IMG/VR virus record: IMGVR_UViG_3300030618_000021 | Coordinates: 1-53,561 of that record | Origin: a virus | Reading direction: 5' to 3' (one strand) | Length of the DNA stretch: 53,561 nucleotides | Part shown: positions 1 to 53,561 of the stretch, one piece after another | Layout of the letters: each line of letters opens with the position of its first letter | How positions within the stretch are numbered: the stretch's first letter is position 1 | Position numbers and translations under genes: made by a program | The notes under the pieces: generated by a model | The model's input: the letters and a program-made list of their open reading frames with translations, nothing else | Told to the model about the DNA's origin: nothing | The model's database searches: none

Positions 1-6
1 GACGAT

Positions 7-420
7 GTGACTGCTCCAGTTATGCATAAACTCTACGTGTGGCGAAATATTGATTACTTGGTCGTAGCACACGCGAAATCTGTAGCCGAGGCCCGGCAAC
101 TTATTCGTGACGAACATGGGGTTGATGGCGATAGTTCTGTGCCGGTACGTGCAGCTGCTCTCAAAGCTGTTCAAGAGAATACGCCGGAGATCCACTACAG
201 GACGGATGCTGAATTAGTGTTGTCAGCGAATGGTGAAACGCAGGAGCTCGAATTGTTAGCAATCACAAATGAGCAAACCATTCATACGCTCAGAGATCAG
301 TCCCGAGCCAAGGATGTAGAGATTCAACAGCTCAAGGATCAACTGCTACTCGCTCAGGAACAAGTGAATGCATTGTCTATCGTGAAAGGTTCTAATGACA
401 AAACTGCGAGCGGAAATTGA
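7..420 (+). CDS. hypothetical protein, helical C-terminus (5' end uncertain)
   Basis: Not recognised. The frame is open to the window edge, so the gene may begin upstream; GTG at 7 and ATG at 22 are both possible starts. The first 60 residues look like a small alpha/beta fold (HKLYVWRNIDYLVVAHA). The last 50 are charged and heptad-like (RAKDVEIQQLKDQLLLAQEQ), which suggests a short coiled coil. It overlaps the next gene by 26 bases, so it belongs to the same + strand operon. Confidence 0.6.
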   Translation: MTAPVMHKLYVWRNIDYLVVAHAKSVAEARQLIRDEHGVDGDSSVPVRAAALKAVQENTPEIHYRTDAELVLSANGETQELELLAITNEQTIHTLRDQSRAKDVEIQQLKDQLLLAQEQVNALSIVKGSNDKTASGN

Positions 421-640
421 GGCTGAAAAGATCATCGGAGATCTTAACGGTTGGGGTCTGTACACCATGCCGGGGCGTAAGTTTACGTTCCTGAACGGTG
501 GTAAGCAATTACCACGTATATTTGTCATCACGAACGGCAAACGGGGTAAGCAGCGCTGGGCAGTTGAGGCATCAAGTTGGCCGTCTGCGTTAGCAAAACT
601 CAAGGTGTTATTTGATAGTAAGAAAGAGGAATTGAAATGA
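395..640 (+). CDS. hypothetical protein, 81 aa
   Basis: Small basic protein of unknown role. It begins at an ATG inside the end of the previous gene, and its TGA stop overlaps the ATG of the next gene (ATGA), indicating translational coupling. It has an amphipathic N-terminal helix, then strand-rich sequence (YTMPGRKFTFLNGGKQLPRIFVITNGKRGKQRW). No catalytic motif is visible. Confidence 0.6.
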   Translation: MTKLRAEIEAEKIIGDLNGWGLYTMPGRKFTFLNGGKQLPRIFVITNGKRGKQRWAVEASSWPSALAKLKVLFDSKKEELK

Positions 641-885
641 GTTTCAAACAGTTGGTAGTGGTTCGAATTCTCCTGATGATCGCTAAGTTCGTAGCGCCGT
701 CTGAGTGGCAGCGTGACATCGATCAGTTGGCATCACATTTCACTGTGCATGGTCCCAAAGACCTAGAGGCCGATTCGGTAAAGGACAAACTTATTGTTGA
801 TTTGCAACGTAAGATCGAGGCTCAGGCCAAAGACCTCACGGATATGGCTCCCACAAACTGGCGTGCCGAGGTGCAGCACCCATGA
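637..885 (+). CDS. hypothetical protein, 82 aa
   Basis: Unknown function. The start is fixed by an ATGA overlap with the upstream stop, and its own TGA overlaps the ATG of the next small gene. The N-terminus (LVVVRILLMIAKFV) is hydrophobic enough to be membrane-associated. The rest is charged and helical. Confidence 0.6.
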   Translation: MSFKQLVVVRILLMIAKFVAPSEWQRDIDQLASHFTVHGPKDLEADSVKDKLIVDLQRKIEAQAKDLTDMAPTNWRAEVQHP

Positions 886-1043
886 AAGACTGGGCGATTC
901 ACCAAAGCCGTAGAGATGTACCATCACGGAACATCGTATGCTGTACGTTTTGTGGAGAGCCTGCGCCGTATAAAGCATCGGATGGATCGCCGGTGTGCTT
1001 ATCGTGTTTGAATGCCTACAAGCCAGAATGCAACAGAAAGTAG
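882..1043 (+). CDS. small zinc-ribbon peptide, 53 aa
   Basis: A short gene coupled to its neighbour by an ATGA overlap. It encodes two cysteine knuckles: CCTFCGEP near residue 20 and CLSC near residue 39. This is a classic treble-clef or zinc-ribbon spacing, so it probably binds one zinc ion and acts as an adaptor; that role is inference. The stop TAG lies within a copy of the dispersed 11-mer at 1031-1041. Confidence 0.6.
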   Translation: MKDWAIHQSRRDVPSRNIVCCTFCGEPAPYKASDGSPVCLSCLNAYKPECNRK

Positions 1044-1081
1044 CCGCCAATATGTCAACAGAAAGTTGTTTGAGGAACCTC

Positions 1082-1267
1082 ATGAAAGAACCTATCAACA
1101 CAAAGTGCCAGTGTCCTTTTTGTCGCGGCGATATCATAGATTGTCCCGAGTGTTTTGGGGCAGGAATGAGATTCGTTCCGAATCGTGGACCCACACATCC
1201 GGACTTGATGTTTCTTTACGTAGCGTGCAATGTGTGCGATGGCAAAGGGTATGTGCCGGTGAACTAA
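1082..1267 (+). CDS. DnaJ-type cysteine-rich zinc-finger protein, 61 aa
   Basis: Three CxxC knuckles (CPFC, CPEC followed by FGAG, CNVC followed by DGKG) resemble the CxxCxGxG repeats of the DnaJ central zinc domain, without J or C-terminal domains. I chose ATG 1082 because GAGG lies six bases upstream; ATG 1052 is in frame but has a poor ribosome site. An orphan zinc finger of this kind could be a chaperone-like adaptor, but no partner is evident. A similar CxxCxGxG pair occurs in the gene at 36362-36817. Confidence 0.65.
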   Translation: MKEPINTKCQCPFCRGDIIDCPECFGAGMRFVPNRGPTHPDLMFLYVACNVCDGKGYVPVN

Positions 1268-1277
1268 CCACTGCGTC

Positions 1278-1283
1278 TACAAT
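1278..1283 (+). promoter_or_regulatory. putative phage promoter -10 (TACAAT) before the helicase gene
   Basis: TACAAT in the context CGTC-TACAAT, the same context found before at least nine other genes in this window. The helicase ATG follows 26 bases later. No convincing -35 hexamer is visible. Confidence 0.4.
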
Positions 1284-1309
1284 GGTGGGTAAGGGAAAAC
1301 CACTCGCCA

Positions 1310-2647
1310 ATGTATGAACTAGATGCAGACTTTACCGACTTGTTTTTGCGTTATCTTGTTGCTGATCGTCTGATGTTGCAGGCGGTCGGGGATCTGGTAG
1401 ATCCGCAGGATTTTGAGGATCGGTCAGAACGGATCATTGTAGCTTTAGCCATACATCATTGGCGTGAGACACAAGAGCCTATCAGCTCGTGGCTCAAGAT
1501 TGAGGTTGGCGATTACCTGGACTCACGCAAAACGCCGATGAAAGCCGATGCAGAGGCTGAGCTAAAGAAAAAAGTTTCATCGATTCTCAAGCGTGAGCGT
1601 CCGCTCATAGCTGCCACTAAAGTTCACAAGCTGTTTCAAAAGTTCAAGACAGATCAGTTCATGCGCCGGTCTATGGATGAAGTGCTTGAGCTACAGATGC
1701 AAGGGCAGCTCAACGTGAGCAACTTTGCCACGATAGCGCAGCAAGCTGCACGGTTCACTGCATCCTCAAAATTCAAGTCGCATGACATTACCGAAGAATT
1801 CGAAGTACGACAAAAAAGGCGTGAGCAGCTTAGCAATACCAAACATCCATTGTTCTATATCGATCCGCTAGATGACTCTGTGCGGGCGCTGGGACGTAAA
1901 GAGTTGGCTTTGTGGCTTGCGCCCTGGGGTTCTGGCAAGTCCATGGCACTGCTACACACAGCGTGGGCTCAGGGCGTACAGCGCCAAAAGACTTTGCACA
2001 TTTCGACAGAGGATACAGAGGATACTGTTTGGAATCGGTTTGACGCAAAGATTGCTGACTTGCCCATCAATCAACTATTGGAGATGTCTGTTGAGCTGCG
2101 GGAACGGTTCGAGCGTGTCACCAAAAAGTTTCGGGGCAGGATAAAGACTATTGACGCGGTGGGCGAAAGTCTTAGTGCAGCGAACATCGATGGGATCTGG
2201 GAGCGTGAACGCAGCAATGGATTCATCGCCGATACAGTTATTGTTGACTATGACGAAAAGCTAGTCCCGATGACACCCACAAAAGAGAAACGCTGGGACA
2301 TCGATGCTACATACAATGAGATGTTGCACTTTGCCGGGCAGCGCGATGTGCGTTTGTGGATGGCTGCTCAGGTAGGCCGTAAAGGCGATAAGAAAAAGAT
2401 TGTTGACGGCGGAATGGTCGCCGAGGATATCGGCAAGGTGCGTAAAGCAACTATTGCTCTGGGAATTGGGTGGGGGGATAACGGCGAAAAGAGCCGGTAC
2501 ATTTATGTAGCCAAGCATCGTGATGGCAGATCCAGATTCGGCGTCGACATCATGAGTAATCTGGCTAACGCTCAGTTCTATGACCGTGAGGCTACGATGC
2601 GCCTGAACGTCAAAACTCAGTCGGCAGCAATTGAGGAGCTGGAGTAG
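1310..2647 (+). CDS. DnaB-like replicative DNA helicase
   Basis: Hexameric RecA-fold helicase that would unwind the replication fork. A divergent N-terminal helical domain (about 1-160) is followed by the ATPase domain. Walker A is APWGSGKS at residues 204-211, Walker B is VIVDYD near 308, and the C-terminal strand pair (YVAKHRDGRSRF) matches the usual DnaB KxRxG motif. At 445 aa it is near family length. It ends one base into the primase gene, the normal helicase-primase pairing. The start is ATG 1310, with only a weak ribosome site upstream. Confidence 0.9.
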   Translation: MYELDADFTDLFLRYLVADRLMLQAVGDLVDPQDFEDRSERIIVALAIHHWRETQEPISSWLKIEVGDYLDSRKTPMKADAEAELKKKVSSILKRERPLIAATKVHKLFQKFKTDQFMRRSMDEVLELQMQGQLNVSNFATIAQQAARFTASSKFKSHDITEEFEVRQKRREQLSNTKHPLFYIDPLDDSVRALGRKELALWLAPWGSGKSMALLHTAWAQGVQRQKTLHISTEDTEDTVWNRFDAKIADLPINQLLEMSVELRERFERVTKKFRGRIKTIDAVGESLSAANIDGIWERERSNGFIADTVIVDYDEKLVPMTPTKEKRWDIDATYNEMLHFAGQRDVRLWMAAQVGRKGDKKKIVDGGMVAEDIGKVRKATIALGIGWGDNGEKSRYIYVAKHRDGRSRFGVDIMSNLANAQFYDREATMRLNVKTQSAAIEELE

Positions 2648-3603
2648 TGACGATCCTAGACATCCTTGAGGCAAGTTCACTTGACTGGCGATACGACCAT
2701 AAGCCGGGTGAGGTTTGGGTTTGCTGCCCTATATGCATTGAAAACGGAGAAACACCCGACACACGTTACAGGCTTGGTGTGAATTACGTTACGGGTCAGG
2801 CACACTGTTTCAATTGCCATTGGACATCAGACAATATCGTGTTCACTGCGAGGTCATTGGCAGCTGCTGCTGAGGTCGATCTACGCGGTACGGTGGTAAC
2901 ACAGCATAAAGAGCGTACGGAGCGTGCCAAGGTCAAGCCAGAGCCTGCTCCAACCTATCTAACGAACTTGCCTGAGGGTTATGAACGATTCAATTACAAG
3001 TCGCCGTTCGAGAAACGAGCGCTGGCGTATTTGATGGACAGAGGCATTACCAGGGATCAGATACAACGCTGGGAGATTGGATACGCCATGGTGGGGGTAT
3101 ATGCCGGTCGTATCATCATTCCAGTAGTTCACGATGGCAAAATCGCGGGTGTGGCATGCCGGGATTACACGGGCATCTCTGATTTGCGCTGGAAAAACTC
3201 GGAATCGTTGCGTGGGATCTTTGGGATGAAAGGCAACAAGTACGCAACAATAAGTGAGGGTGCTATGGACGCTCTCAGAATTGAAACTTTGGTGCCGGGT
3301 GAAGATTCTATTGCCATGTTTGGGTCCAACATATCAGACGAGCAAATGGAAATGCTCAAGCGTTATACAGGCGGGATTACGTATCTGGGAGATCATGATG
3401 CGCCAGGGTGCAAAGGGGCAAGGATCAATTGTGAGGATATGGCCATGGCCGGTCTCAAGGTAAGGGTGAGCATTCCGGCACGATTGGATGGTTCAGATCC
3501 TAGCACACAGTCTGACGAATTACTATTGACACGGCGACGGACTGCTGTAGCATGGTCAAAAGCAACTGAAAGGTTACTAATGCATCGTGAGGCGTTCAAA
3601 TGA
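2647..3603 (+). CDS. DnaG-like DNA primase (zinc finger plus TOPRIM)
   Basis: Synthesises RNA primers on the lagging strand. The N-terminal zinc finger is CCPIC (residues 26-30) with CFNC (54-57). The TOPRIM core carries the catalytic glutamate in ISEGAMDAL (about 204) and the metal-binding GDHD near 249-252. At 318 aa it lacks the long C-terminal helicase-binding domain of cellular DnaG, which is common in phage primases. The GTG start overlaps the helicase TAG by one base, and the next gene starts in an ATGA overlap. Confidence 0.88.
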   Translation: MTILDILEASSLDWRYDHKPGEVWVCCPICIENGETPDTRYRLGVNYVTGQAHCFNCHWTSDNIVFTARSLAAAAEVDLRGTVVTQHKERTERAKVKPEPAPTYLTNLPEGYERFNYKSPFEKRALAYLMDRGITRDQIQRWEIGYAMVGVYAGRIIIPVVHDGKIAGVACRDYTGISDLRWKNSESLRGIFGMKGNKYATISEGAMDALRIETLVPGEDSIAMFGSNISDEQMEMLKRYTGGITYLGDHDAPGCKGARINCEDMAMAGLKVRVSIPARLDGSDPSTQSDELLLTRRRTAVAWSKATERLLMHREAFK

Positions 3604-4097
3604 AATTTCTATTGGGCATTGATAATTTTGTATTGAGCTGTGTTGCGTGGTGCCTCGGGTTCTGTGAGGCTAATTTCTCTTGGACGCAGAAATGGATCGA
3701 GCGGGTGCTTATCGTCATGATTGGTATTTTGGGAATGTTAACCATCCATGAGTACTACACATATCAGATTTCTGGGCTGTTGTTTTTAGTGTGGTTTCTG
3801 TGGCGTGCTCATAAGAAACCAGCCGTGTACCGACTTACTATTGAGCGGTCTGTGTTCTCTCGTAGTATGCGTATTTTGTACATCATACTTTGCGGCATCG
3901 ATCTGAGTGCTATTGGAGTCATAAACTTTCATTTCAGATCATTAATGTTTACTTTGACTATGACTCTTATGTTCTACATGCTTGCAATCCCCTGGGACGA
4001 TGATGGGCAGCGCAAGCGTCATAAGAAACTCAGTCTGGCAAAAGCTATTGGATTGTTCGGTACGTCGTGGATTGAGCAACCCTTGGGAGTTCACTGA
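3600..4097 (+). CDS. multi-pass membrane protein, 165 aa
   Basis: Unknown function. Four hydrophobic segments are visible (about 36-52, 56-68, 90-108, 112-130), followed by a basic cytoplasmic-type stretch (DGQRKRHKKLS). The ATGA overlap with the primase and TGATG junction with the methyltransferase show it is translated as part of the replication operon. Membrane anchoring of replication or superinfection exclusion are possibilities, neither shown. Confidence 0.65.
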   Translation: MKFLLGIDNFVLSCVAWCLGFCEANFSWTQKWIERVLIVMIGILGMLTIHEYYTYQISGLLFLVWFLWRAHKKPAVYRLTIERSVFSRSMRILYIILCGIDLSAIGVINFHFRSLMFTLTMTLMFYMLAIPWDDDGQRKRHKKLSLAKAIGLFGTSWIEQPLGVH

Positions 4098-5392
4098 TGC
4101 CCCATTACAGGATGAAACAGGGAGATTGCCGACAAGTCCTCAAAAAGATGCAGGACAATTTTGTGTCCTCAATAGTAACTGATCCGCCTTATGAGATTGG
4201 TTTCATGAATCATGGGTGGGACAGTTCGGGCATCGCTTACGAGGTTGCTGTATGGAAAGAGGCATATCGTGTTCTCAAGCCGGGCGGATACCTGCTCGCG
4301 TTTGGTGGAGCTCGTACATATCATCGTTTGGCTTGTGCTATCGAGGATGCAGGATTTGAGATCCGCGATCAGATCATGTGGATTTATGGGTCTGGATTTC
4401 CGAAAAGTCTTGATGTCAGTAAGTCCATAGACAAAGCTGCCGGGGCTGAACGTGAGGTTGTGGGGCGTAAAGTGCATCCAGACGACGGATCTACACGCAA
4501 AGATGTCTCTAGATCACGCGGTATACATGACGGTGGACATCAACAAAATGGTTTGGGAGATATTACCGTGCCAGCAACAGAAAGTGCAAAACAATGGGAC
4601 GGGTGGCACACAGCTTTGAAACCTGCACACGAACCCATTGTTGTTGCTAGAAAACCGTTGATCGGTACTGTTGTTGAAAATGTGTTGACGCATGGTACCG
4701 GAGCAATGAACATAAAGGCGTGTCGTGTCCCCGGCGAACCTATCACTATTAATGTTCTTGAGGAGTGGTCTGGATTCGGCCAAAAAGAAAAGCCTACGTA
4801 CACAGCAACAGTAAGTGTGACAGGACGTTGGCCAGCCAATCTTATCCATGACGGATCAGACGAGGTACTGGATACGTTTGCAGAGTATGGTGGATTGCGG
4901 GCTCGTGGAAATAAAACACCAACAAAACGTGATGTAAAAACGCCGGGATGGGGGAATATCGGGTGTGGTCCTGATGGTCCTATAAATGGTGGTGATGCAG
5001 GCACAGCAGCACGGTTTTTCTACTGTGCCAAGCCCTCAAAGAAAGAGCGGAATGCTGGTTTGAATCGCTTACCAGATAACTTGGTAGGAACCTCTAACAC
5101 AGCTCAGGCAGAGCTAAAGCGCGGTCAGCTACGAGATCGTCAACAATCAGGTGTCAATAGTATTAAGGTGATGAAGAATTATCATCCAACGGTGAAACCG
5201 ATGACTCTTGCACGGTATCTTGTGAGACTCGTGACTCCACCTAAGGGTATCTGTCTTGATATGTTTGCAGGCTCAGGGACATTTGTTGTAGCGGCATTGG
5301 CTGAGGGATTCAATGCCTACGGTATTGAGAATGAACAACATTATGTTGACATCGCTGAGGGACGCATACAACACTTTCTGAACGGAGAATAG
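4097..5392 (+). CDS. DNA methyltransferase, beta-class (N6-adenine or N4-cytosine)
   Basis: Transfers methyl groups from SAM to an exocyclic base amine. Catalytic motif IV, DPPY, is at residues 29-32. The SAM-binding motif I (FAGSGT, about 390-395) is near the C-terminus; this IV-before-I order defines the beta class. A long central region (about 110-350) would hold the target-recognition domain. No restriction endonuclease is adjacent, so it is probably an orphan enzyme used for self-protection or regulation. The target sequence cannot be read from the protein. Confidence 0.88.
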   Translation: MPHYRMKQGDCRQVLKKMQDNFVSSIVTDPPYEIGFMNHGWDSSGIAYEVAVWKEAYRVLKPGGYLLAFGGARTYHRLACAIEDAGFEIRDQIMWIYGSGFPKSLDVSKSIDKAAGAEREVVGRKVHPDDGSTRKDVSRSRGIHDGGHQQNGLGDITVPATESAKQWDGWHTALKPAHEPIVVARKPLIGTVVENVLTHGTGAMNIKACRVPGEPITINVLEEWSGFGQKEKPTYTATVSVTGRWPANLIHDGSDEVLDTFAEYGGLRARGNKTPTKRDVKTPGWGNIGCGPDGPINGGDAGTAARFFYCAKPSKKERNAGLNRLPDNLVGTSNTAQAELKRGQLRDRQQSGVNSIKVMKNYHPTVKPMTLARYLVRLVTPPKGICLDMFAGSGTFVVAALAEGFNAYGIENEQHYVDIAEGRIQHFLNGE

Positions 5393-5396
5393 GTGA

Positions 5397-6350
5397 ATGA
5401 AGTATCTATTGGTGGATGGTAAGAATATGTTGTTCCGTGCAGGTTACGCATCACCCAACCTCCAGACGCAAGATAAGCGACTTTCTGGTGCATTACATGG
5501 GTTTCTCAAAATGCTTAGCCGGGTCCGGGTCCAGCATCAGGACGCAGAACTGGTAGTGATCTGGGAACAGGCCGGTCAGCAGACGTATCGCCACAAGCTC
5601 TATCCCGGGTACAAGGATCGTTCACAAGCAAAGCCAGATCCGATAGCTCAGGGTATCCAAAAGCAGATAGAACCTATTCAGGCGATGTGCCATGCTTGCG
5701 GTGTACGTTGGGTGCAGATGCTTGGGATCGAGGCCGATGATGTTGCCGGACTATTGACTGTATCGCTGCGAGCTTTGAATCACGAGATTCTGTTGCTGTC
5801 TGGAGATAAGGATTGGTGGCAGCTTGCTCCGATTCCCGGTGTGACGGTGTTGTGTGAGCAAGGCACTACACGCGATGAGCCTATAGTTACGGACGCAAAG
5901 GTCATGGATAAATTCGGATGTAAGGCTAAAGACTTGATACGTCTCCGTCCGTTCCTGGGAGACACCTCGGATAAAATCCCACGGGTGAGACCGCGATTCT
6001 TTGAGCGTGACGCACTGGCATTGGTTCGGGCAGGCTGCAATCCAAAATGGCCATTGGATCAGCAACCGGAGTTTGTACAACAGTTTCCTGATATCAAGCA
6101 GTTGTGGCCGAATTACGTACGCAACTACAGGTTGATGAAAATTGCCCGTACATTGGACGACTGTCATGTTTCTGTTGAGGCTTTCAATCAGGTGATGAAC
6201 ATCGTGACAGGTCCGTTGCCGGAGCGTAATTATCAGGCAATGATTCGTGTGATGGCCGACTGGGAACTAGATTCAGCTATGGCGAACCGTACTTTCATAT
6301 TTTCTATTGCACGCACAGCAACTCCTGTTGTAGAGTCTGAGCTGGGATAA
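5397..6350 (+). CDS. 5'-3' exonuclease / flap endonuclease (PIN-FEN fold)
   Basis: Removes primers and flaps; supplies the 5' nuclease that the phage polymerase lacks. Acidic metal-site motifs follow family order: VDGKNMLFRA at the N-terminus, GIEADDVAGLL near 108-118, LSGDKDWWQL near 138, and the helix-hairpin region LGDTSDKIP. Length (317 aa) fits phage and bacterial stand-alone enzymes. ATG 5397 has GGAG-AATAGGTGA upstream. Confidence 0.88.
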   Translation: MKYLLVDGKNMLFRAGYASPNLQTQDKRLSGALHGFLKMLSRVRVQHQDAELVVIWEQAGQQTYRHKLYPGYKDRSQAKPDPIAQGIQKQIEPIQAMCHACGVRWVQMLGIEADDVAGLLTVSLRALNHEILLLSGDKDWWQLAPIPGVTVLCEQGTTRDEPIVTDAKVMDKFGCKAKDLIRLRPFLGDTSDKIPRVRPRFFERDALALVRAGCNPKWPLDQQPEFVQQFPDIKQLWPNYVRNYRLMKIARTLDDCHVSVEAFNQVMNIVTGPLPERNYQAMIRVMADWELDSAMANRTFIFSIARTATPVVESELG

Positions 6351-6368
6351 GGAGTACCGTGCAACAGT

Positions 6369-8195
6369 ATGTCAAAATTCAGGTTGTCCGAATCACTACC
6401 GGACAGCGCGATCTCATTAAACTATGAGGGGTTCGCTGGACTAGAGCCGATGATTCTTAAATTCGCAAATATGACTTGGCAGCGAATTCCAGAGTCACAT
6501 CGGCGTCATATAGACAAAGAGGATATATTGCAGGAGACGCGAATGCGTGCGTTTGCTGCAATAGCAAGTTACGATCCAGGTAAAACTGGATTGAACGGCA
6601 AGACAGCAAAACTTTCATCTTGGGTGTATGGCACGCTCGCGTTACGCATGCGAGAAGTCAACGCTCCATTCACAGATCCAACACGCAATCAGAGTCGCAG
6701 CGGTATAGTTGTTGGCTTTGATGAGGCGTGGGAGAATCCTTTTTCGACATACGAACCCGTATTCGAAATGGGTCCGCATCTGCATGACTCGCTCGAATCG
6801 TTTGAGCAGGCGTACAAAGAGTCTGACACTAACACTCAACAGATGTTTCTTGATACGTTGGGACTACGAACTAAAATTCGTATTTCACCTAAACGCGGAA
6901 ATTCTGTTGCATTAGACATCGCGACCAAATGCAGGCTTACACCGACAGATTTACGGACGTTGCGGTCGCATGGAACGGAAAGGTGCGTTATCGTGGCAGC
7001 AAAACTAAGTAAAGGCGGAAAGCTCCCGCAGATCGAATGTGTAAAGTGCAGCAATAGTTTTTCAGTTACTGATGTCGGAAAGACTATTGACGCGCGTACT
7101 CTCGTGTGCTCAAATTGTTATGCAGAACAAAGTGAGAGTGAACTGACTTGCTTTGCAAAAGAATATGAGCCAACCGCGCCGGAGTGTTCGGGTCTATGTC
7201 CAGATCGAACCGTTTGCGCTGAGGTATCAACTAAGGGAGCCTATATGGGGATCAAAGTATCGAACAGCAAATCAGGCAAGACAAAGTCAACTCCAGCAGT
7301 AAAACCTGCATCAGAGATTGTGGACGATCCATTCGCTGATGAACCATTGGAGGTCGCAGGTTATCCGGTGGGGTCGTTGACTATCGGTAGTGAGCAGCTT
7401 GAGGTAGAGGATAATTCTATCGATGGCCATGACGATGAGCCAGCTGACGGAGAGTTCGATGAGCCGTTGGAGGAGGTACCTGAGGAACTGGAGGTACATG
7501 AACCAGCTCATGCAGACGAACCTCTGGATACGGCAGCAGATGATCCATTTCTCGACACAGCAGTCGAGGAGAAACCAAAACCCGCTACGGCGGCTAAACC
7601 CTCTCGTCAGAAAGAACAGGTGGTTATCGTGCCTGCCAAGCCTACTCCCGTGAAGGTTGCTCAAAAGAAAGTGCCGGTTAAGGCTGTGCCTGCTAAAAAG
7701 GCTGTTGTGGTCGTCAAAGCAAAGCCTGTAGTCAAGGCGGCAGCTCCTGTGAAGGTCGCAGCCAAGCCCGTAAAGGCAGCAAAGCCCGCTCCAGCGAAAA
7801 CGGCGGCTCTGGCTAAGGCTGGTAAAAAGGCCAAACGCGTGCTTAAGGCGTTCAAGCCTCAGTATTGGACCGGTCAGCATCCGTTCCGTCCAGGCACTGC
7901 GCTACACAAGATCGCTGAGAAACTGTTGACGCCTCCGGGTGTCAAGCTGAATCAGCTGATCGCATATGTCGCTAAGCAGGGGCTCAATTGGCGTGGTGTG
8001 CGTCACAATCTGGCCAAGGGTGCATCATTCAATGGCCAGTGGGAGTGGAAGTTCAAAATCGCTGACGACGATGCTCAGATGGTGACGATGAAAATCACTA
8101 AGCACCCTGATGCTGAGTACAAGAAAGAGTGCGGTGAGCCCGTCAAGCCTGTGGTCAAGGCCAAGGCAAAGGCAAAGGCAAAGGGCAAAAAGTAA
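6369..8195 (+). CDS. sigma-factor-like protein fused to zinc ribbon and histone-H1-like tail
   Basis: Residues about 45-100 (EDILQETRMRAFAAIASYDP, then SSWVYGTLALRMRE) match the pattern of sigma-70 region 2. A helix-turn-helix-like stretch near 180-200 (IATKCRLTPTDLRTL) could be region 4. A zinc ribbon follows (CVKC and CSNC, about 224-250), then an acidic linker, a lysine/alanine/proline-rich histone-H1-like segment (about 415-490) and a compact C-terminal domain (about 495-580). The expected role is RNA polymerase reprogramming and DNA binding; this is inference. A strong internal start at ATG 7245 (see findings) may yield the C-terminal half alone. Confidence 0.6.
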   Translation: MSKFRLSESLPDSAISLNYEGFAGLEPMILKFANMTWQRIPESHRRHIDKEDILQETRMRAFAAIASYDPGKTGLNGKTAKLSSWVYGTLALRMREVNAPFTDPTRNQSRSGIVVGFDEAWENPFSTYEPVFEMGPHLHDSLESFEQAYKESDTNTQQMFLDTLGLRTKIRISPKRGNSVALDIATKCRLTPTDLRTLRSHGTERCVIVAAKLSKGGKLPQIECVKCSNSFSVTDVGKTIDARTLVCSNCYAEQSESELTCFAKEYEPTAPECSGLCPDRTVCAEVSTKGAYMGIKVSNSKSGKTKSTPAVKPASEIVDDPFADEPLEVAGYPVGSLTIGSEQLEVEDNSIDGHDDEPADGEFDEPLEEVPEELEVHEPAHADEPLDTAADDPFLDTAVEEKPKPATAAKPSRQKEQVVIVPAKPTPVKVAQKKVPVKAVPAKKAVVVVKAKPVVKAAAPVKVAAKPVKAAKPAPAKTAALAKAGKKAKRVLKAFKPQYWTGQHPFRPGTALHKIAEKLLTPPGVKLNQLIAYVAKQGLNWRGVRHNLAKGASFNGQWEWKFKIADDDAQMVTMKITKHPDAEYKKECGEPVKPVVKAKAKAKAKGKK

Positions 8196-8223
8196 AGCGG
8201 TTTGCAGCACTTATTGTTGAGTG

Positions 8224-8259
8224 CAAAGGGTTCTATCACTCCACGGGTAGAACCCTTTG
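8224..8259 (+). terminator. intrinsic terminator-like hairpin
   Basis: CAAAGGGTTCT pairs with AGAACCCTTTG, an 11-bp stem with a 14-base loop, ending in TTTGTG. It lies after the sigma-like gene and directly before the next TACAAT element, so it would separate two transcription units. Confidence 0.7.
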
Positions 8260-8269
8260 TGCTGTCCGC

Positions 8270-8293
8270 TACAATCTCTATACGAGGTGTGAC
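8270..8293 (+). promoter_or_regulatory. putative phage promoter: CGC-TACAAT then GAGG
   Basis: TACAAT (8270-8275) follows the hairpin. ACGAGGTGTGAC and the ATG at 8294 come next, so the 5' leader would be only about 15 bases. It shares the TAYAAT-CT-N4-GAGG arrangement with the promoters before the SSB and RecA genes. Confidence 0.5.
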
Positions 8294-8818
8294 ATGCTAC
8301 GAGCTACGATTTATCTTGTCGGATTGCTGTTCTTGACGTTCGTCGTTATGTACGGTAGCGAGCCACGACTCCAGGTCTGGTTATTGAGTAGCTATCATCG
8401 GCTTTACGGCCTGATTGAGCACAAGTATTTCGTGTACAAAGCCGGGCGGCTGCTCAAGGTTCCTGTGCGGCGATTGCTGTTGCATGATTGGTCTAGATTC
8501 CTGCCGCTCGAATGGAAAGCCTACCGTAAGCTGCCGGAAAGTTTGGAGTGGCAGCGGGCATGGGTATGCCATGTGAGTCGTAACGATCATCATTGGCAGC
8601 ACTGGTGTACAGAGACAGAAACGTTCAAAATGCCTGAGGTATGTGTCCGAGAAATGGTAGCGGATTGGATGGCCATCAGCAGGACAACAAACGGCGTGTA
8701 CGGGGCCGTGGCAGGCTTTACATTGGCATATCCTATGATGCGCCTGCATGAGAGCACACGTAATTTCGCTTGGTTTCTGCTACAGACTTATGCAACACGT
8801 TGGGAGGGGCGTAAATGA
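8294..8818 (+). CDS. DUF5662-like protein with N-terminal membrane helix
   Basis: The N-terminal 20 residues form a transmembrane helix. The rest fits the phage DUF5662 pattern: HKYFVYKAG, LLHDWSRF, EWKAY, an HHWQHW cluster and a conserved EMVADW. The histidine and aspartate clustering suggests a metal site of HD-like type, but no activity is known to me. The start has GAGGTG eight bases upstream. It overlaps the glycosyltransferase by ATGA. Confidence 0.6.
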   Translation: MLRATIYLVGLLFLTFVVMYGSEPRLQVWLLSSYHRLYGLIEHKYFVYKAGRLLKVPVRRLLLHDWSRFLPLEWKAYRKLPESLEWQRAWVCHVSRNDHHWQHWCTETETFKMPEVCVREMVADWMAISRTTNGVYGAVAGFTLAYPMMRLHESTRNFAWFLLQTYATRWEGRK

Positions 8819-9399
8819 GGATTAGCTACATTGTGTCAGCATTCAATAGCTCGCGGTTTCTGCCGTGCCTGCTGGGATCTCTAGCGGTTCAGACAGATCA
8901 GGATTTCGAGGTTCTCGTTACGGATAATACTGTTGACGAGGATAAAGCGTTGGCTATCCGACGAGTATGCCGGATTTCTGATGTCAAGCATATTCGGTAC
9001 GTAAATACGCGCCAGACGACTTGCTATCACTCAGCAGAAACAGGTGTAGGGTTGGTTCAGGGCGAGTTTGTCTGTTTCCCATCAGACGATAACTATTACA
9101 TGCCCACGTTCGGCGAAGCAATGTACAGAACAGCCAGTGCCAACGGTGCCGACTTAGTGTTGTGCGAGATGATTTTTGACGGTCGTCGTGGTGGTCGGTA
9201 CTCAGTCATGGACACTAAAGCCGCGTTTGGACATGTAGACAAAGGTGGGTTCATTCTGCGCCGGGATAAGTTCCAACCGTTCCCCGGCAAGCCTGATACA
9301 GACATACCGTGTGGTGCTGATGGTATGTTGATTGACCAGTTGGTAGCCTCTGGGATTTCCCATATTAAACTGCCGGATATCTTAGTCGTTCACAATTGA
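8815..9399 (+). CDS. GT2-family glycosyltransferase, short
   Basis: GT-A fold enzyme that would transfer a sugar from a nucleotide sugar. The N-terminus reads ISYIVSAFNSSRFLPCLLGSL and then TDN; the donor/metal site is probably SDDNYYMP near residue 85. At 194 aa it is a minimal catalytic domain. Acceptor could be phage DNA bases, virion protein or host surface; nothing in the sequence decides. Confidence 0.75.
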   Translation: MRISYIVSAFNSSRFLPCLLGSLAVQTDQDFEVLVTDNTVDEDKALAIRRVCRISDVKHIRYVNTRQTTCYHSAETGVGLVQGEFVCFPSDDNYYMPTFGEAMYRTASANGADLVLCEMIFDGRRGGRYSVMDTKAAFGHVDKGGFILRRDKFQPFPGKPDTDIPCGADGMLIDQLVASGISHIKLPDILVVHN

Positions 9400-9405
9400 G
9401 GCCGT

Positions 9406-9702
9406 ATGAGAAAGATTTGGATGGACATTCATGATGGTGTAGTGCCACGGCGTGGAGATAGATTGTTGTCTCCGAAAAGCGTTTATCATGTGCTGCACGT
9501 CCATCGAATGAAACGACGCAATCCGGACGCCGTACCCAGGTTTCAATTATTCGTACTAAGGGCGGATGAGTTTGATGATGAGATTCTAGTGCAACGCCTA
9601 CTCCAATCAGCGAATCGACGCGGCGGTCAGCAGATCATCAGATTTACATGGAATTCACGCAACAAAAAGTCAAAAGGACTGAGGTTAGACTCGTGGCTCT
9701 GA
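9406..9702 (+). CDS. hypothetical basic protein, 98 aa
   Basis: Not recognised. Arginine/lysine-rich with short strands (KSVYHVLHVHRM, RFQLFVL). A GAGG site six bases before ATG 9406 supports the start. Its last 10 bases overlap the clamp gene start, implying coupled translation. Confidence 0.55.
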   Translation: MRKIWMDIHDGVVPRRGDRLLSPKSVYHVLHVHRMKRRNPDAVPRFQLFVLRADEFDDEILVQRLLQSANRRGGQQIIRFTWNSRNKKSKGLRLDSWL

Positions 9703-10766
9703 GAATACAACGTGATGCATTCATCAGCACAATAGTAAGTCCATCCCATTTGATCTCACCCAACGATCAGTTGTTCACGTCGACACATATAAAGATTGTT
9801 GCCAATAACGAGTCAGTACGTGCTTACTGCTCCGGGGATCATATCAGCTCGTGCGCCTATATACCATTTGAGACGATTGAACCCGGAACGTTCTATTTTG
9901 CCCGTGCTGCGCTAGAGGCATTCGCGACTAAACTTACTACTGATGCAGTGACAATCGAACACAACGGATCAGAAAGCATTCTACGGGCAGATCAGCGTAC
10001 GATGACATTCGCAGATCCTAAAAAGCATTTTTCGTTCCCGCGCAAGCCCACATCGAATTTGGAGAGCTTGGATACGTTGAGTGAAAGTGATGCCCTCATG
10101 ATTCAGACAGTGGCTCAGGCGAGCACAGAGAACGATCAGGTGCGATCTGAATATCACTGTGTATACGCTGATCCGGTAAAGTCTGGTACAGAGATATTCG
10201 CTTATAACGGATCGGCATTAGCCATGGGTGTTTTGGATAAAAAGTTCAAGCATGCCGTAGCGCTGCCTACACAATTGTCTCGTATGGCTAAGTTTGGTAA
10301 CTTACTTGTGAGTCAGGAGGAGGTTGGGATCGAGGGTCCGTATTGCCTCTACTGGTGCAAAGCTCCGATTAAGGCTCAACACGCATTTCCGCTGGACAAG
10401 GTACGCGCAACTCTAAATAAGCCTGCTGAAAAGTTGTTTGAGATCGAGGGCAAAGGAATGTCAGCCGCCGTGGATCTCCTACAGCGGGCGTTTGCGTCCT
10501 GGGACGAAGCTAGTGATGCGATCTTGGAATTGGACGGCAACACACTCAAGGTTCGAGTCAAGTTCCCCTCCACACGATTTGAGGAGGTACTTTCTGTTGA
10601 GGGCAGCAGTAGAAAGTTTACGGTTAAGCTGCCGCTGAAAGAGCATTCACGCCTGTTACCGGCCTTAGCTCGTATGCCACTGTTGAGTGTCTACAATGTG
10701 GGTAAGCACATTCGATTCGAGGGTGATGGATTCAAATTACTCTTGCCGGTGGATTACTCAAAATGA
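9693..10766 (+). CDS. sliding-clamp-like protein (divergent DnaN/beta type)
   Basis: The length of about 357 aa, three successive beta-rich segments and the N-terminal pattern IQRDAFISTI resemble the bacterial beta clamp, which would tether the polymerase to DNA. Sequence conservation is weak, so this rests on length, fold pattern and neighbourhood: polymerase downstream and a DnaX-like loader at 21 kb. I prefer GTG 9693, with GAGG nine bases upstream; an ATG at 9648 in the same frame would add 15 residues and overlap the preceding gene further. Confidence 0.55.
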   Translation: MALRIQRDAFISTIVSPSHLISPNDQLFTSTHIKIVANNESVRAYCSGDHISSCAYIPFETIEPGTFYFARAALEAFATKLTTDAVTIEHNGSESILRADQRTMTFADPKKHFSFPRKPTSNLESLDTLSESDALMIQTVAQASTENDQVRSEYHCVYADPVKSGTEIFAYNGSALAMGVLDKKFKHAVALPTQLSRMAKFGNLLVSQEEVGIEGPYCLYWCKAPIKAQHAFPLDKVRATLNKPAEKLFEIEGKGMSAAVDLLQRAFASWDEASDAILELDGNTLKVRVKFPSTRFEEVLSVEGSSRKFTVKLPLKEHSRLLPALARMPLLSVYNVGKHIRFEGDGFKLLLPVDYSK

Positions 10767-11020
10767 TGGATCAGGTACTCATGCAGTCCTATATGTTGCC
10801 CATCAACTCTAGGCAACAGTTTACGAAAGTTCGTGTGGAGAAACGTTACGGCTATTGGCATATTCATAGGATCACAGGACATCGTGTCTTGGATATGGTA
10901 GTTCCTAGTTTAGCTTTTGGCTGTGATTACGCTTACGTAGGCATGACATTTACTATGCAGTCCGAGCTGAATTCTTACTATGCTCAGTTACGGAAATCTT
11001 ATAGGGCAACACAAGTATGA
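10763..11020 (+). CDS. hypothetical protein, 85 aa
   Basis: Unknown. It begins at overlapping ATGATG codons at the clamp stop (10763 or 10766) and overlaps the polymerase start by four bases (ATGA). It has aromatic-rich short strands (KRYGYWHIHRITGHR). Its position inside the clamp-polymerase pair suggests a replication accessory, but only by context. Confidence 0.55.
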   Translation: MMDQVLMQSYMLPINSRQQFTKVRVEKRYGYWHIHRITGHRVLDMVVPSLAFGCDYAYVGMTFTMQSELNSYYAQLRKSYRATQV

Positions 11021-13878
11021 ATATTGCTCAAGATCCGGATATCTGTAAAAAGTGCAAGCTCAACAGACTTGAGGGAGCCACAAAGATTTTTACAGAAATC
11101 TATGGTCGCCCGATCATGATCGTAGGACAGTCACCCTCTCAAGAGGAGAATGACGAGTCTGAGTTTCTTGTGAACACATCACCTGCTGGTAAGTTCATTT
11201 GGCAGGCGCTGCGTCAGGTCGGTATTGAACGAGACGATTGTGATGTAACTGCCGCGTTGCGTTGTATCCCAGCAGAACCTGTTACGGGTTCGTACAGCAG
11301 CTATCTAAAGCCCAGAGCTCCCTCGAAAGAGGAGATCAAACTTTGCTCCACATATACAAAGGGGCTTGTCACACTTGGGATCACGCCGCGAGCACCAGTT
11401 ACTATTGACGATCCTGATCCAGTAGAGGTGGGATCGGGTACACGTGCGATTCTCATCCTGGGGCAGCTGGCAGCAAAACAGTTATTGGGTGGTGAGTACA
11501 AAAAGAATCGCCGCATCATCGATTCAGCCAAGCTGGGTGTGCGTGTGTTTCTTGTCGATCATCCAGGGTTCTTTTTACGATCTGGTATCAAGGGTTTGAA
11601 TGAGGATGATGAGCGCCTTAAGGCATTCCGCCAGACAGTTCAGGCGATGGCTGAGTTTGTTAACTCAGATGCAACAGTAGTTGGAGCCGAGGAATATTTA
11701 CGAGCACAAAAGTATCGTCTCGTAAAGACCGGGGAAAAGGCATGGCGGTTTGTCCGTAAGCTCAAGACTTGGGCTATCGAAAGGAATGAGAGACTTTCTG
11801 TTGACGTTGAGGACGATATACCAGATGATTTTGCTGAGACGGGAGTAGAGACTGGTGAGCGCGTTGTTCTGACAATGTCTATATGCCCTAAGCCCGGATA
11901 CTCTGTGATGTTTGTTGTAGATCATCCGGATGCTATACGAGCAGAACGTGATGATATCGTAAAGGCTCTCGACTGGCTCCTATCAGATCCTGCTGTCAAG
12001 CTCACGATGCACTACGGAGCGACAGATGCTGAAAAGCTGAATGACATTCTGGGAATCAAGACTCCCGGGTATAGGCTAGATACGTTTACGAGCATGTACC
12101 TCGCAAACCCAGGGTTGTTCAGTTACGGACTCGGAGGATTGACAGATAGCTTTGCCCCACAGTTTTCAGGTTACAAGCACATTATTGCTCCCTACGTAGG
12201 ACCACCTGGGCCTTGGCCTAAAATTGCATCGCGGAGCAATGAGACGCTGTACAAATTCATTTCGGCTAAGTCCACAATGCATTTTTCCCAGATACCATTG
12301 GGGGTTTTGCGTTTGTACAATAACGCTGATGCCGATATCGGCAAACGTTTTGAATTACTTTCGAAGGACTCCACACCCGAGGCGCTACAGGCGGTCTATA
12401 CGGACATGGGACACATTCTTATGCGTATGGAGCGTAATGGACCGCTTGTAGACTATAGGCATATTGAGACGCTCAAAAAGCTATGGCCACCTTTGGTAAA
12501 GAACGCAGCTCAACGTTTGCGAGACGTTGCCGAAGATCCAGAGTTCAATCCCAACACACCAGCAGATGTTGCTTGGTTGTTATGGGAGAAACTTGCAATC
12601 CCTTATCCAGACCCTAAGGCCAAGAAAAAGAGTACTGGCAAAGAAATACTGTTGCAGGTTGCTCCCGACTATCCCATAGCCGGTGAGGTAATGGCTTATC
12701 GTAAAGTTGCAAAAACGATGAACACATACATCAAAGGTTATGAGTATTGTGCCAATCTCAACGGAGGCAGACTCAGAACTAAATGGTGGCTGGTTGGGAC
12801 TCGGACAGGTCGTCTATCCAGTGGCGGATCTAAGGAAAAAATTGCTGGTGTAGTCAATCTCCAGAACATCCAAAAGAAAACTGAGATACGCAACATTCTT
12901 GTGTCAGATCATCGTTGGCGCGAGTTGCACCTATTCATAAAAGCCATGATTATGACGGGCTGCTCAGATGATGAGCTGGCAGAGTCTGTTATTAGTAAGT
13001 TTGGTGACATGGATGTGTTCTTGGAATTCGATCAAGGACAGGTTGAGGTTCGTGTAGCTGCTCAGTTGTCAGGTGATCGGCAGATGATTGCTGATTGTGA
13101 GGCTGGAGACATCCACTCCCAAGTGGGCCACGCCATGACTGGGTGGGCTATTGAACAGATTAAGAATGACAAGGACACGCGAACACGTACTAAGAACGTG
13201 CATTTCGGTATTTTATTCGGGCTCAAACCTGACGGAATTTTGCGGTATATCAAAGGTTTTGATCCGCATACAAAGATTACACTACGAGACGTTGAGGGAT
13301 ACTATGCAAACTATTTCAACCGTTATCCAGGCATGCAGGTATTCATTGACAAGCAGCATATATTTGCTGAGAACAATGGCTATGTTGCAACAGTTTTTGG
13401 GTTCAAGCGCCCGCTGATTATCAATGAGGACTTGAAAGGACTTGTCGATGACTATGGGCAACCTGCATATTGGAAAAACATCGCCGTCAATAGCCCTGTT
13501 CAGGGGAGTGCTCATCAGCTGCTAATGTGCGGAATCATAGCGTTATGGCGTCAGCCTGAAAAGTATGCGATGTTGGGTATACCTCAGATGGAGGTGCATG
13601 ACAACTTAGTGATGCGGATCAAGCTCAAGAATTTGGTTGAGTGCTACTGGCTGGCTAAGGAATTGCTTGAGCAAGAACCATTGCGTACGATCAAGCAGGA
13701 TTTCCCGCATATTGACTGGCGTGTAAAGCTGGAGGTTGACGGTGCTGCTGGGTTTAGATTCGGTGTGAAATCCGGACTCAACAATAAGTTAACTATGGGC
13801 GCATTCCTGCGGGATTGGTTTACGGAGAACGAAAAAGCTATCACTGCGATCAAGGTTTTGAAAGCAGCAGCTGCATAA
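11017..13878 (+). CDS. family-A DNA polymerase with N-terminal UDG-like domain
   Basis: The replicative polymerase. Residues 1-215 match the family-4-type uracil-DNA glycosylase fold (CKKCKL, IMIVGQSPSQEE, CDVTAALRCIP), the arrangement known in phage SPO1 polymerase. A 3'-5' exonuclease domain follows, with D263 and E265 in VDVEDD. Polymerase motif A has D672 (EFDQGQVEVR), motif B has R722 and K726, and motif C has VHD862. Two deviations stand out: the residue after the motif C aspartate is N863 instead of Glu, and the motif B Tyr equivalent to Klenow Y766 is F734. No 5' nuclease domain; that is encoded at 5397. Confidence 0.93.
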   Translation: MNIAQDPDICKKCKLNRLEGATKIFTEIYGRPIMIVGQSPSQEENDESEFLVNTSPAGKFIWQALRQVGIERDDCDVTAALRCIPAEPVTGSYSSYLKPRAPSKEEIKLCSTYTKGLVTLGITPRAPVTIDDPDPVEVGSGTRAILILGQLAAKQLLGGEYKKNRRIIDSAKLGVRVFLVDHPGFFLRSGIKGLNEDDERLKAFRQTVQAMAEFVNSDATVVGAEEYLRAQKYRLVKTGEKAWRFVRKLKTWAIERNERLSVDVEDDIPDDFAETGVETGERVVLTMSICPKPGYSVMFVVDHPDAIRAERDDIVKALDWLLSDPAVKLTMHYGATDAEKLNDILGIKTPGYRLDTFTSMYLANPGLFSYGLGGLTDSFAPQFSGYKHIIAPYVGPPGPWPKIASRSNETLYKFISAKSTMHFSQIPLGVLRLYNNADADIGKRFELLSKDSTPEALQAVYTDMGHILMRMERNGPLVDYRHIETLKKLWPPLVKNAAQRLRDVAEDPEFNPNTPADVAWLLWEKLAIPYPDPKAKKKSTGKEILLQVAPDYPIAGEVMAYRKVAKTMNTYIKGYEYCANLNGGRLRTKWWLVGTRTGRLSSGGSKEKIAGVVNLQNIQKKTEIRNILVSDHRWRELHLFIKAMIMTGCSDDELAESVISKFGDMDVFLEFDQGQVEVRVAAQLSGDRQMIADCEAGDIHSQVGHAMTGWAIEQIKNDKDTRTRTKNVHFGILFGLKPDGILRYIKGFDPHTKITLRDVEGYYANYFNRYPGMQVFIDKQHIFAENNGYVATVFGFKRPLIINEDLKGLVDDYGQPAYWKNIAVNSPVQGSAHQLLMCGIIALWRQPEKYAMLGIPQMEVHDNLVMRIKLKNLVECYWLAKELLEQEPLRTIKQDFPHIDWRVKLEVDGAAGFRFGVKSGLNNKLTMGAFLRDWFTENEKAITAIKVLKAAAA

Positions 13879-13894
13879 GGTAGATTGGGCCGTC

Positions 13895-13919
13895 TACAAT
13901 AGTAAGTGAGGAAACAGTT
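13895..13919 (+). promoter_or_regulatory. putative phage promoter: GTC-TACAAT then GAGG
   Basis: TACAAT (13895-13900) is followed by AGTAAGTGAGG and the ATG at 13920. The AGTAAGTGAGG part is identical to the sequence before the gene at 19944, where it forms part of a dispersed 11-mer. Confidence 0.45.
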
Positions 13920-14189
13920 ATGGTCGATTCAAGTGCGAAGGTCAGCATTACCATTGGTACGTTTGTCTATGAGTTTGAGGCAGCATTCAGCACAGCACTT
14001 GCTATTTTGTTAGAGCCTCGTATGTATAGCTCTAGTGATCTAATGCGGCAGGCAACACGGGTCATTGATCGCGGTGCAGTTATTAAGGATCGGTATGGCT
14101 ATGCTACGGAGCACGTAGAGCATGCACAGCTGTTACACGATGCTTACACCAAGGCTCAGGCAGCTTTGGTGTACAAAGAGCCGTTGTAG
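13920..14189 (+). CDS. hypothetical protein, 89 aa
   Basis: Unknown. Mostly helical and neutral. First gene after the polymerase; GAGGA nine bases before the ATG supports the start. Likely first gene of the unit leading to the SSB. Confidence 0.55.
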   Translation: MVDSSAKVSITIGTFVYEFEAAFSTALAILLEPRMYSSSDLMRQATRVIDRGAVIKDRYGYATEHVEHAQLLHDAYTKAQAALVYKEPL

Positions 14190-14209
14190 TCAATAATACG
14201 TGAGGTGTT

Positions 14210-14578
14210 ATGAATTTAGTTATCAATGATCGTCGACATGCAGCTGTTATGGCAGAACGTATGCGAAACGATCCAAACATCATCCCGCCAATTACTGACC
14301 CACTGGGCAGCTCTTGGGATCAACCGTCAACGGATTTCATTGTTATTGATGACACTCACGCGTTGATGTCCAAACACACTTTTGAGGAGCTCGCTGAGTA
14401 CTCATGTACGAACCCATCGGGTGTGTATCACGGTAAAATGTGGCGGCGGCATGACGGATCTCACGATCAGGCGTTCTTAGCACGTGGTGGCATCCCAGAG
14501 TGGTACTTGTGCTGGTACGGGTTTGATCCGGACCCGAAATTTGTTTCAAACAACTATCGAAAAATCATCTTGGTGTGA
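14210..14578 (+). CDS. hypothetical protein, 122 aa
   Basis: Not recognised. Tryptophan- and histidine-rich C-terminal half (YHGKMWRRHDG, WYLCWYGFDPDP). GAGGTG four bases before the ATG gives a good start. No known motif. Confidence 0.55.
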   Translation: MNLVINDRRHAAVMAERMRNDPNIIPPITDPLGSSWDQPSTDFIVIDDTHALMSKHTFEELAEYSCTNPSGVYHGKMWRRHDGSHDQAFLARGGIPEWYLCWYGFDPDPKFVSNNYRKIILV

Positions 14579-14587
14579 AAGGACACA

Positions 14588-15142
14588 ATGGCGGAACCAG
14601 TAGCAACACAAAGTCCCATTCAACGGTTTCTTAGCGAGGAGTCGGATTTCGACGAACTCATTAGTAAGTTGGCGTTTCCGCAGGAGCTGGCTATCAAAGC
14701 GGCAGCAGAACAACCGGGCTTGTTTATCAAAGCAGCACGAGCACGCGTTCAGACTATGAGACGTTCGGCTCAAGCTCATGCCAATTTGGATACTACCGAG
14801 GCTGACGTTGCCTTACAGACACGGGCAGCATTGGTATCGCGCGGCGAAAAGATTACGGAGGCAACAGTAGCGGCGCTAGTCGCTATCGACGCTGCGGTGC
14901 TAGATGCCCAGAAAGCAGCACGAGCTGCTGACTCTCACGAGGAGCTAGGCAAACTTATTGTTGAGGCTTATCGGCATCGCCGGGACGTTATAAGGGTAAT
15001 CGCCGAGGCGAATATCATTGAGGGCAATAATCCGTATACTGACGAAATGCGTTTCGATCAGACACGAAAGCTCTCTGAGGAGGCACGAGCTGCCCAGGCT
15101 AAACGGCGTCAAGCTGCTGCACTAGAGGATGCAACAGAGTAA
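14588..15142 (+). CDS. helical protein between polymerase and SSB genes, 184 aa
   Basis: Almost entirely alpha-helical and charged, alanine-rich (AAEQPGLFIKAARARVQTMR), with a basic C-terminal tail (EEARAAQAKRRQAA). It directly precedes the SSB and RecA genes, a position where UvsY-like recombination mediators are often found in phages. That assignment is inference from size, helicity and context only. Its stop codon overlaps the first base of a dispersed 11-mer. Confidence 0.5.
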   Translation: MAEPVATQSPIQRFLSEESDFDELISKLAFPQELAIKAAAEQPGLFIKAARARVQTMRRSAQAHANLDTTEADVALQTRAALVSRGEKITEATVAALVAIDAAVLDAQKAARAADSHEELGKLIVEAYRHRRDVIRVIAEANIIEGNNPYTDEMRFDQTRKLSEEARAAQAKRRQAAALEDATE

Positions 15143-15201
15143 CTTACTGTTGATTCAAACAATAGAAACTAACTGGCTATAATCTGTATGAGGTGAAATT
15201 C
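15142..15201 (+). promoter_or_regulatory. promoter region of the SSB gene with dispersed motif
   Basis: An 11-mer copy (15142-15152, ACTTACTGTTG) touches the upstream stop. TATAAT lies at 15178-15183 in the GGC-TATAAT-CTG context. GAGGTGAAATTC and ATG 15202 follow, giving a very short leader. The motif lies 25 bases upstream of the -10. Confidence 0.6.
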
Positions 15202-16545
15202 ATGGGTTACAAGGATAGAGCAAAAACTCGTGCGAAGGTACTTGCACAGGGTGACAATTTCAAGTTGCGAGAGGGTGAGAATTTCGTACGCATCCTGCCC
15301 ACGCCTGAGTCTGCTGAGGGTGCTGAGGATGACGTTTTTTACGAAGTTCTTATGCACAACGACATCGGGGCAGAAAAGCGGTTTATGCGTTGTGGTAAGG
15401 ATGCGCATGATCCGACACTGGGTGATTGCTACATCTGCGATGTCGTTGTTCCACGGCTTATCGCGAACGGCAATCAGGAGACAGCCAAGAAACTCAAGCC
15501 GCGTTGGTCAGGTGTTGTTCAGGCGCTGCACATGGCTGAGGACAACAACGTTACGGGTCCCCATTTTTGGATGGTCGGCGGCAAGTTGGGCAAGAATCTA
15601 CTCATGTTGCTGGGTCAGAGCAACAGGGACTATGCATCGATTAAGCATGGTTACTGGATCTATGTTAACCGCACAGGATCGGGACTCCTGACGGAATACT
15701 CTGCTCCGATTCCAGATCAAGATCCAATCGCAGTGAGTCAGAAGTATGCTGACATTCTCAAGCCGTTCGAACAGCTTACAGAGTTGCCGGTGTATTCGGA
15801 GCAGGGCCAAAAAGATGCATGGCTTGGGAATCGTGATGCTGGTCAAGAAAAGGCGCAGTCGCCGTCGTCCAGGCGTGCGGGTGTTATGGATGAGGATGAA
15901 GCACCAGCGCCTCGTTCTACGCGCCGTGCGGCTGTTGTGGACGATGATGATACTCCTGCACCACGTAAGCCCGCTCCTACGCTCACCAAGACCAAGACAA
16001 AGCCCGTGCAGCCTGATTCTGAGGAGGCTGTCGAGGAGGAACCTGTATCCGAGGGTCCGACCCGAGAGGATATTCTGGCGTCGCCGCCCCTCAAGGCTCG
16101 CGATCCAATCACTGGCGATAAGCGTTACAAAGTCGAAATTGAGGATGGTAAGTTCGTCGCAATGACGGCTGACGGCAAGCCGTCGCCCAAGGGACTTGCT
16201 GAGGGTGAGGAGCCTACCAAGCCGGGTAAGCTCTGGCTCAAGGAACATCCTGCTCCGGTTGAGGATGAGGTGGAGGAGTCTGAGGACTATGAGGAGTCCG
16301 AGGAGCCAGTAGAACGGCCTACACGTGGAGCTAAGCCCAGCAAGCCCGCCGTAGAACCTGAGGAGGCTGACGACCTACCCCCACGCAGCACTAAGGGCAA
16401 AGCATCCACCCAGGCCAAGCTGCCGCTTGACGACGACGATCCGCCAGTATCCAAGGCTAAGACCGCGACCAAGGCTGGTACATCCAAGCCTAAGGCAGCG
16501 GCGGCTGTTGTGGACGATGATGAGGACCCGTTCGGAGAGGACTAG
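15202..16545 (+). CDS. single-stranded DNA-binding protein, gp32-like, with long acidic tail
   Basis: Coats single-stranded DNA in replication and recombination. Residues 1-200 follow the gp32-type pattern: GDNFKLREGENFVRILP, a beta-rich core and cysteines (RCGKDAHDPTLGDCYIC) positioned like the gp32 zinc site. From about 210 the protein is low-complexity with alternating basic and acidic blocks. It ends in DDDEDPFGED, resembling the acidic tip that SSBs use to recruit partners. At 447 aa it is much longer than gp32. I chose ATG 15202 over in-frame GTG 15193 because that GTG overlaps the GAGGTG ribosome site. Confidence 0.8.
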   Translation: MGYKDRAKTRAKVLAQGDNFKLREGENFVRILPTPESAEGAEDDVFYEVLMHNDIGAEKRFMRCGKDAHDPTLGDCYICDVVVPRLIANGNQETAKKLKPRWSGVVQALHMAEDNNVTGPHFWMVGGKLGKNLLMLLGQSNRDYASIKHGYWIYVNRTGSGLLTEYSAPIPDQDPIAVSQKYADILKPFEQLTELPVYSEQGQKDAWLGNRDAGQEKAQSPSSRRAGVMDEDEAPAPRSTRRAAVVDDDDTPAPRKPAPTLTKTKTKPVQPDSEEAVEEEPVSEGPTREDILASPPLKARDPITGDKRYKVEIEDGKFVAMTADGKPSPKGLAEGEEPTKPGKLWLKEHPAPVEDEVEESEDYEESEEPVERPTRGAKPSKPAVEPEEADDLPPRSTKGKASTQAKLPLDDDDPPVSKAKTATKAGTSKPKAAAAVVDDDEDPFGED

Positions 16546-16568
16546 TCGCCGGGCGTCAACAACAACTC

Positions 16569-16596
16569 ATGCCCAGTGCTAGTACAGGCTGGGCAT
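16569..16596 (+). terminator. hairpin after the SSB gene
   Basis: ATGCCCAG pairs with CTGGGCAT across a 12-base loop. The tail (ACTTACTTA) is not a strong U tract, so it could be a weak terminator or an mRNA-stabilising hairpin. Confidence 0.45.
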
Positions 16597-16630
16597 ACTT
16601 ACTTATGCAAGTCATGAAATGAGGTTGGTC

Positions 16631-16936
16631 ATGGATCATTGTATAGCACATGGATTTTACTACGCTGGTTGCTGGAATTGCCGTAGAGCCCGCGAGGCGT
16701 TCTTATCAGGCCAATCACAAGCGCAGGACAATGCAATAGTAAGTTCATCTGACGACTCATCATCGTTGCTGGATACGGCTATTGCTGTAGAGGTTATCGA
16801 CAATGTAGTCGACACGTCTCCTATAGTTGATGTCTCGACAGATACCAGCAGCTTTGATACATCAGTGGATACAAGCAGTTTCGATAGTGGGTTCGGCGGC
16901 GATTCAGGTGGTGGTGGAGCATCTGGAGATTTCTAA
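16631..16936 (+). CDS. small protein with Cys/His N-terminus and Ser-Asp-Gly tail
   Basis: The N-terminal 25 residues have C-x3-HGFYYAGCWNC spacing typical of a small zinc site. The remainder is low complexity (repeated DTSSFD units, then GGDSGGGGASGDF). ATG 16631 has GAGG six bases upstream; an earlier in-frame ATG at 16619 overlaps that site. Function unknown. The stop TAA shares its last base with the next 11-mer. Confidence 0.5.
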   Translation: MDHCIAHGFYYAGCWNCRRAREAFLSGQSQAQDNAIVSSSDDSSSLLDTAIAVEVIDNVVDTSPIVDVSTDTSSFDTSVDTSSFDSGFGGDSGGGGASGDF

Positions 16937-16984
16937 CTTACTGTTGCCGTACATGCACTCTACAATCTGAACGAGGTGAGTTAC
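16936..16984 (+). promoter_or_regulatory. recA promoter region with dispersed motif
   Basis: ACTTACTGTTG (16936-16946) overlaps the upstream stop. After 14 bases comes CTC-TACAAT (16961-16966), then CTGAAC-GAGGTG and ATG 16985. Among the TAYAAT promoters this one has the motif closest after the 22 kb site. Confidence 0.6.
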
Positions 16985-18946
16985 ATGGCAGGAAAGAAAA
17001 AGGCAGGCTACGCAGAGGCAGTTGCAACTGCTGTGCTGGATGAGGAGCTTGAGGACGATGGCTCAGTAATCGATATTGCATCATTGAAAGCATCGGTACT
17101 CAAAGAGATCGGCTTGCGAGTGTTCGAACCTGAGACTCGTTTCGTGCTCAAGATGAAGTTTACAGGTGCTGAATACCTGCATCGGACTATGGGCACGCCT
17201 TATGGTCTCCCGTATGGCAAAATCTACGAGCTGAGCGGGGCTGAATGTCTTGCTGACGATACTTTTGTGCGGTTCACTGTTCTGAACCGTAAGGGTGAGC
17301 GTGTTAATAGTAAGGGTGGTACCATCAAACGCCTTTACGAGAGATTTCACGGGCTTGAAGTCCCCGGTAGAGGTAAATATCAGCGTAAGCAGTTAAAACA
17401 TGCTACATACACTCTTGCGTCAGTTAACGAACAAGGCAGAATCATCAGTAATCAGATCGAAAATGTAGTGAAATCTGGTCGTAAGAAATGCTACCAGCTT
17501 ACAACAGAATCTGGTTATAGGATCGTAACATCAGCCGATCATAGGTTTTTCAATGGTAAACGTTATGTACGTTTAGAAAAACTTTCTGTCGGTGATACGG
17601 TGATGATCCATAACAACACACCGTACAAAGTCGATCACGGACGGCTTATACGGCCTTACGTTGATGTGCTTGTACACAATCACCCATCAGCCCCAGATAA
17701 AATTACTGTTGAGCCATCATCTGGAAAAGTTTACACATACAAACGGTTGAAACGTTCACGAGCTGTTGTTGAGGCAAAAATGAACGGTATGGTACTTACG
17801 GATTATGTTGAGCTTTTGAATTCGGGAGACATTGCTGGATTACAGTTCCTTTCATCGGATCAGCATGTTCATCACATAGACGAAGATACGATGAACGATG
17901 AGCCTGATAATTTGGAGGTAAAAACTCCATCGGAGCACGGTGTATTACATGCTACAGAACGCCACAATAATCTCCGTTTTGTGATTGTGCCAGATGTGAT
18001 CGCATCGATTACTTGTGTTGGTGAGCGTGATACGTACGACATATCAATGCGTGTTCCGTTTAACAATTTCGTAGCCAACAATTTTGTTGTACACAACAGT
18101 CATGGGAAAAGTGTGCTGCAAAAGCTGATCGAGGGTGAGGCACAAAAGGATGGTGCGGTTGTCATTCATGGTGATATCGAGGATTCAGACGATCCGCCTT
18201 GGAATGTCAAACTTGGTGTTGACAACGATCAGTTGATTCTCGTCAAACCCAAGATGATTATTCTGTCGATGCCACAAGCCCATAAAGATGCCAACAAGGT
18301 TGCAAAAGAGGCTTGGACAGCAAAGCCCGCTGCGTGGAAACTGGAGCATCCGTATAAGCGCCCGTTCGATCCACCTCTACGTCCGCAGACAGCCGAGGAG
18401 ATTTTTGAGGAGATTGAAAAGCTCGTCGAAAAGCTGCATGCAGCAGGTGTTGAGAAAATGGTAGTGGCAATCGACTCGTTAGCCAACCTATCTACCAAGA
18501 TGCAGCTTGAGGCTGGAACGCATACCAACATGCGGACTAATAGCGACTTTCCTATGTTCCTGTCGCAGAACCTCAAGCGGTGGCAAACACTAGCATCGAA
18601 TTTCAACATTATGGTGCTGCTCATCAATCAGATACGTGAAAAGCCGGGTGTTATGTTTGGTGATCCTATTTATGAGCCGGGTGGTCGGGCGTTGCGACAT
18701 AATTGTGCGTCGCGTAATCGGGCACGCAGGGCTGGAAACGGTAAAATATTCCTTGCAGGCAAACTCATTGGCATCAGCGGTATTCTTAAGAACACCAAGA
18801 ATAAGTCTGGTGAGGGATCGATGGAACAGCAGATGTGTACGTACATGGTGGAGTGGAATGACAAGCCTTTGTACAAGCGCGTGTCATTCGGCCACTTTGT
18901 AGCTAAGGAAAAGCCTGACAAAAACGCGCCGGTGGATGCAGACTAA
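16985..18946 (+). CDS. recA: RecA/UvsX-type recombinase interrupted by an intein
   Basis: Strand-exchange ATPase for recombination and recombination-dependent replication. After removal of residues 88-371 (the intein) the joined Walker A reads SGAE+SHGKS, a complete P-loop. Walker B is MVVAIDS near 496. The segment NQIREKPGVMFGDP followed by GGRALRH matches the RecA L2-region signature. The spliced protein would be about 370 aa, close to RecA length. I chose ATG 16985 because the GTG at 16976 lies in the GAGGTG ribosome site. The gene has its own promoter-like region. Confidence 0.9.
   Translation: MAGKKKAGYAEAVATAVLDEELEDDGSVIDIASLKASVLKEIGLRVFEPETRFVLKMKFTGAEYLHRTMGTPYGLPYGKIYELSGAECLADDTFVRFTVLNRKGERVNSKGGTIKRLYERFHGLEVPGRGKYQRKQLKHATYTLASVNEQGRIISNQIENVVKSGRKKCYQLTTESGYRIVTSADHRFFNGKRYVRLEKLSVGDTVMIHNNTPYKVDHGRLIRPYVDVLVHNHPSAPDKITVEPSSGKVYTYKRLKRSRAVVEAKMNGMVLTDYVELLNSGDIAGLQFLSSDQHVHHIDEDTMNDEPDNLEVKTPSEHGVLHATERHNNLRFVIVPDVIASITCVGERDTYDISMRVPFNNFVANNFVVHNSHGKSVLQKLIEGEAQKDGAVVIHGDIEDSDDPPWNVKLGVDNDQLILVKPKMIILSMPQAHKDANKVAKEAWTAKPAAWKLEHPYKRPFDPPLRPQTAEEIFEEIEKLVEKLHAAGVEKMVVAIDSLANLSTKMQLEAGTHTNMRTNSDFPMFLSQNLKRWQTLASNFNIMVLLINQIREKPGVMFGDPIYEPGGRALRHNCASRNRARRAGNGKIFLAGKLIGISGILKNTKNKSGEGSMEQQMCTYMVEWNDKPLYKRVSFGHFVAKEKPDKNAPVDAD
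17246..18097 (+). mobile_element. intein in the RecA P-loop, 284 aa, with HNH homing endonuclease
   Basis: Block A is CLADDTFV with the nucleophile Cys at the first position. Block B is TTESGYRIVTSADHRFF with the TxxH. Blocks F/G are TYDISMRV and NNFVVHN, with Ser as the +1 extein residue. Between them lies HHIDEDTMNDEPDNL followed by EHGVLH, an HNH-type homing endonuclease motif. All splicing residues appear intact, so it should be active. Insertion is between E87 and S372 of the precursor, inside Walker A, so an unspliced protein could not bind ATP. Confidence 0.92.
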
Positions 18947-18980
18947 CAATCAACAATAAGTTTCGATAGGAGAGTTAAAA

Positions 18981-19382
18981 ATGGCAACACAAAGTGCAAA
19001 GCCTATACCCCCCGCAGCCAAGCATCCGGTGACTGCTCCAGGGTCCATGATATCGATACCTGAGGAGTCTCGGGACGGTACCGCGCCGGATACAAAGGCT
19101 GCTATCGAGATCATTGACGATAGCGTGGTAGTCAACCTCAATCACAGCAAAGTCCCAGTTCCAGATCAGGGGTCATCTACTGTTGTAAGCAAAGTTATAT
19201 CGGATCTACTACAAGGCAGAATTACTATTGCAGAGGCCGATAATGTGCTTGTGGCATTCTGGCAGGAGCATGCAGATTCGCGTCAGGCGCTAACCGATAC
19301 ACTCGCACGTCTACAAGTGCTTGGTGAACGCCTGTATCAGAACACGACGGTTTTCATGCAAATGATCCACCGTTATAAGTAA
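18981..19382 (+). CDS. hypothetical protein, 133 aa
   Basis: Unknown. A proline-rich disordered N-terminus (about 1-65) is followed by a helical domain (VVSKVISDLLQGRITIAEAD). AGGAGAG eight bases upstream supports the ATG. Preceded by an intergenic 11-mer at 18951 and containing another at codons 3-6. Confidence 0.55.
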   Translation: MATQSAKPIPPAAKHPVTAPGSMISIPEESRDGTAPDTKAAIEIIDDSVVVNLNHSKVPVPDQGSSTVVSKVISDLLQGRITIAEADNVLVAFWQEHADSRQALTDTLARLQVLGERLYQNTTVFMQMIHRYK

Positions 19383-19393
19383 GTCGATCACGC

Positions 19394-19399
19394 TACAAT
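19394..19399 (+). promoter_or_regulatory. putative -10 element (CGC-TACAAT) upstream of a hairpin
   Basis: TACAAT in the recurrent CGC context, 12 bases before a strong hairpin and 50 bases before the next ATG. If active, the transcript would begin just ahead of the hairpin (see findings). Confidence 0.4.
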
Positions 19400-19410
19400 G
19401 TGAGTAAGCG

Positions 19411-19434
19411 AGTCCCCGGTTCGCCGGGGACTTT
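19411..19434 (+). terminator. intrinsic terminator or attenuator hairpin with UUCG loop
   Basis: AGTCCCCGG and CCGGGGACT form a 9-bp GC-rich stem with a TTCG loop, followed by TTTGTGTTG. It ends transcription from the recA unit or attenuates the TACAAT promoter just upstream. Confidence 0.65.
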
Positions 19435-19449
19435 GTGTTGAGGATTATC

Positions 19450-19884
19450 ATGATTAAAAATACGGTGGCGGCTGATAAGGCCCTAGTATCCAGCACTGCG
19501 GACTTGAATGAGCTGAAAGAACTGCTGGAGTATTGGCAGCGTGAGTTACGTCTCGATCATTGGGATATCAACTTGCGTTGGGCAGCTCCGGGTGAAATTC
19601 CCACGGCGGCAGGAACATCCATCGCAGGCAGATATCATCAGGCTACGATTCTGCTCCAATACCCAGGAGATAGGGCTGTTCGTGATTTAGCGGATGTAGG
19701 ACTGGGCTATGAACTTACTCTTGTACACGAGCTGCGCCACATTCAGGAATCTATTTGGCGTGATAATCCCAAGATCGAGGCCGTGATGGACAACGATCCA
19801 TGGATACAGCGTTGGCATGAGGCAATACACGATGCTACGGCTGAGGCTTTGGTGCGTGCAAGGCGCGGTTTACGGAGGTTATGA
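19450..19884 (+). CDS. zincin-like putative metallopeptidase (HELRH)
   Basis: The sequence TLVHELRHIQE contains the HExxH zinc motif on a predicted helix, near residue 92. Upstream HWDINLRWA and downstream HDATAEALVRAR fit compact SprT- or IrrE-like zincins, where a later Glu or His completes the site. At 144 aa it is a minimal domain. The substrate is unknown; roles in cleaving host regulators or DNA-protein crosslinks are speculative. ATG 19450 is preferred (AGGA six bases upstream) over earlier GTG/TTG codons. Confidence 0.55.
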   Translation: MIKNTVAADKALVSSTADLNELKELLEYWQRELRLDHWDINLRWAAPGEIPTAAGTSIAGRYHQATILLQYPGDRAVRDLADVGLGYELTLVHELRHIQESIWRDNPKIEAVMDNDPWIQRWHEAIHDATAEALVRARRGLRRL

Positions 19885-19943
19885 TGCTGCGTAGGAGCAT
19901 ACGTTTGTAACAAACAATTCAACAGTAAGTGAGGATCAATACT

Positions 19944-20204
19944 ATGTGGGTTTGGGCAAATAATCATCCCGAGTTACTTTGTATTATTGTTGTGACAATT
20001 CTCTTGTGTGTGTATGCCTATGTACAAGCACTCATGGGTTTTGTAGAGTTTAGATTTGGCCGCACGTTTCCCGGTCGCAGACAAAAACGAGTGATTGAGG
20101 TCATGCCACCTGTTGATGATAGTGTCGATGCGTGGAACGCATTTGTAGATCGATTTAATGCTGAGGTTGAAAAGTGCCGCTTGGAAAAACGCATTAAAGA
20201 GTAA
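19944..20204 (+). CDS. single-pass membrane protein, 86 aa
   Basis: One transmembrane helix near the N-terminus (LLCIIVVTILLCVYAYVQAL) followed by a basic and then helical cytoplasmic tail. GAGG ten bases before ATG 19944. The 11-mer at 19920-19930 abuts this ribosome site. Function unknown. Confidence 0.6.
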   Translation: MWVWANNHPELLCIIVVTILLCVYAYVQALMGFVEFRFGRTFPGRRQKRVIEVMPPVDDSVDAWNAFVDRFNAEVEKCRLEKRIKE

Positions 20205-20223
20205 TCAACACTCGCAAGACACA

Positions 20224-21027
20224 ATGACTAAGCCTGACACATCACGACCGATAGATATTCTCCATGAGGCGGCACGCACCACATTCGCTGTGGGTAAGTT
20301 TGTTTACTTAAAAGAGGTGCGTGATGCTACGGGTTTTGATGCTGTACGTACAGCTGATGCTATGGCTATAGGCATGTACAGATCCGCAGGCCGGGCGATC
20401 CATGGCTTTGAAATGAAAGTCTCGCGACAAGACTGGCTTAAGGAACTAAAACAGCCGGAGAAATCTGAAAGTCTGTTACGTTTTTGCGATACGTGGTCAC
20501 TGATAGCGTCAACAGAAAGTATCGTTCATGATGGAGAGCTGCCTCCATTGTGGGGATTCGGTATACCGCATAGAGCTCGATCCAATGCCAGCTGGCGAAT
20601 CAAGTGGTTAGTCAAACCTCCTGAGCTCAAGCCTATGCCTTACGATATCGTGTTCTTGACAGCGTTGATAGCATCGGCTCAGGCACAACCCGGTATTGAT
20701 GCTCGCAAACTTATTGATGAGTCTTACAAGCAGGGTCAGGCTTACAGTCGTAGCATTATTGCGAATCGTGAAACTAAGATTACTAGGCTCGAAAAGATTA
20801 TTGAAACGTTCAGTCATGCCTCCGGTGTACAACTTAGTTCTTGGATGGCCGATTCAGATGTGGTTGAGGCTGCTGCTGCTTATAAGGAATTTCGTCTTAC
20901 ACGTCATACACTAGACAATAAGCGTATGGAGCTGCAAGACCTCTATCACCATTCAGAGCGTATTACGAACGGTATCCGCAAGGTGCTCAAAATCGAGGAG
21001 AGTAATGGCACAACAATTGAGTCTTAG
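20224..21027 (+). CDS. MmcB-like PD-(D/E)XK family protein
   Basis: The first 130 residues match the pattern of MmcB-type DNA-repair nuclease-fold proteins: TADAMAIGMY, HGFEMKVSRQDWLKEL and LPPLWGFGIP. The aspartate and E-x-K (D49, then EMK near 67-69) are consistent with a PD-(D/E)XK active site. The C-terminal 120 residues are helical and may be a coiled coil. I chose ATG 20224 because the upstream in-frame ATG lies well inside the previous gene. It overlaps the clamp-loader gene by 23 bases. Confidence 0.6.
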   Translation: MTKPDTSRPIDILHEAARTTFAVGKFVYLKEVRDATGFDAVRTADAMAIGMYRSAGRAIHGFEMKVSRQDWLKELKQPEKSESLLRFCDTWSLIASTESIVHDGELPPLWGFGIPHRARSNASWRIKWLVKPPELKPMPYDIVFLTALIASAQAQPGIDARKLIDESYKQGQAYSRSIIANRETKITRLEKIIETFSHASGVQLSSWMADSDVVEAAAAYKEFRLTRHTLDNKRMELQDLYHHSERITNGIRKVLKIEESNGTTIES

Positions 21028-22036
21028 AATGCGTCCGCGTAGATTTGCAGACATGATCGATCAAGAGGCGGTTACTGATGAGCTGGCAAATTACTACGTA
21101 GATAACAGTGATTTGCCGGTCGCATTGATGTTTACCGGTCCATCTGGTGTAGGCAAGACAACACTCGCAAGACTGTGTGCTGTGTCATTAGAATGTCCTC
21201 ATTCAACAGAATTTGGAAATCCGTGCAAAGAATGCTACTGGGCATCCGTAGATCCAGAGCAGTACGAGTTTGATGAGTTCAACTCAGATATTACAGAGGT
21301 CAACTGTGGTGACATGTCAGTTGAGGAGCTACGTAAGTTGATGGCACATGCGATCTACGCTCCTAGTAATGGAGCGCGGTTTCGTACGTACATACTGGAT
21401 GAGTTGCAAATTTTGTCACCACAATCTCAAAAGTTCTTGTTCAAAATTCTAGAGGATTCTCCCGCATCAACAAAGTTTTACCTCTGCACGACCGAACCCG
21501 AGGACATTCTTGAGGCAGTCGTGAATCGCTGTGTCAGCTATCAGCTCAGACATCTGACAGAGGACGGACTTAATCATTTGGTTGAAAAGCTGATCGTCAA
21601 GAGCAAGTCAGACTTGGACCCCGTGACATTGGCTAATCTCCTGATTGAGAATCGGGTATGGTCGCACAGAGCTGTCACCCAAGCTGTTACAAAGTACCTT
21701 TCCGGAGCCACACCAGCCGCTGCTGCCTCGTGTGCAGGTTTAGAGGGTCTGGACATCGGTCTCATCAGTCGCTACGTCATTAGCGGCGACTGGGGGTTAT
21801 TGAGCAAGGTGTTGCAGGATGCTGAGGATAGTCAGTTTCGAGTGATTCGAAATAATGTTGCGTTGTACCTACATGCTATGTTGTTGTCAGAACAGGCATC
21901 GGGCGAGAAACGTAAACAACTTGCAAAGGGAATTGCCCGTTTATCCCAAGTAAATCTAAGGGACAGTCAGATACTGAAAGCGGCGGTTACATCGGCACTG
22001 CACGATGTGATGCTATTGTTCATGCGGAATGCTTGA
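21005..22036 (+). CDS. DnaX-like clamp-loader AAA+ ATPase
   Basis: Loads the sliding clamp. Walker A is GPSGVGKTT (about 45-53). The DnaX-type zinc cysteines follow (CPHSTEFGNPCKEC). Walker B is YILDE near 128-132, sensor 1 is YLCTTEP, and VNRCVSY replaces the usual SRC arginine-finger motif. Length (343 aa) is that of a gamma-type subunit without the tau extension. No separate delta subunit is visible in the window, so it may form a homo-oligomer or use host subunits. Confidence 0.88.
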   Translation: MAQQLSLRMRPRRFADMIDQEAVTDELANYYVDNSDLPVALMFTGPSGVGKTTLARLCAVSLECPHSTEFGNPCKECYWASVDPEQYEFDEFNSDITEVNCGDMSVEELRKLMAHAIYAPSNGARFRTYILDELQILSPQSQKFLFKILEDSPASTKFYLCTTEPEDILEAVVNRCVSYQLRHLTEDGLNHLVEKLIVKSKSDLDPVTLANLLIENRVWSHRAVTQAVTKYLSGATPAAAASCAGLEGLDIGLISRYVISGDWGLLSKVLQDAEDSQFRVIRNNVALYLHAMLLSEQASGEKRKQLAKGIARLSQVNLRDSQILKAAVTSALHDVMLLFMRNA

Positions 22037-22052
22037 TGAGTTCGTAATACGT

Positions 22053-22083
22053 CAACACAAAGTCAAGACGCTATAATCTATGC
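22053..22083 (+). promoter_or_regulatory. promoter with dispersed motif; leaderless start
   Basis: CAACACAAAGT (22053-22063) lies eight bases before CGC-TATAAT (22072-22077), a perfect -10. The ATG of the SbcD-SbcC gene begins only six bases after TATAAT, where transcription would start. No Shine-Dalgarno site fits. Confidence 0.65.
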
Positions 22084-25000
22084 ATGAGCGGATCATACAT
22101 TCTTACAGGTGACTGGCAAGCCCGGTCATCGAATCTTGAAACCATACGACTTGCTATTGAGCGTGAGAACGCAGTCATGCGCGAGTACGGGGCAGACTTT
22201 GTGATCGACTTAGGCGATCTTAAAGATCCGTACAATCCTTTGGACGCTCGTTTAGCAATGGTGATGCAGGATCGTTTTCTGCATAAGCAACACTTTGTCG
22301 TAAAAGGCAACCACGACCGGTTGTCACAGAATGACAATGATCTAACGTGGTTTCCTTTGGTGGGTGGTGTAGAAAACTTTGTATTGCGTGCCGCTCGCAT
22401 AGAAAAGCCCGATGTCATTTTTTATGTTTTGCCGTACAGCAACAACGGGGACGAACTACGTAAGGTAGCTAACGATTTAGTTGCCATGGCTCGTACAGAT
22501 CGAGCACAAGAGCCTAAAGGGTCCAAACGTGAGTTTGTGTTGCTGTTCCATTGCGATGTACGTGAAGCTGATTATGGATCAGGCCGACTCAATATTGACA
22601 GCATCGGTATGGGCGATTTGCAGTTTGATGCCTATGACTATGCATTCGGCGGACACGTACATAAGCCTCAAGAGCTTGTGCCTAGCATGGCCTATTATGT
22701 GGGTTCCCCATTTTGTCAGGACTGGGGAGAGGCTAATCAGGTTAAGCGATTTTTGGTGTACACGCCGGGTAAAGGTGTAAAGTCGGTGCCGGTCGGTCTA
22801 CCTGGGTTTTACGATTGGGATGTGGCTAAGACATTGTCGGTAGAATCATTGGCTGGCTCAACAGTAAGATTCCATATTAGAGCCAAAGATGGAGCTCACT
22901 ATCGGGCGCTGGAGGTCAAACGCCGCGAGCAATTTGCAGGCAAATATCCGAATACGATGCTGCACTGTGTGCCGGAGTATGAGCAAACAGAGATAGCAGA
23001 TTACACTTTCACCCAGGGCAACGATGAGACAAAGGTGCGTGAGTTCATCCGTCAGACGAAAGACGACGACAAAGCACTGGCAGATTATGTCGTAAAGACT
23101 CTTGAGCGGGCCACCACTGTTCGTACATTGAACACAGAGGGTTTGCGATTTGTAGCTGCACGCGGGCACAACTACACCTCATTCGAGGATGTGCGGTTTG
23201 ACTATCGTAAGCGCGGTGTGGTCGTTATAAACGGCAAGAATTTAGATTGGCCGGGGAGATCGAATGCAGCAGGCAAGACCAACATTCAGGATCTGGTTAA
23301 GGTCGGAATGTTTGGTGAGCGCGACAAAGGTAAAGAGGAACGTGCCGATTCATGGGCCTCAGAGACTCTTGCAGGCACAGCGTGGCTTGAAACAATATTC
23401 GATACAGCAGCCGGTGATCGTGTCAAAATAAAGCGTTCAAGGAATCCAACGTCTATTCAGATGTTCGTGAATGGTGAGGACAAGTCATCAGGTTTGACCG
23501 GACGCGAAAAGAATGGGGGTACACAGGGACTTATTGTTGAGTACTCTGGGTACGATCTCCGAATGCTAACAAATGCTGTGTACATCGATCAGGAACGGGC
23601 ACATAAGTTTCTTACTGGCACGCCTAAGGAAAAGTCAGAGCTGCTATACAAGTTCCAAGGACTCGAACGATTTCAGACGGCGCGGGAGTTGGTAGCTGCT
23701 GAGGTTAAAACACAAAAGGAATTGGCAACGCGGTTGGATCGTGAGTGCGTAGCAGCTAAAGCCACACACGAGGCGGCAGTGCTCACACATCAGGATGCTC
23801 ATGCGGTTTTAGAATCAGCCATAGCTGAAACCGCTGCTACTGCAAAGGCTTTGGAATTGCGGAGCAACGCTGTTGACGAATACATGCCTACGTATGATAA
23901 GGCAGTTCTTGCGCATAAGCGCATCACAATAAAGTTGCAGGAGCTGAATCGTCAGGCCGGAGATAATGCTGCCTTGCTGGGAGCTGCGCGAAATACTGTT
24001 GAATTGCACACAGCGAGTATCGAACGGTCCAAAAAGGCTAGGGTAGCAGCAAAAATCGAATTAGCTACACGCCAATCAGCTCTTAGCGTCGCCCAAGATG
24101 GCTATAACAAGGCCGTGGAGAGTCTTGCTGTACTGCGGGAGCAGGTAACAGCGGCTACGGATGCGCTGAACGCAGGTGAACGGGAGAAAGCCGTTACAAT
24201 AGCCCAGCTAGGGGCATGCCGGACTGAGATTAAGGCTTTGGGTACGGGCCGATGTGGTGCTTGTGATCGTCCGTTTGATAACGAAAAAATCGTGGCACGC
24301 CGTAAGCGCGAGCTGGCAGCACAAGAAACTGAATGGCTAGAGAGCCTAGCCAGTTCTGACAAGGCAATCAATATCAGTCAGGCTACGATCAGTAATAATA
24401 CGATTCAGATCAAAAAGTTCGAGGCAACAATAAGTACGTACGAAAGTTTGCAGCGTCACGTGCAAAACGCCACAACTGCATTAGAGTCTGTGGGGATTGG
24501 TGTTGACGTTGATACTCTGACCGCAGAGATTGCTGATGCTCAAGAAAATCTTAGTCTGTGCCGAGATCGGGGTAATGCTTTGAACTTGGAAATTGAGCAG
24601 GCCCAAGAGTTGTTGCCAACATACCAGGAGCAGTTGACGATTTATACAAGACTTACAGCAGCTAAAGATGTCGAGGTCGGACAGCTTGAGGATGGTCGGG
24701 TTCGTGAGCGAGCGGCGCAGGCTCGTTATGATCGGGCAGCATCGGACAAGGTTACGGTAAAAGCAACTGTCGAACGTTTGACTGGGGAGTATGATGCAGC
24801 ACAAAGTCAGTTGTCATTGCTAACCAGGGCCGTAGAGTGTTTGGATCGTACAGGCATACCAGCATATCTGTGTGCCATGTTGTGCCCCATGTTGACGAAA
24901 GCAGCTGAGGAGTATGCCAAGTTGTTTGCTGACGATGCATTGCAGATCGTGTTTGAATTCGTGGATGGTGAATTCGACAGCAAGATTATCAACGGACAGG

Positions 25001-25293
25001 GCAGCAGCACGATGGAGGGGCTCTCTACGGGCGAGAAAGCCACTGCGTCACTGATTACAGCGTTTGCTCTCCGGTCAGCAGCACCTAAGACAAATCTGTT
25101 GGTTTTGGACGAACCGGGCCGGGGACTAGACGAGCTTGGGCAACGTAAGTTTGCTGAGGCACTGGCGACACTCAAGGATAGCTTTGAGACTATTCTGGTG
25201 TCGACACATGATATTGCGTTTGCTGATTCATTATCAGCCGATGTTACACTTACTGTTGTAAAGGAAAATCGGATATCGAGGATTGAACAATGA
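22084..25293 (+). CDS. single-chain SbcD-SbcC (Mre11-Rad50-like) nuclease-ATPase
   Basis: DNA double-strand-end processing. Residues 1-270 form a calcineurin-like phosphoesterase: GDWQ, LGDLKDP, GNHDR, LFHCD and GGHVH in family order (first motif DxQ instead of the usual DxH). Residues from about 370 are SbcC/Rad50: Walker A ending SNAAGKT (393-399), two coiled-coil arms, and a zinc hook CGAC at 724-727. The ABC signature LSTGEK (about 980) and Walker B LLVLDEP (about 1005) follow. T4 and most bacteria encode these as two proteins; here they are one 1069-aa chain without a frameshift. Confidence 0.92.
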   Translation: MSGSYILTGDWQARSSNLETIRLAIERENAVMREYGADFVIDLGDLKDPYNPLDARLAMVMQDRFLHKQHFVVKGNHDRLSQNDNDLTWFPLVGGVENFVLRAARIEKPDVIFYVLPYSNNGDELRKVANDLVAMARTDRAQEPKGSKREFVLLFHCDVREADYGSGRLNIDSIGMGDLQFDAYDYAFGGHVHKPQELVPSMAYYVGSPFCQDWGEANQVKRFLVYTPGKGVKSVPVGLPGFYDWDVAKTLSVESLAGSTVRFHIRAKDGAHYRALEVKRREQFAGKYPNTMLHCVPEYEQTEIADYTFTQGNDETKVREFIRQTKDDDKALADYVVKTLERATTVRTLNTEGLRFVAARGHNYTSFEDVRFDYRKRGVVVINGKNLDWPGRSNAAGKTNIQDLVKVGMFGERDKGKEERADSWASETLAGTAWLETIFDTAAGDRVKIKRSRNPTSIQMFVNGEDKSSGLTGREKNGGTQGLIVEYSGYDLRMLTNAVYIDQERAHKFLTGTPKEKSELLYKFQGLERFQTARELVAAEVKTQKELATRLDRECVAAKATHEAAVLTHQDAHAVLESAIAETAATAKALELRSNAVDEYMPTYDKAVLAHKRITIKLQELNRQAGDNAALLGAARNTVELHTASIERSKKARVAAKIELATRQSALSVAQDGYNKAVESLAVLREQVTAATDALNAGEREKAVTIAQLGACRTEIKALGTGRCGACDRPFDNEKIVARRKRELAAQETEWLESLASSDKAINISQATISNNTIQIKKFEATISTYESLQRHVQNATTALESVGIGVDVDTLTAEIADAQENLSLCRDRGNALNLEIEQAQELLPTYQEQLTIYTRLTAAKDVEVGQLEDGRVRERAAQARYDRAASDKVTVKATVERLTGEYDAAQSQLSLLTRAVECLDRTGIPAYLCAMLCPMLTKAAEEYAKLFADDALQIVFEFVDGEFDSKIINGQGSSTMEGLSTGEKATASLITAFALRSAAPKTNLLVLDEPGRGLDELGQRKFAEALATLKDSFETILVSTHDIAFADSLSADVTLTVVKENRISRIEQ

Positions 25294-25727
25294 GCAGCGC
25301 AAGACGTAAAGCCATAGTGCAGGAGTTGAGGGAACAGGGGCGTGCTGCATATGCAGCTGGTAAACGATACCAGCGTTGTCCACATCAATTCATGGACAAG
25401 AGCCAATGGCAGCAAGGCTGGTTGGATGCCGAGGCAGAATACAACGCACAGCACGAAATGGCTGAGGCATCTGCTCAATTTGTGTTGCCTGCAAAGTATG
25501 AGCGCAAGCATCTACATCGGAAACGTGAGTATTACCGTGAGTATGTATGGAAAATCTACTACCGAATTCCAGATAAGAAATATGACGAGGACGATATCAA
25601 TGCGGAAATTGCACTTGGTTATGAGGAGATTAAGTTCTCTGGGGAGGATGCTGAGGCTTTGTCATTAGCTGTGTATGAGGTGATGCTGAGGACTGTGAGT
25701 GATGCAACACAAATTCAAAATTCGTAA
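25290..25727 (+). CDS. protein with ribosome-modulation-factor-like N-terminal domain
   Basis: Residues 10-50 (EQGRAAYAAGK, CPHQFMD, QWQQGWLDAEAEY) match the Rmf pattern of A-x-xG-x-xAY, CP and W-xxGW-xxA. In bacteria Rmf dimerises ribosomes; phage proteins with this domain are common and mostly uncharacterised. The remaining 90 residues are charged and unassigned. The ATGA overlap with the SbcD-SbcC gene fixes the start. Confidence 0.6.
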   Translation: MSSARRKAIVQELREQGRAAYAAGKRYQRCPHQFMDKSQWQQGWLDAEAEYNAQHEMAEASAQFVLPAKYERKHLHRKREYYREYVWKIYYRIPDKKYDEDDINAEIALGYEEIKFSGEDAEALSLAVYEVMLRTVSDATQIQNS

Positions 25728-26049
25728 ACGTGTCGGATACGTGTACTCTTTACGAATAGGCGGTAGAGTACCACGCGCCATATATGTTTATTGGCAACTT
25801 TCGTACGGATCTTACGTTTGTCATAGTGATACATTTCAACAATGTTTGGCTCGTATGGAGCAAATAGTAGGAGCTGTACTGGACGGTAGGATTTCATTTT
25901 TGGAGGTAGGGTGTCATGGGTGTTGGATTCCCAGCAACGTTGCGACTGCACGAGTTCGGACACAAGATTTATCAAGCGTTTGGCCGTTGGCCCTATCACG
26001 TAGGATCGTCCGTCATGTTAAAGACTGGCTGGCGAGATGTCGACGTTAG
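25702..26049 (+). CDS. hypothetical protein with long 3' overlap
   Basis: ATG 25702 (GTG 25699 also possible) begins within the previous gene. The first 73 residues look like a real basic protein (KFKIRKRVGYVYSLRIGGRV). From 25916 onward the frame lies inside the next gene and its last 40 residues look like an out-of-frame shadow. The real product may be shorter through frameshifting, or the overlap may simply be tolerated. Confidence 0.45.
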   Translation: MQHKFKIRKRVGYVYSLRIGGRVPRAIYVYWQLSYGSYVCHSDTFQQCLARMEQIVGAVLDGRISFLEVGCHGCWIPSNVATARVRTQDLSSVWPLALSRRIVRHVKDWLARCRR

Positions 26050-26410
26050 GCTGATGCTTGAGGATGAGCTGTATGAGTCGATGGGCTTAGGCAATCCCAA
26101 GCGGCCTCAGAATAACGCCAAATGGTGTGCCTTATGCCAAGCGTTCAGTTCCTGGGGCCGTGAGATCACAGGACTCCCCATTGATTTCCAGATCCAGCAA
26201 CTCTCGCTCGCCAATAAAGAGGAGGGTGAGAATGTTCGGAGTTTTCTGGGTTTGATACCAGAAAAGATTGATGAGGAGGCTGCTGCCCGTATAGATGCAA
26301 CACCCGGGGAATATCAGATACTGGCTGATATGCATGAGGCTGGTTGTCCCTATGCAAATGGTTCGTCGCAGGGAAATGTACACGGACCAGTGAGTGAGCA
26401 TTCGTCATGA
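25916..26410 (+). CDS. nucleotidyltransferase-fold-like protein
   Basis: The stretch YHVGSSVMLKTGWRDVDVRL has the G-S ... DxD pattern of the polymerase-beta/NTase superfamily. The motif LPIDFQIQ further on supplies a third acidic residue. A GxS-DxD-D set would bind metal and NTP, but the target is unknown. Start supported by GGAGGTAGGG upstream of the ATG. Size 164 aa; the C-terminus ends in a Ser/His-rich tail. Confidence 0.5.
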   Translation: MGVGFPATLRLHEFGHKIYQAFGRWPYHVGSSVMLKTGWRDVDVRLMLEDELYESMGLGNPKRPQNNAKWCALCQAFSSWGREITGLPIDFQIQQLSLANKEEGENVRSFLGLIPEKIDEEAAARIDATPGEYQILADMHEAGCPYANGSSQGNVHGPVSEHSS

Positions 26411-26601
26411 GTAAGTTGATACAGGATGATGCCCGGGAGTTGATCGCATTTTACGATGCTCAGGGATGGGATTGGTCATCAGCTCTTGGGTTCCTGTTGA
26501 CGCAACGTCTAGGAGTTACTATTGCATGGTTGAGGCCAGACGGGCGACCGATTGGCTGGAAACAGCCCCGGAGATCCAGAAAGAGTTGCATCAGGGCATA
26601 A
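26407..26601 (+). CDS. hypothetical protein, 64 aa
   Basis: Starts in an ATGA overlap with the previous gene. It has a helical N-terminus (DDARELIAFYDAQGWDWSSALGFLLTQ) and a short basic C-terminus. No known motif. Confidence 0.5.
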   Translation: MSKLIQDDARELIAFYDAQGWDWSSALGFLLTQRLGVTIAWLRPDGRPIGWKQPRRSRKSCIRA

Positions 26602-26650
26602 GAATGTTCTATCGTGGCCCACAGCAATAAACTGTGAGGTGGACGCAACA

Positions 26651-27070
26651 ATGAATATCGTGATCGTAGGAGCCAAGGACCGATCCAGCAAAGACGATGC
26701 AGCCGACGTAGCAGCACTTTTGAACCTACTTGAGGCTAAATACGGAGTGTTTACCGTTCTAACAATGATGGGCCATACCGGAATCGGCAAGCTGGTAAAG
26801 AATGAATCCTGTGTGCCTACGGAGGGGCGTAAACACCGTTTCCCGTTCTGCGAGGCAGATATCAGGGTCTATGCCAGTGATTTGAGCAAAGATGCCATGG
26901 CGCAGCTCTATACAGCGAGAAACGCCATGCTGTTTGAGGCCGGGGACATGTTCTTTTCGTTTCCACATCCCCAGCGCCGGGCAGTTATTGATGAGCTGAT
27001 CGACAAACGGGTGATTCCGGCGAATCGTCCTTATAGGATATTCCTGCCCGGCGACGTAATAGAGGTTTGA
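26651..27070 (+). CDS. Rossmann-like protein, possible SLOG-type fold
   Basis: MNIVIVGAKDRSS is a Rossmann-type beta-loop-helix start, and YTARNAMLFEAGDMFFSFP resembles the ligand-sensing loop of SLOG/LOG-type nucleotide-binding proteins. That assignment is tentative; DUF2493-like proteins are an alternative. ATG 26651 has GAGG twelve bases upstream; the in-frame ATG at 26552 lies inside the preceding gene. This is the last + gene before the minus-strand island, and its 3' end overlaps the converging gene by 86 bases. Confidence 0.45.
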   Translation: MNIVIVGAKDRSSKDDAADVAALLNLLEAKYGVFTVLTMMGHTGIGKLVKNESCVPTEGRKHRFPFCEADIRVYASDLSKDAMAQLYTARNAMLFEAGDMFFSFPHPQRRAVIDELIDKRVIPANRPYRIFLPGDVIEV

Positions 27071-27335
27071 GCTTAAAGATTTCGTTTCGCGCATCCAAGA
27101 TACCCATGACCAACGCTTGATGCTCATGTGCATTGAGCGTTGTTCCTTTTAAGGAATCGGACATTCGCAAGTAGCCTCCCACACGGCGACCGGCGAGCTT
27201 GTCTAAAGCTACGTCAACCTGGGAGAGTGTACGGTTTGCACCGTTGCTGTCTCCAGCTCTGTACGCGAGATAGGCTGTGGCAGCGAGCACAGCTAGGAAT
27301 GCCACCACAGTCTCTATAACGATGTAATCGATCAT
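26985..27335 (-). CDS. membrane-anchored small protein, 116 aa
   Basis: N-terminal transmembrane helix (YIVIETVVAFLAVLAATAYLAYRA) then a charged soluble region. The start is supported by AGGA and an ATGA overlap with the upstream minus gene. Its 3' end runs antisense into the + gene at 26651-27070. Confidence 0.55.
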   Translation of the reverse strand: MIDYIVIETVVAFLAVLAATAYLAYRAGDSNGANRTLSQVDVALDKLAGRRVGGYLRMSDSLKGTTLNAHEHQALVMGILDARNEIFKLKPLLRRRAGISYKDDSPESPVCRSAHQ

Positions 27336-27673
27336 CTGGATAATCCTTGTCCTTGTTCCAGGGAGCCCATGAGGCTATCAAGGAAACTGTAGAAACTACG
27401 GCGATGTTCAATGTCGGCACGTTGAGCGGGCGACAGGGGTTTGGTTGGAGCCGGTGAACAGATTTCGCCGCTACCGTCCAGCTTGATACAGCGTACTCCA
27501 TTTGAGCAGTATTGGGGCTTGCCGGTGCCGAGCTTTTCATACTGTTGAGTTCCACAGGCCGGGCAGCTATGAGCTACGGTATGGGCGCGGTCGTCGTCGG
27601 GAATAGCCTTGGGATCATGATGCCAAATGACCCCGCAGTCGTCGCATTTATGATTGTGTGGAGTGTCGAACAT
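27332..27673 (-). CDS. zinc-ribbon protein, 113 aa
   Basis: Four cysteine pairs or single cysteines are arranged as CDDCG, CPACG, then C and C (residues about 10-65), consistent with one or two zinc ribbons. GGAGG lies five bases before the ATG. A dispersed 11-mer (27708-27718) lies 35 bases upstream. Possible transcriptional adaptor; function unknown. Confidence 0.6.
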   Translation of the reverse strand: MFDTPHNHKCDDCGVIWHHDPKAIPDDDRAHTVAHSCPACGTQQYEKLGTGKPQYCSNGVRCIKLDGSGEICSPAPTKPLSPAQRADIEHRRSFYSFLDSLMGSLEQGQGLSR

Positions 27674-27709
27674 GAGAGCCTCCGCTCTGCACGAGATATG
27701 GCGGTTGAC

Positions 27710-27970
27710 TTACTGTTGAGAGATACACTCACCAAGTTTTGTGAGTGCGATGCTTGCAATACTTAGATGCTCTTGGGCCGCTTTGAGATACTGTTGCATA
27801 TTGATGTTTGCTTGCAGAGCGTTTTCGAGTTGTTGCTCACGCTCAGCAATACGCCATGCCAAATCTCGTTTGGTAAATTCCTCAGACGAGTCTAGCCACT
27901 CAGCACGTTGGCGTCCTGCAAAATCTAATCGTTCTGTAATCTTGGGGAGTTGAAATACCTTGACCGACAT
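27710..27970 (-). CDS. coiled-coil protein, 86 aa
   Basis: Predominantly helical with heptad character (AWRIAEREQQLENALQANI). AGGAG upstream of the ATG. Its TAA stop lies within the 11-mer at 27708-27718. No known family. Confidence 0.55.
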   Translation of the reverse strand: MSVKVFQLPKITERLDFAGRQRAEWLDSSEEFTKRDLAWRIAEREQQLENALQANINMQQYLKAAQEHLSIASIALTKLGECISQQ

Positions 27971-27984
27971 AAGGATCTCCTGGG

Positions 27985-28182
27985 TTAGTATTTGATTGGT
28001 TCGATGCGAACTTTTGAACCTTTGCCGAGCCCGTTGCCCTTGGTGTCAAACAAATAACCATTGACTCGGATACGACCGTTACTGGTAATGTTGCTGATAA
28101 TGGCCTCTCCGAATGTCGTAGGTGTACGGTAGATGACAAGATCAGCCACGTTAACCTTAGTGCCTTTCAATGTTGACGACAT
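27985..28182 (-). CDS. small beta-rich protein, 65 aa
   Basis: Start ATG at 28182 with GGTGGAGG upstream. The sequence alternates short strands and glycines (VADLVIYRTPTTFGEAIISNI, GRIRVNGYLFDTKG), like a small beta barrel. Upstream in-frame codons to 28371 are a shadow of the neighbouring gene. Confidence 0.55.
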   Translation of the reverse strand: MSSTLKGTKVNVADLVIYRTPTTFGEAIISNITSNGRIRVNGYLFDTKGNGLGKGSKVRIEPIKY

Positions 28183-28444
28183 AAGAATCCTCCACCTCAT
28201 CCAACTCCACATATTCAGCTGCATCTGCCAACATATCCTCAGAGATGCCAGCAGATTCAAAATTGACTTTCTGTTGTGCGATATGTTCATCCAGCCAGTG
28301 ATGCGCCGGAGCTTGCAGGGCTTCGCAAGCTGCGATCTCTCGATTACATTCGAGGAGATCATCGAAATCACATTGAAGAGCCACGCCTCGTCTGCTTTTG
28401 GATAAGATTACTTCGCGCCGGGCAATCCAGTCTGGAAGTTTCAT
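28157..28444 (-). CDS. hypothetical acidic helical protein, 95 aa
   Basis: ATG 28444 is preceded by GAGGTG; the GTG at 28453 lies within that site and is rejected as start. Helical, acidic C-terminus (LADAAEYVELDEVEDSYVV). It overlaps the next minus gene by 26 bases. It lies directly behind one of the clearest motif-promoters (28464-28486). Confidence 0.55.
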   Translation of the reverse strand: MKLPDWIARREVILSKSRRGVALQCDFDDLLECNREIAACEALQAPAHHWLDEHIAQQKVNFESAGISEDMLADAAEYVELDEVEDSYVVNIERH

Positions 28445-28463
28445 ATCTATCACCTCAATAGTA

Positions 28464-28486
28464 ATTGGATGCTCAACTTACTGTTG
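28464..28486 (-). promoter_or_regulatory. motif-promoter for the minus gene at 28444
   Basis: On the minus strand: CAACAGTAAGT (28486-28476), six bases, TCCAAT (28469-28464), seven bases, GAGGTG, ATG. The same spacing and near-identical bases between motif and -10 (TTGAGCATC) occur on the + strand at 32980-33002. Confidence 0.6.
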
Positions 28487-28742
28487 ACGATTCAACGATG
28501 TCCTCAAGCCCCTCAAAACCGATGCACTGAAAATATGTTGCCAGCTGGGACAGGGTGAACGTTACAGTCGTTCTTGTGCGTCGAACAATGAACAGCCGAA
28601 GATCAGCCTCTCGCGAGATGCAGCGGAGTGTGTCGTCAGGTTTGATGATGGCTGTACCCGTTTTTAGGACAGATTTGGAGTTCTTAAGCCGAATCAGGTA
28701 TCCAGGTGCGATAGTAGCGGCGAAGATTCTGGGAGCTGACAT
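28473..28742 (-). CDS. hypothetical protein, 89 aa
   Basis: Beta-strand-rich (GYLIRLKNSK, ADLRLFIVRRTRTTVTFTL), possibly a small sensor or SH3-like fold. GGAGG eight bases before the ATG. The gene ends in STVS-stop, where the codons are supplied by the 11-mer at 28476. Confidence 0.5.
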   Translation of the reverse strand: MSAPRIFAATIAPGYLIRLKNSKSVLKTGTAIIKPDDTLRCISREADLRLFIVRRTRTTVTFTLSQLATYFQCIGFEGLEDIVESSTVS

Positions 28743-29164
28743 GGTATTGCCTCCGTATTCAGGGATGGGAAACGGGTCATACGACCGTTACCTGTAAAGC
28801 CGTGCCTGCGGTACCACGCAATGAGCTGCTCTTTTGAGAGTCGGGGTTTTGTGCTACCGAAAGGATATACAGCAAGTTCGAGGACCACTTCGTGGATGTC
28901 GGCAAGCCTGCATAACCATTTGAGTCCGGCAGATCCAAAACCTTTCCCACGGAACACAGAACGTATGCTTTCGATCAAGATTACATCGCCGTCACACTGA
29001 CAATCAAAAATGCAACGCATACCGCCCCAGATCCGTTCGCTATAGTCGGCTGGATTAGGAATCGTGTTGTTATGGTATTCAGCCATGAAGTTGAGAACGT
29101 TATTCGGAGTGTAGTAGTCCTCTGGCAAGAATATGGATTCGGGCTGTTGTAGTGAGATTTCCAT
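28694..29164 (-). CDS. GNAT-family N-acetyltransferase
   Basis: Acetyl-CoA-dependent transferase fold. Motif A is RGKGFGSAGLKWLCR (R/QxxGxG/A) near residue 73, preceded by the usual strand (VILIESIRSVF). The C-terminal EQLIAWYRRHGF is motif B. 156 aa, normal for a GNAT domain. The target could be a host enzyme or a small molecule; not evident. Its 3' end overlaps the following gene by 49 bases. Confidence 0.78.
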   Translation of the reverse strand: MEISLQQPESIFLPEDYYTPNNVLNFMAEYHNNTIPNPADYSERIWGGMRCIFDCQCDGDVILIESIRSVFRGKGFGSAGLKWLCRLADIHEVVLELAVYPFGSTKPRLSKEQLIAWYRRHGFTGNGRMTRFPSLNTEAIPCQLPESSPLLSHLDT

Positions 29165-29167
29165 AGA

Positions 29168-29353
29168 TCACTCACCCGAAAAGTATGGTGATAATGCAGC
29201 CGGGGAATTGCCCAGAACAGCGTCTACCATGTGCCCAGCAGCAATGTTCAGGGCGATGTTATAGGAATGTACACGGCCAGCTTTGAGATGAGTCTTAGCG
29301 ATGTACAGGAATTGGCGGGCGTATTCGTACGCGGTTATAGACTTGACAGGCAT
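29168..29353 (-). CDS. hypothetical helical protein, 61 aa
   Basis: ATG 29353 is preceded by GAGGTG. Short and helical (YEYARQFLYIAKTHLKAG). The upstream 11-mer (29380-29390) lies between this gene and the divergent + gene at 29444. Confidence 0.5.
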   Translation of the reverse strand: MPVKSITAYEYARQFLYIAKTHLKAGRVHSYNIALNIAAGHMVDAVLGNSPAALSPYFSGE

Positions 29354-29379
29354 AATCACCTCGTATCTATGAGATGTGT

Positions 29380-29422
29380 CAACAGTAAGTTGGGATGCAA
29401 TAGAGTTTAGGCGCTCTATAAT
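29380..29422 (+). promoter_or_regulatory. divergent promoter region with dispersed motif
   Basis: CAACAGTAAGT (29380-29390) lies 26 bases before CTC-TATAAT (29417-29422), which serves the + gene at 29444. On the minus strand the same motif precedes TAGATA-CGAGGTG before the gene at 29353. One motif copy could therefore control two divergent units. Confidence 0.55.
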
Positions 29423-29443
29423 CTTGGTGAAAGGGGATTACAA

Positions 29444-29737
29444 ATGTCAAAAGTGTTGTCACACAAAGTCGTTAAAAACAATCCAAAGGAGGTTGAGGGT
29501 GTCGATCCTTACGATTCGTCAGAAGGTGATTATGAGGGCGACAGTAAGAATGTTGACGAGCCTAATTATCAAACACAAGCTCACATGCGGTTGCTAGAGA
29601 TCGAGAAGCTGGAGGCTACCAAAGAGCGTCTGGAGGATGTGTTGCTGGAGGAATACATATATCATCAGCTCCGGTCCCAAGCACTTAAGCGCCAACTGAA
29701 CGATCTCGGTATCCAGGTGCCGGGCCAAGTCGACTAA
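29444..29737 (+). CDS. acidic coiled-coil protein, lone + gene in the minus island
   Basis: 97 aa. An acidic disordered N-terminus (DPYDSSEGDYEGDSKNVDE) is followed by a heptad helix (LLEIEKLEATKERLEDVLL). AGGGG nine bases before the ATG. It has its own TATAAT and its own terminator, so it is a monocistronic unit. An oligomeric regulator is conceivable, but there is no recognisable DNA-binding domain. Confidence 0.6.
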   Translation: MSKVLSHKVVKNNPKEVEGVDPYDSSEGDYEGDSKNVDEPNYQTQAHMRLLEIEKLEATKERLEDVLLEEYIYHQLRSQALKRQLNDLGIQVPGQVD

Positions 29738-29750
29738 TAATCAAAAAGAT

Positions 29751-29774
29751 GCCCCGGGTAAATTCTCCCGGGGC
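29751..29774. terminator. strong hairpin between converging genes
   Basis: GCCCCGGG and CCCGGGGC form a perfect 8-bp stem with an 8-base loop. It lies just after the + gene and before the end of the minus gene at 29817, so it can stop transcription from both sides, though the flanking T tracts are short. Confidence 0.65.
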
Positions 29775-29816
29775 GTATTGGCAATCAAAGAAAAAGGATG
29801 TTTTGAGTGTAGCAGA

Positions 29817-29942
29817 TTACTCATCCTTTTTAGCCGGTGGGGGTGGCGGTGGCGGCAGCACTGGGGGATTGGTTGCGGGAACAGCCTTGCTCGTCTTGGG
29901 CGTATTGCGAGGTGCGGCCTTGGGTGGATATTCGTTGCTCAT
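29817..29942 (-). CDS. small proline-rich protein, 41 aa
   Basis: ATG 29942 has AAAGGA seven bases upstream. The product is mostly Pro, Ala, Thr and Lys, with a run of seven prolines and a KKDE end. It overlaps the 3' part of the membrane-protein frame in another register. Either both are translated or the membrane protein's tail is read from DNA conserved for this gene. Confidence 0.45.
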   Translation of the reverse strand: MSNEYPPKAAPRNTPKTSKAVPATNPPVLPPPPPPPAKKDE

Positions 29943-30408
29943 GGGTATTCCTTTCGGGCGACGTATCGCCGTGGTAAGGCCGATAGTAGCAGATAGCAAT
30001 GATTACCAGATTGATTAAAAAGCTGGAGTGGAAATAAAGCATAAATTGGATGTCTTTGGCGAAGTCCCAGTCCTCATAATCGTGGATCACAAGACAGTAT
30101 TTGGCGAAGGTCGCTATGGGCGTCAAGTAGAACTGAGCCAGGAGCAGGATCGCAACAGGCAGTAGGCTGCGTAGCTGTAAGCAGAACCCAATAGCGATGA
30201 TGTCCAAAATAATGTCGACAAGGGTCAGGGAGTTGTACGCAGTACGCTGCACAACATAGGGTGCGTACTGATAGAGGAGCAGCAGTATTGGTACCTGCAA
30301 AATCTGTACGATCTGAATGACAGTGAAACCGCAGGCTCGTTTCCAATAGCCACGATAGATCAGCATGAACACCATGAGAGCGTCTGTGATGTATTCGATC
30401 TTGAGCAT
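29830..30408 (-). CDS. multi-pass membrane protein, 192 aa
   Basis: Four or five hydrophobic segments between residues 8 and 145 (TVIQIVQILQVPILLLLYQY; VDIILDIIAIGFCL; LLPVAILLLAQFYL; FLINLVIIAICYY). A polar glutamine/serine-rich tail of 45 residues overlaps the small proline-rich gene. GAGGGG before ATG 30408. Superinfection exclusion or holin roles are possible but unproven. Confidence 0.6.
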   Translation of the reverse strand: MLKIEYITDALMVFMLIYRGYWKRACGFTVIQIVQILQVPILLLLYQYAPYVVQRTAYNSLTLVDIILDIIAIGFCLQLRSLLPVAILLLAQFYLTPIATFAKYCLVIHDYEDWDFAKDIQFMLYFHSSFLINLVIIAICYYRPYHGDTSPERNTHEQRISTQGRTSQYAQDEQGCSRNQSPSAAATATPTG

Positions 30409-30452
30409 TTAGGTTGCCCCTCGATAATTGTGTTGAGAACGGCAACAGTTTA

Positions 30453-31019
30453 TCACCGCAGTACCTTGCGCGATGGCCATTGATTGAAAAGTTTTCCGAG
30501 TTTGGATACGTTGACAATTTGTTGCGTTTTCCAAGACTGGACCGTTCCATCAGGCAGTTCGACGTTCAGAATGCTGTAGCTCCAGACGTGATCTCCGCGA
30601 AGGATAGCAGTTTTTACGTTGCCAATTTTGGTGATGAGCTTTTTGATGAATGAGTCATACTGAGCGGCGGCGTCCTCCTCCGCATACCGGATGAACTTTG
30701 CAATGCGCTCTTGGCTGACGTCAGCATAATGTGGCTCGTGCATTCGGTAGCTGCTTTGCCGCCATTCACACAAGCCAGAAAACAGCTTGTACTTATTGTG
30801 TGCTTCGTGCCACTTGAAATCGCTTAGGGCTTGGGTGCTTGGGTAGGGAGCGGCGATATTCAAATCGTTACCAGCTTGTTCTAGTTCTGCCGTGACTTCA
30901 GCAATGATTTTGAGAGCCTCGATCTTGGCACGTTTTACAGCCTCGACCCGGAGCGGGAGAACAGCGATGGCAACCGGGTGGGTAGCGTCGTATTCGAGTT
31001 TGTTGATTGGCTGTTTCAT
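30453..31019 (-). CDS. hypothetical protein, 188 aa
   Basis: Helical N-terminal two thirds (EAVKRAKIEALKIIAEVTAELEQ), with a strand-rich end. No known motif. No Shine-Dalgarno site precedes ATG 31019, and a -10-like TCAAAT ends four bases before it, so translation may be leaderless (see findings). Confidence 0.55.
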   Translation of the reverse strand: MKQPINKLEYDATHPVAIAVLPLRVEAVKRAKIEALKIIAEVTAELEQAGNDLNIAAPYPSTQALSDFKWHEAHNKYKLFSGLCEWRQSSYRMHEPHYADVSQERIAKFIRYAEEDAAAQYDSFIKKLITKIGNVKTAILRGDHVWSYSILNVELPDGTVQSWKTQQIVNVSKLGKLFNQWPSRKVLR

Positions 31020-31023
31020 ACTT

Positions 31024-31046
31024 ATTTGATGTTCAACTTACTGTTG
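31024..31046 (-). promoter_or_regulatory. motif-promoter for the minus gene at 31019
   Basis: Minus strand: CAACAGTAAGT (31046-31036), six bases (TGAACA), TCAAAT (31029-31024), four bases, ATG. Matches the spacing of the promoters at 28464-28486 and 32980-33002. Confidence 0.55.
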
Positions 31047-31051
31047 ACGAC

Positions 31052-31282
31052 TCAATTTTCGATAATTTCTCCACAAACGTCAAAGCCATGAGCCGAGCGC
31101 TGGGCAGACTGGAACGCTATAGCTGCTTTTTTCGTTTTGAAAGCGCGTGCTCCAGCTTTTTGGACAAAGATCGTGGGCGCGTCAATGCTCGAAGTATCGC
31201 CAGACGCGGACATTACGACGAGATGTCCGATACTTGTTTCAACGTCTCGATTGAGCATAACGGAATACTTTGCACGTGCCAT
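31052..31282 (-). CDS. hypothetical protein, 76 aa
   Basis: ATG 31282 has GAGG six bases upstream; the earlier ATG at 31294 overlaps that site. Short alpha/beta protein (GHLVVMSASGD, KTKKAAIAFQSA). Function unknown. Confidence 0.55.
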   Translation of the reverse strand: MARAKYSVMLNRDVETSIGHLVVMSASGDTSSIDAPTIFVQKAGARAFKTKKAAIAFQSAQRSAHGFDVCGEIIEN

Positions 31283-31309
31283 TTGGAACCTCATTTCTCA
31301 GCTACACGT

Positions 31310-31333
31310 ATTTGATGCTCGTCAACAGTAAGT
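31310..31333 (-). promoter_or_regulatory. motif-promoter for the minus gene at 31282
   Basis: Minus strand: ACTTACTGTTG (31333-31323), seven bases, TCAAAT (31315-31310). The shared block GAGCATCAAAT links it to the 28 kb and 33 kb promoters, but here the motif is in the opposite orientation. Confidence 0.5.
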
Positions 31334-31348
31334 TGATTCTAGACAAAG

Positions 31349-31380
31349 AAAAGCCCGGCCTATACGAGCTCCGGGCTTTT
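31349..31380. terminator. bidirectional intrinsic terminator
   Basis: AAAAGCCCGG pairs with CCGGGCTTTT: a 10-bp stem with a 12-base loop and T runs on both strands. It ends the DUF932 gene on the minus strand. Confidence 0.85.
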
Positions 31381-31385
31381 ATGTT

Positions 31386-32507
31386 TTAGAACGATTCAAG
31401 CAGTTTGGCAGCAGCGTTATCGATTTTGACCCGCTCGTCGCCGTACTGAGTTTCTTGTGACGCCCGGGTCAAACCTTGGACCGTACCCCACACGCTGTGT
31501 GGGTTGCCGTCAGTAGACTCGTTCTCAGCAGCCAGCTCGTAACCGCGAGCGATGAGCTTTTGTGAGACCTGACCCCGGAGCCGTTTGAACACCTCATCAA
31601 GCACCTCATCCTTGGTCCCACCCAGGATCGTGTTCTGGGCTGATACGATTTTGGCCTCATCCTCGGATGCCGATTCATTGGCATACTTGGTGAGTTCAGC
31701 GCTGAATGATTGGAACCGTCTGCGGATGTCTCCGACGTGGCGCAGGCTTAGCTTGGCAACGTCCTTAGCACCCCAGACTATATGATTCGAGCAAACGAAC
31801 CGGTAGAGGAAAGTGGTGATCTTGAGAGCACCAGCGCCAACCTCTGAGTTCGAGACAAAGAACCCGCGTCCAAGTCCGGCATTGTTGCCCTTTTCGGCAA
31901 GCCGGTAGTTATTGTTGACGAGGAAAGCGAACAGGTCGTGATCGGACACGTAGATGGTTTTCTCGTGTTCGCCGTTCGACTCTCCCCAGACGGGACGGTC
32001 AGCGTGTTCGAATGCCACTGGAGTATCCCAGCCTGCATCTTTGAACGCCAACAGTCTTTCAAACACCTCATGATTCCAGATCCGCTCATAACGGTCTGAG
32101 GTGATGGCCCGGATAACCTGCTTGCCATTGCTGTGAGCCAGAATGTTGACCGACCCGTTTTCGGGATTGGGGTTGTTGGCGGTCCCGAACTTAGCAGCAA
32201 GGCCGTGGTTGAGGTTCTGGACTGCCAAGGTGGCCGGAAGCTCCCTGAGGTAGCCAGCAGGAGCACCAATGCGGCTTGCAAGCTGCCCAAAGGCGAAGTG
32301 TGTAAGGTCTGTGGGGATGCCACCACGACCGACAAGTTTTACCTCGTCGTCAATGGCTTGAGCACGAATCGTCGAAGGATCGATGTCCTTACGTTCGGCT
32401 GAGTTGTGGGCATAATGAAGGGCTTGATCGTATGCCGTCTGGATGTCGTTGTAACGTTCATCAGCGGGGCGATTCGCCCATTGGCGGGATGCTGCAAAGA
32501 GTTCCAT
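31386..32507 (-). CDS. DUF932 family protein
   Basis: 373 aa and full length for DUF932, a family common on phages and plasmids. Typical stretches are GYLRELPATLAVQNLNHGL, VRAITSDRYERIWNHEVFE, and a C-terminal domain with FVCSNHIVWG and RRRFQSF. The biochemical role is not established; links to plasmid or phage replication and anti-restriction have been suggested for relatives. ATG 32507 has AGAGGTG upstream, so an in-frame GTG at 32516 is rejected. It has its own motif-containing upstream region and terminator. Confidence 0.8.
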   Translation of the reverse strand: MELFAASRQWANRPADERYNDIQTAYDQALHYAHNSAERKDIDPSTIRAQAIDDEVKLVGRGGIPTDLTHFAFGQLASRIGAPAGYLRELPATLAVQNLNHGLAAKFGTANNPNPENGSVNILAHSNGKQVIRAITSDRYERIWNHEVFERLLAFKDAGWDTPVAFEHADRPVWGESNGEHEKTIYVSDHDLFAFLVNNNYRLAEKGNNAGLGRGFFVSNSEVGAGALKITTFLYRFVCSNHIVWGAKDVAKLSLRHVGDIRRRFQSFSAELTKYANESASEDEAKIVSAQNTILGGTKDEVLDEVFKRLRGQVSQKLIARGYELAAENESTDGNPHSVWGTVQGLTRASQETQYGDERVKIDNAAAKLLESF

Positions 32508-32604
32508 ACTGTTCACCTCTGTCCGACTGTGCCTTTGATCGTGCTTGGCAACCGTGGATATCTATAAGATACATCTACGAGGAAAAGGATTCAACTTTCT
32601 GTTG
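32508..32604 (-). promoter_or_regulatory. upstream region of the DUF932 gene
   Basis: Minus strand: CAACAGAAAGT (32604-32594), 17 bases, then TATAGA (32576-32571) inside the palindrome TATCTTATAGATA. A leader of about 60 bases with AGAGGTG follows. The leader is the longest for a motif-linked promoter in this window. Confidence 0.45.
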
Positions 32605-32605
32605 A

Positions 32606-32917
32606 TTAGACGTGATTCTGTATAAACCCAATGAATTCCAGATCCGTAGCAGGATCAGCAAACGCAACACCGTTGGGCAAGTGATAGAGCTTGCTGGCTT
32701 TGAGCACGACCACTACACCATTCGAGGTGTGGATGATGAGATCGCCTTTGAAATGTTCACCACCTTGAGCAAACAAAGCGTTTTGGAGAACGTAGACGTG
32801 TCTATGGGGCTTGTCGTGCGATCTACTGCATTCCGTACCAATGATGACGTTGTCAATCTGGAGCACGTGCTCAGCAGCCTCACTAATTTTCAGGTGGGTT
32901 ACGGTTTTGAATGACAT
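32606..32917 (-). CDS. hypothetical beta-rich protein, 103 aa
   Basis: ATG 32917 with GGAGG five bases upstream. Many histidines and strands (KPHRHVYVLQNALF, GDLIIHTSNGVVVVLKASKLYHLPNG), like a small barrel. A + strand ORF over the same bases lacks a ribosome site and is rejected. Function unknown. Confidence 0.55.
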   Translation of the reverse strand: MSFKTVTHLKISEAAEHVLQIDNVIIGTECSRSHDKPHRHVYVLQNALFAQGGEHFKGDLIIHTSNGVVVVLKASKLYHLPNGVAFADPATDLEFIGFIQNHV

Positions 32918-32960
32918 ATGAACCTCCAATCAGTCAGATGCTTTCGATGGGAGAAGGACT

Positions 32961-33002
32961 CAACATAAAGTTGAATCGTCAACAATAAGTTGAGCATCTA
33001 AT
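32961..33002 (+). promoter_or_regulatory. divergent control region with two motif copies
   Basis: CAACATAAAGT (32961-32971) and CAACAATAAGT (32980-32990) lie in tandem, start to start 19 bases apart. The second is followed by TGAGCA and TCTAAT (32997-33002), then GAGGTG and ATG 33019. On the other side lies the minus gene at 32917. This is the only place with two exact copies so close together in an intergenic region. Confidence 0.65.
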
Positions 33003-33018
33003 TGGGGGTGAGGTGCTT

Positions 33019-33225
33019 ATGTCACGTCAGAAAGCTGTTAAAGTTACGGTCAGCAAATATCATGTTGACACATACAAGCTAAAACTTACGTGTGGTTGTG
33101 AGTACACTGTTCACACGTCGAAAGAGGCGGCAGAGGCTTTCAGTGACGCTGGTTTCGAATGCAAGCGTTGCCCAGTTTCTATTGAAACTGTTGGCACCCA
33201 TCCAATACATAAAGTTTATAGGTGA
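33019..33225 (+). CDS. small zinc-binding-like protein, 68 aa
   Basis: ATG 33019 with GAGGTG four bases upstream. Contains TCGCEY and CKRC, enough for a small zinc site, on a strand-rich scaffold. First gene of the + strand small-gene cluster. Function unknown. Confidence 0.55.
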   Translation: MSRQKAVKVTVSKYHVDTYKLKLTCGCEYTVHTSKEAAEAFSDAGFECKRCPVSIETVGTHPIHKVYR

Positions 33226-33228
33226 GCA

Positions 33229-33537
33229 ATGTTTGAAGTGTATCCAGATGTAGATTGGTTTCCATCACCGTTTGAAGTGATGGAACTCCAAACCCGCATA
33301 CGTGAGCTTGAGAGAATGAACGCTGATTGTCACGTGCGTACCGGTAACGCTATGGCTGGCTTGGGGCGTGAAATAGTTCGGGCCGGAAACATGGAGGCCA
33401 AACTAGGCGTTGCCATTATGGACCGCATCGTCGTCGAAAGAACGACGGGTGTAACACGGGAAAATATTCAGAGGTTCACGAATGAGAGCTATTCCAAAGA
33501 GTTGTGTGAAATCCAAAAGACAAAGGTGAGAACGTGA
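33229..33537 (+). CDS. hypothetical helical protein, 102 aa
   Basis: Three bases after the previous gene. Helical (VMELQTRIRELERMN). It overlaps the next gene through GTGA. No known motif. Confidence 0.5.
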   Translation: MFEVYPDVDWFPSPFEVMELQTRIRELERMNADCHVRTGNAMAGLGREIVRAGNMEAKLGVAIMDRIVVERTTGVTRENIQRFTNESYSKELCEIQKTKVRT

Positions 33538-33836
33538 GCGAGAAAGTTTTGACCGACGCAGAGCTGCGTAAAACGTATTACAAGGATTACGGCCTTCTAC
33601 TGGATCGTTTTCCAAATTATCCAATTGTGATGGACGGCAATGTCCTCCGTTGGAAACGCAAGCCGCTTATGGATTGGATATCTGATCAGATTCCAGAGGG
33701 CATGAATGCTGTTTGGATAGCAGCTCATCGTAATAAGTTTCCCCGTGAGGATCTCTATGAGTTCTATCAAGAGGTCGGTTACTCGCTGGCGGGGTTTCTT
33801 GAGGTATTCGGTGATGAGCTGGATCTGAATTGTTAG
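33534..33836 (+). CDS. hypothetical protein, 100 aa
   Basis: GTG start in a GTGA overlap. Aromatic-rich, with RKTYYKDYGLLLDRFPNYPIVM and DLYEFYQEVGYSL. No family recognised. Confidence 0.5.
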   Translation: MSEKVLTDAELRKTYYKDYGLLLDRFPNYPIVMDGNVLRWKRKPLMDWISDQIPEGMNAVWIAAHRNKFPREDLYEFYQEVGYSLAGFLEVFGDELDLNC

Positions 33837-33851
33837 AGCCATAGCAGACGC

Positions 33852-33857
33852 TACAAT
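33852..33857 (+). promoter_or_regulatory. putative phage promoter -10 (CGC-TACAAT)
   Basis: TACAAT followed by CAGTATGAGGGTG and ATG 33875. TTGTTA sits 16 bases upstream and could serve as -35. A dispersed 11-mer starts just inside the gene (33895). Confidence 0.5.
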
Positions 33858-33874
33858 CAGTATGAGGGTGCTTT

Positions 33875-34108
33875 ATGTTGATTACAACACTAAGTGAAAT
33901 ACGACACGCATTGGGCAGCATGATTTGCCGGGCATCGAACAGCGGCTGTACGTTGACACAGGAGATCAATGGTGTGTCTGTAACGGCCATCCCCTACAAG
34001 AAACAAGCCGGAGCTCATTTTCAAGCCTACAATCAGGACATTGGCCGTAAGGTGCTGGCTCAGAGCCTACTTGGGGAGCTGTCAAAACAAAGTCAGGAGC
34101 AGGCATGA
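33875..34108 (+). CDS. hypothetical protein, 77 aa
   Basis: GAGGG eight bases before the ATG. Mixed alpha/beta (VSVTAIPYKKQAGAHFQAYN). Contains the last exact 11-mer before a gap of 5.7 kb without one. Unknown function. Confidence 0.5.
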   Translation: MLITTLSEIRHALGSMICRASNSGCTLTQEINGVSVTAIPYKKQAGAHFQAYNQDIGRKVLAQSLLGELSKQSQEQA

Positions 34109-34647
34109 GTGGTTTGGAGATCAGAAAAATGACCAATTCGACAGCTAAGAGTCACACAGCACCTCGAATTACGCTAGGCGCAGCGATACGAGGGGTATGG
34201 GAAGTACATCCACAAGCTATCGACAGTTGGAGCGGTAGGATATGGACATCGCAGCACGGGTTTAAGAAGAGTGCATCCCTTGCTCCAAAGATGCCACACG
34301 AGACGGAGTATTTCTTGGGAGAGGATTGGATTGACGCGTTCCCCAAGCTCCCAGTGAAAACCGCGCCCGAATCCTATGACGTTGCATATGGTCACTCGGG
34401 TATGCAAATCGAGACCGAGAGTGAAGACGAAGCTAGTCCCCTGCCCGTCGAGGAAAAGTTCACAATATTCTTGGACGACGAAGGAGACTACGTCATCCAA
34501 GCCAATCGCGAAGCACAGCATGAGTTTTTGACCGCGCACGGATCGACGCCAAACGAAGCAGTTTATGCCATGCGTCAGACGCTTGATTTAATCACCCGAG
34601 CGCGGATGAAAGCCAACGGAGGCAATCATGAGCACCCCAGAGATTGA
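34105..34647 (+). CDS. hypothetical protein, 180 aa
   Basis: ATGA overlap with the previous gene. The C-terminal half (EEKFTIFLDDEGDYVIQANREAQ to AMRQTLDLITRAR) looks like a small alpha/beta domain. No known motif. It begins a run of genes that lack the dispersed 11-mer. Confidence 0.5.
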   Translation: MSGLEIRKMTNSTAKSHTAPRITLGAAIRGVWEVHPQAIDSWSGRIWTSQHGFKKSASLAPKMPHETEYFLGEDWIDAFPKLPVKTAPESYDVAYGHSGMQIETESEDEASPLPVEEKFTIFLDDEGDYVIQANREAQHEFLTAHGSTPNEAVYAMRQTLDLITRARMKANGGNHEHPRD

Positions 34648-34996
34648 CTGGACGAACGACCGTGAAGTTGTGGAAGCTGCCATACCTGGAGTTGCTGACG
34701 GAACCTATCGTGGTCCCATGCTTGGCTGGTACTGGTCGCAGGCTCGCAAGGACCCTCTGGTCGTTGAGTGGGAGGCCAAGCACAGACCTACTGTTGCTGA
34801 TGAGTACATTGCGGATTTGGCTAAGATCAAAGCAGAACAAGTTCCAGCGGTTGACTTGCCTAAGGTGCTCTATGACGCGCTGAAAGGTTTAGAGTCTTTG
34901 CACTTCGATGATTGGTATGACGATCTAGTACAAATACAGCAAGCCCGCGAGGCCATCAAACTCTACGAGGCGAAAGGGGCAGTAAATGAGGTGTGA
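34628..34996 (+). CDS. hypothetical protein, 122 aa
   Basis: GGAGG five bases before the ATG. Tryptophan-rich N-terminus (DWTNDREVVE, GWYWSQARKDPLV) and helical C-terminus ending EAKGAVNEV, the coding side of a duplicated DNA segment. Confidence 0.5.
   Translation: MSTPEIDWTNDREVVEAAIPGVADGTYRGPMLGWYWSQARKDPLVVEWEAKHRPTVADEYIADLAKIKAEQVPAVDLPKVLYDALKGLESLHFDDWYDDLVQIQQAREAIKLYEAKGAVNEV
34965..34984 (+). repeat. 20-bp direct repeat, copy 1
   Basis: ACGAGGCGAAAGGGGCAGTA, followed by R-ATGA. It encodes the end of one gene and carries the AGGGG ribosome site of the next. Copy 2 is at 35149-35168. Confidence 0.85.
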
Positions 34997-35207
34997 GAGT
35001 TGTCTCAGTGACGAGCCGCTAACGGTGGAACTGCACCAAGAGTTCGCCGTTGTAATAGTTCATTGCCCAGCCTGCGGTGTGGGCAAAGAGTACGCTATTG
35101 GTGATTGCAGATGCTGCGGACACCCTAGATGTGGACTACATGGTAGTGACGAGGCGAAAGGGGCAGTAGATGAAACGAAGCAGGAACAGACGAATCATCA
35201 TGGGTGA
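34986..35207 (+). CDS. small cysteine-rich zinc protein, 73 aa
   Basis: MRCESCLSDE, HCPACGVG, CRCCGHPRC and CGLHG give nine cysteines, enough for two zinc knuckles. The start is set by the AGGGG within repeat copy 1. The C-terminus DEAKGAVDE is encoded by repeat copy 2. Confidence 0.55.
   Translation: MRCESCLSDEPLTVELHQEFAVVIVHCPACGVGKEYAIGDCRCCGHPRCGLHGSDEAKGAVDETKQEQTNHHG
35149..35168 (+). repeat. 20-bp direct repeat, copy 2
   Basis: Identical 20 bases to 34965-34984, again directly before an ATGA start. The pair suggests a small gene-plus-ribosome-site module duplicated by recombination. Confidence 0.85.
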
Positions 35208-35379
35208 CATTGTTACGTTCAAAACAGGCGACAAGCGTATCGGCGTAGTGGGCTATGCTCCATATTCTCTCGATCTTTGTCAGGTGACATGGAAGGGCCG
35301 CAAGAGGCATGCCATCGTGCGGAAGAGCCTACTTGAGGTCGTCACCAATGCCAAAGGCTCGACGAGGCGCAGAACATAA
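35170..35379 (+). CDS. small basic protein, 69 aa
   Basis: ATG 35170 uses the ribosome site in repeat copy 2. MGDIVTFKTGDKRIGVVG, then VTWKGRKRHAIVRKSLLEVV, resembles an SH3- or KOW-like small barrel. An internal ATG at 35200 would trim the basic leader. Function unknown. Confidence 0.5.
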   Translation: MKRSRNRRIIMGDIVTFKTGDKRIGVVGYAPYSLDLCQVTWKGRKRHAIVRKSLLEVVTNAKGSTRRRT

Positions 35380-35419
35380 CCATACGCAGGCTACAGGCGC
35401 ACGTAGCGGAGGTCTAGAA

Positions 35420-35647
35420 ATGTACGCATTGCTTAACAAAGACAAAGAACTGTTCTGGTACAAAATCCCAGGAATTGCTGGGGAGTTTCGATCTGTCTCA
35501 ATATTCAATACTAGGGAAGATGCCATCCTTGCAGCCAAGGCGCTCTACATGGAAAACCTGCATATCGCAGAAATAAGCGTGGCAGTAACCATCAATCGAA
35601 ACGTAGCAGTACAGTTGTTCGCGGATCTACCGCAGGAGGCTGTATGA
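35420..35647 (+). CDS. hypothetical protein, 75 aa
   Basis: ATG 35420 with GGAGG seven bases upstream. Alpha/beta sequence (SVSIFNTREDAILAAKALY). The longer in-frame ORF from 35309 is a shadow of the previous gene. Confidence 0.5.
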   Translation: MYALLNKDKELFWYKIPGIAGEFRSVSIFNTREDAILAAKALYMENLHIAEISVAVTINRNVAVQLFADLPQEAV

Positions 35648-36114
35648 GCAAGTGGAGCTGGTGTGCAGCGGAAGACACGGATACACCATCGACAGATATA
35701 TCGGCGGTGCTTGAGCGATTGGAGGAACAAGGCAATGAAGTTGTTTCCATTGTCATAACTGGCGAGCGCAACGGCAAGCACTACTATCGTATTTTCTACC
35801 GCGAACCCTTATCCCAAGACGCCCGCATTGTCGAGTTGGCGGCTGAAGTCGAAAAGCGAAAATACTTTCCGGCGCAGCTCCTGGTTGGAGGCGGACCCGT
35901 CGTGACACAAGTTGCTTTCGACGAAATGAAAGAACTTGCAAACGCCCGCATCGCAGAACTGGAGCGGGAGATCCGAGAGGCGCACCGTCTTTTGGATTAC
36001 GCAGTTTGTTTGCATGTAAGAGATACAGATGAATGGGGCAATTGGTGTGAAACGAGAATGGAATGGATAGATCGCGACGATAAGCGCAACGCAGAGAGGG
36101 CGACCGAACAATGA
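35644..36114 (+). CDS. hypothetical protein, 156 aa
   Basis: ATGA overlap. An N-terminal alpha/beta domain (ERLEEQGNEVVSIVITGERNG) is followed by a coiled-coil helix (ARIAELEREIREAHRLLDYAV). No known motif. Confidence 0.5.
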   Translation: MSKWSWCAAEDTDTPSTDISAVLERLEEQGNEVVSIVITGERNGKHYYRIFYREPLSQDARIVELAAEVEKRKYFPAQLLVGGGPVVTQVAFDEMKELANARIAELEREIREAHRLLDYAVCLHVRDTDEWGNWCETRMEWIDRDDKRNAERATEQ

Positions 36115-36365
36115 GCGAAATGAAGATGGCTCCAGCTCAGATAGGGCGACACGGAACCGGCAAGATTCCTTGGGCTATGCATATGGCAGCGTACGAGGTA
36201 TACAGTGAGGTATTCGAGCCACAACTAGCGTTGGTCCAAGGTGGTTGCCGTGGAGGATTTGGGGAGGTCGAACTTATGGCCTTTCTGTATGCACGATCTT
36301 TCCCAAGGCAAGAATGGCGTCAGCGGTCGGACGAAGTATTCAAGAATGTGGAGATAACTCGATGA
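36111..36365 (+). CDS. hypothetical protein, 84 aa
   Basis: ATGA overlap on both ends. Short helical protein (PWAMHMAAYEVYSEVF) with GGCRGGFGE. Unknown. Confidence 0.5.
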   Translation: MSEMKMAPAQIGRHGTGKIPWAMHMAAYEVYSEVFEPQLALVQGGCRGGFGEVELMAFLYARSFPRQEWRQRSDEVFKNVEITR

Positions 36366-36817
36366 GCAAGCTATGTGACAATACACCAACAAAAGCTGGA
36401 TTCCCTCAAGATGTTTTTACTGCACATCCAGAGATGCGAAATCACAAATGCTGTAGATTAGCTGGGCACGCTGAGGCTTGTTTCTTTTGTGCTCCAGATG
36501 TTCAGCCAGCCGATCCTAAGGTAGAGGGTGTGGTCCTGCCCGACCTGCATCCTGTCTGCGCCCTATGTAAAGGAAAAGGTTCCAAGCATCAAACCGGGTT
36601 CACTGGGAAGCTGGTAGAGCATACCTGCACTCTCTGCAAAGGTAAGGGAACCGTGCTGTTATGTGCGGAAGAACTTACGGAACTTCTAAAGGGGGTCATC
36701 GCCCAGAGAGACGCTGCCCGAGAGGATCATGCTAGGGCGATCAAGAGCCTAGTCGAAGCATACGAGGCCACTCTTGCTGCCGAGAGAGCGCGAGCGCTGC
36801 AACAGTCTGCAACCTAA
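36362..36817 (+). CDS. zinc protein with DnaJ-type CxxCxGxG pair
   Basis: ATG 36362 in an ATGA overlap. HKCCRLAGHAEACFFC precedes CALCKGKG and CTLCKGKG, the repeat of the DnaJ cysteine-rich domain. The C-terminal 45 residues form a helix. Similar orphan domain at 1082-1267. Chaperone-adaptor role is speculative. Confidence 0.6.
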   Translation: MSKLCDNTPTKAGFPQDVFTAHPEMRNHKCCRLAGHAEACFFCAPDVQPADPKVEGVVLPDLHPVCALCKGKGSKHQTGFTGKLVEHTCTLCKGKGTVLLCAEELTELLKGVIAQRDAAREDHARAIKSLVEAYEATLAAERARALQQSAT

Positions 36818-36823
36818 AATCTG

Positions 36824-36852
36824 TTGACAGCAGGGGCCATCTTGTAGTCTGC
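36824..36852 (+). promoter_or_regulatory. possible sigma70-like promoter (TTGACA)
   Basis: A consensus TTGACA at 36824-36829. The best -10 is TAGTCT at 36845-36850, only 15 bases away, so the match is imperfect. It differs from the TAYAAT-type phage promoters and lies in the first real intergenic gap after the small-gene cluster. Confidence 0.35.
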
Positions 36853-36886
36853 TTGGGATTAAGCAGTTCCCCAGGAGACTACTCAC

Positions 36887-37042
36887 ATGGAAAACGGACC
36901 CGCAATCGGCAAGACGACTGCCAAAGTCATCCAGCCCGCAGTCGATACAGCCGCTGGCAGCAATAAGCCCACAACCGGCACGTCGAAAGAGATGCTTGAG
37001 CGTCTCCCTACCAACCATCCCATTGACGTAACCAAGATTTAA
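36887..37042 (+). CDS. small protein, 51 aa
   Basis: AGGAG ten bases before ATG 36887. The product is rich in Thr, Ala, Pro and Lys (TTAKVIQPAVDTAAGS) and looks disordered. It is bounded by a promoter-like TTGACA and a terminator, so it may be strongly expressed on its own. Confidence 0.55.
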   Translation: MENGPAIGKTTAKVIQPAVDTAAGSNKPTTGTSKEMLERLPTNHPIDVTKI

Positions 37043-37053
37043 CTTTATGGTGA

Positions 37054-37076
37054 GCGGAGCCTATAACGGGCTCCGC
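37054..37076 (+). terminator. intrinsic terminator
   Basis: GCGGAGCC and GGCTCCGC form an 8-bp stem with a 7-base loop, followed by AACTTGTTTTG. It directly follows the 51-aa gene. Confidence 0.7.
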
Positions 37077-37103
37077 AACTTGTTTTGTATGAGGTGGGTA
37101 ACG

Positions 37104-37277
37104 ATGGCAGAGCAGAAAACACCCCCACAAGCAGCACCAGTGGTCATAACAGCCGCTGCAAGCCCCAAGCCGATGTCCAACGAGGCAAGAGCGTCCAAGG
37201 CCGGTACGGCATGCCTACAGCGCCACGGCACAGAGTTCTACAGGCACATAGTGGCACAGCGCTGGGGTAAGGAATAG
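37104..37277 (+). CDS. small protein, 57 aa
   Basis: ATG 37104 with GAGGTG seven bases upstream. The end GTACLQRHGTEFYRHIVAQRWG resembles the short EFY-x-IG motif of GsiB/con-10-like stress peptides, but only once. Function unknown. Confidence 0.5.
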   Translation: MAEQKTPPQAAPVVITAAASPKPMSNEARASKAGTACLQRHGTEFYRHIVAQRWGKE

Positions 37278-37279
37278 CC

Positions 37280-37621
37280 ATGGCGCTCGACGGACTCAAA
37301 ATCGATGGGGCCGGTGGTGTCGTCTCAGAGTCTGGTTTAGCGTCGTCTTTAGGGATGACAGCTGGGCATCTTAAGACTCTTGAGCACGAAATACGCAACA
37401 TTCTGTTGCTAGATGATGATGAGTCGGCTCAGGCTCAAGCTACAATAGCAAACATTCTTGTGACGCAACTTACTCATGAGGAGCGGATGTGTGCTTTACA
37501 TCTACTCTATCAGGCGGACGTTGCTCCATATTCAGGTGAAAAGTTATGCCGACTGCAAAAAAAGGTGCTCAAAAAGCTCAAGGCCGTTCCAGAGCTAAAA
37601 AGCATGTGGCATCTGCTGTAG
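37280..37621 (+). CDS. hypothetical protein, 113 aa
   Basis: Two bases after the previous gene. Helical (HEIRNILLLDDDESAQAQATIANILV). It overlaps the next gene by 76 bases. It could be a small DNA-binding or terminase-small-like protein by position, but no motif supports this. Confidence 0.45.
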   Translation: MALDGLKIDGAGGVVSESGLASSLGMTAGHLKTLEHEIRNILLLDDDESAQAQATIANILVTQLTHEERMCALHLLYQADVAPYSGEKLCRLQKKVLKKLKAVPELKSMWHLL

Positions 37622-38376
37622 AGATCGTTAAGCCAGTGACGACCGACCCGCGACAGTTCTTTATCGATCAGGACTGGGAGGTTTGGTTTCATGAGTTCGC
37701 TACGGAGAGACAGTCTCGGGGCGGTGGGTATCGCTATGTCTCTACATTTGAGTTTGCCAAGGCCAAGAGTTCTAATCGTGTGATTCGCGATCTGATCCTG
37801 CACGTTATAGGGCCTGTAGCAGCGGGCAAGACGCCCATGTACAAGGACATACCTCAGTATGACTGGGAACGCCGCCGCAAGGCCGGTTTCTGGCTTGGGC
37901 CGGAGCCGCTCAAGGATAAGATCGAGGCTATCGTTGCCCAGGCAGATACTATTGACGAGGTAAAGAGTTCAGCAAGATCGGCGTTGCTGCCGTTGCTGCT
38001 GCAAACAGCTGCGATGTTTGACAAGATTGAGGCAGCATTCGGCGGACAGATATTTCTCCCCAATGGAACACTCAAAGATAATGAGGCACGGGCAAGCCTG
38101 TACATGCGATTGTCAGATCAGGCCATCAACGGTACGATCCGCATTCAAGAGGCGTATTCTCGCGCCCTGGGCATCAACATGAGCGATATGCAGGGAACGA
38201 TCCTGTTCCACGAGGCGGCGGCGTCTAGAATCTCTGGTAAGAGTCATGAGCTTGACGGGGCCAGATCAGTAATCGGAAAAATTCTTGAGATGACTATCGA
38301 CAAGGGTCATACTCATGGGATACCGCTACCGGACCCGGATATGGCTGACATTGCTCTGAAATCATCCAGAGGTTAA
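37546..38376 (+). CDS. hypothetical protein at start of the virion-region genes, 276 aa
   Basis: Basic N-terminus (KKGAQKAQGRSRAKK) that could bind DNA, followed by a long helical body. The alanine/leucine-rich region around residue 145 (SARSALLPLLLQTAAMFDKIEAAFGG) is well packed. A terminase-small or head-adaptor role is possible from the position only. GGTGAAAAG precedes ATG 37546. Confidence 0.5.
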   Translation: MPTAKKGAQKAQGRSRAKKHVASAVEIVKPVTTDPRQFFIDQDWEVWFHEFATERQSRGGGYRYVSTFEFAKAKSSNRVIRDLILHVIGPVAAGKTPMYKDIPQYDWERRRKAGFWLGPEPLKDKIEAIVAQADTIDEVKSSARSALLPLLLQTAAMFDKIEAAFGGQIFLPNGTLKDNEARASLYMRLSDQAINGTIRIQEAYSRALGINMSDMQGTILFHEAAASRISGKSHELDGARSVIGKILEMTIDKGHTHGIPLPDPDMADIALKSSRG

Positions 38377-38379
38377 CCA

Positions 38380-38850
38380 GTGAGCTATTCAGATCGTGCG
38401 AAAGCGTCGTACTCAAGAGTAAGTCGTGACTTGATGTTGCGTGCGTCGATTTCCGAAAGTGTGTTGGCAGAGGCGTTACGAGGTCGTGTGACTCCAGCAG
38501 CATCGCCGTTCGATATTATTATTGACGACATTAGTGTGGCTATTGAGCTTAAGGTGCTAGTGAGTTCAGCCCGTGAGGGCCAAGTGTTCGTCAACAAACA
38601 TGCTATGGGTCGCAAACAACAGTATCTCGTTGAGCGTGGGATGCAGCCATTCATGATAGCGATTGATTACAGAGCGGGTGAACCTGCGTATTACATTCGT
38701 GAGGGTGTGGCATCGTATAGACTTAAAAACATGCAGCGTTGCAAGAGTCCACGAGCGATGAGGATGTACCTCAATCGTTATGTCAGGGCTACTGCAATGG
38801 CTCTAGAGATAGCCACAGGTGCTCAGAATGCCGCGTTCAATGATGCCTAG
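38380..38850 (+). CDS. PD-(D/E)XK-like nuclease-fold protein
   Basis: FDIIIDDISVAIELKVL gives an aspartate followed after about ten residues by E-L-K, the signature of PD-(D/E)XK nucleases, here near residues 45-60. It is followed by a QYLVERG helix. GTG start at 38380 three bases after the previous stop. Likely a DNA-processing enzyme in the packaging or head region; the exact role is not visible. Confidence 0.5.
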   Translation: MSYSDRAKASYSRVSRDLMLRASISESVLAEALRGRVTPAASPFDIIIDDISVAIELKVLVSSAREGQVFVNKHAMGRKQQYLVERGMQPFMIAIDYRAGEPAYYIREGVASYRLKNMQRCKSPRAMRMYLNRYVRATAMALEIATGAQNAAFNDA

Positions 38851-40249
38851 TGAGGTTCCCAAGCCCACACCCCTCTACGATCAGCAGCCTAGTAGGGATA
38901 ACGAGTTCGCCAAAATTCTTAGGGACAAGAAAGCACGCATCAAGCACACCTCGGAACAGCCAGCAAATTTCTTTGAGAATCGTCCTACGCCCGGCGTAAC
39001 AGCTGGTGGGCCGGGATCTGGTCGTTATCCTAAAGGTTCGCATCAAGATATTGGTGAGACTCTCAGCAAAAAGATTGGCAAGAACTGGGATGGTGCCGTT
39101 AAGTATTACAACAGTATTCCGAATACGGACGGCGGGCGAATCCTAAATACGGATGAGGCACGAGAACTATCGTCAGCCTATCGCGCTGACCGTACGCGTT
39201 CTGCCGAGGTACACGAACCTGCCAGTCAGTTCATTAAGGATCTGTACGCACACAAGCTCTCACAACCCACGCCTGCCGGGTATAAGCCAGTCGTGCTGTT
39301 TACAGCGGGTGGTACCGGAGCTGGTAAATCAGTATCGTTGCGGGCTGCTGATCCGCAGGACTTAGCCAGTAAAGCTGAAATCGTTTACGACACAAATATG
39401 AACAATGTGCCGTCTGCAACCGCCAAAATCAATCAGGCTTTGTCTGCTGGACGCAACGTCCGTATCGCATACACCTACCGAGATCCGGTTGAGGCTATGA
39501 CGGGTGGGGCGCTGCCCCGGGCAATGCGGATGGGGAGAACCGTTCCACTTGCAGAGCACATCAAAACCCATGTGGGAGCTTATGCAACAGTAAGTTCATT
39601 ACAAAAGATTTATGCGGACAACCCGAATGTGCAGTTTCGGTTGTTCGATAATTCGCGTGGTCCGGGCAATGCTGCACAGGTACTTACTGTTGACGATCTG
39701 CCCAAAATGGCAGATAATGGACTCGAAGGGAGACTACATGAAGCACTTAATCAAGCACGAACCTCCGGGCGAATCTCGGAGGCCGTCTACCAAGGAACCC
39801 TCGGAAAAGGACTGGGGCGAGCAGTTGGTAGCCAATCTGAATCGAAACGTGTTAGCGGAGCAAGAGCAGGAACAGCACGAAGCTCAACAGTAAGTGCTGG
39901 CGGTCCAGGTTCAGGACGCTATCCCAAGGGTTCTGGTAAGCAGAATGGCCCGGTCGGTCGTGCTCCAGCAGGCCGTGACAGCGGAGGAGTACGAGACGGG
40001 GCCGGTGGGTCGGATCTTTATCGGGATCGGCGGATTCAAGCCGCCTATCAGGTAAAACCAGATCAGGCATCATTGGCACGTCTGATGGGTCCAGGTTGTT
40101 ACCGTGTTGTTGGAGACCAACTCCTGACGGTTACAAAACATGCTGGCTTGGCTCGTTCGTTTGCAGACCGTATGGCGACCGGTGCCCAAATAGTTCAGGT
40201 GTACAACGGTGAGGGTAGGGTTATCTATGCAAAGGGTGGTGGAATCTGA
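38828..40249 (+). CDS. zeta-toxin-like P-loop kinase with AGGPGSGRYPKGS motifs
   Basis: Residues about 155-300 resemble zeta-toxin kinases, which phosphorylate UDP-N-acetylglucosamine: Walker A GGTGAGKS (near 161-168), then EIVYDTNM, NVRIAYTYRDP and a C-terminal FDNSRG. The kinase lies between two copies of AGGPGSGRYPKGS (about residues 58-70 and 357-369). After the second copy comes a separate 100-residue domain. No epsilon antitoxin is recognisable nearby. The location among virion genes suggests a protein carried in the particle; this is inference. ATG 38828 has AGGTG six bases upstream. Confidence 0.6.
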   Translation: MPRSMMPSEVPKPTPLYDQQPSRDNEFAKILRDKKARIKHTSEQPANFFENRPTPGVTAGGPGSGRYPKGSHQDIGETLSKKIGKNWDGAVKYYNSIPNTDGGRILNTDEARELSSAYRADRTRSAEVHEPASQFIKDLYAHKLSQPTPAGYKPVVLFTAGGTGAGKSVSLRAADPQDLASKAEIVYDTNMNNVPSATAKINQALSAGRNVRIAYTYRDPVEAMTGGALPRAMRMGRTVPLAEHIKTHVGAYATVSSLQKIYADNPNVQFRLFDNSRGPGNAAQVLTVDDLPKMADNGLEGRLHEALNQARTSGRISEAVYQGTLGKGLGRAVGSQSESKRVSGARAGTARSSTVSAGGPGSGRYPKGSGKQNGPVGRAPAGRDSGGVRDGAGGSDLYRDRRIQAAYQVKPDQASLARLMGPGCYRVVGDQLLTVTKHAGLARSFADRMATGAQIVQVYNGEGRVIYAKGGGI

Positions 40250-40497
40250 TGATCGATCTTAAGGATACGGAGACTGCTGTTCAATCGGAATATGGTTGGT
40301 TACTGGACAACGGCTTGTTGTGCATCGGCCTTGGCTCGTGCAGCATGGTGGATTGGGTAACGTATACCGATGAGAATGCCATTCGATTTGCTCGCGCCCA
40401 AGATGCGGTGAATATGCGATCAGCGCTTAGAGGCGTCAACATGGGAATCTCTATGATGATGGATCGGTGTAAGCCGGTGGAGCATGCTTGGGGCTAG
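40249..40497 (+). CDS. hypothetical protein, 82 aa
   Basis: TGATG junction with the zeta-like gene. Short alpha/beta protein (NGLLCIGLGSCSMVDWVTY). Coupled translation suggests a partner, possibly an immunity protein, but no evidence beyond position. Confidence 0.5.
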   Translation: MIDLKDTETAVQSEYGWLLDNGLLCIGLGSCSMVDWVTYTDENAIRFARAQDAVNMRSALRGVNMGISMMMDRCKPVEHAWG

Positions 40498-40569
40498 TCA
40501 ACGATATTTCGTGACACCAGAATCTCGCTTGTGGTATTTGTATTGCAGCGCGGTGAAAGGAACACCCCC

Positions 40570-41055
40570 ATGAATCTTGAACAGACATTGAGCCTACAAG
40601 CAGCGAAAAAGGCTCCTGAGGGTGACGGAGAGCCCGGACCCGGACACAAGATTTTCAATGGTTTCTTTGTTAAGGTTGAGCACCCAGCAGGCAGTGTACG
40701 CACTGGGATCGCTCCCGATGGTCAGACATGGGCCGTACGAATGGCTAATGACTACGGTGAGCTCCCAGGCTCGATTGGGAGCGACGGAGATCCGGTGGAT
40801 GCCTATCTAGGTCCCCACAATGATGCTAAACTCGTACACGTCATCCATATGCATGATCCTGACGGGGCATATAACGAGGACAAAGCCATGATCGGGTTCA
40901 AGGGCCAGAAGTCTGCTATCGCCGCGTTTCGTAAGCATTATGCGCCGGGCGTAGCCAAAATCGGGGCTATTACATCACATACTGTTGCTGGTTTTCGTAA
41001 GCAAGTGCGACTGTCGAAAAAGGCAGGCGGCAAAAAGCTACACGCAACTTACTAA
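40570..41055 (+). CDS. inorganic-pyrophosphatase-like domain protein
   Basis: NDYGELPGSIGSDGDPVDAYLG strongly recalls the soluble pyrophosphatase signature (DGDPxD preceded by YGxxPG), a domain seen in several phage head-region proteins. Residue count (161) is close to the bacterial enzyme. Catalytic competence is uncertain because the other metal-binding aspartates are not clear. ATG 40570 with AAAGGA upstream; upstream in-frame codons are untranslated. Confidence 0.5.
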   Translation: MNLEQTLSLQAAKKAPEGDGEPGPGHKIFNGFFVKVEHPAGSVRTGIAPDGQTWAVRMANDYGELPGSIGSDGDPVDAYLGPHNDAKLVHVIHMHDPDGAYNEDKAMIGFKGQKSAIAAFRKHYAPGVAKIGAITSHTVAGFRKQVRLSKKAGGKKLHATY

Positions 41056-41112
41056 TGATTTACCTGTGCAGCGAGCAATCGCTCTCTAGAACATTCTTAT
41101 GAGGGCGTGACG

Positions 41113-42606
41113 ATGGCAGCTCCTACAGGACCCATTCAACTCATCGGTACAATAGAAAGTTCCTTGGGAGTTCCGTTCAACGGGGCTTTTCTATTGCAGT
41201 TGAATACATACGGCTCCGTTTTACCATCAGCCGGTGGTGGGAAATACATCGGAGTCAGTCCAACTACTGTTGTACGTGTTCCGGTTATCAATGGACAGGT
41301 ACAGGCATCACCCCAGATTTATGTTTGGGGCAACGATGCAATGCAGGGCAATACGTGGTACATCGTCAAGCAGATAGACAGTAACGGCAACATTCTGATG
41401 ACGATTAATGTGCTGATCGTTGGCAGCTCTCCCTATGATTTGGGATCGATGCAGCCCTATCAGACAGCCGGACTTCCGTCGTATCTGGCTATCGGGCAGC
41501 TCCTGGGCCAACCCGGCCCTCCATTAGTCCCGTACGGCGCGTGGTCGTCAACAGTAAATTACCCTGCTGGAGCTGTGGTCTCGAACGGTGGCCAATCCTT
41601 TATCAGCTTGCAGGCCGGAAACATTGGATACCCTCCTACGCTTGCAGGATCAGCTCCATTCTGGATGCTACTGGCGAACGGCTATCAGCTCAATGAGTAC
41701 ATTGCATCGATCACATTCACAGGCGTTCAGACAATGGTCGTTACACATGGGCTTAATACGCTAACGCCTATCATCCAAGCATTTGTAGCATCTGGAACGA
41801 CGCAGTACACAGCAAATGTTATTGACGCGAACAATATTCAGCTCAAGTGGTTTGGAGCAGCGGTTGTTCAGTTGCTCGTTGCCACACCCTCCGAGTTCAT
41901 CAACACAGCAGCCTCATACAACGCATCAGCTCTGCCGACTGGTGGACTTGTAGCCCATTGGCCGATGAACGAGGGTTCAGGATCGACGTTCTACAACACA
42001 CAAAATAGTGCGAACAACATTACAGCCACTGGTGTTACCTGGGCTGATCTACCGGGTACATCTCAGCTTGCTCCAACATTTGCTGATGGTAGTTCTGCTG
42101 TTGCTGCTGTCGTCGATCCTCTAGCGGACTTTGATGGGTCAAAACCGTTCTGTGTTTCGATGTGGATTGAGAACAATGCGCCGGATACACACATCAGAAA
42201 TCTGTTGACAGGTTTGTTTCCAGGTGGGATCGCAAACCAGAACACAACGGGTTTCAACTGGACGATTCAAGGGGCAACCGGGTCTCTCGTTCGGAATTTC
42301 AGTACACCCACAACAGTCGGCACGCTTTATCACATTGTTTGGATGTATGACGGATCAAAGAGTGCTGGAGCTGTCAGCTCGTTGACCGGATTGTTCCGAT
42401 ACGTCAATGGTGCGGCTGATAATAATACGTTCGGACCGACAACCAGCAATCTCACAGTCACACAGTTCTCAGCCACGCCCGTTACATTGGGTGGCGCTGC
42501 TAGTGGCGGCTTTGTGGGCAAGATTGCTGGTCTCCGTGTCTACAACAGAATGTTGCAGGCTTTTGAAATCACACAGCTTTATCAAGCTGGACCGGCAGGA
42601 GTGTAG
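41113..42606 (+). CDS. tail protein with LamG-like C-terminal domain
   Basis: The C-terminal 220 residues (VAHWPMNEGSGSTFYN, then KPFCVSMWIENN and YHIVWMYDGS, and KIAGLRVYNRML) match the LamG/concanavalin-type beta sandwich that binds glycans. A middle segment, about 145-195 (YGAWSSTVNYPAGAVVSNGG), resembles a chitin-binding CBM5/12 module. The N-terminus would attach to the tail. Likely a receptor-binding or tail-fibre protein. ATG 41113 has GAGGG seven bases upstream. Confidence 0.7.
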   Translation: MAAPTGPIQLIGTIESSLGVPFNGAFLLQLNTYGSVLPSAGGGKYIGVSPTTVVRVPVINGQVQASPQIYVWGNDAMQGNTWYIVKQIDSNGNILMTINVLIVGSSPYDLGSMQPYQTAGLPSYLAIGQLLGQPGPPLVPYGAWSSTVNYPAGAVVSNGGQSFISLQAGNIGYPPTLAGSAPFWMLLANGYQLNEYIASITFTGVQTMVVTHGLNTLTPIIQAFVASGTTQYTANVIDANNIQLKWFGAAVVQLLVATPSEFINTAASYNASALPTGGLVAHWPMNEGSGSTFYNTQNSANNITATGVTWADLPGTSQLAPTFADGSSAVAAVVDPLADFDGSKPFCVSMWIENNAPDTHIRNLLTGLFPGGIANQNTTGFNWTIQGATGSLVRNFSTPTTVGTLYHIVWMYDGSKSAGAVSSLTGLFRYVNGAADNNTFGPTTSNLTVTQFSATPVTLGGAASGGFVGKIAGLRVYNRMLQAFEITQLYQAGPAGV

Positions 42607-42609
42607 ATC

Positions 42610-44982
42610 ATGTCCATCGTAGCGTTTCCAGCACAAGTTTCGAGCACTACTTTCTATGCCAGTCAATGCGGCTGTGCCCTTGATGGTGTGACAGATGATG
42701 CTCCAATCATCAATGCCATTCTCGCTACAGCAACACAGGCTACGCCCATTAAGTTCATCATTGATGGCTTAGCAGCGGTATCTGACCTTACGATCTCGCC
42801 CCTTGGTTTCACAACGATTGAGGGTTTGGGTTGGTCAACAGGATTTATCCGGATTCCCTCGGGTACGTTCTCCAATAACGGTATCAGCATTGGGCCGTAT
42901 TCGTTATCCAATCCTTATCAGGATGGACAGACTGTTGCGTCGCCTGCAATAACAGCGAACTACATTGAGTTGCGTGATTTCAGTATGAATCTGAATTTCC
43001 CATCGGGGAATCCGTCGTTTACAGCAGCGAATTTCCCTGTGTCTGGCGCACCACCTCATGCAACGTTTGGAATTTGTCTATTCGGTTGCAATGAAGTATT
43101 GATCGATCATCTCCTGCTTTTAGCACCTCCGTACTACAACATTCTTGTGTCGAACTGCACGAACGTAACGGTCCAAAATTGTGATCTCTTGTCCAACACG
43201 CAACTGCGTGATGGTGTTCACATTGACGGGCCGTCATCCAACATCAAGGTGCTCAATTGCGATATTGCAACTGGCGATGACGGTATCGCGATTAACTGCC
43301 CTGAGGGTGCTGGTGGTGATATCAACGGTGTGTTCATTGACAACTGCCGGTTCACAGCTGCGGGTAGCTTGGTGCGTATTTACACGTCAACATCCGCACT
43401 CCCAGGAGCTATTTATCATGCCCGCAACATTGTGATTTCGAACTGCACTGGAACATCACTCGGTGCGCCGATTCATATTGGTGTTGAGGGTGCTCCAGCA
43501 TCTACTGTGGAGCAGGTGCATGATGTCATTGTGAGCAATTGCAGCTTTGGATCAAATGCAGCTGAGAGTGTTGGTTTCCTTTCAATCAACATGCCGTTCG
43601 ATCTGGTCATCATCCGTGACTGCATATATTTGCCGACAACAACGAGCCCGGTGGTGGCTGTACAGTCGCTTTCGACAGCAGGTACATTGGAACTGCGCAA
43701 CCTCAAGGTCATGCGGAATGCAGATGGCAACGCGGCACCTGCGTTTATTTCACTGCAAAACTGCACGATTAACAAATTGGTCCTTGATATTAGTGTTGAG
43801 GATTTGGTGGGGAGTTCCTACACACCACTCCCAACAGTAATAACTGCATCAGGAGCATTCGGCAGCGGCAGCGGCTCAACAATAAGTCATCTTGTCATTG
43901 AGCGAATCGGTACGCTCCATATTACTCAGCTATTTGACTCTACGTTTGGACCCGCCTTTACGGTTACATCCGTTGAGGGCAGCGGTGTTCTGAACACAGG
44001 CTGGGAGATACCAGATGCCAACATGGGCAACAACTCGCCTTATATCTCCAGCACAGAGGCCGGGGATGTGTCGATCAAAATTAGTGGTGTGCCTTATGCG
44101 TTTCAGTTCTCATCCGGGGTTGCTCCGCTTGCATTCAATTTGCTGTCTAGCGGAGTAAATCTTTCAGCAGCGATGGTCCTGGGTAGTGGGGCGAGCCTGA
44201 CAGCGAGCGGTGGTGGTTCGATTAGTGCTAACGAGCTGAACGGTGCGCTTGTTCCCGCATCGAGCGCGGTACTAGGCTCAAATTCGTTGGGACAGCTTAC
44301 CAATAACTCAGCGTCGTTCCCATCGTTGACAGGGACCAACCTGCACACAGGGGCTAATACGTTTTCTGGTGTGGTGACGGGAGCAGGCTTTACGGCAACC
44401 GGTGCAGCCCCACTCCTTATCCCCAATAGCACGTTCATCGAAGCACTAACGAGCGGTGGCGGCGCTGCTGCAATCATTGGGGTGAGTGGTGGCGCGGGCA
44501 ATGCACTGTTGGTGGGATCTCCAGCAGCAACTGGCACAGGCGGTGTTCATCTTTACGCCAGCGGTACGGATGCGTTGGATGTCACAAGTCTTGGTGTATT
44601 TTCCAACGTGCCGCTCACAGCTCCGAATATTAATCAGGTTTTGTATGCCGAGTTTTTCCTGGGGCTAACTGGAGCAGTCCTTTCGACGACTGGTGCAATA
44701 ACACCAAGTACGGGTTTATATCGGATATCGACGCAGGTTCGAGTTGTTGGTGGAGCTACAGCTGGGACTGTTGTGTTGACAGCGAACTGGACGGACAGCC
44801 ATGCAGTTGAGGGCAATACGATGGCGAATGTTTCCTTAGTAAACGCGTCTAATACGTTCCAAAGTATTATGGTGATAGCCAACGGCGGAACAGCTTTGAA
44901 ATTCAATACCACATGCGCCGCGACAGGATCTTATTCGTATGATCTTGCAGTCATGTTCGAGTTAATACCCGCAGTAGCTTAG
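42610..44982 (+). CDS. tailspike protein, right-handed beta-helix (GH28/pectate-lyase-like)
   Basis: Residues 1-380 form a beta-helix: CALDGVTDDAPIINA at the start (typical D-G-x-x-DD pattern), then repeated NC turns and TGDDGIAI, which carries the DD catalytic pair of GH28-type polygalacturonases. The C-terminal half is glycine/serine-rich with short beta repeats, ending in a compact TNF-like beta domain (FFLGLTGAVLSTTGAITPSTGLYR). Probable role: degrading host surface polysaccharide. The gene follows the LamG protein by three bases. Confidence 0.75.
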   Translation: MSIVAFPAQVSSTTFYASQCGCALDGVTDDAPIINAILATATQATPIKFIIDGLAAVSDLTISPLGFTTIEGLGWSTGFIRIPSGTFSNNGISIGPYSLSNPYQDGQTVASPAITANYIELRDFSMNLNFPSGNPSFTAANFPVSGAPPHATFGICLFGCNEVLIDHLLLLAPPYYNILVSNCTNVTVQNCDLLSNTQLRDGVHIDGPSSNIKVLNCDIATGDDGIAINCPEGAGGDINGVFIDNCRFTAAGSLVRIYTSTSALPGAIYHARNIVISNCTGTSLGAPIHIGVEGAPASTVEQVHDVIVSNCSFGSNAAESVGFLSINMPFDLVIIRDCIYLPTTTSPVVAVQSLSTAGTLELRNLKVMRNADGNAAPAFISLQNCTINKLVLDISVEDLVGSSYTPLPTVITASGAFGSGSGSTISHLVIERIGTLHITQLFDSTFGPAFTVTSVEGSGVLNTGWEIPDANMGNNSPYISSTEAGDVSIKISGVPYAFQFSSGVAPLAFNLLSSGVNLSAAMVLGSGASLTASGGGSISANELNGALVPASSAVLGSNSLGQLTNNSASFPSLTGTNLHTGANTFSGVVTGAGFTATGAAPLLIPNSTFIEALTSGGGAAAIIGVSGGAGNALLVGSPAATGTGGVHLYASGTDALDVTSLGVFSNVPLTAPNINQVLYAEFFLGLTGAVLSTTGAITPSTGLYRISTQVRVVGGATAGTVVLTANWTDSHAVEGNTMANVSLVNASNTFQSIMVIANGGTALKFNTTCAATGSYSYDLAVMFELIPAVA

Positions 44983-45016
44983 CGCAACATAAAGTCAGTG
45001 GGAAAGGGACTTATTT

Positions 45017-45502
45017 ATGACGGTCAATCAAATATGGATCAGGATCATTGACAGTATTCTCAGTGGGGCAGCATTCTCGATATTTGCCTGCATCTTGATG
45101 TTTGCCCGGTACAGGAAACAGAACAGTAAAGGTGTGTTGTTCGCAATTGCATTTTGCATCATTACAGCAGGCAACGCCTTTTGTGTGGCATACGACCTGT
45201 ACAACAATTCTCACGTACTGATGACAATCATAGGGCCGCTTGCATCAGTCACTAAGATTCTGTTCGCACTGTACTGCTGGCATAATTTCAGTGCGATTGC
45301 TATTGTTGTCCGCAAGCACATACAAGACTACTTTTTGCAGAACAATCCTGAGGCGCATATTGACCGGCAGCAGCGTCGGATAAATCTGGGATACCTATCA
45401 GAGATGACACGAGCACGGGCCACTGCGGTTTTGTCTTGGACGATGATGAGGAGCACGGCAAATGACAATCCCGATTCCGGCGTGGGTATCAACCCTCGGT
45501 AG
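45017..45502 (+). CDS. membrane protein, 161 aa (possible lysis gene)
   Basis: Three hydrophobic segments in the first 100 residues (SGAAFSIFACILMFA; GVLFAIAFCIITAGNAFCVA; IIGPLASVTKILFALYCW), then a charged tail. AAAGGG upstream of the ATG. A three-TM protein close to a one-TM protein and a lysozyme fits a class I holin, but this is inference. Confidence 0.55.
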   Translation: MTVNQIWIRIIDSILSGAAFSIFACILMFARYRKQNSKGVLFAIAFCIITAGNAFCVAYDLYNNSHVLMTIIGPLASVTKILFALYCWHNFSAIAIVVRKHIQDYFLQNNPEAHIDRQQRRINLGYLSEMTRARATAVLSWTMMRSTANDNPDSGVGINPR

Positions 45503-45815
45503 TTTGTCGCCCCTCATCGTGGGGGTGGCTGGCATTCTGGTGGGCCGTAAAACAAAAGCGGCGACGGACGATGTCAGGTACAGTGATTTGCATACGCGCA
45601 TCACCACTCTTGAGGAGGTCCAGTCAAAGCATGTGCAGACTTTAGCAGCCGTGCAACAGACTTTAGAGTTCTTTGAGGATCGGTTTATTCGCATAGAGCA
45701 GGTTGGCGATGCTACAGCTGGAATGGTTGCTGAAATGCGTGGAATGCTTTATGCCATGAACGGACAAGTTCCGCCCCCGATACAAATAGCTCCGATGCTG
45801 CCGAGGCGCAGATAG
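45462..45815 (+). CDS. membrane-anchored coiled-coil protein, 117 aa
   Basis: One N-terminal transmembrane helix (LSPLIVGVAGILVGRK) and a long helix (TRITTLEEVQSKHVQTLAAVQQTLEFFEDR). This architecture resembles phage spanin or holin-accessory proteins. It overlaps both neighbours. Confidence 0.5.
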   Translation: MTIPIPAWVSTLGSLSPLIVGVAGILVGRKTKAATDDVRYSDLHTRITTLEEVQSKHVQTLAAVQQTLEFFEDRFIRIEQVGDATAGMVAEMRGMLYAMNGQVPPPIQIAPMLPRRR

Positions 45816-46537
45816 TGAATCAGTTCGATATACAAACCGCAGCGCTCTCTAATCGCAGGTGCTGGCAGATAGCACGTAAGACATTACGGGTTGACCCACG
45901 CTGTGCCCAGAGAGATCAGCTCCAACTTTATGTTGCACGTTTACACGATGCATTGGATACGATAGGCGACGAGTACCTGAACGATCCAGATACTGTTGAG
46001 GACAACACGAACAAGCATCATGGGATCTTGCTGGCAGTGGCTACCCCCATGATTGCCGGAGCCTATCTGGCAGGCTATCGCCAGACGAGTGCAATCCTTG
46101 ATCAGAAAGTATCTCCGGCAACGGTCCAGCTGATTCAAGCTGAGGCTCAAGGCCGGGCCGGGTACATGGCGTCAACCATGACCCAGACGACGCGGGAACG
46201 GGCTCCTGTGCTCTCGGGCGACCCAGACAGCGATCAGGAGCTTACCCAGGCATTCAGGGGTGGTTATACGTTCTCTAAAGATCGTGCTAAGGCTGCTACG
46301 ACCTACGAGATGGTCAAAGGCTATAAGGCCATGGTGGAACGCTCCCTGAGAGCCTCAGGACAGTCTTGGGGCAAGTGGTGGGAAGTTTCTGATGCTCATG
46401 AGGTTCAGGATGACTGCGATTTGAACGAGGATGCTGGCGTAATCCCGATAGGGCAGGAGTTTCCGTCTGGAGATCAACAGGAACCTCAACACCTTTTTTG
46501 CCAATGTAGTGTTTTCTATACAAGGATGGATCTATGA
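45815..46537 (+). CDS. MuF-like minor head protein (gp7/gp30 type)
   Basis: The end of the protein has the pattern WWEVSDAHEVQDDCD, then G-IPIGQEFPSG, then P-x-HLFCQC. This matches the C-terminal D-C ... PxHxxCRC motif of SPP1 gp7/Mu gp30 minor head proteins, which organise the head-tail connector. The preceding 150 residues are helical, as expected. GTG start overlaps the upstream TAG. Confidence 0.65.
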   Translation: MNQFDIQTAALSNRRCWQIARKTLRVDPRCAQRDQLQLYVARLHDALDTIGDEYLNDPDTVEDNTNKHHGILLAVATPMIAGAYLAGYRQTSAILDQKVSPATVQLIQAEAQGRAGYMASTMTQTTRERAPVLSGDPDSDQELTQAFRGGYTFSKDRAKAATTYEMVKGYKAMVERSLRASGQSWGKWWEVSDAHEVQDDCDLNEDAGVIPIGQEFPSGDQQEPQHLFCQCSVFYTRMDL

Positions 46538-47304
46538 CGATCAACAAATGGTGTTTGGTAGCTCTTACGGTGTGTGGTTGTGCCTGCTTAATTGTGTTGA
46601 CGATGTTTCTGTTGACAGCACGCCATACTGACTTAGTGTTGCAGAATCGTACAGCCGTGTTTATGGACTCTACAACGGCAGTTGTCAAAACGTTGACTAA
46701 GGCATGCCCTATTGGGGTCAGTGCAGGACCCGATTGCGGTCTACTGGTACAGCTCAACAACTCCATTGTGCAGCTCAATAATGTCACTGTGCAATTGAAA
46801 TCGGTTGCTGGTGGTGTCAATAATCTTATGTTTGCCAGCACCCAGACAGTCAACAGTCTTAACGCTACGGTTGAAAAGATCAATCGGGACTGTGGGGATA
46901 AAGCTGACGATGCATGCGGAACATTAGCCGACGTTGCCAAGACACTCAACACTTTTCGGAGGACGGCGGGATACGCTGAGATAGCTGCGGATCACGAGGA
47001 TAAAAACCTTACGAAACTGGATGGACAAGAGGCTATGCTGTTTAGCGATTTTCATAATACGTTGGGATCAGGCAGAGATAGTATTGACAGTCTGACCATT
47101 CTGTTGAAAAACACAAACATTCCTGTAGTCATAAAGAACGTAGCTGACATGACGACAACCGGCAATCACATGTTGGTTACGGCTGACGCCGTGGAGACCA
47201 AGTTGACGAAATGCACACTACACCCTACGTTCGGCTGCACGTTCAAGGCTGATGCAATCTTTGGAGCTCAGGTGAGCGGCTATATCCTGTCAGGCTTGCA
47301 CTAA
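46534..47304 (+). CDS. membrane-anchored helical protein, 256 aa
   Basis: N-terminal transmembrane helix (CLVALTVCGCACLIVLTMFLL), then a long periplasmic-type region with helical repeats (LLVQLNNSIVQLNNVTVQL) and several cysteine pairs (about 55-70, 120-130, 230-240). ATGA overlap with the MuF-like gene. Could be a spanin-like or tail-interacting protein; unassigned. Confidence 0.5.
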   Translation: MTINKWCLVALTVCGCACLIVLTMFLLTARHTDLVLQNRTAVFMDSTTAVVKTLTKACPIGVSAGPDCGLLVQLNNSIVQLNNVTVQLKSVAGGVNNLMFASTQTVNSLNATVEKINRDCGDKADDACGTLADVAKTLNTFRRTAGYAEIAADHEDKNLTKLDGQEAMLFSDFHNTLGSGRDSIDSLTILLKNTNIPVVIKNVADMTTTGNHMLVTADAVETKLTKCTLHPTFGCTFKADAIFGAQVSGYILSGLH

Positions 47305-47367
47305 TTGTTGTAGAGTAGACGTATTCCTGTGGCAGCATTCATAAGTAAGTTTTGAGGTATAGAGGCG

Positions 47368-47517
47368 ATGGCACACGTCGGACACAAAGTCATGAAATGT
47401 CGCCAGTGCGGCGCAGTCGTTTTGCAGTGCCGTTGTATGGAACCAGATAAGACTGTTGAGTATGTCGACAGCTGTTCGCGTTGTGAATTAGTAGCTGCGA
47501 CACCAGGGAGGGTTTAG
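47368..47517 (+). CDS. zinc-ribbon protein, 49 aa
   Basis: ATG 47368 with AGAGG upstream. The sequence CRQCG, CRC, then CSRC provides a zinc ribbon. It sits just before the lysozyme gene, whose GGAGGG ribosome site overlaps this gene's last codons. Confidence 0.55.
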   Translation: MAHVGHKVMKCRQCGAVVLQCRCMEPDKTVEYVDSCSRCELVAATPGRV

Positions 47518-47519
47518 CT

Positions 47520-47966
47520 ATGCCGAACGTAAATAACTTTGTGTACGACCATGCCGGATTAGTACTGACAGAGGGTTTTGAGGGTCTACGGTTGGTAGGC
47601 TACCCGGATGTCAGGGGTGTTCCGACGAACGGCTACGGGCATACAGGACCTGATGTGTATATCGGGCAGATCATCGAACAAGCACAGGCTGAGGCATGGC
47701 TGGCAAGCGATATCGCTTGGGCGGCTCAGGCTGTCAACGATATGGTGACTGTCCCTATCGATCAGAATCAGTTTGATGCCTTGGTAGATTTCGTGTTCAA
47801 TGATGGAGCTCAGGCATTCAAAACTTCACACCTTTTGATATTCATCAACGAAAATAATTTTGCAGCAGCTGAGGACCAGTTTATGTTGTGGGTCAACTCC
47901 GGTGGCAAACGGTTCGATGGTCTGGTACGTCGTCGGACAGCCGAAGTCGCATTATTCAAGCAGTAA
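47520..47966 (+). CDS. endolysin, GH24 lysozyme
   Basis: Cleaves the host peptidoglycan glycan backbone. The catalytic triad follows the GH24 pattern E-x8-D-x5-T as E21, D30 and T36 (EGLRLVGYPDVRGVPTNGYGHT). The later NQFDALVDFVFNDG motif is also conserved. No signal peptide, so export would need a holin; membrane genes lie just upstream and a holin-like gene at 50984. At 148 aa it is a single domain of typical size. Confidence 0.92.
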   Translation: MPNVNNFVYDHAGLVLTEGFEGLRLVGYPDVRGVPTNGYGHTGPDVYIGQIIEQAQAEAWLASDIAWAAQAVNDMVTVPIDQNQFDALVDFVFNDGAQAFKTSHLLIFINENNFAAAEDQFMLWVNSGGKRFDGLVRRRTAEVALFKQ

Positions 47967-48006
47967 AACGCGAACAAGTTCATAGATTCAAAATGGGAGA
48001 AACACA

Positions 48007-49935
48007 ATGATTGCCAATCGTAGTTTGGTTCAGCAGCATGTACCGGGCGACGCTAAAGTGCGTGCTCGTTGGGCGCGAACGTTCGCGCCCTCGTCCAAGT
48101 TCTATTACACACGTGTTCGCTTGTTGAATGCGGCGCTGCCTGAGGAAACTGCGAACATCACAGCCAATACCACGATCAAGCGTCAGCCACTTATTATTGA
48201 CGCGAATACCCGCAATTACGGTCGTGTTGGAACGTTCATTCCCAAGTGCCTCGTCATAGCTGGCAATGCGGTACGGCGTGAGGCTCTAGGACAAGGCAAG
48301 AGCTATGCGATGGCATGGGTCGGTGAGAATGCGCTGCGAGACATGAACGTATTCGCCTCGGATGGCATCAGCTACGACGAGCTGTATCAGAAACTCAGTG
48401 CGGCGCTGCGTAAAAAGTTCAAACAGGGATCTGGTGATGGCTACGATGATGTTGCCGAGGTCGGGTACTCCTTAGGTGGCCCTTACATCAGTTCCGTGTT
48501 TCCGTTTGACAACAACGTTATTTTTTCACTCAACGGACAGACATTTCAACTGGATTACACCATCGATACGCAGGCTCGTACCGTGGCGTTCACGGGTACG
48601 CCTGTCAAGGTGGAGCAAGAGTATGTGGATGTGGACGGATGCGGCAGTATAGATTCGTTCGATCCTCGTTCCCGTGCTCCGTATGTCCCTACAGGGCTGC
48701 GAGTGAACCCAACGATGGTTCTGCCAAGCCTGTTTACTGTCTCGCTTGGTGCCGTTAATTCCGAGTTGCGGAATCCTATGTTTGGTGAGGCATTCTTGAA
48801 CGTAGACAAGGTGGTTAATGCCTATCTCAGCGACATCAAGAACGGTACTCATCAGGCCGTGGTTCCGTGGGGATCTCCCATCCCTCTTACACGGATGGTG
48901 TTTGCCGGTGAGCTGCGAAATCGCGGTGTGAATTCGCCAGCAGATTTCTTTGTATGGGTCGATGCCAACAAGTCCAAAACGGTTAGCGGAGATCCTGTTG
49001 ACGCGGACGACTTTGCGTACATCGGCGACCCCAAGAAAAAGGAGACTTGGAAATTGCCCATTCATGATAAGGGACATGTGCGGGATGCGATGTCACGGTT
49101 CGATCAGACGGATCTGCCGTCTGAGGCCAAACCCAAGGTCGCCCGTAAGATTTCCAAGCGGGCTAAGGGCATGGGTATCGATACGACCGACTTTGACAAG
49201 GAATACACTGTCAAGGCCGGTGGTCCTGGGAGTGGGCCGCGTCCCCACGGTGGCTCGGGAACAGGGCACAGCAACAGTAACGATCAGGCGGCAACAGTAA
49301 GTGAGTTTAAGAATCGTGGTTATAGCGGACACGAGACACCAGACCCAGACGGAACAGTTCATCTGTCCAAGTCCAGTGACGATCCGAACACGGGCGACCG
49401 TGATGCCCACATTCATGAGGATGGATCATGGACACATTCTGATGAGCACTACAACACTAAGAAAGGCGGCGCGTCATACGACGTGGCTAAGCAGCTTGGG
49501 CCTGTTGCAGTGAAAGCTGGAGGTCCAGGCAGCGGTCCCAGACCTGGCGGTGGCCACGATGCTTATGATGACGGACAGCACGGTAAAAAACCCAGCAATG
49601 ATGAACGTGGTTATGAGGACGGACAGAGAGATCCAGCCGGTTTCAAGCATGACCATGACTCACGAGATGCTACAGTTGCAGCGTTTAAGGACAAGGGTTA
49701 CAAAGAGGATACTCCTGAACCCGGTACAGAAACAGTGGACCATGGTGGACGCTCTTTGAGTCGCGATGACGGTGCTAAGGGGTTCAAACATGCTGAGGTG
49801 CATCCTGACGGCACGTTCACACACACTGCTGGACCGTGGGATACGTATCGCGGGCGGAATGCGGGTGAGGTAGGCAAACTGCTAGGAGCCACCAGTAAGA
49901 AAAAGTCACTACGTGCAAAGCTGTTGGGCCGGTAG
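48007..49935 (+). CDS. virion-region protein with DUF6582-like domain and duplicated AGGPGSGPRP modules
   Basis: Residues 1-340 have mixed alpha/beta sequence without a known family. Residues about 345-400 (ETWKLPIHDKGHVRDAMSRF, then KVARKISKRAKGMGI) resemble the DUF6582 domain found in phage prohead-protease or portal-linked proteins. Two tandem modules follow, each opening with VKAGGPGSGPRP (near 403 and 504). Each contains ATV-x2-FK-x2-GY and a G-x-HxE-x2-PDG or AHIHEDG strand set. A processed or modular capsid-associated protein is likely; this is inference. AGAAACACA precedes the ATG. Confidence 0.55.
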   Translation: MIANRSLVQQHVPGDAKVRARWARTFAPSSKFYYTRVRLLNAALPEETANITANTTIKRQPLIIDANTRNYGRVGTFIPKCLVIAGNAVRREALGQGKSYAMAWVGENALRDMNVFASDGISYDELYQKLSAALRKKFKQGSGDGYDDVAEVGYSLGGPYISSVFPFDNNVIFSLNGQTFQLDYTIDTQARTVAFTGTPVKVEQEYVDVDGCGSIDSFDPRSRAPYVPTGLRVNPTMVLPSLFTVSLGAVNSELRNPMFGEAFLNVDKVVNAYLSDIKNGTHQAVVPWGSPIPLTRMVFAGELRNRGVNSPADFFVWVDANKSKTVSGDPVDADDFAYIGDPKKKETWKLPIHDKGHVRDAMSRFDQTDLPSEAKPKVARKISKRAKGMGIDTTDFDKEYTVKAGGPGSGPRPHGGSGTGHSNSNDQAATVSEFKNRGYSGHETPDPDGTVHLSKSSDDPNTGDRDAHIHEDGSWTHSDEHYNTKKGGASYDVAKQLGPVAVKAGGPGSGPRPGGGHDAYDDGQHGKKPSNDERGYEDGQRDPAGFKHDHDSRDATVAAFKDKGYKEDTPEPGTETVDHGGRSLSRDDGAKGFKHAEVHPDGTFTHTAGPWDTYRGRNAGEVGKLLGATSKKKSLRAKLLGR

Positions 49936-49964
49936 TTCTAAGGCAACAGTTTCTCCCTCAGTGC

Positions 49965-49990
49965 ATGGCCGGGCTCATTGTCCCGGCCAT
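49965..49990 (+). terminator. intrinsic terminator
   Basis: ATGGCCGGG pairs with CCCGGCCAT over an 8-base loop, followed by CTCTGTTTTG. It ends the 48007 transcript. Confidence 0.75.
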
Positions 49991-50015
49991 CTCTGTTTTG
50001 CTAGAGGGTGTCATA

Positions 50016-50405
50016 ATGAGAACTTTTCTTTTGGGAGTTTGTTATGCGTTGTTAGGATTAGGCGGCGGAATACTGTTGGGAATGTTCTTTGACAGTCATG
50101 ACTTTTTCGATACCGTTCTGAAAAACAAGGGTGTCATCATTTTCAACGGCGGATTACTGTTGACATCGGCTATCAAAGTGCTGCCTCCTCCAGGCGTTCC
50201 GTTCGACATCTACACATTTGTCTACGACTGGACACATCAGTTTCTCAACATTACGAATACACGGTTGCAATCAAACCCAATCATTCAGCCGCCGATTAAC
50301 GCACCGACTACAATCATAGAGCAACAGAAAGTCATACCAGATGTACCCACATCTACTGTTGCGTCCCCAAAAAGTACGAGTGGCTCAGGCCGCTACAATC
50401 TGTAA
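50016..50405 (+). CDS. membrane protein, 129 aa
   Basis: ATG 50016 with AGAGGGTG upstream. Two hydrophobic segments: LLGVCYALLGLGGGILLGMF and GVIIFNGGLLLTSAI, followed by a proline/threonine-rich tail ending SGSGRYNL. Function unknown; a lysis or envelope role is possible. Confidence 0.55.
   Translation: MRTFLLGVCYALLGLGGGILLGMFFDSHDFFDTVLKNKGVIIFNGGLLLTSAIKVLPPPGVPFDIYTFVYDWTHQFLNITNTRLQSNPIIQPPINAPTTIIEQQKVIPDVPTSTVASPKSTSGSGRYNL
50394..50399 (+). promoter_or_regulatory. putative phage promoter -10 (CGC-TACAAT)
   Basis: Lies inside the last codons of the previous gene. CTGTAAGGAGGTCAGTAA and ATG 50418 follow, the same compact arrangement as at the SSB and recA genes. Confidence 0.5.
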
Positions 50406-50417
50406 GGAGGTCAGTAA

Positions 50418-50924
50418 ATGGATATCAAGTTGTCCGGTACAACACCCGGATCATTGTCAGGCAGCGGTGGTACAGCAGGATTCGTACCACTCGACAACAC
50501 GAATACAGAGGTAATTTCAAACGAAAGTGCTAAGTTTGCCTCCGGAGCCAAACGCAGTGAGATCAAGCCGTCATTTCACCTGATTCCACCTGAGGCCAAA
50601 GAACGGCTTGCCATCAGATATACGATGGGAGCTGAAAAGTACGGTATGCTCAACTATTTGGTGGGCATCAACGATCCAGCATTTGTTCGTCAGCTCATCG
50701 ATCATCTTGAGGACCATCTTGAGGATTTCAAGATCAACGGATGTCTTACGGACGATAATCTGGCGGCAATTATGTGGGCTGCTGCTACGCTGATCGTGGT
50801 TGAGACCTACAATCCGACCATTCTTACGGAGGGGATTTTTGCTCCGCGCCGGAAAGTTATTGCTGACGCCCTGGCAGCAGCCCGCGCTCCGCAAAACCTG
50901 TTTGAGGGAAAGCCCAAAACGTAG
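50418..50924 (+). CDS. dATP/dGTP pyrophosphohydrolase-like protein (DUF5664-type)
   Basis: The core, LIPPEAKERLAIRYTMGAEKYG, LNYLVGI, then HLEDHLED and LAAIMWAAATLIVVE, matches the phage dGTP/dATP diphosphohydrolase N-terminal family (a MazG-like all-alpha fold). Acidic residues E and D in the second and third helices would bind Mg. The role is expected to be trimming host dNTP pools for modified-DNA synthesis, although no modified-base biosynthesis gene is present here. The first 45 residues are disordered. GGAGG precedes the ATG. Confidence 0.65.
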   Translation: MDIKLSGTTPGSLSGSGGTAGFVPLDNTNTEVISNESAKFASGAKRSEIKPSFHLIPPEAKERLAIRYTMGAEKYGMLNYLVGINDPAFVRQLIDHLEDHLEDFKINGCLTDDNLAAIMWAAATLIVVETYNPTILTEGIFAPRRKVIADALAAARAPQNLFEGKPKT

Positions 50925-50983
50925 ATCAAAATCCGCGTATACTTACAACAGTTTTTCAACCCGCTGCACACAGGAGTTCCAAA

Positions 50984-51397
50984 ATGAACCTTTCGCTGAT
51001 TCTCCCATTTCTGGCGCACTACTTTGTAGGGCTCTGGACCGCATTCCTCGGTGCCGACGCCAAAGAGCTTGAGCAGGGCATCGTCGCTTTCGTAAAAACG
51101 GACATCGGCAAGCTCGCCGTGGACGCCGTTGCAGCCGTCAACACGCAGACGCTAACCAATACAGCCAAGCGTGATGCTGCTGTTGCTTTGCTGAAACAGG
51201 ATCTCGTAACAGCTGGTAAAGATGCTGCCAGCCTTGCAGAGTCCGATTTCAACCTGTTCGTTGAGATGGCCTACAGCTACGTTAAGGGAACGTTGGGTGG
51301 GCTTGCCAAGGCAACACCTCCTCCGGTGACTGCTGCGGTAGTGGCTCCTGCACTGGCTACCGGCGACGAACCAGCAAACGAATCGCCTACGGCCTAA
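50984..51397 (+). CDS. holin-like protein (LLH type)
   Basis: One N-terminal transmembrane segment (LSLILPFLAHYFVGLWTAFLGA), a central amphipathic helical region and a proline/alanine-rich tail, like phage holins of the LLH superfamily. GGAG six bases before the ATG. It follows its own intergenic region. It would work with the GH24 endolysin. Confidence 0.5.
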   Translation: MNLSLILPFLAHYFVGLWTAFLGADAKELEQGIVAFVKTDIGKLAVDAVAAVNTQTLTNTAKRDAAVALLKQDLVTAGKDAASLAESDFNLFVEMAYSYVKGTLGGLAKATPPPVTAAVVAPALATGDEPANESPTA

Positions 51398-51401
51398 AGC
51401 C

Positions 51402-51788
51402 ATGGCGACCGGGTACGATTGGGCGGGTCACGTAAAAAGCGTGGCTCGCCTTTTACATGCTGATGGTAGTGGCTGGACGAACAAGGCTGTGTATGCCTTG
51501 GACCGATCAGGCCGTGCTGTAACGTTCCTCGATCCAGGGGCTGTTGCATGGACGCTGCTGGGTGCTAACGCGACTGTCCTGTACGATGCCGGTACGCCTG
51601 CAACTGTAGCTCTCCATATACGGCGAACAGAAATCATGATGAAACTGTACGCTAAGGCTGGTATACCGCTTATAGCAAAATCTCATGCTACGACAGCACT
51701 CATCAAGTTCAATGAGGTAGCAGAGTGGGCTGACGTAGAAAAAGTGTTGCGTGCGGCGTATGCTATTGCGAGAAAGGTTCAAGGGTAA
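51402..51788 (+). CDS. DUF6197-like protein
   Basis: The pattern WTNKAVYALDRSGRAVTF, AVAWTLLGANA, then IKFNEVAEWADVEKVLRAAYAIA matches the short phage family DUF6197, whose function is unknown. Starts four bases after the holin-like gene. Confidence 0.6.
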   Translation: MATGYDWAGHVKSVARLLHADGSGWTNKAVYALDRSGRAVTFLDPGAVAWTLLGANATVLYDAGTPATVALHIRRTEIMMKLYAKAGIPLIAKSHATTALIKFNEVAEWADVEKVLRAAYAIARKVQG

Positions 51789-51791
51789 GTC

Positions 51792-52007
51792 ATGGAATTT
51801 CCTAAAGAGGCCCGGTGCAAGAACTGTTGCCACTATACAGAGCCTGTACAGTCTGGTAGCTATGGGCAATGTGGCCTAATGAGTGGGAGTAAAGGTGTAG
51901 CTATGAATGTGAGCACGCTCGCATTTGCAGAGGATGGCGATATGTACTCAGCATGGGTTAATACATACCCTGATTTTGGGTGCGTTCAGTTCGAGGTGAA
52001 AAAGTAA
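51792..52007 (+). CDS. small Cys-rich protein, 71 aa
   Basis: Four or five cysteines (CKNCCHY, GQCGLM, FGCVQF) spaced as in small phage zinc or iron-sulfur proteins. TAATG junction with the next gene. Function unknown. Confidence 0.55.
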   Translation: MEFPKEARCKNCCHYTEPVQSGSYGQCGLMSGSKGVAMNVSTLAFAEDGDMYSAWVNTYPDFGCVQFEVKK

Positions 52008-52486
52008 TGCCAGTCACATTGACCAAAAAAGAGATCAATGACTTACTTGTGAAAGAGCGGGCCAAGAGCCGAACTCGTCAACAGCAATCTGCATTCATGA
52101 AACGTACTCTCCAGATGTACAACGGAGATAAAGGACGAATCCGTGAGAAAACCGGAGATCCTAAAGCTGAGCTGCCTTACACACTTGAGGAGCTGCGAGC
52201 TCTTGTACAGGCGTGTTTAGGCAAGCCATGCAAGTACAACAGTAAGATCAAACTTTCTGTTGCGAATATTGCTGCCGATCATAATGTTCCGTTGGCACGC
52301 GGCGGCACGTTTGACATCTTGAATTTGGACATCATCTCTCAGCAGAGTAATTATCGTAAGGGCGCATGGACGGGAGATGAGTGGCAAAAATTTGTAAAGG
52401 GTTTGGAAAAAAACTTTCCCCCTGAGGCTGTTGAGGATATGTACCGCAGGCTCGTATTAGGCGGGAAATGGACCAGAACTTTATAG
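52007..52486 (+). CDS. HNH endonuclease
   Basis: The motif C-K-Y-N-SKIKL, then ADHNVPLARGGTFDILNL and QQSNYRKG is an HNH core (DH, GG, N and N-x2-K) near residues 78-130. The N-terminal 75 residues form a helical DNA-binding part. Could be a homing enzyme or, as in many phages, a packaging or repair nuclease. ATG 52007 uses the TAATG junction. Confidence 0.82.
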   Translation: MPVTLTKKEINDLLVKERAKSRTRQQQSAFMKRTLQMYNGDKGRIREKTGDPKAELPYTLEELRALVQACLGKPCKYNSKIKLSVANIAADHNVPLARGGTFDILNLDIISQQSNYRKGAWTGDEWQKFVKGLEKNFPPEAVEDMYRRLVLGGKWTRTL

Positions 52487-52497
52487 AGGAGATTCTG

Positions 52498-53561
52498 TTG
52501 AGCATCGAAACGTATGGCAAGAGTATTGCATTCTTGGCTGGCGGGGTAGACGCGTGCGCACTCTGGCGTGCATGGACTCCCTACATCAATATGCCTAATT
52601 CAGGTTTCTACTATCAGTTCAAGGCTGAGGACGTACTTACTCATGACTACGTGATGGTGCAGCGTCTGGGATTGCAAAACAATCTTACGGCGATGAAAGG
52701 TCTGCGGTCGGTAGATATGAAAATCATTTACGATTTGGATGATTTTCTGTGGGATGTTCCAGATTGGAATCCGCATGTAGAACTGCTGCGTCAGGTGGCA
52801 CACGGCTACTCGGTATGTCTGAAGCACTCCGACGTGGCCACGGTGAGCACCTACCCCCTAAAGAAAGCGATCCTCAAGCATCACAAGCACGATCTGATAA
52901 ACGTGTTGACGGGTAAAGAGATTGAAATCGTGGTATGCCCGAACAAGATCGATACCAGGATCGTAGCGCCATACCAAGAACGCGACGAGTTGATCGTAGG
53001 GTGGGCTGGGTCCAATACTCATGAGAAAGACTTCGACATTATCATGCCTGCGTTGCAGAGACTTATTGTTGAGTTTCCGCAGGTAGTGTTTGAGTTTGCC
53101 GGATGGATGCCAGAGGTCCTGAAACAGCACTCCAATACACGATTCAGGTATTGGACACCAGTAAGTGAGTTCTTTACCCGGTATCCACGTTGGGGTTGGA
53201 GCATTATGCTTGCCCCACTGTATTCGCATCCGTTTAATAATTGCAAATGCATATCAGCAGATACGTATGTATTTGGACGTAAGAATGGAAATCTTAGACA
53301 TCTCCCATTACGAAAGATGATCGAAAATGCAGATACTGTTGAGCTACCCGGTCCTGATGGTAAATGGCGGCGCGTAGTGTCATCCGAGTATCAACCAAAG
53401 CAACTCGGTTTATCTGTCGGTGTTCGTGGCGGAGATTTTTATCATGTAACTAAGAATCATAGATTCATCCTTGAGGACGGTACAGAACGATTTGCATACG
53501 ACATCAAGATTGGAGATCGAATTAAGGATGTGAGTTTGGAACCGTTTGGGACGGAACATTC
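52498..53561 (+). CDS. glycosyltransferase (GT4-like) interrupted by an intein, runs off the window
   Basis: TTG 52498 has AGGAG six bases upstream; ATG 52468 is an alternative in the same frame. The extein has IYDLDDFLWDVP, ELIVGWAGSNTHEKDF and LAPLYSHPFNNCK. This sequence fits GT-B/GT4 enzymes, where FNNCKS-x-IK... is the conserved nucleotide-sugar site. The reading frame passes straight into an intein at 53248 and stays open to the window edge, so the downstream half is not seen. The substrate is unknown; decoration of phage DNA, virion or host envelope are options. Confidence 0.8.
   Translation, partial: MSIETYGKSIAFLAGGVDACALWRAWTPYINMPNSGFYYQFKAEDVLTHDYVMVQRLGLQNNLTAMKGLRSVDMKIIYDLDDFLWDVPDWNPHVELLRQVAHGYSVCLKHSDVATVSTYPLKKAILKHHKHDLINVLTGKEIEIVVCPNKIDTRIVAPYQERDELIVGWAGSNTHEKDFDIIMPALQRLIVEFPQVVFEFAGWMPEVLKQHSNTRFRYWTPVSEFFTRYPRWGWSIMLAPLYSHPFNNCKCISADTYVFGRKNGNLRHLPLRKMIENADTVELPGPDGKWRRVVSSEYQPKQLGLSVGVRGGDFYHVTKNHRFILEDGTERFAYDIKIGDRIKDVSLEPFGTEH
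53248..53561 (+). mobile_element. intein N-terminal part (partial, cut by window end)
   Basis: Block A begins with Cys in CISADTYVFG. Block B is GDFYHVTKNHRFILEDG with the TxxH. The insertion is directly after the FNNCK of the glycosyltransferase, where the next expected extein residue is Ser. The C-terminal splice junction and any homing domain lie outside the window. Confidence 0.88.

Follow-up and report, generated by a model that had tools for sequence, protein, structure and literature searches.

Chi sites act in cis and are asymmetric, dispersed words, and RK2 carries about a dozen palindromic 13-bp KorB operators. In phages, dispersed binding words are known mainly as stoperators, which number in the tens and are oriented, or as host uptake sequences in prophages. 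Cluster A mycobacteriophages (L5, Bxb1, and D29) carry many short asymmetric stoperators that are dense in short gaps and at gene ends; the accessible text of PMC3029335 gives 24 for L5 and 34 for Bxb1. For uptake sequences, the Hin-USS is stated to saturate near 750 copies per Mb in Pasteurellaceae and their phages (PMC6776037, accessible text). The phage described here holds hundreds of unoriented copies of one word, which are accommodated in its genes mostly through the choice among synonymous codons; no tyrosine integrase was detected in it.

The window, i.e., the whole stretch of 53,561 nucleotides analyzed, belongs to a bacterial virus (phage) known from environmental DNA alone. It contains 49 copies of the exact word ACTTNNTGTTG (23 forward and 26 reverse), whereas 100 dinucleotide shuffles of the window averaged 0.53 copies and never exceeded 3. 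The over-representation claimed in the original prediction was thus real and strong, and our recount returned the same ends for the exact copies (789 to 53071), while the predicted number of copies, 42, was too low. The word had been described as a fixed nine-base pattern around a free two-base center. The pattern exists; its definition was too strict, as the C at base 2 and the G at base 8 frequently give way to other bases, and the center is not free, its two bases being A or T and mostly C, respectively. The full motif spans 12 bp, A-n-W-T-W-n-T-n-n-T-G-H (best form ACTTWCTGTTGM), with bases 1, 4, 7, 10, and 11 nearly fixed, and forms a field of 181 sites across the window (1..53561; 49 exact and 132 degenerate), 102 on the plus strand and 79 on the minus strand. 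A sister contig of 107,763 bases contains 88 exact copies, 87 of which lie in the pieces analyzed; the density of the exact word was 807 copies per Mb. The full motif occurred at 386 sites in this contig (~107.8 kb) compared with 36 in the reversed-sequence control. The motif profile was trained on the same sites that were later counted, with reversed sequence and codon shuffles as controls. In other phages, the degenerate profile also mildly exceeded the reversed control (48 vs 28 in G012, 31 vs 16 in G015 and, at a threshold of 10, 15 vs 7 in pYD38-A and 16 vs 11 in GP-1), as it did in AT-rich loci, indicating that the reversed control is slightly lenient and somewhat understates chance.

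Exact sites are found in genes, at their edges, and in gaps of the window. Three cluster before a DnaB-like gene (1031..1041, 1056..1066, and 1096..1106, all minus strand). The DNA polymerase gene contains sites at 11793..11803 (+) and 13779..13789 (−), and the SbcD-SbcC gene contains sites at 23529..23539 (+), 24425..24435 (−), and 25248..25258 (+). Stop codons are overlapped at 15142..15152 (+, 59-bp gap) and 16936..16946 (+, 48-bp gap), and 27708..27718 (+) lies at a gene edge. Gaps of 34, 67, 32, and 45 bp hold the sites at 18951..18961 (−), 19430..19440 (+), 31036..31046 (+), and 44985..44995 (−), respectively. Further intergenic sites are 8209..8219 (+), 9660..9670 (−, by the gene calls used), 19920..19930 (−), 22053..22063 (−), 29380..29390 (−), 31323..31333 (−), 32594..32604 (+), and 33885..33895 (−). 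Extended flanks accompany 28476..28486 (+; TCAACTTACTGTTGACGA), the sites at 31036 and 31323, and 32980..32990 (−), which is paired with 32961..32971 (−). The pattern count also returned, on the plus strand, 789..799, 9152..9162, 10589..10599, 14953..14963, 18211..18221, 28266..28276, 38429..38439, 39682..39692, 45925..45935, 46631..46641, 52252..52262, and 53061..53071, and on the minus strand, 3245..3255, 4575..4585, 4806..4816, 14604..14614, 18985..18995, 20510..20520, 39585..39595, 39885..39895, 43877..43887, 49292..49302, and 50322..50332.

We then considered how the 386 full-motif sites are distributed. They were divided 206/180 between the strands and, within genes, 150/132 between sense and antisense. 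Site spacing had a CV of 1.04 and counts per bin were Poisson-like; neither even spacing nor a 10.5-bp periodicity between sites was observed. Poisson spacing and sites on both strands rule out a tandem repeat or CRISPR, and the pattern supports the predicted dispersed, asymmetric, non-tandem sites for a putative DNA-binding factor. Genes held 282 of the 386 sites (45 of 87 exact copies), and the other 104 (42 exact copies) were intergenic or at gene edges. Short intergenic gaps were approximately five times denser in sites: 33 of 47 gaps of 15–99 bp contained at least one, and exact copies reached 7–10 per kb in these gaps compared with 0.5 per kb inside genes. Gene calls were made by a simple coding-score script, and gaps >200 bp may hide uncalled genes. 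Relative to transcription, gap sites ran 30 with and 27 against (exact copies, 13 and 10). The positions that tolerate mismatches were identical in gaps (14 perfect and 13 one-mismatch copies) and genes; therefore, the specificity looks intrinsic.

Within genes, 262 of the 1485 places permitted by synonymous codons were occupied, and the number of sites per gene roughly tracked the number of such places. The strict positions of the site fall mainly on every third base (1, 4, 7, and 10, plus 11), and synonymous codons allow such a word to be placed in many genes. There is a uniform genome-wide pressure for the word, limited mainly by protein coding. Three conserved genes, chosen post hoc, carried no site, namely an SSB-like gene (window 15202-16545) and two unannotated genes (L020:13528-14535 and L020:18033-19142); their synonymous capacity is low, with 2.1, 1.6, and 3.2 sites expected.

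We tentatively propose that a single putative sequence-specific protein recognizes the word, which it would read asymmetrically along 12 bp of double-stranded DNA and in either orientation, with ACTTACTGTTGA as its target; judged from sequence patterns, this reading is quite possible without being probable. The protein, encoded by the phage (or the host), would sit at hundreds of positions throughout the phage genome, and its binding may cause the pressure on the sequence. Once bound, it would condense, silence, or mark the phage DNA, with many bound copies per genome, somewhat like stoperators but directionless. Operator-like arrays exist, e.g., three exact sites with spacings of 14 and 17 bp before a parB-like gene. 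Regulation as the sole role is disfavored, as the 282 in-gene copies would be needless, and the lack of even spacing and of 10.5-bp phasing counts against an ordered nucleoprotein. One form of the proposal, speculative and hardly likely, is that the phage tags its DNA with a sequence rather than with chemical base modification, giving it a genome-wide self mark read by a putative phage protein; protection, condensation, or choice of template would be its uses. Two alternatives stand out: a putative phage protein that coats or marks the entire genome on the basis of sequence, or a third type of uptake sequence, belonging to a competent host.

The latter reading, in which a naturally competent host prefers DNA with the word and molecular drive has enriched the phage genome in it, as happens with the USS in temperate Pasteurellaceae phages, appears unlikely. 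The distribution does fit traits printed in the accessible text of PMC1939737, namely no orientation bias, uneven spacing, graded mismatches, and a non-coding excess with many copies in genes; the density of 807 per Mb is close to the Hin-USS saturation, and known uptake words are likewise short and asymmetric, at random strand and position. Pasteurellaceae sites are biased to gene ends (PMC2346458, accessible text), and the present sites numbered 2.08, 1.55, and 1.79 per kb-strand in the first 100 bp, middle, and last 100 bp of genes, respectively. One frame carries a UGA stop in all DUS dialects but one, as the accessible text of PMC3630211 has it; the same holds here, where sense frame 0 of genes held a single site. 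However, the word fits no dialect tested and lacks the strict CTG core of the DUS; nine known dialect words gave 0–2 copies each. According to the accessible text of PMC6776037, phages >150 kb, likely lytic, are poor in USS. Among integrases, the search covered the tyrosine type (PF00589), and none was detected in the sister contig. When 84,980 genomes were scanned for the pair pattern, no host genome with the word was found: the scan returned 110 stretches in which, by titles, two genomes appeared twice and none more often. We estimate that a host at such density should yield dozens of stretches, because 4 such pairs come from the sister contig by itself. Each of the 110 stretches was scored, and among those inspected closely, the denser ones were tandem arrays or a local cluster in L212, where 8 of 9 copies lie inside 1 kb.

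A more specific candidate binder is a ParB/KorB-like protein encoded by the phage (L019:11259-12104), which matches ParB_N, KorB, and Spo0J/Noc structures. The sites may be operators or loading sites through which this protein serves as a global clamp or repressor, like KorB on RK2; we consider this rather improbable. As with KorB operators or parS, a site array precedes the gene: the three exact sites just upstream of it each have CA to the left, forming CAAC-N5-GTTG, and this was the commonest among ten spacings (50 vs 16 in reversed sequence). By our estimate, groups of three like this are not unusual at gap density. The protein was not found in 12 motif-free relatives, in a search that says little as it had no positive control. 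In contrast to the RK2 operators and parS, the motif is asymmetric and present in hundreds of copies. T occupies base 4 in 98% of sites, whereas the mirror position is A in only 5%, and just 45 of 386 sites have the outer CA; a palindromic element was rejected on this asymmetry of the inner bases and the absence of the outer arm from most sites. Because the motif is not palindromic, the ParB/KorB-like protein is a weak candidate binder. Moreover, pYD38-A and GP-1, with ParB-like proteins of ~30% identity, lack such a dispersed word. Neither ParA (PF13614) nor the tyrosine integrase was found in the sister contig, which may be incomplete, or in four relatives.

The original prediction also offered stoperators of the L5 type. 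Strictly, these are orientation-dependent roadblocks bound by the repressor of a temperate phage, and we regard this identity as very unlikely. The site is asymmetric and 12–13 bp long, strong copies fall within short gaps or straddle the ends of genes, and arrays stand near some gene starts, as would suit stoperators; the orientation test nevertheless failed. The same procedure applied to D29 gave 26 sites, 17 of them intergenic, with 24 of 26 against transcription by our reading of its annotation, whereas gap sites here show no orientation and most sites lie in genes. The ~386 sites in 108 kb, compared with 26 in the 49 kb of D29, amount to approximately seven times as many per kb. In addition to the missing tyrosine integrase, no repressor was recognized among the subset of proteins scanned. 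A promoter or activator element, another predicted option, is unlikely because sites occur within genes and on both strands.

Chi-like sites read by the recombination machinery of the phage are highly improbable. The phage encodes an SbcD-SbcC fusion, RecA, and an exonuclease, protection could drive accumulation of the word, and Chi sites are likewise dispersed and asymmetric, but the present sites have no strand polarity. We selected 12 remote relatives (787 kb) for the same SbcD-SbcC fusion, present in 12 of 12; they contained 10 copies of the exact word compared with 11 in reversed sequence, i.e., the chance level. The predicted recombination-polarity sites are thereby weakened, as are anchor sites for a histone-like protein, which we think denotes the product of window 6369-8195, with its sigma-region-2-like start, zinc motif, and K/P/A-rich tail. 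Part of this product matches in 7 of the 12 relatives (some of them through the zinc part or the low-complexity tail alone); with masking, 3 relatives match. Four large relatives (G003, G012, G014, and G015) lacked a comparable motif of their own: in a ranking that excluded words limited to few places or mostly to one strand, their best words reached z of 10.6–15.1 compared with 42.4 in this phage. Therefore, the supposed system is not common to this phage group.

That codon usage, composition, or a repeated peptide produced the pattern as an artefact has virtually no probability left: genes hold most sites and two reading frames are favored, but enrichment extends to five of six frames and to non-coding gaps with the same specificity, and codon shuffles of 92 genes yielded 39.3 full-motif sites (maximum 56 across 60 shuffles) against 263 observed, retaining 1.7 exact sites against 39. 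The codon-preserving check that accompanied the original prediction gave the same outcome for 25 window genes (31,458 bases), with 23 exact copies compared with 0.9 (maximum 4; n=100).

Among the records examined, high density of the word is confined to this phage. The other records reached by two pair-pattern scans were not dense in the word, and no other virus contig among the matches of the pair-pattern scan showed it densely; an inverted-pair scan was negative, a weak result since that scan misses the sister contig itself. The literature matches listed contained nothing of evident bearing on the word and none on dispersed phage motifs. Dense copies in L119, L120, L162, and L163 were tandem arrays, and the frequent words of L016, L030, and L033 were tandem arrays of other sequences. 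In G006, GACCCAGG occurred in 49 copies compared with 7 expected; the reversed control gave 19 and CCCGGG is under-represented there, and we read this as a composition effect. The record of L026 carries seven palindromic CTATCN5GATAG sites, which resemble an ordinary repressor operator.

We counted exact matches to ACTTNNTGTTG, a word of nine fixed and two free bases, in all 53,561 bases of the window, which is itself a virus record. The word occurred 49 times (23 forward and 26 reverse), whereas 100 dinucleotide-shuffled versions of the window contained a mean of 0.53 and a maximum of 3; the over-representation in the original prediction was upheld, but its count of 42 was too low. The sister contig, G001 (IMG/VR record IMGVR_UViG_3300030503_000212, 107,763 bases), contained 88 exact copies. 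Window 1 to ~35,290 showed four single-base differences from G001, and window 51,403–53,248 was identical, with the sequences diverging beyond; between ~35,290 and 51,403, the two were compared by the positions of the exact sites, which shared the same offset. The last 313 bases of the window (53249–53561) had no match where G001 continues, reflecting either an assembly junction or a real rearrangement.

A profile built by expectation-maximisation over four pieces of the phage yielded a 12-bp motif, A-[C/A/G]-[T/A]-T-[A/T]-[C/G/T]-T-[G/T/A]-T-T-G-[A/C/T]. The full profile matched 386 sites, compared with 36 at the same threshold in the reversed, not complemented, sequence. Bases 1, 4, 7, 10 and 11 (counted from 1) were nearly invariant, 3 and 5 were A or T, 9 was mostly T, and 2, 6 and 8 were loose. 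Because mismatches were tolerated similarly in intergenic gaps (14 perfect and 13 one-mismatch sites) and genes (19 and 52), and the profile was similar across reading-frame classes, the three-base periodicity of the nearly invariant bases looks like a property of the recogniser rather than codon-imposed. CA directly preceded 14 of 42 exact sites in gaps or edges vs 3 of 45 in genes, suggesting that the left flank has a little influence.

A coding artefact was ruled out. Across 92 genes, each 300 bases or longer (81,516 bases in total), there were 263 sites, whereas 60 codon-preserving shuffles averaged 39.3 and never exceeded 56. The exact word numbered 39 in these genes and averaged 1.7 in the shuffles (maximum 5), so it stayed enriched in the control proposed with the original prediction. 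Enrichment was 12.6-fold and 10.4-fold in the two frames placing strict bases at wobble positions. Three further frames showed 6.5-, 5.5- and 2.5-fold enrichment, and stop codons nearly close the sixth. Synonymous codons permitted a site at 1485 places, of which 262 were filled, and the sites per gene roughly tracked this capacity. The filled share ranged from 10% to 52% by frame; as it was highest in frames requiring particular residues, the sites may also have shaped some amino acids.

Sites were found on both strands (206 plus and 180 minus), and genic sites were 150 sense and 132 antisense. Neighbour spacing had a coefficient of variation of 1.04, bin counts were Poisson-like or slightly more even, and no 10.5-bp phasing between sites was seen. 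Pairs 12–20 bp apart occurred at approximately twice the expectation (20 vs 10.4), and closer pairs were rarer than expected (2 vs 16). By our own gene calls, on which the gap statistics depend, 33 of 47 gaps of 15–99 bp held at least one site, exact copies numbered 7–10 per kb in these gaps vs 0.5 in genes, a number of sites, facing either way, fell after the stop codon of one gene and before the start of the following one, and 30 sites in co-directional gaps of 15–199 bp ran with transcription and 27 against it. Site density across the genome was lowest in window ~33400–37400 (5 sites in 4 kb vs ~14), where the genes were perhaps recently acquired. The block at window 27700–33000 holds nearly all minus-strand genes, and several of its sites have common longer flanks (TCAACTTACTGTTGACGA), as if copied together with their surroundings.

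The field of sites is real, strong and so far unique, and reflects a uniform genome-wide pressure. From the sites we infer a function, tentatively and at slightly below an even chance: they would be bound by a single protein that reads the DNA asymmetrically and acts whichever way the sites face.

The main alternative, that an uptake-sequence-like drive accumulated the word, appears unlikely. The distribution of phage sites closely fits the features of DNA uptake sequences (USS/DUS) printed in PMC1939737, PMC3630211, PMC6776037 and PMC2346458, and the 807 exact copies per Mb in the phage are near the Hin-USS saturation of ~750 per Mb reported in PMC6776037. However, nine known uptake words were not enriched in the phage, and searches with the families PF00589 and PF13614 found neither a tyrosine integrase nor a ParA in G001 or four relatives. 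We also scanned virus contigs and 84,980 bacterial and archaeal genomes for two copies in the same orientation at most 30 bp apart, and no host genome carrying the word was found. Among viruses, the scan found 4 pairs in the sister contig and also hit 38 further contigs, which had 2–7 exact copies each over their entire length; the dense word was absent from every other virus contig examined. In the bacterial and archaeal genomes, 110 stretches matched (two genomes occurring twice) and all were scored; those inspected closely, a part of the 110, were tandem arrays or a local cluster. Counts in 10 whole genomes were near the reversed control, except for G055 (72 vs 45) and G058 (21 vs 11), which both contain tandem arrays. 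An inverted-pair scan, which misses the sister contig itself, returned 18 stretches, including 17 new records with 2–8 exact copies each. Among the sequences examined, the dense form is thus known from this phage alone. In a Holophagae MAG (JAUIFE010000037.1, 6725–7691), eight same-strand ACTTNNTGTTG copies lie within 1 kb at irregular spacing, probably in a repeat-rich gene.

The phage is one of a group with genomes of ~107–125 kb. It shares helicase, polymerase, RecA, SbcD-SbcC fusion, terminase, portal and several unannotated structural-region genes with the four large relatives (G003, G012, G014 and G015) at ~22–58% identity. G001 has 21 called genes in its first 14.6 kb, among them a topoisomerase, an N6-methylase and a ParB-like gene, and none of the 21 matched these four (E 1e-4). 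Twelve relatives chosen via the SbcD-SbcC fusion contained 10 exact copies in 787 kb vs 11 of the reversed pattern. Full-profile counts were at the level of the reversed control in G003 (15 vs 16) and G014 (17 vs 17); the excess in G012 (48 vs 28) and G015 (31 vs 16) was mild, far below the 386 vs 36 of the phage. Another dispersed word sought in the four reached a best z of 10.6–15.1 vs 42.4 in the phage. In the 125-kb G012, the nine-base word CCTGTATCA occurred 12 times, with 3 copies on one strand and 9 on the other, where 0.8 would be expected.

The original prediction had also offered stoperators. The same profile procedure found 26 sites in the 49 kb of mycobacteriophage D29, 17 of them intergenic. 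The phage sites resemble stoperators in being asymmetric and favouring gaps. However, the D29 annotation as we read it sets 24 of its 26 sites against local transcription, a count that assigns six sites past the last annotated gene to the leftward region, with the two exceptions at the left end, whereas the phage sites are unoriented and approximately 7 times denser per kb. The phage sites are not members of the stoperator family, but they may act in a stoperator-like manner by crowding DNA with bound protein.

A ParB/KorB-like protein (L019, a piece of the phage, 11259–12104) is a weak candidate for the reader of the word. ParB_N and KorB matched above the cut-off and HTH_ParB below it, and the protein matches Spo0J and Noc structures. 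It was not found in 12 relatives. Immediately upstream of its gene start is a group of three exact sites, spaced 14 and 17 bp apart; by our estimate, however, such a cluster is not rare at gap density. ParB-family sites are palindromes, unlike the present motif. The protein at window 6369–8195 has, by eye, a sigma-region-2-like start, a zinc-binding motif and a long K/P/A-rich histone-H1-like tail; its Pfam matches were weak, all below the cut-off. Partial matches in 7 of 12 motif-free relatives argue against it as the binder.

Other features were also observed. SbcD and SbcC form a single 1069-aa protein (window 22084–25293), a fusion common to twelve other phage contigs at 29–33% identity. 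The RecA/UvsX-like gene (window 16976–18946), with HNH and UvsX matches, appears by eye to hold an HNH intein in the ATP-binding loop (starting CLADDT and ending VVHN-S). The profile match of a DNA methyltransferase (window 4097–5392) is split by a long insertion, which may be an intein or a large recognition domain. Another ParB-like-encoding virus record, IMGVR_UViG_2856306670_000001, contains seven palindromic CTATCN5GATAG sites, which are probably repressor operators.
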